From the NCBI GenBank assembly GCA_001777515.1, contig MFEF01000024.1, positions 1 through 39,228 on the forward strand: 39,228 nt of DNA, written 5' to 3'. A program made the position numbers and the translations under genes. The notes under the pieces were generated by a model. That model was not told where the DNA came from. It was given only the letters and a program-made list of their open reading frames with translations, and ran no database searches. Of the stretch, positions 1 through 39,228 are shown piece by piece (the stretch's first letter is position 1; every line of letters starts with the position of its first letter). The DNA is from Candidatus Doudnabacteria bacterium RIFCSPHIGHO2_01_48_18 (GTDB taxonomy: Bacteria; Patescibacteriota; Doudnabacteria; UBA920; 2-01-FULL-46-14).

Positions 1-330
1 GTCTGAATTCCGAAAACCGAAAAAAACCGCCCCGCATTCCTCCCGCACCCTCCTGCGGGGCGGAAACCCGAACCCCGCCGAATTTCAAAAACATTTGCCG
101 AAGTTTTGCGAAATCCTTCCTCCCGCAAAATAGTTTTCGCAAAACTTCGTCCATTTTGCTGAACGGCTCACTTACTGGCATTTGAGCCGTTCAGGTGTCT
201 TGCGTTCTCCGCACTTCTGCTTTGCAGAAGCACCACGCTTCGCGTGGTGGCGCGTAGCGCGCGGGGAACTCTACTGATTACCGATTTTGAAAATAGGTTC
301 TGATTTGGTACAATAAACGCACCATATCAA

Positions 331-398
331 AGTCCAGTCAGGCGGGGAGCGTACGATTCACATTCGTGAGGTCAGAGGTTCGATCCCTCTCACGCCCA
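331..398 (+). tRNA. Partial/degenerate tRNA-Val(CAC)-like sequence; 5' acceptor strand not recognisable
   Basis: D-loop AGTCAGGCGGGGAGC, anticodon arm TACGA-TTCACAT-TCGTG (anticodon CAC), T arm AGAGG-TTCGATC-CCTCT and 3' acceptor strand CACGCCC-A are visible. The expected 5' GGGCGTG is absent and no CCA is encoded. Confidence 0.4.
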
Positions 399-468
399 CG
401 CATGCCCCGTAGCGAAACGAAGTTTCTGCTATGGGGTTTAAAATCCTGTACCGTCCACCAAAAAACAG

Positions 469-489
469 ACGCTGTGGCAGCGTTTTTTT
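469..489 (+). terminator. Rho-independent terminator
   Basis: ACGCTG-TGG-CAGCGT followed by T7. Confidence 0.6.
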
Positions 490-602
490 GTTAGAAAAAA
501 ATGAAAGTGTTTTTTCCGCATGAATAAGCGCTATTTGCCCCTTGAATTTATGCTTTTATGCTGATATAGTATAGGAACTAAATTTCGTAATGAAATAAAT
601 TT

Positions 603-1229
603 ATGTCGGAAAACAAGAGCGATAACGACACCAATACAACCAATGCAGAAACGCAGCGTCCGGAAGAAGGATATGAACCGCTGCGTTATTTCTTTTTTGA
701 TTTTTTGAAAGTTTTTGTGATGGCGGTGGCCATCATCATTCCCGTACGCTGGTTTCTGTTCCAGCCGTTCGTGGTAACAGGCGATTCCATGCGGCCCACA
801 TTTCATGACGGCAATTATCTGATTATCGATGAGCTAACCTACCGGTTCCGCGAACCAGCCAGGGGCGAGGTCGTGGTCATGCGCTTCCCGAGGGACCCAT
901 CACAGTATTTCATCAAGCGCATTGTGGGTCTACCCGGCGAACATATTGTGATCAAAGAAGGTCGCGTCACCATCCATAACGGCGAGCATCCAGAAGGGTT
1001 AACGCTCGAGGAACCGTACCTGGCCAGCCAGAGCATAACTCACGGCAATATTGAACGCAAGCTCGCCAGCGATGAATTTTTCGTGCTGGGTGATAATCGG
1101 TTATCGTCTTCGGATTCCCGCGTTTGGGGTACGCTGCCAAAAAAAGATATTGTCGGCCGAGTTTATTTGCGGCTGTTTCCCGTGGATGATCTCGAGCTGT
1201 TTGTCCCTTCACCCAGCTACAATGATTAA
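603..1229 (+). CDS. lepB: Signal peptidase I
   Basis: N-terminal TM; VTGDSMRPTFHDGNYLIIDEL (catalytic Ser box), RGEVVVMRFP, FIKRIVGLPGE, VLGDNRLSSSDSR. Confidence 0.95.
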   Translation: MSENKSDNDTNTTNAETQRPEEGYEPLRYFFFDFLKVFVMAVAIIIPVRWFLFQPFVVTGDSMRPTFHDGNYLIIDELTYRFREPARGEVVVMRFPRDPSQYFIKRIVGLPGEHIVIKEGRVTIHNGEHPEGLTLEEPYLASQSITHGNIERKLASDEFFVLGDNRLSSSDSRVWGTLPKKDIVGRVYLRLFPVDDLELFVPSPSYND

Positions 1230-2490
1230 CATGCAGAAAAAGAAAAAAGCCTCGGAAACGCAGACATTGCCAATTACTGTCATCCCGCCCGAGCTGCAAC
1301 AGCCCGATGTGTTTCTCGATAATTTACATCGTGTTGTCGGCAATTTCGGCTTTCACCAGGTGTTGCTGCCGGCGCTTGAAGAAAGAAAGATTTTTACAAA
1401 GCAGCGGGACTTGGAAAAAATTTACGGCGACAATCTGCTCGAGATCGCTGGCGCGCCCGGAGACTCGGTGCTTTCGCCTGTGCATACCTTTTCCGTGCTG
1501 AGGCGCTATTTGCAAAACGTAAAAACCCGCGGTCCGCATGTCAGCAAATGGTTTTCACTTTCGCCAATCATCAATATTGAAAACAACAAGCCTGTCACTG
1601 CGCATGAATTCGCGCTCTATATTCTTGGCGAAGATTCATCGCTCGCCGGCGCGCAGCTCGTCAACACAACGGCAGAAATACTCCGTGAGTTCGGCGTTTC
1701 CGAATTTATGATTGAACTCAATTCGCTCGGATGCGGGATTTGTCAGAAAAATTACCAGGAGCTTCTCGAGAGCCACGTAGTCAAGGTTGCCGGCCGGCTT
1801 TGCCGCGACTGCGAAGCTGATTTGCCATCAAATCCGACCGCGCTGTGGCGCTGCGATAACTCGAACTGCCAGGAGATCGTGGCAGGCGCGCCGCAGATTA
1901 TTGATTCCCTCGATGTGCCATGCAAAACCAATCTCATGGGGGTGCTCGAGAATATTGATGACCTTGGCATTCCTTATACTCTCAATCCCACGCTTTCACT
2001 GCCTCTGCACCAAGAAAAAGTAGTGTTTCGCATTACTGCTCCTGACGCGCCAGAAAACGTGATCGGCCATGGCGGCAATTACAGCGCCTGGACCAAGGCT
2101 CTCGGATTTTCGGAACCGATTCCGGTTATGGGTTTTATCACCACTTTTGATAAACTCTGGGCGTCTGTGCCGGAAGAGCGTCGCCGGACCGGCCCCAAGA
2201 TTGACGTGTTCATGGTTCCCTTAGGCCCTATCGCGGTCAGAAAAGCCATGGTTTTGCACCGCGACCTCCAGCACTCCGGCATCTCCAGCGCGGAAGGCAT
2301 GCTCTCCAGTTCCTCAATCAAGAATCAGCTCAAAGAAGCCGTAGAAAAAAAATGCGAAATCGCCCTCATCATCGGACAAAAAGAAGCCATTGATGAAACC
2401 GTGATCCTCCGCGACATGCGTTCCGGCATGCAGGAACTCTTTGCCATGGATCGCATTATCGAAGAGGTCAAGAAGCGGCTGGGCAAATAA
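1222..2490 (+). CDS. Histidyl-tRNA synthetase-like paralog (probably non-canonical)
   Basis: Class II aaRS/HisRS-like order with a Cys-rich segment (CGICQ..CRDCEADLPSNPTALWRCDNSNC) and an anticodon-binding-like C-terminus. The LDYYT-type histidine motif is not preserved. Start set at 1222 (MINMQKKKK), overlapping the lepB stop; the listed ORF start at 1051 lies inside lepB. Confidence 0.75.
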   Translation: MINMQKKKKASETQTLPITVIPPELQQPDVFLDNLHRVVGNFGFHQVLLPALEERKIFTKQRDLEKIYGDNLLEIAGAPGDSVLSPVHTFSVLRRYLQNVKTRGPHVSKWFSLSPIINIENNKPVTAHEFALYILGEDSSLAGAQLVNTTAEILREFGVSEFMIELNSLGCGICQKNYQELLESHVVKVAGRLCRDCEADLPSNPTALWRCDNSNCQEIVAGAPQIIDSLDVPCKTNLMGVLENIDDLGIPYTLNPTLSLPLHQEKVVFRITAPDAPENVIGHGGNYSAWTKALGFSEPIPVMGFITTFDKLWASVPEERRRTGPKIDVFMVPLGPIAVRKAMVLHRDLQHSGISSAEGMLSSSSIKNQLKEAVEKKCEIALIIGQKEAIDETVILRDMRSGMQELFAMDRIIEEVKKRLGK

Positions 2491-2528
2491 TTATTGACAG
2501 ACGATTTATTCATGATTAGGATAAAATT

Positions 2529-2828
2529 ATGGCTGGTAAAATAGACAAATTATCGGACAATGATATTGACAAGATTGCTAACCTATTAGACGATCGGCTT
2601 GCTCTATTGGCAACTAAAGAGTTTGTTAGGGAGGAAATCGGTGGAGTCAGATCAGAAATGAAGACGCTCGAAAATAATTTAAAAACGTATATTGACGAAG
2701 GTATTGAAACGGTCATGGAAGGAATCGATAATCTTTCCAAACAACTTGCAGAAAAAGAAAGAGTAGATAAGATCGCAAAATGGGCTAAAGAAGTCGGCGA
2801 AAAGGTCGGAGTTAGAATAGACATCTAG
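2529..2828 (+). CDS. Small coiled-coil hypothetical protein
   Basis: 99-aa ORF, charged heptad-like repeats, terminator immediately downstream. Confidence 0.65.
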   Translation: MAGKIDKLSDNDIDKIANLLDDRLALLATKEFVREEIGGVRSEMKTLENNLKTYIDEGIETVMEGIDNLSKQLAEKERVDKIAKWAKEVGEKVGVRIDI

Positions 2829-2850
2829 ACAAAACCGCCGAAATATGATA

Positions 2851-2884
2851 CCCTGAATCGTCAATCCGGATTCGGGGTTTTTTG
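2851..2884 (+). terminator. Rho-independent terminator
   Basis: CCCTGAATC-N9-GATTCGGGG followed by a T run. Confidence 0.75.
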
Positions 2885-2933
2885 TGCCTAATCTTGAGGA
2901 TTGCGTTAACAATCGAAATTAGGAGGTCTGTAC

Positions 2934-4058
2934 ATGAACGCTGCGAAAAATCGTGGTGTAGTAACGGATCGTGAACTCGTCGTGGCCAAAAAAGCCATTG
3001 ATGTCGGATCACTGATTCTTTCTGGCAAGCGAAGCCCTGTCGATGAGTCAGCCTTGGAAGCACTCGATGTCGCATTACAGGCATTTTGGGATCGTCAGCC
3101 ATTCACAGCGACGGGCGAGGTTTTGAAACCCGCAACTTTTGCGGAATTTCTGGCCGTGCCGAATCGCACGCCGGGAATGTTTAATCAGCTCGCCAGCGAA
3201 GTTTCCTGGTGGACGCTTCTGGATCAGATCGAACAGTCCTGTTTTCTCCAGCCGGAACGGCTCGAAATTGCCCGGTCTGTCCTCATCACGCTTTGGAAAG
3301 ACGAGATCGCGCGAAAGCCGTATCAGCCGCCAAAGGATTGGCGATACCTGCCAGTAATGCAAGTGGCTGAGTGGTTCAAGAAAATTTTCGGTTCCTCTCT
3401 GGTTGCGGACGCTGTTGTCAAGCACGCTTCAAAAGGGAACTGGTCAGACGGCAGCGAGGGATTCCTGACTGCGCCAAAGCTGACCACTCTCGCGCGGCTG
3501 TTTGCCATCGAGGGTAATCCGCTAGAGGATACGACTGAGGGGCGCATTGCCTACGCCCGCATCGTGGAGTTGTTTGTGCCGAAGGTCGGTGAGGAATATG
3601 TAAAAGCTCATCGCGACAAGATCAGCTTTGCGAATTGGCGAGAAGGGGCATTAACTGCCGATCATATTGTGCTGACTCCAGCCGGGCGCAAGGCCTGGCA
3701 GGAGCTCGAAGCGCAGTATGCAGGTGATTTCGTGATCGCCCCGGCCATTAGCGGGAGAAGCTATGCGGGGTATTCTCAGCGACTCGCCCGTTTGTGGGTT
3801 GCGTTATCGGGCAATCAAATGCCTCAGGACTGCATTATGACTGGCAGTACATTGATGGTGCAGCCGCAGCGGCTTTGCGATGGTAGCCATCTGCGAATCG
3901 ACAATCCAGGCAATGCTTACTCTCCGGATGCTGATGGCGAGTTCTGGGACTGCGTCAGCTGGGTCTTCCTTTCCGACGATCGCGGGCTCGTATTCGGCAG
4001 CGGCAATGCTGGCGATGCGAGTCGGGGCTTTGGCTCTGCCGTCGTCCTCCGCTCGTAG
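2934..4058 (+). CDS. DGR target (variable) protein, C-terminal C-type-lectin/FGE-like variable domain
   Basis: C-terminus ...SPDADGEFWDCVSWVFLSDDRGLVFGSGNAGDASRGFGSAVVLRS matches an adenine-rich template repeat at 4356-4489; upstream RBS aggagg. Confidence 0.9.
   Translation: MNAAKNRGVVTDRELVVAKKAIDVGSLILSGKRSPVDESALEALDVALQAFWDRQPFTATGEVLKPATFAEFLAVPNRTPGMFNQLASEVSWWTLLDQIEQSCFLQPERLEIARSVLITLWKDEIARKPYQPPKDWRYLPVMQVAEWFKKIFGSSLVADAVVKHASKGNWSDGSEGFLTAPKLTTLARLFAIEGNPLEDTTEGRIAYARIVELFVPKVGEEYVKAHRDKISFANWREGALTADHIVLTPAGRKAWQELEAQYAGDFVIAPAISGRSYAGYSQRLARLWVALSGNQMPQDCIMTGSTLMVQPQRLCDGSHLRIDNPGNAYSPDADGEFWDCVSWVFLSDDRGLVFGSGNAGDASRGFGSAVVLRS
3923..4056 (+). repeat. DGR variable repeat (VR)
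   Basis: 134 nt aligned without gaps to TR 4356-4489; 20 mismatches, all at TR adenines. Confidence 0.95.
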
Positions 4059-4355
4059 TGTTTGCAACTTGGGACTTGGAATTCTTTGAATCTTTTGATT
4101 TCTTGAATTCCTTGTCCCTTTTTCTTTTTTGTAAAAAATATTATACTTTTTTTGAAAGTAGGCTAATGTCCGAAAGCGTAATTCTTTCGGCGCCGAAATT
4201 CTCGTTTTTCTCAAACCAGAGTCTTTGGATCGCAAGATTCAGAGAGCGAGTTTTAAAAAGACAGACACTACTTGTTTTTCTTTAAGGCAGATTTAACTGC
4301 CGCAATTTTTGCTCTCATACGGCAGAGCACCATAAAAGACGAAGAAAGACAATCT

Positions 4356-4489
4356 TCCGGATGCTGATGGCAAGTTCTGGAACTGCGTCAACTGGAACTT
4401 CAATTCCGACGATCGCAAGCTCAAATTCGACAACGACAATGCTGACAATGCGAATCAGAACTTTGGCTCTGCCGTCGTCCTCCGCTCGT
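4356..4489 (+). repeat. DGR template repeat (TR)
   Basis: Non-coding copy would read PDADGKFWNCVNWNFNSDDRKLKFDNDNADNANQNFGSAVVLRS in the VR frame, with AAC/AAT-rich codons. Confidence 0.95.
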
Positions 4490-4499
4490 TGCGTCTGTC

Positions 4500-4850
4500 T
4501 TACCTCACGGCTTTTATCCAGCCGCCGATCTGGCGGCCGATATCTAGGATTATTTCCTGAGCCGTGAGGTATTTTTTGTCTTCGAGGATTTTGATATCAT
4601 TGGCAAGTCGCAGGAGAATTTTTAGTAATCCCAATTTCCGGCTGGCCTTCTCTAGAATTGGCTGTTTCCAGTCACGCTTGGCAGTCTCTGCCTCGATTAA
4701 AAGTTCCAACATCTCGAGTAGCAGAACTTTTATTTTCTCTCCTAATGAATATTTGTCACTCTTCGGGAATTTTTTCGTATATTCATAGATTAGTTTGTAA
4801 AGATCGTAAGATTTTTGAATAACAGCGATTTGGCTATGGATGTAAGTCAT
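4500..4850 (-). CDS. avd: Avd-like four-helix-bundle DGR accessory protein
   Basis: Four-helix protein with ...ASRKLGLLKILLRLANDIKILEDKKYLTAQEIILDIGRQIGGWIKA, typical of Avd/S23-like proteins; adjacent to TR. Confidence 0.8.
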   Translation of the reverse strand: MTYIHSQIAVIQKSYDLYKLIYEYTKKFPKSDKYSLGEKIKVLLLEMLELLIEAETAKRDWKQPILEKASRKLGLLKILLRLANDIKILEDKKYLTAQEIILDIGRQIGGWIKAVR

Positions 4851-4856
4851 GATTTA

Positions 4857-4953
4857 TCCAGCACCTTCCAGAATACCCCGCAGCTTGCTGCGGGGATGAA
4901 TGGCTCAATATAGCCTTCCTGCGGGGTGCAATACCCCGACAGGAAGGTCTGGA
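4857..4953 (+). mobile_element. Palindromic element copy 1 (97 bp; 1-nt deletion in right arm)
   Basis: TCCAGCACCTTCC...GGAAGGTCTGGA; flanked by TTTA at 4853-4856 and 4954-4957. Confidence 0.9.
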
Positions 4954-5316
4954 TTTATTTTCATTCATAAAGACAAAGATTATTTAGCAGACATGATTTC
5001 GCAAATAGACAAATTTTTGAGAGCCGAGCTGAAGCTTGGGCTCCATCCGCAAAAAATTATTTTAAGAAAATTATCGCAAGGCATTGATTTCCTCGGTTAT
5101 GTTATTTTACCTTATCATCGGGTGCTAAGGACAAAAACCAAACGCCGAATGTTTCGCAAGGTGAATGAGAAAGTGCGCGATTGGGAGAGTGGCCAGACCA
5201 GCCGGAAATCGCTGGAGCAGGCTTTGCAGTCGTATTTCGGAATGCTGAAGCCTTGCCGGGCATGGAGGTCAAAACAAGAATTAAAATTAAAACGAATGCT
5301 GGATACCGGCTCGTAG
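4954..5316 (+). pseudogene. DGR reverse transcriptase, C-terminal fragment only
   Basis: FIFIHKDKDYLADMISQIDKFLRAELKLGLHPQKIILRKLSQGIDFLGYVILPYHRVLRTKTKRR matches the part of a retron/DGR-type RT that follows the YADD motif; everything upstream, including YxDD, is missing at the palindromic element. Confidence 0.85.
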
Positions 5317-5416
5317 GCCGGAATGTCAGCCATGTATTAAGTTGCGAATTTCCTCGGGAAGTGTTATAATTTTCAAGTAAATTTTAACGCATCTGATCGG
5401 GGGTGTTTAACTAAAA

Positions 5417-5653
5417 GTGGTAGAAGTAAAGCGGAAAGATGGGGAGTCGTTTGAAAGCTTGCTCCGTCGTTTCAATCGCAAAATCCAGCAAAGTGGAGTT
5501 TTGGTCCGTGCCCGCAAGATCCAGTTCTATGAGCCGCCCAAATCCCGCAACCTGGCCCGTGTCAGTGCCCGCCGCAGAGCTGAACTCTCGGCTGAACGTG
5601 AAACTCTTAAAAAACTTGGTAAGCCTGTAAGCTATAAATGGAAAAGCCGCTAA
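5417..5653 (+). CDS. rpsU: 30S ribosomal protein S21
   Basis: VEVKRKDGESFESLLRRFNRKIQQSGVLVRARKIQFYEPPKSR...; GTG start. Confidence 0.9.
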   Translation: MVEVKRKDGESFESLLRRFNRKIQQSGVLVRARKIQFYEPPKSRNLARVSARRRAELSAERETLKKLGKPVSYKWKSR

Positions 5654-6087
5654 AAGAAACGATCGCGGCAGACCTTAAAGCCGCTTTGAAACAAAAGGAT
5701 ACGCGCAAAGTTTCTGTTCTGCGTATGATTAACGCTGAGATCAAAAATCTGGAAATCGAGATGCGTAAGGACGCTGTCGACGCGGACGTGCTCAAGGTTT
5801 TGAACTCGAGCGCGAAAAAGCACCAGGATTCGATCACCCAGTTTCAATCAGGTGGCCGCCTGGATCTCGTGGAGCAGGAACAAGCAGAGCTCAAAATCAT
5901 TCAGGAATATTTACCAGAGCAGCTAGGCGATGCGGAACTTGATGCGCTTATCGAGGGCGCGATAAAAGAAACGGGCGCCAGCAGCGCCGCGGATTTTGGC
6001 AAAGCCATGAAAACCTTGATGCCAAAAATCCAGGGCCGCGCTAACGGACAAATAGTTTCCCAAAAGTTAAAAGAAAAATTAGGCTAA
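5638..6087 (+). CDS. GatB/YqeY domain protein
   Basis: LKEtIaADLKAALKQKDTRKVSVLRMINAEIKN...EYLPEQLGDAELDALI...GKAMKTLMPKIQGRANGQIVSQKLKEKL. Confidence 0.93.
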   Translation: MEKPLKETIAADLKAALKQKDTRKVSVLRMINAEIKNLEIEMRKDAVDADVLKVLNSSAKKHQDSITQFQSGGRLDLVEQEQAELKIIQEYLPEQLGDAELDALIEGAIKETGASSAADFGKAMKTLMPKIQGRANGQIVSQKLKEKLG

Positions 6088-7335
6088 ATGTCTTCAGAAC
6101 AAATATTAGTGGGGCTTGATATCGGAACCACAACCATCAGGGTCGTGGTCGGTAAAAAAGAGAACCCCGGAACGCCCCCGAGCATAATCGGAGTGGGCGA
6201 AGCCAAAGCTTCTGGAATCAGAAAGGGCGTTATCGTTGACATTGAAGAAGCCGTGTCTTCTATTTCTAAAGCCTTGGAAAAAGCCGAACGCATGACGGGC
6301 ATCCCGACCCAGCACGCGGTCGTGTCAGTGGGCGGCGCGCACGTGGTGTCGCTCGAGAGTCACGGCGTGATCGCCGTCGCCAGAGCGGACGGCGAGATCA
6401 CCGAGAACGACGTGGTGCGGGTGATAGACGCGGCGCAGGCCATCCAGGTGCCAACCAACCGCGAGATTTTACACGTCATACCCAAAGATTTTACGGTTGA
6501 TGGTCAGACAGGCATCAAAGACCCGGTCGGCATGACTGGCATCAGGCTCGAGGTGGACGCGCAAATCATCGAGGCTTCCATCCCTTTTATAAAAAATCTC
6601 ACGAAATGCGTGATCCAGGCAGGCATTGATATTGATGATTTGGTTTTGGCGCCGCTGGCCTCCGCGCAGGCCGTGCTCACCAAGCGCCAGAAAGAACTAG
6701 GCGTCGTGCTCATTGAGCTGGGGGGCGGCACTACAGGACTCGTGGCATTTGAAGAATCAGAACTCCTGCATACAAATATTCTCGCGGTCGGTTCGGATCA
6801 CATTACGAATGACATCGCGATTGGCCTGCGGACCTCTGTGGATGTTGCTGATACCGTCAAGCTCGAATACGGCCGGGCCATGCCGACTGCGGTTAAAAAG
6901 GACGAGGTTATCAATCTATCCAAAATCGACAAAAACGAAGAGGGACAAGTCTCAAGGCTTCATTTAACAGAGATCATCCAGGCACGCCTCGAGGAAATTT
7001 TTTCCATGGTCAACAAAGAGCTGAAAGCCGCCGGCCGAGACGGGCAGCTCCCGGCGGGCGCGGTATTGACTGGGGGCGGAGCAAAGCTGCAGGGGATAGT
7101 AGAATTGGCAAAAAAAGAACTCCGTCTGCCGGTACAGATCGGCTACCCCTTAAATATTTCCACAATCATTGACCGTGTTGATGATCCAGCCTATGCTACA
7201 GCCGTGGGCCTGGTGCTTTGGGCGGACGAATACCTTGCATCCGATAAAGCCGGCATGGGCAGGTTTGCCTCCAAGATTTTACAAAACGCTAGCATCGATA
7301 AAATTCGTAAATTTTTCAAGCAGTTCTTGCCTTAG
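6088..7335 (+). CDS. ftsA: Cell division protein FtsA
   Basis: VGLDIGTTTIRVVVG...IGVGEAKASGIRKGVIVDIEEA...ELGGGTTGLVAF...VLTGGGAKLQGI. Confidence 0.95.
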   Translation: MSSEQILVGLDIGTTTIRVVVGKKENPGTPPSIIGVGEAKASGIRKGVIVDIEEAVSSISKALEKAERMTGIPTQHAVVSVGGAHVVSLESHGVIAVARADGEITENDVVRVIDAAQAIQVPTNREILHVIPKDFTVDGQTGIKDPVGMTGIRLEVDAQIIEASIPFIKNLTKCVIQAGIDIDDLVLAPLASAQAVLTKRQKELGVVLIELGGGTTGLVAFEESELLHTNILAVGSDHITNDIAIGLRTSVDVADTVKLEYGRAMPTAVKKDEVINLSKIDKNEEGQVSRLHLTEIIQARLEEIFSMVNKELKAAGRDGQLPAGAVLTGGGAKLQGIVELAKKELRLPVQIGYPLNISTIIDRVDDPAYATAVGLVLWADEYLASDKAGMGRFASKILQNASIDKIRKFFKQFLP

Positions 7336-7353
7336 GTAAACTTGCGAAAAAAG

Positions 7354-7373
7354 CCCTAGACTTGCGTCTAGGG
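7354..7373 (+). promoter_or_regulatory. ftsA-ftsZ intergenic hairpin
   Basis: Perfect CCCTAGAC-TTGC-GTCTAGGG; no following U tract. Confidence 0.5.
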
Positions 7374-7406
7374 TATGGTGTATTATGCCTTTACTAATCG
7401 ACCCAA

Positions 7407-8564
7407 ATGCCGAGATCTACTGAAGTAAAACCAAAAATCGAGACCATTGCCCGGATCAAAGTGATCGGGGTTGGCGGCTCGGGGCACAACGCGATCCACC
7501 GCATGATCACAGCGGGCCTCACCAATGTGGAATTTGTGGCAATCAACACGGATGCCCAGGCCCTACACCACTCGAAAGCAGACAAAAAGGTACAGATTGG
7601 CAAACAGGTCACGAGAGGCTTGGGTGCTGGCATGAATCCAGAGGTAGGGCGGGCAGCAGCAGAAGAAAGCAAGGAAGAAATCCTCGAGGTTCTCTCCGGC
7701 AGTGACATGGTGTTTGTAACATGCGGCCTGGGTGGTGGCACTGGAACGGGAGCCGCGCCAGTGGTGGCTGAGCTTGCGAAAGAAGAAGGCATCCTCACGG
7801 TCGCGGTTGTGACCAAGCCGTTTGCGTTTGAGGGCGCCAAGCGCCGTGAGCTCGCGGAAAAAGGCCTTGAGGAACTCAAAGATAATGTCGACACTATCAT
7901 TGTCATCCCCAATGATCGCATTTTGCAGATTATTGATAAAAAGACTTCGCTTCTGGATGCATTTCGTACGGTAGATGATGTGCTCAGGCAAGGCGTGCAA
8001 GGCATCGCTGACCTTGTTACTACCCCTGGGCTTATCAACGTTGATTTTGCTGACGTGAAAAGCGTGATGTCAGATTCTGGCTCTGCGCTCATGGGCATTG
8101 GCCGCGGCTCTGGCGAGAACCGGGCGATTGAAGCTGCCAAACAAGCGATTGATTCGCCGCTTCTTGAGGTTTCTATTGATGGCGCCAGAGGAGTTTTGTT
8201 TAATATCACGGGTGGCAAGGACCTGGGTATGTACGAGGTTGATGAAGCAGCCAAGATTATCACCAAGAGCGTGGATAGTGATGCCAAGATTATTTTCGGA
8301 GCAGTGATTGACGAGGCTATGTCGGACGAGGTGCGCATTACTGTGATTGCTACGGGTTTTGATGAAATCGCGCGGTCGCGAAAAGCCATTCCGCAACAGC
8401 GCATGGCGCCGATTTCCGCGCCTTTAGGTTTTGGCGTAACTCAGGAGATCTCGGAAACCCCTGCCAAATCAACGTATTCGCCGAAAGCCGTGGATGAAGA
8501 TGGCGAGGACGAAGAAAATGAAGAACTCGACATCCCCGCGTTTATACGGAAGAAGATGAAATAA
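7407..8564 (+). CDS. ftsZ: Cell division protein FtsZ
   Basis: [17 protein letters not shown]...[16 protein letters not shown]...; C-terminal peptide [13 protein letters not shown]. Confidence 0.98.
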
Positions 8565-8565
8565 A

Positions 8566-8663
8566 TCCAGCACCTTCCTGTCGGGGTATTGCACCCCGCA
8601 GGAAGGCTATATTGAGCCATTCATCCCCGCAGCAAGCTGCGGGGTATTCTGGAAGGTGCTGGA
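8566..8663 (-). mobile_element. Palindromic element copy 2 (98 bp, inverse orientation)
   Basis: Reverse complement identical to copies 3 and 4; flanked by TAAA (8562-8565, which includes the ftsZ TAA stop) and TAAA (8664-8667). Confidence 0.95.
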
Positions 8664-8669
8664 TAAAAA

Positions 8670-9071
8670 ATGAAAAAGTTATTCAGCGTAAAATTTTTTG
8701 TTCCCCTTTCAATTTTAATCGTCGGGGGGAGCGTTTTTGGGACATATTATTTGATTTCCGAAAAAAATAGAAATTCGTCCATAAAAAAATTTACTGAATC
8801 TTTTAGAGATTCCAATACGATTGAGACTAGTCAAACCACCCTTGAGATCGTGCCTGGAATGGTACGGCTTTTTCCTAATCGAGCCAAAGAAATTGCAAAT
8901 TTTTTAAGAGATCTACCAGATTTCGCCAGGGTAAGGGCGGTTGCAACAGATGGGAAAAAATTTCTTGTTGCGGCTGAAAGCTATTATCAGGCCGGTACGC
9001 ACCCGATAATAGCGGAATACGAGAATGGCCAATGGCGTGATGTTACTGATCGGGGAATGGTTATTGGCTGA
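8670..9071 (+). CDS. Membrane-anchored hypothetical protein (N-terminal part)
   Basis: N-terminal TM (FFVPLSILIVGGSVFGTYYLI); overlaps next ORF at ATGA. Confidence 0.6.
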   Translation: MKKLFSVKFFVPLSILIVGGSVFGTYYLISEKNRNSSIKKFTESFRDSNTIETSQTTLEIVPGMVRLFPNRAKEIANFLRDLPDFARVRAVATDGKKFLVAAESYYQAGTHPIIAEYENGQWRDVTDRGMVIG

Positions 9072-10180
9072 TGGGTGGGAATAGTTTTAATGAACAATAT
9101 GACAATTATGTCTTGCTGAAATATAAAGATGGGCGGTTTGATAACCTAACTTCATTTTTACCGAAAGATAAAAGGAACCTCAGCATTAATTCACTGAATT
9201 ATGGTCCAAAGAAAGGCTGGCTAATCGGTTCTTGGCATAACGATGGTTCAGTAATACTCCGATACGATGAGAAGAGCATTTATAGTATCTTGGATTCCCA
9301 AAGTCAAACGCCCGGGCCAAACAAAAGGTTTCAAGTTCGCGCCATCGATAATGACGGCACTGATTATGTAATTGGCGGCACCCAATCTAGTGTGTCTTTA
9401 TACATAAACAGCGGCGGATTTGATAATGCAGTATTGGATTCCTATGAATCGACAAAATTTGCCCTAGGGACAGACACAGGCGCAATAAATGCTGTCCGAT
9501 ACGATCCTAATTCAAAAAATTACTCTAAATGGCTTCTAGCAACTGCCAATGGTCCAATGCTTGAGTTTGACTTGAGCAATATAAAGCGCGCTGACAAACT
9601 GCCATATAGTAACTTTTATTCTGACTTTTATAATGTTATGGAATTCCAAGGTTCTGATTTGCTGTTAGCGACTACTGGAGATGAGAAGACTGGTCGTTTT
9701 ATTAAGTTCAAAACGGTTTTTGGCAACTCTTTAAATCTTTTTGAGATGCATGAGCTAGTGCCATTTAAAAAAACTGGCGAGGTTGTTTCAAACAGGATCT
9801 CGGAAAGCCTAAAATGGTATGAAGCTATCGGAAAGATCAAGCTGGAGTCTAAAAGAGACGAACCTAAAAACACAAAAATAAATTTCTATGCCTCTCGTGA
9901 CGGCGGACGTAGCTGGCTGGCTTTCGATGGCAATTCCGATTTCGTCGATGTGAGGTTCGGTGGCAAGGATGTATTATGGAGAGCTGAGCTTTCCAGTAAG
10001 ACCGGTGAGCATAGCCCAACCTTGAGGCAAGTCATAGTTGATTATCAAGTAATTATTTCAGATTATATTCTGATTGCTTGTATGGCTGCAGTTGCCCTTC
10101 TTGAGGCACTCTTGTTGCTCATTATTTACAAGTTTTTTAACAAACCGCTTCGACCCGAGTTGCCAGGAACAACTTTGTAA
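9071..10180 (+). CDS. Beta-propeller-like hypothetical protein with C-terminal TM
   Basis: Repeated short YxxGxF/W motifs, C-terminal YILIACMAAVALLEALLLLIIYKFF; may continue ORF 8670-9071 through a frameshift. Confidence 0.6.
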   Translation: MGGNSFNEQYDNYVLLKYKDGRFDNLTSFLPKDKRNLSINSLNYGPKKGWLIGSWHNDGSVILRYDEKSIYSILDSQSQTPGPNKRFQVRAIDNDGTDYVIGGTQSSVSLYINSGGFDNAVLDSYESTKFALGTDTGAINAVRYDPNSKNYSKWLLATANGPMLEFDLSNIKRADKLPYSNFYSDFYNVMEFQGSDLLLATTGDEKTGRFIKFKTVFGNSLNLFEMHELVPFKKTGEVVSNRISESLKWYEAIGKIKLESKRDEPKNTKINFYASRDGGRSWLAFDGNSDFVDVRFGGKDVLWRAELSSKTGEHSPTLRQVIVDYQVIISDYILIACMAAVALLEALLLLIIYKFFNKPLRPELPGTTL

Positions 10181-10204
10181 ATTCGCCTACCAGGATGGAC
10201 AGGT

Positions 10205-10236
10205 AGCTCGACCATGATGGATCGAGCTTTTTCTTT
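10205..10236 (+). terminator. Rho-independent terminator
   Basis: AGCTCGA-N10-TCGAGCT followed by TTTTCTTTT. Confidence 0.65.
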
Positions 10237-10240
10237 TGTC

Positions 10241-10287
10241 TTGACAATTATTACCCGGTAATATATAATTATTACAGAGTAATAATT
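10241..10287 (+). promoter_or_regulatory. Promoter with two overlapping operator-like palindromes upstream of the TA operon
   Basis: TTGACA (10241-10246), 17-bp spacer, TATAAT (10264-10269); palindromes TATTACC-C-GGTAATA (10249-10263) and AATTATTAC-AGA-GTAATAATT (10267-10287), centres 21 bp apart. Confidence 0.8.
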
Positions 10288-10298
10288 ATATATTATTT

Positions 10299-10538
10299 AT
10301 GGTCCAAAATGATCGCAAAAATACCGAAGTTTTAAGTGTTTCTTTACCGAAAGAACTAAAGCGCGATATATTAGAATTTTCAGAGGAGCTAGATATTCCC
10401 GTGAGTAAAGTGGCAAAAGACGCTTTGGAAAGCTATATTCTTCGGCGTCGTTGGGATGAAATTCAACGCGTTTTTGGTCCAGCGGCGAGGAAATTGGGCA
10501 TCAAGACTGACGAGGATGTGGAGCGCTTTTTTGGTTAA
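10299..10538 (+). CDS. RHH/CopG-like antitoxin
   Basis: LSVSLPKELKRDILEFSEELDIPVSKVAKDALESYI; paired with PIN toxin. Confidence 0.8.
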   Translation: MVQNDRKNTEVLSVSLPKELKRDILEFSEELDIPVSKVAKDALESYILRRRWDEIQRVFGPAARKLGIKTDEDVERFFG

Positions 10539-10549
10539 ATTCGGCCTGC

Positions 10550-10966
10550 GTGAAAATAGTTTTTGATACCAATATTTATATTGCCGCGGCATTGAACCGC
10601 GGCTTTATTCACAGGCTTGTCCAAGAGATTGTGACTGACCGTGAGATGCAAGTCTTTATTTCTAAGGACATTATCGTAGAATTACAAAATAAAATGGGAA
10701 TTTTTTTAAACAAGGGGTTGATTCAGCCGTACAATGTCGTTTATGTTTTTGAAACCATCAGGGCTTCTACTCAAACAGTCGAACCAAAGGAGCAAATATC
10801 AGTACAAGAGGTTGCGTCTGATGATTTCAAGATTTTGGAGTGCGCTGTTGCCGCAGAGGCAGATCTGATCGTAACCATGGATCAGGTTCTGCTGCGCCTC
10901 AAGCGCTTTCGCAATATCGGCATTGTTCACCCAAAAACCTTTTCTTTCATGTTCCCGCAAAAATGA
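10550..10966 (+). CDS. PIN-domain toxin (VapC-like)
   Basis: KIVFDTNIYIAAAL...D..ILECAVAAEADLIVTMDQVLLRL; GTG start. Confidence 0.85.
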   Translation: MKIVFDTNIYIAAALNRGFIHRLVQEIVTDREMQVFISKDIIVELQNKMGIFLNKGLIQPYNVVYVFETIRASTQTVEPKEQISVQEVASDDFKILECAVAAEADLIVTMDQVLLRLKRFRNIGIVHPKTFSFMFPQK

Positions 10967-11106
10967 AGTCTAGAAAGCAATCTTATCTTGAAATTTTAAG
11001 GAAGACTCGAGGCGCTTGGGGAAAAGCTGGTAAAATTGACAAGCGGATAGAAAAACAAAGAAATACTATTGAGCTGAAAGCGGCAAAATACCGAAGAACT
11101 ATCTAA
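10963..11106 (+). CDS. Small basic ORF, third gene of the TA operon
   Basis: 47 aa MKSRKQSYLEILRKTRGAWGKAGKIDKRIEKQRNTIELKAAKYRRTI; ATGA overlap with the toxin stop. Confidence 0.5.
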   Translation: MKSRKQSYLEILRKTRGAWGKAGKIDKRIEKQRNTIELKAAKYRRTI

Positions 11107-11153
11107 AACGAAGAACTCGACATCCCGCGTTCATTCAAAAGAAGATGAAGTAG
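11107..11153 (+). repeat. Diverged duplicate of the ftsZ 3' end
   Basis: AACGAAGAACTCGACATCCC-GCGTTCATTCAAAAGAAGATGAAGTAG aligns with ftsZ 8517-8564 with one 1-nt gap. Confidence 0.85.
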
Positions 11154-11166
11154 TTTAAATAAGAAC

Positions 11167-11204
11167 AAAGCTCTGTCAGGTTTGATCTTGGCAGGGCTTT
11201 TTAG
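11167..11204 (+). terminator. Rho-independent terminator
   Basis: AAAGCTCTGTCA...TGGCAGGGCTTTTT (fully paired allowing G-U). Confidence 0.7.
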
Positions 11205-11218
11205 ATCGTTCAGTCTAA

Positions 11219-11400
11219 AGTTCAGACGAACAGATCAGAGAGGTTTGCAGGCGGTTTTTTGAGAAGTTCCACCCCAGCAAGCGTTTCAAGTGTGGGCGGC
11301 TCGGCCTTCACCATAGCTTCCAATAACTCCCGGCACTCGTCCTGAATCGAGAAGGATATCCAGAACGGTTGATGTATCAATCGCTCTTGCCTGATTCATT
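11219..11400 (-). pseudogene. Possible frameshifted small ORF
   Basis: Minus strand: RBS GGAGG, then MNQARAIDTSTVLDIL..; a second frame continues DECRELLEAMVKAEPPTLETLAGVELLKKPPANLSDLFV*. Confidence 0.3.
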
Positions 11401-11686
11401 GTGATCCTCCGTATGTGGGGAAAAGTTTCGCCTTTTTGAAAGCCCGATCAACGGACTTAAAAGACGAGAGTCGTATCCTGATCAACAGAACCGACTCGCA
11501 GATAGTGTAAGGCAAGTGGGGGGATTGCACAATAACGGCTCACACGCGTCTGAGCCGTTGAAAAAGCTACCTCTCTCCCTCTCGCGATTACACTCAAGGC
11601 ACTCTCCCCTCGCAAGGGGAGAGGAAGAGTTTGCTTCGCTCTACTGTGGAAAAGTCGGAAAAAACGCGAAAAATCGCGGATTTGAC

Positions 11687-11738
11687 AAAAACTATATATA
11701 GGGATAGGCTGGGTACATAGACCACTATATATAGTGGT
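11687..11738 (+). promoter_or_regulatory. Paired NrdR boxes / promoter region of nrdR
   Basis: aaaCTATATATAGgga and ccaCTATATATAGtgg, centres 33 bp apart; TTGACA at 11682-11687. Confidence 0.75.
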
Positions 11739-11837
11739 TTTGCAAAAACCCTGATACAAAAACCAACCGATTGTAGTTTTTACGCTGGAATATAAGAACC
11801 TGGAGGCCTATCTCTTTTTTGTCCCTAAAAATAAGCC

Positions 11838-12284
11838 ATGAATTGTCCTTTCTGCTCAAAAGAAGATACCAAAGTCATAGACAGCCGGGTTGCCTCGGAC
11901 GGCCTTTCGATTAGGCGCAGGCGCGAGTGCGAATCCTGCTCCGGCAGGTTCTCCACCTATGAAGAGGTGGAAATTCTGGACCTGGTAGTGGCCAAACGGG
12001 ACGGTCGGACCGAGCCATATGCCCGGGAAAAGCTGGAGGTTGGCCTTCACAAGGCTCTAGAGAAACGGCCGATCAGCCATGATGAATTTCGTCAGCTTGT
12101 TTCCGAGATTGAACAGGATATTCAGAAGAAAACCGAGAATAGCAAGATTGAATCCAAGGAGATCGGCAATATAGTGGTAAAAAAACTCAAGAAATTCGAC
12201 CAGGTCGCTTACATTCGTTTTGCTTCAGTCTACAGACAATTTGAAGATATAGAGGAGTTTAAGAAAGAATTGCAGAAGTTATGA
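11838..12284 (+). CDS. nrdR: Transcriptional repressor NrdR
   Basis: MNCPFCSKEDTKVIDSRVASDGLSIRRRRECESCSGRFSTYE..., ATP-cone. Confidence 0.97.
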   Translation: MNCPFCSKEDTKVIDSRVASDGLSIRRRRECESCSGRFSTYEEVEILDLVVAKRDGRTEPYAREKLEVGLHKALEKRPISHDEFRQLVSEIEQDIQKKTENSKIESKEIGNIVVKKLKKFDQVAYIRFASVYRQFEDIEEFKKELQKL

Positions 12285-12293
12285 GGGTCCTAC

Positions 12294-12359
12294 TTGTCAT
12301 CCTGAGGTACTCCGAAGGATCTCTGGAGATTCTTCGGCGATTACGCCTCAGAATGACAG
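12294..12359. repeat. TGTCATCCTGAGG-type imperfect palindrome
   Basis: TTGTCATCCTGAGG...CCTCAGAATGACAGA inverted arms. Confidence 0.7.
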
Positions 12360-12403
12360 AAAGAGGTATGAGTTATCAATTATTAGTTATTAATTAAACA
12401 AAA

Positions 12404-14938
12404 ATGTCGCCACAAGCTGCCACAAAAAGAAAAGAGCTAATGGTCGAGATACAGAACTGCGACTTTTTGTCGCCGGAATTGGCAAAAAAGGTAAATGATT
12501 CTTTTTCCGAGAATGCGCTGCGCATGATGAAGAAGCGTTACCTGGTGAAACGCGAGGACGGCACCCAGGAAACACCGGCAGAAATGATTCACCGCATCGC
12601 GCACGCGGTCGCCACAGCTGACAGAGCTTACGGCTTGGCTGCGGACAATGTCCGCCACTGGGAAAAGGAATTTTTTGAGATTGTGGCCAGAAAAGAGTTC
12701 ACGCCGGCCGGCCGAACCATCACCAATGCCGGAGCACCATCGCCCGTTGTGGCCAACTGCATTGTGCTTCCGATCGAAGACAGCATGGAAGGCATCTTCA
12801 AGACCCTGAAAGATGCCGCGTTGCTGCAGAAAGCGGGCAGCGGCCTTGGCTTTTCTTTTGGCCGCCTGCGCCCAGCCGGGACCTATGTCAAACAGTCCCA
12901 GGGCATGGCTTCAGGCCCCGTATCATTCCTCCAGGTTTATAACCAAGCCTTTGGAGTGATAAAACAGCAAGGCCGGCACGGCGCGAATATGGCTATCCTT
13001 CCGGTTGATCACCCGGACATTCTAGATTTTGTGCACTGCAAGCGGGTGGAGGGCGATATCAGAAATTTCAATATTTCTGTGGGCATGACAGATGAATTCA
13101 TGAAAGCTGTCACCGAAAAGCCCAATGAGCCGTGGCTGTGCAATTTCCAGGGTGAAAAAATGAAGCCGCGCCGCATCACCCGCGACCGCTTTGGCGTCGT
13201 GGTCAGTATCGAAGATCTCGACATGACCGCGCGCGAGCTGTACGCCGAGATTGTGCGCAATGCCTGGCACAATGGCGAGCCAGGGGTGATTTTCCTGGAT
13301 GCGTTCAACCGCGGCAACACCATGCCGAAGACTCCGATCGAGGCCACTAATCCCTGCGGCGAGCAAGGCCTGCCTCCTTATGATGTTTGCAACCTCGGCT
13401 CCATCAACCTCGCGGCTTTTGTGAAGGACGGCAAACTGGATGTCGAACGCCTGAAGCATGTGTCCATGGTTTCCTCGAGATTTCTCGATAATGTTATTGA
13501 CCTTTTTGATTACCCGGTGCGCGAGGTGCAGGAAATGTCCAGAAACACCCGCCGCCTTGGCCTTGGCGTCATGGGCTACGCGGACATGCTTTACCAAATG
13601 AATATTCGCTATGACAGCGACAAGGGTTTTGAGACCGGCGAGCTGGTGATGCGCACGATCCAGGAATCTTCCCACAACACCTCTGTGGCTTTGGCTGCCG
13701 AAAAAGGCGAATTTCCATATTGGAAAGATTCCACCTGGGCCGAGAAGGCTATCCGCCGCCGCAACACCATGGTTACCACTGTGGCGCCGACCGGCTCCAT
13801 CTCCATGTTCTTTGACACCTCGTCTGGCATCGAGCCCAATTTTGCCCTCGCGTTCACCAAGCAGGACAAAGACGGGCACACTTATAAATATTTGAACCGC
13901 TATCTGGAAGCAGCTTTGGTCAAACACGGCATCTCGGAAGAAATAAAAGAAAAAATTGTTCAGGAGGGGTCGGTCGCTAACATTGCTGGCATACCCCAAG
14001 ACGTCAAAGACACTTTTCGCGTGGCCATGGATATTTCCGCGGTGGATCACATCCGTGCTCAGGGCGCGTTCCAGAAATACGTGGAGAACTCGATTTCCAA
14101 AACCATCAATTTCCCGAACGAAGCCACGATCCAGGATATCGAGGACGGCTATATCTTGGCCTGGCGCTTAGGCTGCAAAGGCTGCACTCTGTACCGCGAC
14201 GGCTCCAGAGAGGTGCAGGTCCTAAACCTGAACAAGAACCTTGATAAAGCCAAGTCGCTCGCGCCTGGGATGGAACACATGACCATGGCAGCCAAGGAAA
14301 GTGGTGTCGCAGAAAAAGTCGAGCAGATTCTTTCGGCCAAAATAGTGAACGGCTCAAACAATTACAAAACTATTCCTCGCGAGCGCCCAGAGGTTATGCG
14401 CGGTCTGACGTACCGAACGCGCACCTCATATGGCAATCTGTTTGTCACCATCAACGAAGATGATCATGGCCCGTTTGAGGTTTTCTCTTCTCTAGGCAAA
14501 GCCGGCGGCTTTTTCCACGCGCAGACTGAAGCCATCTGCCGCCTCATCTCGCTGGCACTTCGCTCTGGCATCGCGATCACGGAAATAATCGACCAGCTCA
14601 AGGGAATCAGGGGGCCAGACATTATCTTTGCCAACGGCGGCACCATTCATTCTCTGCCTGACGCCATCGGCCAGGTTCTCGAGAACCACATCAAGCGCGG
14701 CCAGACCGAGCTGGGATTGAAGTTTACTGAGGAGCGAAACCCTCAGGTCGGCGCGTCAGAGATGGTGGGGAGCGCTGAGGTAAAAGAATCAATTAGCAAA
14801 GTCGGCAACGGCCACACTGAGGTGACCTCGATTGCCAATCTCGGTCACGCGCCAGCCTGTCCTGACTGCGGCAACATGCTGATGATGGCCGAGGGTTGCC
14901 TGAAATGCGACCTTTGCGGGTTTAGCAAGTGCGGATAG
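12404..14938 (+). CDS. nrdJ: Adenosylcobalamin-dependent (class II) ribonucleotide reductase
   Basis: NPCGEQGLPPYDVCNLGSINL, TVAPTGSISMFFDTSSGIEPNFA, C-terminal TSCPD-like region and CPDCGNML..CLKCDLCG zinc ribbon. Confidence 0.93.
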   Translation: MSPQAATKRKELMVEIQNCDFLSPELAKKVNDSFSENALRMMKKRYLVKREDGTQETPAEMIHRIAHAVATADRAYGLAADNVRHWEKEFFEIVARKEFTPAGRTITNAGAPSPVVANCIVLPIEDSMEGIFKTLKDAALLQKAGSGLGFSFGRLRPAGTYVKQSQGMASGPVSFLQVYNQAFGVIKQQGRHGANMAILPVDHPDILDFVHCKRVEGDIRNFNISVGMTDEFMKAVTEKPNEPWLCNFQGEKMKPRRITRDRFGVVVSIEDLDMTARELYAEIVRNAWHNGEPGVIFLDAFNRGNTMPKTPIEATNPCGEQGLPPYDVCNLGSINLAAFVKDGKLDVERLKHVSMVSSRFLDNVIDLFDYPVREVQEMSRNTRRLGLGVMGYADMLYQMNIRYDSDKGFETGELVMRTIQESSHNTSVALAAEKGEFPYWKDSTWAEKAIRRRNTMVTTVAPTGSISMFFDTSSGIEPNFALAFTKQDKDGHTYKYLNRYLEAALVKHGISEEIKEKIVQEGSVANIAGIPQDVKDTFRVAMDISAVDHIRAQGAFQKYVENSISKTINFPNEATIQDIEDGYILAWRLGCKGCTLYRDGSREVQVLNLNKNLDKAKSLAPGMEHMTMAAKESGVAEKVEQILSAKIVNGSNNYKTIPRERPEVMRGLTYRTRTSYGNLFVTINEDDHGPFEVFSSLGKAGGFFHAQTEAICRLISLALRSGIAITEIIDQLKGIRGPDIIFANGGTIHSLPDAIGQVLENHIKRGQTELGLKFTEERNPQVGASEMVGSAEVKESISKVGNGHTEVTSIANLGHAPACPDCGNMLMMAEGCLKCDLCGFSKCG

Positions 14939-14978
14939 AATTATCCCTTTGATCCTTCTGATCCTAATATTTCTTTAC

Positions 14979-15206
14979 TGTCATTCCCCGGCTTGACCGG
15001 GGAATCCAGTTTATGGAAGCAAAACAATATTACGTTTACATTCTTGCAAGCAAAAAGAATGGCACTTTATATATCGGTGTCACCGATAATATTATAAAGA
15101 GAATTTGGCAGCACAAGAACGATTTGGCTGATGGCTTTACCAAGAAGTATAAGGTACATATGCTGATATATTATGAAACTGGATTCCCGCTTCCGCGGGA
15201 ATGACA
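14979..15206 (+). mobile_element. GIY-YIG fragment bracketed by inverted palindromic repeats
   Basis: TGTCATTCCCCGGCTTGACCGGGGAATCCAG ... CTGGATTCCCGCTTCCGCGGGAATGACA. Confidence 0.55.
15013..15204 (+). pseudogene. Truncated GIY-YIG endonuclease-like ORF
   Basis: YYVYILASKKNGTLYIGVTDNIIKRIWQHKNDLADGFTKKYKVHMLIYYE, then palindrome-encoded TGFPLPRE. Confidence 0.75.
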
Positions 15207-15241
15207 AGTTTTCTCCCATCGAGGGAGGGGAATTAGTCTTT

Positions 15242-15643
15242 ATGGAACTCCAAGTTGGTGTAAAAGTTTTGCTGAAGAATCCAGAAGGGAAATTTTTGCT
15301 GATCAAACGGTCAGACAAAAAATATCCTGAGGTTGGGCCGCGGTGGGATATTGTCGGCGGCAGGATTGAGCCGGGCACAACACTGCTTGATAACCTCAAG
15401 CGCGAGGTCAAAGAGGAAATCAATCTGGAACTAACCGAGACTCCTGAACTTGTCGCTGTGCAGGATATTTTACGCTTGACCGACAAACATGTTGTGCGTA
15501 TGACTTACACTGGCAGCATCACCGGCGAGCCAAAGCTCGACGAAGATCATACCGAGTTCGGTTGGTTCACGCGCGATGAGATGTTGAAACTTGAAAATTT
15601 GGATATCTATTTTGCCGAGCTCCTGAAAGCAAACATGGTATGA
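15242..15643 (+). CDS. NUDIX hydrolase
   Basis: Nudix box GGRIEPGTTLLDNLKREVKEEINLEL. Confidence 0.93.
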   Translation: MELQVGVKVLLKNPEGKFLLIKRSDKKYPEVGPRWDIVGGRIEPGTTLLDNLKREVKEEINLELTETPELVAVQDILRLTDKHVVRMTYTGSITGEPKLDEDHTEFGWFTRDEMLKLENLDIYFAELLKANMV

Positions 15644-16194
15644 AGAAAGGCCTCGTGATCGTTTATATTGGCGATGGCAAAGGCAAGACCACGGCCGCGG
15701 TGGGGCTGGCGGTGCGGGCAGCAGGGGCAGGCAAGCGCGTGCTGTTTTGCCAGTTCGTGAAAGCCGCGACCGCGACCGAGTCTGGTGAATGGCCACTCTC
15801 CAGCGAGATTGAAATTCTCAAGGGAATACAAGGCATAACCGTGAAAATCCTCGGCAGGGGCTTTGTAGGTATCCTAGGCGATACCAAGGACAAACAGATC
15901 CATAAAACCGCAGCCTGGGAGGGCACGGAGTGGCTACAGATGAGTTTAAAATCAGGGGACTATGACCTGGTTATTGCAGACGAGCTGATTTCGGCACTAG
16001 AGGTAGATCTGCTCACTGTGGCTGATGTTTTGGGCGTAATGACGCTTGCCAGGGAGCATATAGTCCCTCTTGCCCTGACCGGGCACAATAAATATAATGA
16101 ATTACTAGATGAGGCTGATCTGGTTACGGAGATGAAGATGATCAAGCATCCGTACTACCAGGGAAGGCTCGCCCAAAGGGGCATAGATTACTAG
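15640..16194 (+). CDS. cobO: Cob(I)yrinic acid a,c-diamide adenosyltransferase (CobO/CobA/BtuR type)
   Basis: VYIGDGKGKTTAAVGLAVRAAGAGKRVLFCQFVK...; DYDLVIADEL; LTGHNKYNELLDEADLVTEMKMIKHPY..G..AQRGIDY. Confidence 0.93.
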   Translation: MKKGLVIVYIGDGKGKTTAAVGLAVRAAGAGKRVLFCQFVKAATATESGEWPLSSEIEILKGIQGITVKILGRGFVGILGDTKDKQIHKTAAWEGTEWLQMSLKSGDYDLVIADELISALEVDLLTVADVLGVMTLAREHIVPLALTGHNKYNELLDEADLVTEMKMIKHPYYQGRLAQRGIDY

Positions 16195-16227
16195 AAATTT
16201 TCAATTTACAATTATCAATTTTCAATC

Positions 16228-16635
16228 ATGCAAAAGACGTTAAAGAGAATTATCATTTTACTCGTAGTGGCCGCACTCATTGGCGGACTTGCGTACTATG
16301 TGAAATCAAGGCCGGCGATCCAGTACGAGCAGGGTCTCTATCCGGTGAACCCAGAGCTGGCCGGCGAGACGATCATCCAAACCGACTACGTTCGCTATGT
16401 TGGCAAGGATGGCCAGAACGCGTTTATACTCCTCAAGGACACCCTGAACAACAACATCGTAGTGAAGGAATATGATTTTGGTGTTTTCGTGGAAAGCATT
16501 GGCGGGAACAAGCCTGACGCTAATCATTTTTGGAAACTTTATTACAATGGCAAGGAAGCCCAGGTCGCTTCCGACAAGCTGGTCACCAAAAAAGGTGACG
16601 TGCTCGAATGGGTCGTAGAGAAAATTAACAAATAG
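16228..16635 (+). CDS. DUF4430 (transcobalamin-like C-terminal domain) lipoprotein/membrane-anchored protein
   Basis: N-terminal TM; FGVFVESIGGNKPDANHFWKLYYNGKEAQVASDKLVTKKGDVLEWVVEK. Confidence 0.75.
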   Translation: MQKTLKRIIILLVVAALIGGLAYYVKSRPAIQYEQGLYPVNPELAGETIIQTDYVRYVGKDGQNAFILLKDTLNNNIVVKEYDFGVFVESIGGNKPDANHFWKLYYNGKEAQVASDKLVTKKGDVLEWVVEKINK

Positions 16636-16702
16636 GTAGTAGCTTGTAGCTGGTAGAAGTTAGTTAAGAAATCTACAAGCCACACCCTACAAGCCAACCA
16701 CT

Positions 16703-17230
16703 ATGTTTGCATATTTTTTAATATTTGCTGCCACAATCCTCCGGGTTTTGTCACACTATGATGTTTTGCACGTTCCGCCGAACGTAGAACCGATCGCGGC
16801 CATGGCGCTTTTTGGCGGCGCGTATTTGAACCGCAGATTCGCGCTAGTAGTGCCGATTCTAGCCATGGTTGTTTCCGATTATTTTATTGGTTTTGATTCC
16901 CTGGAAAGCAGGCTTGCGGTCTACGGCAGTTTTTCTCTTTCCGGTCTTTTGGGCCTGTGGGTCAGAAAAAACAAGAGTTTTGAAAGAGTGGTTGCCGGCA
17001 CGCTTGCCGGGTCATTGGCTTTTTACCTCATCACCAATCTTGTCTGGCTCTACACGCCCGCTATGTATGCTCACAACTGGACAGGGCAGGCACAGTCATA
17101 CCTGAACGCTCTGCCGTTTTTGCGCAATACTCTCGTCGGCGATCTTTTCTACGTCGCGGTCATGTTTGGCAGCTTTGAGCTTGTCAGAAAATATTTTGCC
17201 AAGGCCGAGCGGCTCGTGAAGGAAAGCTAA
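16703..17230 (+). CDS. Multi-TM protein, DUF6580/ECF S-component-like
   Basis: VLSHYDVLHVPPNVEPIAAMALFGGAYLNRRFALVVPILAMVVSDYFIGF ... FLRNTLVGDLFYVAVMFGSFELV. Confidence 0.7.
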   Translation: MFAYFLIFAATILRVLSHYDVLHVPPNVEPIAAMALFGGAYLNRRFALVVPILAMVVSDYFIGFDSLESRLAVYGSFSLSGLLGLWVRKNKSFERVVAGTLAGSLAFYLITNLVWLYTPAMYAHNWTGQAQSYLNALPFLRNTLVGDLFYVAVMFGSFELVRKYFAKAERLVKES

Positions 17231-17373
17231 GAGGGAAGCATGGTAACAATGAGCCACAGATGCGGCTCATTTATGTTAAAATACGTATAGTTTTATAACG
17301 GAATCAAAAATCAAAGGAGAGAAGCGATGAAGATCGTACGCTGGACGTTGTTTTTTGCCATTTTTTTTGCTGC

Positions 17374-17403
17374 TTGACAATGCCCCAATTTTTCCGATAA
17401 AAT
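17374..17403 (+). promoter_or_regulatory. Candidate sigma70-type promoter of the pyr cluster
   Basis: TTGACA-N18-TAAAAT. Confidence 0.55.
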
Positions 17404-17506
17404 CAGACAGAAAGGACCTCTCTCCCCCTCGTCCCCTCGACATAGCTCGGGGCACTCTCTCCTCCTCCTCCTCCTCGTCAGGAGAGAGTTATAAGGAATA
17501 ATACTA

Positions 17507-17554
17507 ATGAGACAAATTAACGCCCCAATCCGCGACCGTTATTTGAAAGGTTGA
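17507..17554 (+). CDS. Putative 15-aa leader peptide MRQINAPIRDRYLKG
   Basis: AAGGA upstream of ATG; stop lies 3 nt before a GNRA-loop terminator hairpin. Confidence 0.45.
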   Translation: MRQINAPIRDRYLKG

Positions 17555-17557
17555 AAG

Positions 17558-17582
17558 CACCCAGAAATGGGTGTATTTTTTT
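17558..17582 (+). terminator. Attenuator-like intrinsic terminator upstream of prs
   Basis: CACCCA-GAAA-TGGGTG followed by TATTTTTTT, directly abutting the prs ATG. Confidence 0.65.
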
Positions 17583-18431
17583 ATGATAAAACTCGTTTCT
17601 CCAAACTTTGCAGACCTTCTGGAGCCGAACATTGAAATCGGCAAATTTCCTGATGGCAACACCCATGTCCGTATTCCCAATATCCAGAGCTACGCAGGAA
17701 AAGAGGTCATGCTTTTTCACCGGCTTTATCCAGACCAAAACAATGCTTTCTTTGAGCTGCTTCTTGTGCTCGAGACTCTCAAAGAGCAAAAAGCGCGTGT
17801 TACCCTCGTCGCTCCATATTTGCCGTACGCCAGGCACGAAAAACAGATTCTGGATGGCGAAATCGCGAGCGCGCCTGTGACTTGCAACCTGATCGCGGCT
17901 GCGGGCTGTGAAAAGCTCATTACTTTTGACTGCCATTTTTTGAATGAAGAAGGCGAAACTAAATACGGCAATCTCCTCATCCAAAATCTTTCGCTTGGCG
18001 ATTTGCTTATTGCCAAAGCCAGAGAGCAATTTGGAGCTGAAGAGTTTGAGATTATCGGCCTTGATGAAGGGGCGGCATACCTCGTAAAAAATCACGGCGG
18101 CAAATTCATGCAGAAGAACCGTAAAGAATACGAAGGGGATAAAATCGGCTACCGCGAGGTTGAAGGGCTCGTCTGCGAGTTTGATGTCAAAGACAAAAAC
18201 GTTTTGCTTATCGATGACATGATTTCCACGGGCTCGACCATGATCAAAGGCACAGAAAAGATCAAAAGCTGCGGCGCCAAACGGGTCTGCGCAGCCGTGG
18301 TCCATGGCTTGTTTGTATTCGATAGCGCGGCGCAGATCAGCAAAACCACAGACTGTGTTTTTTCAACTGACACGATTGTTACGCCACAGTCTCAAGTTTC
18401 CATCAAAGATGAATTAACAACGCTAACATGA
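17583..18431 (+). CDS. prs: Ribose-phosphate pyrophosphokinase
   Basis: FPDGNTHVRIPN, LVAPYLPYARHEKQ, VLLIDDMISTGSTM. Confidence 0.9.
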   Translation: MIKLVSPNFADLLEPNIEIGKFPDGNTHVRIPNIQSYAGKEVMLFHRLYPDQNNAFFELLLVLETLKEQKARVTLVAPYLPYARHEKQILDGEIASAPVTCNLIAAAGCEKLITFDCHFLNEEGETKYGNLLIQNLSLGDLLIAKAREQFGAEEFEIIGLDEGAAYLVKNHGGKFMQKNRKEYEGDKIGYREVEGLVCEFDVKDKNVLLIDDMISTGSTMIKGTEKIKSCGAKRVCAAVVHGLFVFDSAAQISKTTDCVFSTDTIVTPQSQVSIKDELTTLT

Positions 18432-19063
18432 ACGATGTCATAGAGATCCTAAAACGCGTTGGCGCAGTTATCACAGACAGTCATTTTGTCGGCACGTCAG
18501 GAAAACATTTCGCCACCTATATTAACAAAGACGCGCTTTACCCGCACGGCAAAGAAACTGCTGAGATCACAAGGCTGCTGGCTGACAAAGCCAAAGATTT
18601 GGGAGTAGAGGTTGTGGTTGGTCCAGCTTTGGGCGGAATAATTTTGGCGCAGTGGGCGGCGCTTTTTTTGTCAGAGCTAAACAACCATGATGTGTTGGGG
18701 ATCTATACTGAGAAAACCGCTGATGGCGGGCAAAGCCTGACACGGGGTCATGATAAATTGGTGAACGGCAAAAAAGTTTTTGTAGTGGAAGACCTGACCA
18801 CAACCGGCGGCTCGGTTAAAAAGGTCATTGATGCGGTGCGGGCAGCAGGCGGGACAGTGGTGGCTGTGGCAGTGATGGCGAATCGGAGTCCAGAAACAGT
18901 AACCTCTGAGACTTTCGGAGTACCGTTTTTTCCGCTGGCCGAGCTTGAAGTACCAAATTATGACGAATCAGAATGCCCGCTGTGCCAATCCGGCGTGCCC
19001 GTGAACACTACGATCGGCCATGGGAAAAAATTTATGGAGAGCAAAAATGCCAGCAACAGATAA
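18428..19063 (+). CDS. pyrE: Orotate phosphoribosyltransferase
   Basis: GPALGGIILAQWAA, KKVFVVEDLTTTGGSVKKVIDAVRAAGG; Cys-rich tail CPLCQSG. Confidence 0.92.
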   Translation: MNDVIEILKRVGAVITDSHFVGTSGKHFATYINKDALYPHGKETAEITRLLADKAKDLGVEVVVGPALGGIILAQWAALFLSELNNHDVLGIYTEKTADGGQSLTRGHDKLVNGKKVFVVEDLTTTGGSVKKVIDAVRAAGGTVVAVAVMANRSPETVTSETFGVPFFPLAELEVPNYDESECPLCQSGVPVNTTIGHGKKFMESKNASNR

Positions 19064-19844
19064 ATACAATACCAGAGCGGGCGCAATAAATTCTTTATTA
19101 TGCGTGGGCCTGGACAGTGATTATGAAAAGCTCCCCGAACGGTTCCAGATTCTGGAGAACCCGCAGTTCGAGTTCAACAAATGGATCATTGATGAGACCG
19201 CCGAGTTTGCGGCCGGCTTCAAAATCAATATGGCTTTTTATGAAGCCAGAGGCGAGAAAGGTTTTAGCGAGATAAAGCTCACCATGGAGTACCTCATCGA
19301 GAAATATTCCGATATCTTCACGATTTGCGATGCCAAGCGGGCGGACATTGGTTCTACCAATAAAGGATATGTTGAGGCAATTTTTGATTTTATGGGTTTT
19401 GACGCGGTAACATTGCATCCGTATCTTGGCCGCGAAGCACTCGACCCGTTTTTGAAGCGGACAGACAAGATTTCCATAGTGCTCTGCCGCACCTCCAACC
19501 CCGGCGCAGCAGAGTTTCAGGATTTGGAGTCTGATGGAAAACCGCTATGGCAGATTGTGGCAGAAAAGGTTGACCGGCAATGGAATACAAGCGGCAACTG
19601 CATGCTCGTGGTGGGCGCGACCTATCCTGAGGAGCTCGCGACTGTCAGAAAAATCGCGCCAGGCATGACCCTGCTTGTGCCTGGGGTTGGCGCGCAAGGC
19701 GGCAGTGTCGAGGAGGCTATAAAAGCCGGACTTGATGATCAGAAGAAAGGGCTAATAATCAATTCTTCCCGCAGCATCATTTTTTCCAAAGATCCCAAAG
19801 AAGAAGCAAGGAAATTGAGAGACGAAATTAATGTGTACAGATAA
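19047..19844 (+). CDS. pyrF: Orotidine 5'-phosphate decarboxylase
   Basis: LCVGLDSD, FKINMAFYEARG, ICDAKRADIGSTNKGY, LVPGVGAQGGSVEEA. Confidence 0.95.
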   Translation: MPATDKYNTRAGAINSLLCVGLDSDYEKLPERFQILENPQFEFNKWIIDETAEFAAGFKINMAFYEARGEKGFSEIKLTMEYLIEKYSDIFTICDAKRADIGSTNKGYVEAIFDFMGFDAVTLHPYLGREALDPFLKRTDKISIVLCRTSNPGAAEFQDLESDGKPLWQIVAEKVDRQWNTSGNCMLVVGATYPEELATVRKIAPGMTLLVPGVGAQGGSVEEAIKAGLDDQKKGLIINSSRSIIFSKDPKEEARKLRDEINVYR

Positions 19845-19852
19845 CCTGGATT

Positions 19853-20866
19853 ATGTATAAATTGTTGCGACCGATTTTATTTCAGATCCCTCCGGAAACC
19901 ATGCACGACGCAGCGGCTCGGGTCAGTTCTTTTTTTTCGCCTGTGGCCGGAATTTTTTCGGGACTGTTTTCCTATGAGCATCCAAGTCTGGAGACTCAAG
20001 TATTCGGCGTGAAATTTAAAAATCCGGTAGGTCTTGCTCCTGGGTATGATAAAAGTGGCTCGTTTGCAAGATTTATGGCTGCTCTGGGTTTCAGTTTTAT
20101 AGAAATTGGCACTGTGACCCCGGAGCCGCAAGCAGGCAATCCAAAGCCGCGCCTGTTTCGTATTGACAAAGATGACGCTGTCATCAACCGCATGGGGTTT
20201 AACAGCATTGGCATGAAAGCTGTCGCAGAAAATCTTAAGAAATTACAGCACCGTAGCTTTGTGGTAGGCATAAATTTAGGAAAAAATAAAACCACCTCAA
20301 ATGAGCAGGCAGCAGAGGATTACCTGACCGGCTACAATGGGTTGGCGCTATTTGCCGATTACGTAGTTGTTAATGTGAGTTCGCCGAATACGCCTGGCTT
20401 GCGCCAGCTTTTGGAAAAAGAGCCTCTCAAAAAAATATTGAATGCGTTACCACGGAGCAAACCCTTGCTTCTAAAAATCAGTCCTGATATGGATAATGCG
20501 CAGCTTGATGAGATCGCAGAGGTGGCTTTGGAAACCAAGATCGATGGGATTATTGCCACAAATACTATAGCAACCCCGGAAGGGGGCCTTTCTGGCGAGC
20601 CGCTCAGAAGGCGCAGTACTGAGGTCATCAATCACATGTACAAAAAGCTAAATGGCCAGCTTCCCATCATTGGCGTTGGGGGTATTTTCTCTGCGGAGGA
20701 CGCCTACGAAAAAATCCGGGCAGGTGCGTCTTTGGTGCAGATTTACACAGGCATGATTTATGAGGGCCCGGGGCTAGTGAAAAGGATTAAAAAGGGCCTG
20801 GTAGAGCTTTTGAGGCGAGATGGATTTATGAATATCAGTGAAGCGGTTGGAGTAAGCGCAAAATGA
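19853..20866 (+). CDS. pyrD: Dihydroorotate dehydrogenase (class 2 type)
   Basis: KNPVGLAPGYDKSG, EIGTVTPEPQAGNPKPRLFR, NVSSPNTPGLRQLL, IGVGGIFSAEDAYEKIRAGASLVQIYTG. Confidence 0.95.
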   Translation: MYKLLRPILFQIPPETMHDAAARVSSFFSPVAGIFSGLFSYEHPSLETQVFGVKFKNPVGLAPGYDKSGSFARFMAALGFSFIEIGTVTPEPQAGNPKPRLFRIDKDDAVINRMGFNSIGMKAVAENLKKLQHRSFVVGINLGKNKTTSNEQAAEDYLTGYNGLALFADYVVVNVSSPNTPGLRQLLEKEPLKKILNALPRSKPLLLKISPDMDNAQLDEIAEVALETKIDGIIATNTIATPEGGLSGEPLRRRSTEVINHMYKKLNGQLPIIGVGGIFSAEDAYEKIRAGASLVQIYTGMIYEGPGLVKRIKKGLVELLRRDGFMNISEAVGVSAK

Positions 20867-22086
20867 TACTCCAGGGCAAAATCGTCAATTTTGATTCGCA
20901 AACCGAAGGACAGGTTTTGATCAATGAGCAAACAGGCTTGATTGAACAGGTGGGACAAAACCTCGGGAGCGCAGACCTCAAAACCGAGGGATTTATTTTT
21001 CCGGGCTTCATAGATGTTCATGTGCATGTGCGAGAGGACGTAAGCGGCAAAGAGCTTTATAAAGAAGGTTTGAAAACCGCATCAGATGCAGCTATAAATG
21101 GCGGAGTTACTCATCTTGTTGATATGCCAAATAATCCCGTCCCCCCGATTGATGATGCTTCTTACGCAGAAAAGAAAAAAATATTTAAGAACAGCTTGGT
21201 TGACGTTACCTTGTATGCGGGCGTTGGCCAGAATACAGAGCCACTGAGCACCCCAGTGCCGTATAAAGTTTTCCTAGCCAAGCCGCCAGTCGGGGCGCTA
21301 TTTTTTCAATCAGAAGCAGCGGTAGAAGAGGTATTGGCGCGCTACTGCGGCCAATACCTAAGTTTCCACGCGGAAGATGCCGAGATTTTGGACGCACACA
21401 AAGGTGCACCGGCGCATGAACAGCAGCGGCCACCGGAAGCAGAAACCAAAGCGATTGAAACTGTGATTGAGCTTGCGGAAAAATTTGATCTTCGAGCAAA
21501 GATTTGCCATCTATCTACTGCAGCCGGCCTAGAAAAAATAAAAGCTGCGAAAAAACGCGGGATTAACATGACTTGCGAGGTTACACCGCATCATCTTTAT
21601 TTTGATGAATCGCATCTGACGCAAGAGAATCGCAAATGGCTGCAGATGAATCCGCCCTTGCGCTCCAAAGAGGACAGGGCTGCCATGCTTGAAGGATTAA
21701 AATCCGGTGACATTGACTTTTTGGCTACAGACCATGCCCCGCATACGCTGGAAGAAAAAATCAGAGGCACTTCTGGTTTGCCTCACCTTGATACCTATGG
21801 GCCGTTTATCACCTGGCTTATGAAAGAGCAAGGGTTTAGCGCATCGCAGATCGCGAGAGTATGCGGCGGTAATCCCGGCGAGTTTGTGAACCAGTTTACT
21901 GAAGAAAAATTTGGCGCGATCAAGCCCGGGTTTGTAGGATCTTTGACCATCGTCAATCCGGACGAGCCGCTGACAGTGAGTAAGGAGATACTCAAAACCA
22001 AATGCGCCTGGTCGCCGTTTGAAGGGGTGACTTTTCCCGGACGAGTAACTCATACTATAATTCGCGGGAAAGTCTATCAAATATGA
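20863..22086 (+). CDS. pyrC: Dihydroorotase
   Basis: FIDVHVHVREDVSGKE, GGVTHLVDMPNNPVPP, DFLATDHAPHTLEEK. Confidence 0.95.
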   Translation: MILQGKIVNFDSQTEGQVLINEQTGLIEQVGQNLGSADLKTEGFIFPGFIDVHVHVREDVSGKELYKEGLKTASDAAINGGVTHLVDMPNNPVPPIDDASYAEKKKIFKNSLVDVTLYAGVGQNTEPLSTPVPYKVFLAKPPVGALFFQSEAAVEEVLARYCGQYLSFHAEDAEILDAHKGAPAHEQQRPPEAETKAIETVIELAEKFDLRAKICHLSTAAGLEKIKAAKKRGINMTCEVTPHHLYFDESHLTQENRKWLQMNPPLRSKEDRAAMLEGLKSGDIDFLATDHAPHTLEEKIRGTSGLPHLDTYGPFITWLMKEQGFSASQIARVCGGNPGEFVNQFTEEKFGAIKPGFVGSLTIVNPDEPLTVSKEILKTKCAWSPFEGVTFPGRVTHTIIRGKVYQI

Positions 22087-23117
22087 ATGGCAGATTAATC
22101 TTAAAAGATGGCACAGTTTTTGAAGGGACCGGATTTGGTAAAACGAGACCAGTGGCAGGCGAGGTAGTTTTTGCCACTGGCATGGTTGGTTACCCGGAGA
22201 GTCTCACTGATCCTTCTTATAAGGGTCAGATTTTGGTGATGACCTACCCGCTGGTCGGAAGCTACGGCGTGCCAGACCGCGGATCGTGGGAATCACGGTC
22301 CATCAAAGCCTTGGGTTTGATCGTTTCAAATTATATTGATACGCCTTCGCACCATTCCAGTAAAAGAACGTTGCGGCAGTGGCTGGAGGCGGAAAACATT
22401 CCCGCCCTTGAGGTCAAAGACACGAGAGCCCTGACCAAAAAGCTTCGCACCGAAGGCGTTAGTCTGGCCAAAATCGTGTTTGGCCGCGATATTAAATTTT
22501 CAGATCCAAACGAGCGCAATCTGGTGGCTGACGTTTCCACCAAAAAAGTGATTCAGGAGGGATCAGGAAGAAAAACGGTGGTACTGGTAGATTGCGGCGT
22601 CAAGCAAAACATTGTGGCCGAGCTGCTGAAGCGCAAAGTCCGGGTCATCACCGTGCCGTGGAACTATAATATTTTTGAAAAGAAGCTGTGCTTTGACGGG
22701 ATTTTGTTTTCCAACGGCCCTGGCGATCCCAAGATGGCCACAGACACTATTGCGCTGGCAAGAACAGCCATGGAAAAACGTATTCCGATTTTGGGTATTT
22801 GTCTTGGCAACCAGATTTTGACTCTGGCCGCGGGCGGGGATACTTACAAGCTCAGATTTGGTCATCGCGGGCAAAATCACGGCGCGATTCTCGTGGGCAC
22901 CAAGAAATGCTATCTGACCACGCAAAATCATGGCTTTTCCATCAAGCGGGTGCCAAAAGGCTTCCGGCCCTGGTTTATAAACGCCAATGATCAGACCAAT
23001 GAAGGCATCATTCATGAAAAACTGCCGTTTATGTCAGTGCAATTCCACCCCGAATCACATCCGGGCCCCCTTGATACCGGCTGGATTTTTGATGAATTCC
23101 TAAAACAGATCAAATGA
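22083..23117 (+). CDS. carA: Carbamoyl-phosphate synthase small subunit
   Basis: LKDGTVFEGTGFG, SNGPGDPKMA, ILGICLGNQILTLAAGGDTYKLRFGHRGQNH, VQFHPESHPGP. Confidence 0.97.
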   Translation: MNGRLILKDGTVFEGTGFGKTRPVAGEVVFATGMVGYPESLTDPSYKGQILVMTYPLVGSYGVPDRGSWESRSIKALGLIVSNYIDTPSHHSSKRTLRQWLEAENIPALEVKDTRALTKKLRTEGVSLAKIVFGRDIKFSDPNERNLVADVSTKKVIQEGSGRKTVVLVDCGVKQNIVAELLKRKVRVITVPWNYNIFEKKLCFDGILFSNGPGDPKMATDTIALARTAMEKRIPILGICLGNQILTLAAGGDTYKLRFGHRGQNHGAILVGTKKCYLTTQNHGFSIKRVPKGFRPWFINANDQTNEGIIHEKLPFMSVQFHPESHPGPLDTGWIFDEFLKQIK

Positions 23118-26100
23118 TAGTAAATCCGAAAAAAATTTTGGTTCTGGGTTCAGGCGCGCTCAAGATCGGTGAAGCGGGCGAATTTGATTATTCCGGATCC
23201 CAGGCCATGAAAGCGCTCAAGGAAGAAAAAATCAAAATCATTTTGATCAATCCGAATATCGCGACCATTCAGACCTCGCCACTTTTGGCTGACGAAATAT
23301 ATTTCCTGCCGGTAACGCCCTATTTTGTAGAAAAGGTCATAGCCCGCGAGCGGCCGGACGGCATTCTGCTGTCGTTCGGCGGACAGACCGCGCTCAACTG
23401 CGGCCTGGCCTTGCACCGCAAAGGCATTCTCAAAAAATACAGGGTCCGCGTTTTGGGCACGCCGGTCGAGGCCATCGTTCTCACAGAAGATCGGCAGAAA
23501 TTTGCCGATCACCTGACAAAGCTTGGTATTAGCGTGCCAAAAAGCAAAGCCGCGACCACTTTGCCGGCGGCAGTGAATATTGCCAAAAGCATTGGCTACC
23601 CGGTCATGGTCAGAGCCGCTTACGCTCTCGGCGGGCAAAAATCGGGAATGGCCAGAAACCGGCCAGAGCTGGAGGCTCTGGCACGCGGGGCTTTGGCGAT
23701 CGCGCCGCAGATTCTCGTGGAAAAATATTTGCATCACTACAAAGAGCTCGAATACGAGGTGGTGCGGGACGCTTATGACAACTGCATCACAGTCTGCAAT
23801 ATGGAAAATATGGATCCGCTCGGGATCCATACCGGCGATTCCATTGTGGTCGCGCCAAGCCAGACTCTGACCAATGATGAATATCATCTGCTGCGCGAGG
23901 CGTCACAAAAAATCGTGCGCTCGCTTGGCATTGTTGGTGAATGCAATGTCCAGTATGCGGTAAATCCCCGCCCAACTTCGCCAAGGCGAAGTTCAGTCGG
24001 GCAAGCCAACCCACGTTTTGAATTCGAAGTTATCGAGGTGAATGCCAGGCTCTCGCGTTCTTCAGCTCTTGCTTCCAAAGCCACTGGTTATCCGCTCGCA
24101 TATGTGGCGGCCAAACTCGCGCTTGGCAAATCTCTGCTCGATGTGCAAAACCAGGTCACCAAAGTTACCCGGAGTTTTTTTGAACCATCTCTCGACTATG
24201 TCGTGGTAAAAATCCCGCGCTGGGACCTAGAGAAATTCCGCGGCGCCGAGGAAAAAATCGGCAGTGCCATGAAAAGCGTTGGTGAAGTCATGGCCATTGG
24301 CCGCACCTTTGAGGAAGCTATCCAAAAGGGAGTGCGCATGCTCGGCGGCAGAGTGCAGGGCGTCGCTGACAACCGTTTCCCGGATGATAAAAAAACTATC
24401 CTGCGTTATCTCTCTATCCCGACCCCGAAGCGGTTGTTCGCACTTGCGGAAAGCATGCGCCGCGGCGTATCCATCAAAGAAATTTATAAGCTGACCGGCA
24501 TTGATCCGTGGTTTTTGCACCGCATAAAAAACATTGTTGATCACGAGCAAGTACTCGCGAAGATCAAGAAAAAGGGTCTGAGTAAACTATTTTTTCTAAA
24601 GCTCAAGCAGCTGGGTTTTTCTGACCGCAGAATCGCCAGGATCCTGGATATTCCAGACGAGGATGTCACGGAGCTGCGCCGCAAAATGAAAATCAGGCCG
24701 TCAGTCTTTCAAATCGACACGCTGGCCGGCGAGATTCCGGCGAAAACTAATTATCTTTATTTGACCTACAATGGCAGCCACCATGACGTTAAGCCATTGG
24801 GTCCAAGAAGCGTAATCGTCTTGGGGTCTGGGCCTTACCATATCGGTTCCTCGGTTGAATTTGACTGGTCGGCCGTAGCAACGGCGCTGGCGCTGCCCGA
24901 ATACGGCCGGCAGTCAATCATCATCAACTGCAACCCCGAGACAGTGTCCACTGACTATGACATGTCAGAGCGTTTGTATTTTGATGAGCTGTCGTTTGAG
25001 ACAGTATCTGAGATTTATGATTTTGAAAATCCAGAAGGACTCGTGGTTTCTGTGGGGGGCCAGCGGCCAAACAACCTTGCCCCCCGGCTTGCGGCGATCG
25101 GCGCAAAGATTTTGGGAACGAGCGCGGAAAATATTGACCGCGCCGAAGACCGCAATAAATTTTCCGCGCTTCTCGACAGGCTGTCCATCCCGCAGCCGCG
25201 CTGGAACAGCTTTACTGATATGCAGGAAGCCAAGCAATTTGCTTCCACCGTGAGGTACCCGGTTTTGGTCAGGCCGTCCTATGTCCTCTCCGGATCAGCC
25301 ATGAGCGTCTGCTATAACGAACGCGAACTGGAGCTGTTTATAGAGAAAGCCACGACCCTGAACAAAACCCACCCGGTTACTATTTCCAAATTTTTCACTG
25401 GCGCCCGCGAAATCGAGTTTGACGCGGTAGCGCAAAAAGGCCGGATCCAGATCTATGCCATCTCCGAGCATATCGAAAACGCTGGCGTGCATTCTGGCGA
25501 CGCCACGATCGTGTATCCAACCCAGCGCGTGTACGCGTCGACGGAAAGGCGCATCCAAAAAATCGCCAAAGACCTCGCCCGCGAGCTTGAGATCACCGGC
25601 CCCATCAACATTCAGTTCCTGGTCAAAGACAACAAGGTCTATGTAATCGAAGCGAACCTGCGAGCCTCCCGGACTTTCCCGTTTCTTAGTAAAGCCACGA
25701 GGTTTAACTTTGCCGAGGTCATTGTGGCTTCGTTTTACGGCAAAGCCCGCCGCATCGAGATTCCATATCCTGATTACGCGGTCGTGAAATCGCCGCAGTT
25801 TTCGTTTGCCAGGCTCGCGGGCGCGGATCCGCTTTTGCATGTCGAGATGTCTTCGACCGGCGAGGTGGCGTGTTTTGGCGATACAGCCGAGGAGGCCTTG
25901 CTCAAGAGCATATATGCCAGCGTGCCATTGTCTGATAAAAAAGCCGTGCTGCTGTCTCTGGGCGGCGCAGTTAACAAGAAAAAGTTTTTAGAACACGCGC
26001 AAATGCTTTACCGCGCCGGTTACAAAATCTATGCCACGGATACGACCTGTGATTTTCTGAACGAAAATAATATTTCCAGCCGCAAGGTTTACAAAGTCCA

Positions 26101-26371
26101 GGAAAACCGCAAGCTTAATGTGCTCGAGTTTATCAACCAAAAGAAAGTCGCGTTTGTAGTGAACTTGACCGAAAGAGATCCGGAAGAACAGCAGGCGCTG
26201 TCCCCGAAGATTACTGACGGCCAGCTCATCAGGCGCGCGGCCGTGGACAACAACATTCCGCTTTTCACTGACCTGCAGCTGGCGCGGTCTTTCGTGAAAG
26301 CCTTGACCACCTACAAGCTTGATGATCTAAAAATTAAATCCTGGAACGAGTACCAGGGACAAAATCTATGA
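23114..26371 (+). CDS. carB: Carbamoyl-phosphate synthase large subunit (with a palindrome-encoded insertion)
   Basis: KILVLGSGALKIGEAGEFDYSGSQA...; second ATP-grasp VIVLGSGPYHIGSSVEFDW; MGS-like C-terminus. Confidence 0.97.
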   Translation: MIVNPKKILVLGSGALKIGEAGEFDYSGSQAMKALKEEKIKIILINPNIATIQTSPLLADEIYFLPVTPYFVEKVIARERPDGILLSFGGQTALNCGLALHRKGILKKYRVRVLGTPVEAIVLTEDRQKFADHLTKLGISVPKSKAATTLPAAVNIAKSIGYPVMVRAAYALGGQKSGMARNRPELEALARGALAIAPQILVEKYLHHYKELEYEVVRDAYDNCITVCNMENMDPLGIHTGDSIVVAPSQTLTNDEYHLLREASQKIVRSLGIVGECNVQYAVNPRPTSPRRSSVGQANPRFEFEVIEVNARLSRSSALASKATGYPLAYVAAKLALGKSLLDVQNQVTKVTRSFFEPSLDYVVVKIPRWDLEKFRGAEEKIGSAMKSVGEVMAIGRTFEEAIQKGVRMLGGRVQGVADNRFPDDKKTILRYLSIPTPKRLFALAESMRRGVSIKEIYKLTGIDPWFLHRIKNIVDHEQVLAKIKKKGLSKLFFLKLKQLGFSDRRIARILDIPDEDVTELRRKMKIRPSVFQIDTLAGEIPAKTNYLYLTYNGSHHDVKPLGPRSVIVLGSGPYHIGSSVEFDWSAVATALALPEYGRQSIIINCNPETVSTDYDMSERLYFDELSFETVSEIYDFENPEGLVVSVGGQRPNNLAPRLAAIGAKILGTSAENIDRAEDRNKFSALLDRLSIPQPRWNSFTDMQEAKQFASTVRYPVLVRPSYVLSGSAMSVCYNERELELFIEKATTLNKTHPVTISKFFTGAREIEFDAVAQKGRIQIYAISEHIENAGVHSGDATIVYPTQRVYASTERRIQKIAKDLARELEITGPINIQFLVKDNKVYVIEANLRASRTFPFLSKATRFNFAEVIVASFYGKARRIEIPYPDYAVVKSPQFSFARLAGADPLLHVEMSSTGEVACFGDTAEEALLKSIYASVPLSDKKAVLLSLGGAVNKKKFLEHAQMLYRAGYKIYATDTTCDFLNENNISSRKVYKVQENRKLNVLEFINQKKVAFVVNLTERDPEEQQALSPKITDGQLIRRAAVDNNIPLFTDLQLARSFVKALTTYKLDDLKIKSWNEYQGQNL
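23967..24001 (+). repeat. Palindromic repeat inserted in-frame in carB
   Basis: CCCG-CCC-AACTTCGCC-AA-GGCGAAGTT-CAGT-CGGG; peptide NPR(PTSPRRSSVGQANPR)FEFE, flanked by duplicated NPR. Confidence 0.8.
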
Positions 26372-27279
26372 AACATATCTTGAAAGCCGAGCAGTTTACT
26401 GATGTAGCATTTGTGGACAAGCTCTGCGAAAGCGCGGAAAAGCTGCGGGCCGAAGACGGCAAAGGCAAAATTTTAAACAGTCTGGAAGGCAAAATCGTAG
26501 CCACGCTGTTTTTTGAGCCGTCGACGCGGACGAGGCTGTCGTTTGAGGCAGCGGCGCAAAAGCTTGGCGCCAAAATCGTGAGCACTGAAAACGCCATGCA
26601 TTCCACCAAGGCTGCGGCCGGCGAAGCATTGCCTGATATCATTAGAATCGTAAACCAGTACGCGGACGCGATTGTGTTCAGGCATCCAGAGATTGGCTCT
26701 GCAGAGATCGCAGCGAGCGTGTCTGAAGCGCCCCTCATCAATGCCGGCGATGGAGCTGGGCAGCACCCGACCCAGGCGCTCGGGGATATTTACACGCTCA
26801 AAAAAGAGTTTGGAAAAATTGAGGGCCTGAAGATCGCCATGGCCGGGGATCTGAAATTTGGCCGCACTGTGCACTCGCTTCTGCCAATGATCAGCCTCTA
26901 CAAAGACGTGAGTGTTTACCTGGTTTCGCCGCCACAGCTTCGGTTTCCAGAAGAATACAAAAAGCCTGGGATAAAATTTGAAGAATCTGAAAACCTCGAT
27001 GCAGTTTTGGACACGGTTGATGTTTTGTATGTGACCCGCGTGCAGAAAGAGCGGTTTGCGTCCGAAGCAGAGTATTTGAAACTTAAAGGCTCCTATGTCG
27101 TGGATAAAGCTTCACTGTCGAAAATGAAAAAGGACGCCATCATCATGCACCCCTTGCCGCGCATTGATGAGATTGCGCCTGAGGTGGACAGTGATCCGCG
27201 GGCTGCATATTTCCGCCAGGCTAAAAACGGTCTCTACATGCGCATGGCGCTGTTGCAAGAATTGTTAGCAAAAAATTAA
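26368..27279 (+). CDS. pyrB: Aspartate carbamoyltransferase catalytic subunit
   Basis: FEPSTRTRLSFEAAAQKLGA, GDGAGQHPTQALGDIYTL, HPLPRIDEI. Confidence 0.97.
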   Translation: MKHILKAEQFTDVAFVDKLCESAEKLRAEDGKGKILNSLEGKIVATLFFEPSTRTRLSFEAAAQKLGAKIVSTENAMHSTKAAAGEALPDIIRIVNQYADAIVFRHPEIGSAEIAASVSEAPLINAGDGAGQHPTQALGDIYTLKKEFGKIEGLKIAMAGDLKFGRTVHSLLPMISLYKDVSVYLVSPPQLRFPEEYKKPGIKFEESENLDAVLDTVDVLYVTRVQKERFASEAEYLKLKGSYVVDKASLSKMKKDAIIMHPLPRIDEIAPEVDSDPRAAYFRQAKNGLYMRMALLQELLAKN

Positions 27280-27293
27280 GCGAAAGGAACGAT

Positions 27294-27632
27294 ATGTTTG
27301 AAAATTTAAGCCAGTACGGGAGCGCAGCCTTTTGGATCATGCAGGCTGTAGTTGGCGTGATTTTTATCGCTCACGGCGCAGCCAAGCTCAAGAACAAGAG
27401 CGCTCTCATGGGCGGTACAGTGCACGGCGTTATCGAGATCGCAGCCGGCCTTGCTCTCGTCATCAATCAGTACGCGCAGTATGCCGCAGCCATCATCGCG
27501 GTCATTATGCTCGGCGCGCTCTATTTCAAGATTTTCAAATGGAAAGCGCCGTTCCTGGTCATGCAGGCTGCAGGGTGGGAGTTTGACCTTTTGCTCTTGG
27601 CCGTGAGCCTCGCTATTTTGACCCGCGTTTAA
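27294..27632 (+). CDS. DoxX-family membrane protein
   Basis: VVGVIFIAHGAAKLKNKS...GVIEIAAGLALVINQYAQYAAAIIAVIMLGALYFKIFKW. Confidence 0.8.
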   Translation: MFENLSQYGSAAFWIMQAVVGVIFIAHGAAKLKNKSALMGGTVHGVIEIAAGLALVINQYAQYAAAIIAVIMLGALYFKIFKWKAPFLVMQAAGWEFDLLLLAVSLAILTRV

Positions 27633-28335
27633 AAGTAGTCAGTTTGCCAGCACGAATTTCGATTTTGTCAGCACGTCGCAGGGATGCGACCTGCTTTTTA
27701 TTGAGGATGCTCGTGTGCGGCACGCGGTTTAAATACTCGTCTATGTACCACAGGTCAGTGTCTGAAGTGATCCAGTTTTTAGTATCAAAGCGCGAGAGAT
27801 CAACTGGCTCAGAGTAAGAGCGCAGAGTTTTTTTGCCGTCATTGAGGAAATATTCGTGGAAATACGACATGACCAGTTCGCGAAGAGAATTGTAGACGGG
27901 CTCACGATAACGCAGCACCGCGTGATTGGTTTTGGAAATTGCGCCCCATTCGCTGTTTATCCAGCACCTTCCAGAATACCCCGCAGCTTGCTGCGGGGAT
28001 GAATGGCTCAATATAGCCTTCCTGCGGGGTGCAATACCCCGACAGGAAGGTGCTGGATTTATTTTAAATACCGCAATGGCGTGGTTGCGGTCGCGCTTAT
28101 GCGCGCGCAGATCAACCACGAGGGGTTTGTGGCCGTGGAATTTTAATATTGCGGCTGCCAGCATCGCGCCTTCCATGCAGTGGGCCCGCCGGTACTTCAG
28201 AACTTGGCGGGGCGAATAGCAGGTTTGCCGGCCGCGCTCGAAATTTATCGGAATCTGCTCCAAGAAATCCTGAATCTTGGCAGGCGTGTTCAGGCGCTGG
28301 AAAAGTTTGATTTCTTCTTTATTTAAGCCATACAT
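27613..28335 (-). CDS. Transglutaminase-like conserved protein interrupted in-frame by palindromic element copy 3
   Basis: RRAHCMEGAMLAAAILKFHGHKPLVVDL (Cys), RDRNHAIAVFK (His); element contributes [34 protein letters not shown]; excision restores AVFKINSEWGAISKTNHAVLRYREPVYNSLRELVMSYFHEYF. Confidence 0.8.
   Translation of the reverse strand: MYGLNKEEIKLFQRLNTPAKIQDFLEQIPINFERGRQTCYSPRQVLKYRRAHCMEGAMLAAAILKFHGHKPLVVDLRAHKRDRNHAIAVFKINPAPSCRGIAPRRKAILSHSSPQQAAGYSGRCWINSEWGAISKTNHAVLRYREPVYNSLRELVMSYFHEYFLNDGKKTLRSYSEPVDLSRFDTKNWITSDTDLWYIDEYLNRVPHTSILNKKQVASLRRADKIEIRAGKLTTFKRGSK
27960..28057 (+). mobile_element. Palindromic element copy 3 (98 bp)
   Basis: Identical to copies 2 and 4; TTTA at 27956-27959 and 28058-28061. 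Confidence 0.95.
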
Positions 28336-28352
28336 AATGGTATTATTAATGC

Positions 28353-29636
28353 ATGTCCAAAAAGGATTTGCAAACTCTAAAAGGCTTTCGGGATTTTTTG
28401 CCTGGACAAGCGCTGGCGCGCGAAGAGGTTTTCAAAAAGATCCGGGCTGTATTTCAGAAATACGGTTTTTTGCCGCTGGAAACCCCGGTTCTAGAATACA
28501 AAGAAATTTTGTCGGGCAAATACGGGGAGGAAAGCGAGAAGCTCATGTATCAGTTCAAGGATCGCGGGGAGCGCGATGTGGCCATGCGCTATGACCTGAC
28601 CGTGCCTTTAGCCCGAGTGGTAGCGCAGTATCAAAACGATTTAGCCATGCCATTCAAACGCTATCAGATCGCTCCCGTGTGGCGAGCAGATAACACGCAG
28701 AAGGGCCGGTACCGCGAGTTCTACCAGTGCGACGTTGATGTGATTGGCTCATCCTCGATTATTGCTGATGCCGAGGTGATCGCGGCTTTGGCGGCCGCAT
28801 TGACTGAGCTGGATCTCCCGGAATTTATAATCCGGCTGAACAACCGCAAGCTGCTCGACGCCATTTTGAAAAATATGGGCCTCGCTAAAGGCAAAATCGT
28901 GGAAGCTATTCGGGCGATTGATAAGCTTGATAAAATCGGCGAGGAAAAGGTCAGGGAAGATCTTGCGCTTTTGGGCCTTGGAACTGAGAAGCGAAAAGAA
29001 TTGTTTGAGATTTTGAACCTTGGCCTTGAGGGAGCGGATGATATTGAGAAAAAGCTTATGGATTACGAGGGCGCGGGTGAGCTGGCCCAGCTCGTAGAAA
29101 TTCTTCTCGATTGGGGGGTAAAAAATTTCCGCATTGATCTTGGTCTGGCGCGCGGGCTTGATTATTATACTGGCACGATTTTTGAAATTATCCTGCCTGA
29201 TGCGCCGCAGTATGGCTCGATTGCCGGTGGCGGGCGGTATGACAATCTGGTGGGGATGTTTTCTGGAAAGCCGATCCCTGCGGTGGGCGGTTCGATTGGC
29301 GTTGACCGGCTCCTTTCTGCATTGGAAGAACTCGAACTCATAAAATACGATCTGGTTTCTGACGTATTGGTGTGCAACCTCGAGGAAGATCTTGAGGAAG
29401 AATATTTGCGCGTGGTAAAAGATTTGCGCGATGCAAACATCAAAGTAGATTTTTACTATACTCCGGATAAGCTCGACAAGCAGCTCAAATACGCGAACAA
29501 AAAGAACATCAATTTTGTCGTGATCATAGGACCAGACGAAGCAAAAAACGCGGAAGCGACTGTGAAAAACCTCAATACTGGAAAACAAAAAAAACTCAAA
29601 CAAAAAGGCCTTGGCTTGGAGATTCGGAAAATCTAA
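28353..29636 (+). CDS. hisS: Histidyl-tRNA synthetase
   Basis: LKGFRDFLPGQA, MRYDLTVPLARVVAQY, WRADNTQKGRYREFYQCDVDVIG, ARGLDYYTGTIFEI, GGGRYDNLVGMF. Confidence 0.97.
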   Translation: MSKKDLQTLKGFRDFLPGQALAREEVFKKIRAVFQKYGFLPLETPVLEYKEILSGKYGEESEKLMYQFKDRGERDVAMRYDLTVPLARVVAQYQNDLAMPFKRYQIAPVWRADNTQKGRYREFYQCDVDVIGSSSIIADAEVIAALAAALTELDLPEFIIRLNNRKLLDAILKNMGLAKGKIVEAIRAIDKLDKIGEEKVREDLALLGLGTEKRKELFEILNLGLEGADDIEKKLMDYEGAGELAQLVEILLDWGVKNFRIDLGLARGLDYYTGTIFEIILPDAPQYGSIAGGGRYDNLVGMFSGKPIPAVGGSIGVDRLLSALEELELIKYDLVSDVLVCNLEEDLEEEYLRVVKDLRDANIKVDFYYTPDKLDKQLKYANKKNINFVVIIGPDEAKNAEATVKNLNTGKQKKLKQKGLGLEIRKI

Positions 29637-31086
29637 AATTTTTTTATCTTTCTGTTTGGCGTTTGTCACGGGCGTATTCGCCGGGCCATACATTAATTAC
29701 TGGATCATGGCCATAGCGGCCATGGTTTTTTTGATGCTCATCAGCGTGTGGTGGAATGACAAACGGCTCGTGCTCGCAGGATTTTTGGGACTAGCCGCGC
29801 TTGTCGGTGCGGTCCGCCATCAGCAGAGTTTTCCTGACAACGAGGATACTCTCGTGAAATATTATGGCAAGGAAACGGAGTTTGAAGCGGTCGTGATCAG
29901 AGAACCGGACGTGCGGTCGGACAAAATAAATTTGACTGTTAAGCCCGTTGAGTTTAACGGCAACATTCTTTTGAATATCGGGCGTTACCCAGAGTATTCG
30001 TATGGCGACAAGCTCAAGGTTTCCGGCAAGGTCGAAGAGCCGTTTGAAAGCGAAGAATTTTCCTACAAAGACTATCTGGCCAGGTATGAGACTTACGCCC
30101 TGATGCGCTTTCCAAAGATCAAAAAAATCGGCCAGGGGGAAGCCGGCAAAACAAAAGCCGCGCTGTTGGCCGTAAAACACCAGTTTCAATCAGCGCTCGC
30201 GCAAGTCCTGCCGGAGCCGCACAACGCGCTCGCGCAAGGGCTGATCCTCGGAGCAAAGCGCGCCATCCCTGAAGATCTGAAGAACGCCATGATTGCGGTG
30301 GGTGTTTCGCACATCATTGTCATCTCTGGCTACAATATGTCGATTATCACGCAGAATATCCTGAAGATCAGGCCGTGGGCTGGTAGGCGCGCGGCCATGA
30401 TTTTGTCATTCGCGCTGATTCTCGCGTTTGTGATAATGAGCGGGGCTGATGCTTCCGTGGTCAGGGCCGCGATCATGGCGATGCTGGCAGTGATCGCGAT
30501 GAACATTGGCAGGATATATGTGTCGCTTAATGCTCTCGTATTCGTGGCGGCGTTGATGGTTTTTCAAAACCCGAAAATCCTCGCGTTTGATATCGGGTTT
30601 CAACTGTCTTTTACTGCCACTGCAGGTCTCATTTATCTGGGGCCAGCGTTTGAAAAATGGCTTTCGCGGCTGCCAAATATTTTAGAATTCAGAAAGAATC
30701 TCTCGGCAACGCTGGCGGCGCAGATTTTCACGCTGCCGCTTCTCATCTTTTATTTCGATCGCCTCTCTATTGTTTCTTTGCTTGTGAATATTTTGATTTT
30801 GTGGACTGTGCCGTATGCCATGTTTTTCGCGCTCGTCACTGGGCTCGCGGGATTGCTGTATTTGCCGCTTGCCAAGCTCCTTGCCGCCGCGCTGTGGGGG
30901 ATTCTGGAATACCAAATCCGCGTGGTCGAGTTTTTTGCCAGGGCGCCGTTCGCGGAAATCGCGGTCAGCCTGCCAGCGGCAGTTATTTTTATTTACTATG
31001 CCGCGCTCCTGTGGAAGCTGCGGCGCAGGCCTGCGCAGAACCTGTTAATTTTCTCAAACGAAAATGCCAGAGAAGCAAAGATATAG
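29611..31086 (+). CDS. comEC: ComEC/Rec2 competence membrane domain (N-terminal half)
   Basis: LAQGLILGAKRAIPEDLKNAMIAVGVSHIIVISGYNMSII, multi-TM. Confidence 0.85.
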   Translation: MAWRFGKSKIFLSFCLAFVTGVFAGPYINYWIMAIAAMVFLMLISVWWNDKRLVLAGFLGLAALVGAVRHQQSFPDNEDTLVKYYGKETEFEAVVIREPDVRSDKINLTVKPVEFNGNILLNIGRYPEYSYGDKLKVSGKVEEPFESEEFSYKDYLARYETYALMRFPKIKKIGQGEAGKTKAALLAVKHQFQSALAQVLPEPHNALAQGLILGAKRAIPEDLKNAMIAVGVSHIIVISGYNMSIITQNILKIRPWAGRRAAMILSFALILAFVIMSGADASVVRAAIMAMLAVIAMNIGRIYVSLNALVFVAALMVFQNPKILAFDIGFQLSFTATAGLIYLGPAFEKWLSRLPNILEFRKNLSATLAAQIFTLPLLIFYFDRLSIVSLLVNILILWTVPYAMFFALVTGLAGLLYLPLAKLLAAALWGILEYQIRVVEFFARAPFAEIAVSLPAAVIFIYYAALLWKLRRRPAQNLLIFSNENAREAKI

Positions 31087-31930
31087 CAAAATCTGGAACG
31101 CTGTTTTTGTTTTGTTGGCGGCGAATCTCGCTGTCTGGTCAGGAGTCATCGCCAGAAATCCGAGGGAGTTTGCGACGGTAAATTTTTTTGACGTTGGCCA
31201 GGGCGATTCGATTTACATCCGGACTGTGCAAGGTAACGACATTCTCATTGACGGCGGTCCGGGTGACGCGGTCCTTGGCAAGCTCGGGCGGGATCTGCCT
31301 TATGGCGATCGGCAGATCGAGATGGTTATTATCACGCACCCGCACGCAGACCATGTGTCTGGCGTAGTTGAGGTGCTGCGGCGCTTCACGGTCAAAAAAG
31401 TTTTACTCTCGGATGTCGCGTACTCTTCTGAAACTTATAAAACTCTGCTGGAGATCCTCGAGCAGAAGCAAATCCCAGTTGTCAGACCCAAGCTCGGCCA
31501 GCGGATTTATCTGGATCACCACACTGTCATGGATGTCTTGTATCCTGTGGCCGGGGACAAAATGCAAACGCCTGAGGATGTTAACGAAGCATCCACGATC
31601 GCGCGCCTAAGCGTGGGAAAAAGCCACGTTTTGTTTACTGGTGATGCCGGCAAATCCCAGGAAACGCTTCTCACACGGCTTGGGCTGCCTCTCCAGGCGC
31701 AGGTTTTGAAGGTGGGGCACCAAGGCTCCAAAACTTCGTCTGCGCCCGAGTTCCTGGCCGCGGTCAACCCAGATTATGGAGTGATAATGGTTGGCAAAAA
31801 CAACTATGGGCACCCGCATGAGATTACGCTGGAGACGCTCGGCCTCCAGCAGATCAGTGTTTTGCGCACTGACGAGAAGGGTGATATCAGCTTTCGGATA
31901 TACCCTGATCGAGTCTTGCTAAATGATTGA
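31064..31930 (+). CDS. ComEC-type metallo-beta-lactamase domain (separate ORF)
   Basis: VNFFDVGQGDSIYIRTVQGNDILIDGGPGD...IITHPHADHVSGVVEVL...LFTGDAGKSQE...LKVGHQGSKTS. Confidence 0.9.
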   Translation: MPEKQRYSKIWNAVFVLLAANLAVWSGVIARNPREFATVNFFDVGQGDSIYIRTVQGNDILIDGGPGDAVLGKLGRDLPYGDRQIEMVIITHPHADHVSGVVEVLRRFTVKKVLLSDVAYSSETYKTLLEILEQKQIPVVRPKLGQRIYLDHHTVMDVLYPVAGDKMQTPEDVNEASTIARLSVGKSHVLFTGDAGKSQETLLTRLGLPLQAQVLKVGHQGSKTSSAPEFLAAVNPDYGVIMVGKNNYGHPHEITLETLGLQQISVLRTDEKGDISFRIYPDRVLLND

Positions 31931-31951
31931 AAATCCGCTAATCTAAAGGAC

Positions 31952-32542
31952 ATGAAGTATTTTGTCACTGCGATCTCTATCCTTTTACTGGCCGCGATTG
32001 CCTGGCTGATCTTTTTTTCAGGGATTGTTTTAAACAGGGAACAAAAAGAAATGAACAATACGCAAAGCACAGGGGAAACAATTGTCGTTATGGAAACTAC
32101 TCTTGGTCTCGTGGAAATAACCCTCAACCAGACGAGCGCTCCTCAGACCAGCGCCAATTTTGAAAAGCTGGTGAGGCAAGGGTTTTATAACGGCCTCACA
32201 TTTCATCGCATCATCCCCGGGTTTGTGGTGCAGGGCGGCGACCCGAAAGGGGATGGTACCGGTGGTCCTGGCTACACAATTCCGGCGGAAATAAAACTTC
32301 AGCATAAGCGCGGCGCTGTGGCTGCCGCGAGACTCGGTGATCAGGTCAATCCCACCAGAGCTTCTTCCGGCAGCCAGTTTTACATCGCGTTTCAAGATCT
32401 GCCTATGCTTGACGGGCAGTACACGGTTTTTGGGCAAGTGGTGACAGGCATGGACGTGGTTGATCAAATGGCCGCAGTGAAGACTGATGCCGCGGACAAG
32501 CCGCTCGAGCCAGTCATAATTAACAAAGCGTATATCAAATGA
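31952..32542 (+). CDS. Cyclophilin-type peptidyl-prolyl cis-trans isomerase
   Basis: [40 protein letters not shown]. Confidence 0.95.
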
Positions 32543-33129
32543 GCAATCCCAGAGAAGAAATTACTTTTTTAATGGTAAAGCCTGATGGCGTAAAGCGCGG
32601 CCTGACCGGAGAGATCATCCGCCGCCTTGAGCAGGTCGGTTTGAAGATTGTCGCGCTCGAGTTGCAGAAACCCAGTCGCAAGCAGGTGGATGATCATTAT
32701 CCAAAAGCTCCGAACTGGATACACCGGCTTGGCGAGAAGACCCTGGCGACGTATGAGAAATTTGGCTTTGACGCGGTAAAGGAGCTTGGCACAAAGGACG
32801 CTGGGAAAATCGGGATCATGGTCCGCAAGTGGCTCATTGATTTCATGACCTCGGCTCCAGTGGTAATCATGGCCATCAAGGGCGTGCACGCGGTAGCTAT
32901 GGTCAGAAAACTGGCCGGCAACACTATGCCGTCAGACGCGCCTTTGGGAACGATCCGCGGTGATTTCTCGGTTGATAGCGCGGCTGCCGCGAACCGCGAA
33001 AAGCGGGCAGTGTTCAACCTGGTGCATGCCTCGGAAACAGAAGAAGAAGCAATACACGAGATCAAGCACTGGTTTGGAAAATCAGTGATCCACGATTACG
33101 ATCGCACCGACGACGAAGTGTTTAAATAG
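32539..33129 (+). CDS. ndk: Nucleoside diphosphate kinase (extended form)
   Basis: [54 protein letters not shown]. Confidence 0.95.
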
Positions 33130-33158
33130 TGTTTTGGCTCGAGGCCGGATGGCGCGAA

Positions 33159-33193
33159 AATAACTCCGATCATGATCGGAGTTATTTTTTTCG
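33159..33193. terminator. Bidirectional terminator between convergent ndk and rel/spoT
   Basis: Perfect 28-nt palindrome AATAACTCCGATCATGATCGGAGTTATT plus T run. Confidence 0.8.
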
Positions 33194-34675
33194 GATAAAT
33201 TCCGGCAGGAAACTCCAGCCGCCGCCTTTTTCTTTGAGGTGAACTTTGATCTTGCTTCTCGCGTTGGAGGTTTTGGCAATCCGGAGCCAATCGCGGGAAA
33301 CATTTACTTTGTTGCTTTTTACTATTTCCACCACATCCCCGTTCTGGAGCTCGTCCGCGAGCTTGCCCATTTTGCCGTTGACCTTGGCGCCCATGGCGTA
33401 GAGACCCAAATCAGTATGAACCGCGAACGCGAAATCGAGCGCGGTCGCGCCTTCGGGCAAATCTTTGACCTCGCCCTTGGGAGTAAAAATGAAAATGCGG
33501 TTTTTGAAAAAATCGATCTTGAGTGCCTCCATAAACTCGGCCGAGCTGCCGCCTGTGTCTTTTTGCCAATCTCGCAGCTGCGTCACCCATTCGAGCTGTT
33601 TGGGTATCTTGTAGCCCCATTTTGGCTTGCCGTGTTCGATGTAGGCCCAGTGGGCCGCGATTCCATATTCCGCCTCATAATGCATTTCCGCGGTCCGGAT
33701 CTGGGCCTCGAGTACGCGTCCTTCCGGTCCAAACACAGTGGTATGAATGCTGCGGTAGCCGTTGGGCTTGGGGAAAGCGATATAATCTTTGATGCGTCCC
33801 GGCAGCGGCCGGAATTTGGAATGCAAAACGCCGAGCGTGGCGTAGCAGTCCTCCAGGTTCTTGGTAATGATGCGCAGCGCGACCAGGTCATAGATTTTGG
33901 TAATATCCCGGTCGTATTTTGGCCTGAGCAATTTTTCATACAGGCTATAGCGATGTTTGGCGCGGCCGTGGATGTCCTCGACCTTAATGCCGGCATCTTC
34001 CAGATATTTCTTGATAACCTTTTTGGCTCCCTCCACATACTCTCGCGCTTCTTCGTAGTGGCCTTTGCCTTGCTCAGCCAGCCATTTTGATTCTTCCGGA
34101 TAGGCGATCGCAAAGCTCAAATCTTCAAGCTCTCCCCTGAGCTCTCCCATCCCGAGGCGGTTAGCGATAGGCGCGTACACTTCGAGAGTTTCTCTGGCGA
34201 TTCTTTTGCGTTTCTCTTCAGGCAGGAAACGAATAGTCAGCATGTTGTGACGGCGATCCGCAAGCTTGATCAGCACCACTCTGATATCGGCCGCCATCGA
34301 CAAGAACATTTTGCGCAGAGTCTCAATATAGTTTTCATCCTGCTGGTTGCGGAGCTTGATTTTTCCAAGCTTGGTTACGCCCTCAACCATAAACGCCACT
34401 TGGGGTCCAAAATTTTTACGAATGTCCAAGATAGAGGTTTTGGTATCTTCTGGCACGTCATGCAGTAGCCCGGCGATCACCGTGTCAGTATCCATGCGCA
34501 GGTGGCTGCCGAGGTAATCTGCCACTGCCAGAGAATGGGTGATGTAATCATCGCCAGATTTTCGTTTCTGGCCGGCGTGCGCTCGGGCAGCAAATTCATA
34601 AGCCATCTCAAACAGTTTGATCTGGTCGGGTTTATAGTTTTTCTTGAAATTTTCGAAGACTTCTCTGTAAGTCAT
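33182..34675 (-). CDS. RelA/SpoT-family (p)ppGpp synthetase/hydrolase
   Basis: HD (HSLAVADYL..LLHDVPEDT), synthetase (YDLVALRIITKN; KPNGYRSIHTTVFGPEGRVLEAQIRTAEMHYEAEYGIAAHW), TGS domain. Confidence 0.95.
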   Translation of the reverse strand: MTYREVFENFKKNYKPDQIKLFEMAYEFAARAHAGQKRKSGDDYITHSLAVADYLGSHLRMDTDTVIAGLLHDVPEDTKTSILDIRKNFGPQVAFMVEGVTKLGKIKLRNQQDENYIETLRKMFLSMAADIRVVLIKLADRRHNMLTIRFLPEEKRKRIARETLEVYAPIANRLGMGELRGELEDLSFAIAYPEESKWLAEQGKGHYEEAREYVEGAKKVIKKYLEDAGIKVEDIHGRAKHRYSLYEKLLRPKYDRDITKIYDLVALRIITKNLEDCYATLGVLHSKFRPLPGRIKDYIAFPKPNGYRSIHTTVFGPEGRVLEAQIRTAEMHYEAEYGIAAHWAYIEHGKPKWGYKIPKQLEWVTQLRDWQKDTGGSSAEFMEALKIDFFKNRIFIFTPKGEVKDLPEGATALDFAFAVHTDLGLYAMGAKVNGKMGKLADELQNGDVVEIVKSNKVNVSRDWLRIAKTSNARSKIKVHLKEKGGGWSFLPEFIRKK

Positions 34676-34791
34676 GAAATCAGCTGCTAGCTTCCTGGCT
34701 TTTTAGCTTATCTAGGGCTATGATACTATGATTATAATCTTTTTATTATCTAAAAAGCTAGGAAGCTAAAAAAGCTAGAAAGCTAAAAAAA

Positions 34792-35808
34792 ATGCCGGAA
34801 CTGCCAGAAGTAGAGACCATCAAACGGGGTCTGGAGAAAACCATTGTCGGAAAAAAGATCGGCAGCGTTGAGGTTCGGCTGCCCAAAATCGTGAGTATCG
34901 GGCCGGCAGTCGTCAGCAACATCCGAAAAAACTCAAGCGCCAAGGTCAAGAAATTCCGGCAGCTTGCAGCTAACCACAAGATCATGGCGGTGAAGCGCCG
35001 CGCGAAAATGCTCATGCTCGACCTCTCCGGTCCTTTCACCATCCTTGTGCATTTGAAAATGACTGGCCAGCTTATTTTCGCCAAAAAACGCGAAAAAAAA
35101 ATCGTGAAGATTTTGAACGCGGCCAATTCGCGCAAAGAGCTGCTGCCCCACAAATACACGCACGTGATTTTTACATTCAGCGACGGCTCGCGTCTCTATT
35201 TCAATGACCTCAGACAGTTTGGCTACATGCGGCTCGTTCCGGATGATGATCTCGCGCGGGTTCGCGAGCTGGCAGAATACGGCCCTGAACCCGACGCTTT
35301 AGAATTCACCGCGCAGTATTTGATTGACAAAGCAAAAACCCGCCCAAAGCTGGCGGTCAAGCAGTTTCTCATGGATCCAAAGGTCGTGGCCGGCATCGGC
35401 AATATTTATCCAGCACCTTCCAGAATACCCCGCAGCTTGCTGCGGGGATGAATGGCTCAATATAGCCTTCCTGCGGGGTGCAATACCCCGACAGGAAGGT
35501 GCTGGATTTATTCAGATGAGATTTTGTACTGGGCCAAGGTGAGGCCAATGCGCGCGTTGCGGTCGCTCTCCAGAGAAGATTGGAAAAATATTTACAAGAA
35601 TATTCCCAGGGTTCTGAATGGCGCGATCAAGGCGGGCGGATCATCGGTTGGTGATTTTTTTCAGGTGGATGGCAGCGAAGGCAAGTACGGCCGTTTGCAT
35701 ATGGTGTATGGAAGGGGAGGCGAGCAGTGCAGGAAGTGTGGAAATATAATAAAAAGTGTTAAGCTGGGAGGTCGAACAGGAAGTTATTGTCCAGGATGCC
35801 AACAATGA
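34792..35808 (+). pseudogene. mutM: Formamidopyrimidine-DNA glycosylase (Fpg) interrupted by palindromic element copy 4
   Basis: MPELPEVETIKRGLEKTIVGKKI...VVAGIGNIY [element] SDEILYWAKVRPMRALRSL...CRKCGNIIKSVKLGGRTGSYCPGCQQ; frame preserved, one TGA inside the element. Confidence 0.93.
35409..35506 (+). mobile_element. Palindromic element copy 4 (98 bp)
   Basis: TTTA at 35405-35408 and 35507-35510; inserted in the mutM H2TH motif. Confidence 0.97.
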
Positions 35809-35870
35809 ATTTTCAAATTGTAAATTGGTTCTTGATTGAAAATTACAAAATTGATAATTAAAAATTATTT

Positions 35871-36218
35871 ATGACAGAAGATAAATGGCAACAAATCAAG
35901 GAAAATATCACTAAGCGGTTTACTATTGAAGAAGAGGGGATGGAAGACCTGCTCGCGGAAACCGGCGAGGGACAGGTCAAACTGGGAGAGGCAGAATTTA
36001 TTATTTTTGAAAGTCCGCTGGGGCGGCTGAAGCTGCAGTTTGGCAAGAAGCCCAGGGTCGAGGACAAGGTTTATCATTATAGCCACCGCGCCGGCACAGG
36101 AGCGCGGGTGGAGTACAAATTTTCCGATGAAGAATTGGTGAATACTTTCAAGGCGTTCAAATGGAACGAGACAGATGATGACTGGAAAGAAATCGATGCT
36201 GAAGGATTCAATTTTTAA
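35871..36218 (+). CDS. Conserved hypothetical protein
   Basis: 115-aa ORF MTEDKWQQIKENITKRFTIEEEGMEDLLAETGEG... Confidence 0.7.
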   Translation: MTEDKWQQIKENITKRFTIEEEGMEDLLAETGEGQVKLGEAEFIIFESPLGRLKLQFGKKPRVEDKVYHYSHRAGTGARVEYKFSDEELVNTFKAFKWNETDDDWKEIDAEGFNF

Positions 36219-37056
36219 AGTCGTTGCTTTTTTTGACGCCCAGGATATTGCGCTCACACTGGCTGAGATTCAAAATTATCTGGATAGCAAAGCCTCGCTT
36301 CGCGAAATCGAAACCTGCCTGGACGAGGATTTAGCAGGCAAAATCGAGTCGAATGGCAGTTTGTATTTTCTCCGGGGACGGACGAATATCGCTGAGGCCA
36401 GACAAGAGCGCTACCGAACGTCTCTGCTGCGGTTTCGCAAAGCGAAAAAATATTTATGGGCTTTGCGCTTCTTCCCGTATTTGCGGGCGGTTGCCTTGTC
36501 CGGATCGCAAGCGCTCCTCAATGTCACGCCCGAATCCGACGTTGATCTTTTGATAATCACCAAGAAAAATCGCATCTGGCTGACGAGAGCCCTAATTTCC
36601 GGTTATTTTCAGATTCTGGGTCAGCGCCGTCATGGCCGGCACGTGGCCGGGCGGTTTTGCTTGAACCACTATCTGGCAGAAGACAAAGAAATCACCGATG
36701 ATCGCAATCTATATACTGCGGTGGAGTACGCAAATCTCTTGCCAGTCCTGGGCGCGGAAAATATCGCCAGGTTTTGGGACAATAATAAATGGATAAAAGA
36801 ATATTTGCCGGCAGCAGTCCTGGAAACAACCCAGCCGTTTTTTGATTTTCGATTCAGCGGCATGAGTCTGATCTTGGAAACAGTTCTCGAGTATACAATT
36901 GGTCCAGCCTTGAACCATGTTTTGGGAATCTACCAAAAACGACGGATACGACGCCAGGAAAACATTCTCGTTTCCGATGATGAGCTGTCATTCCACCCCG
37001 GGTCCCATGGCCAAAAAGTTTTGGAAAAATACAAGAAGGCTGTCTCGACCAGTTGA
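36196..37056 (+). CDS. Nucleotidyltransferase-like protein
   Basis: VALSGSQALLNVTPESDVDLLIITKKNRIWLTRALISGYF (GS-X-D-X-D motif). Confidence 0.65.
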   Translation: MLKDSIFKVVAFFDAQDIALTLAEIQNYLDSKASLREIETCLDEDLAGKIESNGSLYFLRGRTNIAEARQERYRTSLLRFRKAKKYLWALRFFPYLRAVALSGSQALLNVTPESDVDLLIITKKNRIWLTRALISGYFQILGQRRHGRHVAGRFCLNHYLAEDKEITDDRNLYTAVEYANLLPVLGAENIARFWDNNKWIKEYLPAAVLETTQPFFDFRFSGMSLILETVLEYTIGPALNHVLGIYQKRRIRRQENILVSDDELSFHPGSHGQKVLEKYKKAVSTS

Positions 37057-37081
37057 TCGAAACAGCCTTCCGGCCAGGTTT

Positions 37082-37360
37082 TTAGGCTGTCATAGAAATG
37101 GTGTGGTGCTGAAGTGCGAGGAACATTCCCAGCTCCCAGTTTTGAGCGTCGCTAAACTCTGCTCTCGCAGCATACGGTTCAGCTGCTCGTTCTCGGATTT
37201 GTTCTTCGAAGCCCTGAATATTAGGCATAGTCAATTGGTATTCTGCCAAGGCCCAGTCAAAGCGCGCTCGCGCCTGCGAGATGCAAAGAGCAATGTGCTG
37301 CGTGGTTTCGTGGAAATCCGTAGGGGAAACTGTCAATTTTTTGTTGACGAACCGGAACAC
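37082..37360 (-). CDS. Hypothetical protein
   Basis: 92-aa ORF overlapping the next minus-strand ORF. Confidence 0.4.
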   Translation of the reverse strand: MFRFVNKKLTVSPTDFHETTQHIALCISQARARFDWALAEYQLTMPNIQGFEEQIRERAAEPYAARAEFSDAQNWELGMFLALQHHTISMTA

Positions 37361-37572
37361 TCCTTAAGATAGGATGGTACCTCGTACTCGCGGGATACCA
37401 AGAGCCAGGCGAAGTGGTGATCTGCTCTACGGTAGTCTTCTTCATACCGCACATCAATGCGTCCGGTACGATCTCGCCAGCGCCAAATGGAATACGCCAC
37501 GCACAGAACAAATTTGTCGAAAAACTCTGGTCCAACAGGCTGTTTGATACCCTTCTTCTTGCTCAAATCCAC
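37333..37572 (-). CDS. Hypothetical protein
   Basis: 79-aa ORF, strong RBS AAGGAGGTG upstream of GTG start. Confidence 0.5.
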   Translation of the reverse strand: MDLSKKKGIKQPVGPEFFDKFVLCVAYSIWRWRDRTGRIDVRYEEDYRRADHHFAWLLVSREYEVPSYLKECSGSSTKN

Positions 37573-37711
37573 GTAACACCTCCTTAAATTTGTAATAAGT
37601 TAAATTAACATTTTCAATTTTAAGGGTCAACCCGGGTTGACCCTATGTGTAAAGCTTGGTAAAATTTTGAATACGTTCCGGGGTAGCTCAGTTGGTAGAG
37701 CAGTTGACTGT

Positions 37712-38254
37712 GAGTTGTTCCTTTCAAGTGTGGTATACTTAGGTAAGTATGCCAGACAAAAGAACATATGCAGACCGCGCTGAATACATGCGCATAGCCG
37801 TTAGGAAGCGCAGAAACAAGCTTCGGCAAATGGCGCGCGAGTATAAGGGCGGCAAATGCATGCTTTGTGGTTATAAGCGTTATGCTGGAGCATTAGATTT
37901 TCATCATCTTGATGCCAAGACAAAAGAGTTTGGAATTTCAGTCAAAGGACTGACACGCTCTTGGGAAAAGATCAAAGCTGAAATTGAAAAATGTGTTCTA
38001 GTATGTGCTAATTGCCACAGAGAAATACATGCAGGCATATCGCAGCCTCCTAGCGTAAGCTAGGTTGCAAACGAGGTGAACTCGGGGAAGTCCACAAACG
38101 GATAATCCCGAGCCAAGCCCCGATCAATATCGGGGAAGGTGTAGAGACTATCTCGCAAGAGAGTAGTTCCGATAACTAAATCGGCACGAAGCTCCTCGCA
38201 TCCCAATTGGGATGATGATATAGTCCATCCCTAGAGGTAACTTTAGGATAAATG
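37712..38254 (+). ncRNA. Group I-like self-splicing intron
   Basis: 5' exon ends in U, intron ends in G; conserved-core-like GTGAACTCGGGGAAGTCC..CGGATAATCCCGAGCCAAGCC, GGTGTAGAGACTATC ... GATGATATAGTCC. Confidence 0.85.
37749..38063 (+). CDS. HNH homing endonuclease encoded within the tRNA intron
   Basis: CMLCGYKRYAGALDFHHLDAKTKEFGIS...CVLVCANCHREIHAG. Confidence 0.9.
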   Translation: MPDKRTYADRAEYMRIAVRKRRNKLRQMAREYKGGKCMLCGYKRYAGALDFHHLDAKTKEFGISVKGLTRSWEKIKAEIEKCVLVCANCHREIHAGISQPPSVS

Positions 38255-39198
38255 TAATCAATTGGTCGTGGGTTCGAGTCCCACCCCCGGAGCCAGATAG
38301 GATGAACATCAGCGAAAGCTGGTGTTTTTCCTTTATTGACGGGCTCTTTTGGCGGTTCGAAAGTGTTTTTTTCGTCTACTTTTTCTCCCAACATCTGCAT
38401 TACTCGGTTAGAAACCATTTTGAAGGCTTTCTGGTATGAAATCTCGACTTTTTTGCCATTTAACGTGGTGTTCGAAAAAATCAGGGACAAAAGCAGTTTC
38501 TTGTCGTCCACCATTTCCTGTTTGTCCCGGTTGATGTAAATTTTCCATGCCTTTTTGGCCACTTGCAGGACTGTCTCTCCCATTTCGTAGTACTTCAGGT
38601 TTGCATCCTTGTGCTTATTGAGGCTGTCCAGTATTTGTTCTTGCTCGACTTTGTACTGCTCGTACTTCTTTTTGTAAAATTCCTCGCTGATTTTTTCATC
38701 AATCTTGTCATCGTATATCTTGTCCAGCCGTTGCGTGGCCACTTCGTATCGGCGGTTGAGTTCGGCCGTGGACTTGTCTCGGAATTCTATCTCCTCGCTA
38801 TGGCTTTCCTTGAGAGCTTCCTGGACCCAGGAAAGCATGCTTTCTACGGCCTGTTCGCCTTTGGGATTTAAAGTATTGATCGTTTCTATCAACTGCGCAT
38901 CCAAGACTTCCTGCCGGACAAACTCCCGTTGTTGGCAATTTTTGTAATGGTTGCAGTGGCCATACCAGTGGCCCCGTTGTATCTCCCATGTTATCCGGCC
39001 CTTGCATTCCTCGCAGTAAAACCGCATGAGGGCATCATAAAAGCCCACAAGGTTGAATGCGATGTCGTGCAGGTCTTGGTCGTTCACCTCCTGACCGAAC
39101 TCATTCTTGAGAATCACGCGGAGTTTCTCCAGCGTTTCCGGTTTTATCCAGCACCTTCCAGAATACCCCGCAGCTTGCTGCGGGGATGAATGGCTCAA
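38176..39198 (-). CDS. Serine recombinase, C-terminal part (zinc-ribbon and coiled-coil), interrupted at its 5' side by palindromic element copy 5
   Basis: FYCEECKGRITWEIQRGHWYGHCNHYKNCQQREFVRQEVLDAQL; long coiled coil; tail WLRGWDSNPRP encoded antisense to the tRNA-Asn 3' exon. Confidence 0.8.
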   Translation of the reverse strand: MSHSSPQQAAGYSGRCWIKPETLEKLRVILKNEFGQEVNDQDLHDIAFNLVGFYDALMRFYCEECKGRITWEIQRGHWYGHCNHYKNCQQREFVRQEVLDAQLIETINTLNPKGEQAVESMLSWVQEALKESHSEEIEFRDKSTAELNRRYEVATQRLDKIYDDKIDEKISEEFYKKKYEQYKVEQEQILDSLNKHKDANLKYYEMGETVLQVAKKAWKIYINRDKQEMVDDKKLLLSLIFSNTTLNGKKVEISYQKAFKMVSNRVMQMLGEKVDEKNTFEPPKEPVNKGKTPAFADVHPIWLRGWDSNPRPIDYIYPKVTSRDGLYHHPNWDARSFVPI

Positions 39199-39228
39199 TA
39201 TAGCCTTCCTGCGGGGTGCAATACCCCG
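39147..39228 (+). mobile_element. Palindromic element copy 5, truncated by window end
   Basis: 82 nt identical to copies 3 and 4; TTTA at 39143-39146. Confidence 0.95.

Follow-up and report, generated by a model that had tools for sequence, protein, structure and literature searches.

The DNA analysed here is a stretch of 39,228 nt, referred to below as the window, which forms contig C24 of a 919-kb host genome assembled in 33 contigs. It contains five copies of a short palindromic element:

Copy 1, 4853..4957, + strand: element at 4857-4953 (97 nt) with TTTA at 4853-4856 and 4954-4957; between the Avd gene of a diversity-generating retroelement (DGR) and a putative truncated DGR reverse transcriptase (RT) fragment
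Copy 2, 8562..8667, - strand: element at 8566-8663 (98 nt) with TTTA repeats; at the ftsZ stop codon
Copy 3, 27956..28061, + strand: element at 27960-28057 (98 nt) with TTTA repeats; within a DUF553 transglutaminase-like gene (- strand), frame open
Copy 4, 35405..35510, + strand: element at 35409-35506 (98 nt) with TTTA repeats; within mutM (34792-35808), stop introduced
Copy 5, 39143..39228, + strand: left TTTA at 39143-39146, cut by the contig end; within a putative large-serine-recombinase-like gene (38176-39228, - strand), frame open

All five copies were found where the first-pass annotation had placed them. Copies 2, 3 and 4 are 98-mers of one and the same sequence; one G is missing from copy 1, and copy 5, which stops at the contig end, is identical across its 82 nt. 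The TTTA reported on either side of each complete copy was also seen. The ends of the 98-nt element are inverted and paired over 13 bp (TCC..GGA, flanked by TTTA), and two strong hairpins are predicted inside it. The cloverleaf proposed earlier was reproduced: a single strand was predicted to fold at -34.8 kcal/mol (z -8.2), compared with -14.2 kcal/mol for shuffled sequences. Three stop-free frames (FIQH.., INPAPS.. and NKSS..) were counted rather than the two described previously.

The gene contexts of the window copies were then inspected. The ftsZ gene occupies 7407-8564, and its stop codon TAA falls in the target AATAAA used by copy 2. Copy 4 sits in a stop-containing frame and truncates mutM at 219 aa. 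Removal of 98+4 nt repaired this gene, whose Fapy_DNA_glyco, H2TH and zf-FPG domains then follow in order. The DUF553 transglutaminase-like gene was repaired in the same way; both restorations had been anticipated in the first-pass annotation. The gene to the left of copy 1 was assigned to bAvd by a Pfam match, and the fragment on the other side appears by eye to be the C-terminal RT piece of a DGR. The template and variable repeats of this DGR mismatch at 23 of 142 positions, 20 of these at A. The RT fragment has no N-terminus, which suggests that this part was lost via deletion between two element copies. The gene interrupted by copy 5 resembles a large serine recombinase when read by eye; a Pfam search of this fragment gave no match.

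In the host genome, 42 BLAST matches to the element were obtained, of which 28 show 100% identity across 106 nt. There were 35 full-length copies and at least 39 (approximately 40) substantial ones; the 98-nt unit has thus been copied recently to about 40 places. Contigs C5, C14 and C24 terminate within copies, and therefore the real copy number is higher. Searches with the 98-mer gave no match in Rfam or among phages, plasmids and E. coli genomes, a result that speaks against a vector or a known RNA. A scan of viral contigs with a 17-nt probe from the right end picked up nothing but coding look-alikes (GAGFI codons) that had no left end, and stricter scans found no element. A literature search for such elements in Patescibacteria found no papers.

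Diverged relatives are present in genomes G002, G015, G027, G031 (13 matches) and G044. MAGs from other studies contain them too, with named examples in Magasanikbacteria, Doudnabacteria, Moraniibacteriota and unplaced Parcubacteria, as do two contigs labelled Syntrophaceae and Thermodesulfobacteriota (labels as given). The search for relatives gave the same result at the class level as at the order level. Among 20 diverse members, 94% of the pair cells were paired, and changes on both sides were seen in 11 of 27 pairs (0 of 500 shuffles). In slid structures used as a control, pairing dropped to 40-53%, a comparison biased in favour of the cloverleaf, which was derived from the same alignment. 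The hairpins of the 98-nt family covary, and these compensatory changes support the cloverleaf.

The insertion site was characterized using the 35 full-length copies. In all of them, the left flank ends with TTTA and the right flank reads TTTAT; the following base is T in 33 and C in 2, and no bases are conserved upstream of the left TTTA. The target is therefore TTTAT[T/C], with insertion between TTTA and T[T/C]. All 35 copies share one polarity relative to this asymmetric target, although the 13-bp ends are identical. Neither the T[T/C] after the repeat nor the fixed polarity was described in the first-pass annotation.

Empty sites were found in G001, a genome of the same genus. The orthologous mutM (69% identity over 599 nt) reads AATATTTA followed by TTC, the empty site for copy 4 being AATATTTATTC. 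The ortholog of the locus at C22:46112 (82% over 641 nt) reads ACATTTA followed by TTG, and the DUF553 gene also has an orthologous empty site (73% over 563 nt). In two of these three sites TTTATT occurs once; therefore, T[T/C] is part of the target, and the unit added is 98+4 nt. The earlier claims that the palindrome is mobile and that the TTTA repeats arise from insertion were supported.

The interior is inverted relative to TTTATT in some relatives (L126, L135, L039 and L196). Element interiors thus flip rarely in relatives, and orientation is inherited within the host burst. In old copies, left-only and right-only deviations from TTTA were equally frequent (3 and 3, our own count), an equality that fits target duplication and a fixed right end alike. 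Targeting of the lagging-strand template would give a bias toward the G-rich strand; the bias seen was a trend only (24:10, p ~0.06, relative to GC skew).

It had been proposed that insertion never shifts the reading frame. The arithmetic holds, since 102 nt equals 3 x 34; as a behaviour, frame preservation was not supported, with the frame closed by 4 of the 12 genic copies. Reading frames of at least 100 aa contain only 12 of 35 copies, compared with 76% of all genomic TTTATT sites (p ~2.5e-7; cut-offs for calling genes differed slightly between the two sets). This strong depletion indicates that genic insertions were mostly removed. The frame was left open by 8 of the 12 genic copies, including those within uvrC, recX and a GmrSD/HNH gene; this share equals chance, the phases of TTTATT sites in genes predicting 69%. 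Selection for an open frame was therefore rejected, and frame preservation is a matter of arithmetic rather than evidence of adaptation. The closed frames are those of mutM, a PAP2 gene, a pilin and the gene at C26:23628, the last of which may stem from a mis-assigned upstream start.

An unbiased palindrome scan of the host genome (arms of at least 11 nt) showed a 4-bp flanking direct repeat at 48 of 282 palindromes, compared with 1.2 expected; in 45 of the 48, this repeat was TTTA, TAAA or TGAA. About 12 of the flanked palindromes differ from the 98-mer, being 26-115 nt long with other interiors and TTTA or TTCA repeats. Their ends are of the type [TC]CC[AC]GC.CC..GG.GC[TG]GG[AG] (YCCMGC..GCKGGR). 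End sequences vary among elements, while the left and right arms remain paired. The repeats change together (TTTA/TTTA, TTCA/TTCA), which favours true target duplication. A 35-nt hairpin with the repeat TGAA was found nested in the 98-mer family's own GATGAATGG (L050; L188 is a similar case). The end GTGGTGCTGGRTTTAY occurs in 9 of 380 Patescibacteria genomes, with 7 matches in the host and 6 in G044. This sibling class and its gene sites at Gly-Phe codons were missed by the earlier annotation.

Gly-Phe codons are the location of nine catalogued elements, in genes for prepilins (GF^TLIE) or epimerases (GGAGF^I). Removal of the element and one TTTA restored the genes exactly and gave clean gene starts, for example, MRGQKGFTLIELLVV, MINTKAKGFTLLEILL and MAKVLVTGGAGFIGSNL. 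A syntenic empty site exists in G003, where this epimerase gene stands behind the corresponding dehydrogenase gene and carries no insert. The right end, GGT GCT GGR TTT A, encodes Gly-Ala-Gly-Phe (GAGF) and thus rebuilds the G^F site of a prepilin or the GxGF motif of a Rossmann fold. Prepilin peptidase is known to cut at G^F and to tolerate varied leaders. The insert plus 4 nt is divisible by 3 in 4 of the 9 gene-start elements, and in 3 of these 4 (inserts of 35-80 nt) the frame reads straight through. The remaining inserts mostly provide a new ATG, for example, MSKVLVTGGAGFI and MKTIKKIKSVKSGAGF; at C11:3905, the frame is kept via one extra A upstream, according to our own reading.

It is possible, if rather doubtful, that these elements make up a new class of mobile hairpins, delimited not by sequence but by paired ends and TTYA^Y polarity, and that the strand-specific enzyme moving them belongs to none of the transposase families tested. 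The low-copy members of such a class would be gene-start cassettes at Gly-Phe codons, rebuilding a signal peptide, a cleavage site or a nucleotide-binding motif.

The element encodes no transposase, and the earlier view that it is mobilised in trans was supported. A RAYT-type (Y1) transposase, which the first-pass annotation had put forward as a possible mobiliser, was searched for in the host genome, and none was found. More generally, the host genome gave no match to PF01609, PF01548 or PF01797 (the DDE_Tnp_1, IS110 and Y1 families). Y1 (PF01797) is present in G027, G031 and G044. G002 and G015, which carry the element, gave no Y1 match, and no RT turned up in G015 and G031, which carry the family. 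Therefore, neither enzyme tracks the element family. Y1, IS110, DDE_Tnp_1, RT and Xer were each rejected as mobiliser, as none occurs at full strength in all element-bearing genomes. A comparison of accessory genes with G001 revealed no obvious candidate except pieces of serine recombinases and two transposases of the rve type, of which the first (C10:34-885) is IS3-like and the second (C26:23795-24871) IS481-like. The latter lies 66 nt from an element copy, and neither is flanked by the element's ends. A search of the assembled host for a long element of up to 6 kb with paired ends and TTYA repeats yielded nothing beyond paired ordinary copies and a single chance pair; a donor transposon may sit in another genome or in unassembled sequence. 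IS200-like elements of G046 were rejected as kin: the hairpin CCGCAGCTTGCTGCGGGG is common to both, and the ends are not.

The interpretation that we prefer, with about even confidence, is a non-autonomous, trans-mobilised hairpin transposon (MITE-like) with strand-polar insertion in Ca. Doudnabacteria and relatives. One enzyme acting in trans would recognise the folded ends on one strand and join that strand at TTYA^Y, in the manner of IS200/IS605 (Y1) transposases acting on single-stranded DNA; by such a route the single-stranded circle junction would be GGATTTATCC. Strand-specific handling would explain the fixed polarity. Most genic copies would then be lost by selection. The survivors would be those in intergenic positions, at stop codons, or near gene starts at Gly-Phe codons; in this last setting the prepilin or GxGF motif would be rebuilt by the right end, either in frame or through a newly supplied start codon. 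Evidence against this model comes from the failure to find Y1 in the host, G002 and G015, from the inverted ends combined with TTCA/TTCA repeats, from the flippable interiors and from a G-rich-strand bias that was no more than a trend.

An alternative is an ordinary MITE, in which a DDE transposase would bind two inverted repeats and make a 4-bp staggered cut (target duplication TTYA), with polarity arising from asymmetric sequence inside the repeats. It is favoured mainly by the perfect inverted ends of 13-15 bp and by the concerted change of the 4-bp repeats, and the host rve-type transposases could be added to these arguments. The main argument against it is polarity, namely, one orientation in 35 of 35 copies at a non-palindromic target despite identical 13-bp ends. 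In addition, end sequences vary between elements while the arms stay paired, and the host yielded neither DDE_Tnp_1 nor any long element bounded by such ends. This alternative was considered unlikely and was ranked below the strand-specific model. Polarity would follow from core homology if a tyrosine recombinase exchanged a folded junction with the target at TTTAT, as in integron attC sites; the circular form would read GGAAGGTGCTGG-ATTTAT-CCAGCACCTTCC, with inverted arms around a 6-bp core, and a Xer-like recombinase occurs in most genomes of the order. However, nothing like the arms flanks the target, TTTAT[T/C] being all that host sites share. Only one Xer-like gene was found in the host (C3:49374-50300), and only a degenerate hit in G031, with its 13 matches. 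Such a mechanism appears improbable.

Fixed polarity, target-site repeats and a tRNA-like cloverleaf would also be expected of a SINE-like RNA element inserted by target-primed reverse transcription with an RT in trans, and the host has RT genes at C18:20872-22140 and, split, on C11. These RTs look by eye like DGR RTs, however, and the absence of RT from G015 and G031, together with perfect inverted ends and minimal forms of 26-48 nt that are unlike a retroposon, makes this origin very improbable. Finally, the conserved covarying structure and the contigs that end within copies might point to a fixed structured RNA or regulatory hairpin, or to an assembly or adapter artefact, rather than to a mobile element. 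This explanation is refuted by the empty orthologous sites; the copies in unrelated genes, the diverged copies in MAGs from other studies and the lack of plasmid, phage, E. coli or Rfam matches also speak against it, and we assign it a negligible probability.

The strand-polar element that we favour was compared with known systems. Like the Correia, RUP and ERIC elements (MITEs), it is about 100 nt long, has no coding capacity and has inverted ends, short target repeats, a high copy number and mobilisation in trans. The features of a MITE are seen in its shortness (98 nt), the absence of an encoded transposase, its multiplicity (28 identical and 35 full-length copies), the 13-bp inverted ends and the target-site duplication, with TTTA on both sides of copies and one TTTA in empty sites. 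Unlike these elements, it has no matching-end transposon that could be found, and it shows fixed TTTATT polarity, a covarying interior and ends that are variable but paired. Rickettsia palindromic elements, to which the first-pass annotation drew a parallel, are palindromic, form several families per genome and occur in genes, sometimes in frame (PMC10969869). The parallel stands as an analogy but goes no further: the phylum is different, the repeats and target here are TTYA, and the high-copy family avoids genes without frame bias (descriptions, rather than sequences, of the Rickettsia elements were compared).

PATEs are IS605-related and have neither inverted ends nor target duplication, and IS200/IS605-derived elements are described as having no terminal inverted repeats or target duplications (PMC3119063). 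The SMRs of Haloquadratum walsbyi are about 110 nt long, their mobilisation is unexplained, and they likewise have no target duplication (PMC3119063). The present element resembles the PATEs and SMRs of H. walsbyi in being transposase-free and hairpin-bearing and in having minimal, core-deleted forms. It shares with IS200/IS605 near-terminal hairpins and a fixed one-sided target of 4-6 nt (35 of 35 copies at TTTA^T[T/C]). It differs in that both inverted ends (13 bp) and target duplication are present, the repeats changing together in the TTCA cases, and in that no PF01797 match was found in the host (G000), whereas a Y1 transposase in the genome would be expected for a PATE.

REP/REPIN sequences, too, are short palindromes amplified within one genome in trans, by RAYT (Y1), and carry GTAG or CGTC tags. 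Here, the ends are TCC..GGA with TTTA, there is no GTAG or CGTC tag, no Y1 was found in the host, and repeats flank each copy. It may be concluded that the element works most like an IS200/IS605-type or small-mobile-repeat element, yet it fails the defining features of PATEs and REPs and is therefore filed only as MITE-like.

A single repeat family makes up about 0.4% of this streamlined Patescibacteria genome of 0.92 Mb, where it disrupts mutM and probably a DGR. Its siblings show a concrete route into coding sequence without destruction, since their end encodes the very motif that is interrupted. The fixed polarity poses a testable question, namely, which strand-specific transposase moves these elements.

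Two elements in the host genome (G000; contigs numbered with C) were found exactly at stop/start junctions, flanked by TGAA repeats:

C8:22314-22412, element at a stop/start junction, repeat TGAA
C31:31128-31230, element at a stop/start junction, repeat TGAA

In both insertions the upstream stop was kept, and the downstream gene gained a start codon, ATG or GTG.

This genome also contained elements with a second type of end, CCCCGTTAGAAAT..ATTTCTAACGGGG; their repeats were TTCA, and their interiors differed:

C18:24421-24496, second-end-type element
C8:9283-9345, second-end-type element
C9:3114-3191, second-end-type element
C7:6897-6970, second-end-type element

One of these four elements occupied a prepilin start. 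Deletion derivatives of 39-67 nt that retained the ends were detected at C7:17155-17202 and C22:37463-37537 and at four catalogued loci (L055, L123, L130 and L116); some of them look as if they had formed between internal AATACCCCG repeats.

At C14:1-1337 (locus L032), three element copies recurred with a period of 620 nt, the inter-copy segment being repeated in tandem, either as a real arrangement or as an effect of assembly. An intact gene for an IS481-like transposase (C26:23795-24871) lay 66 nt away from the copy at C26:23632-23729, and the flank of this copy, ACAGTTTCTTTCAATG, was found again at the copy at C3:62443. The hairpin CGCAGCTTGCTGCGGGG at the ends of an IS200-like Y1 element in another genome (G046, locus L057) resembles internal hairpin 1 of the 98-mer.

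Beside copy 1, a diversity-generating retroelement (DGR) spans window positions 2934-5316:

2934-4058, DGR variable gene
3923-4064, VR
4356-4497, TR
4500-4850, minus strand, bAvd gene

TR and VR showed 23 differences, 20 of them at A, and the RT was represented by its C-terminal part only, located past copy 1. Near copy 5, a group I intron adjoins an HNH-like ORF and the end of the serine-recombinase-like gene:

37749-38063, HNH-like ORF
38029-38247, plus strand, group I intron (Rfam RF00028, 66.8 bits)

In two other genomes, complete tRNA genes (Thr-CGT, Leu-CAG and Leu-CAA) were located immediately inside TTTACCCCGCACC ends (G015 locus L197, with tRNA-Thr at 2197-2268; G013 loci L302 and L322). 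At L197, the element was preceded by an apparent 5' half of a different tRNA gene. Therefore, the elements may carry tRNA genes or rebuild them, in the manner of prepilin starts.
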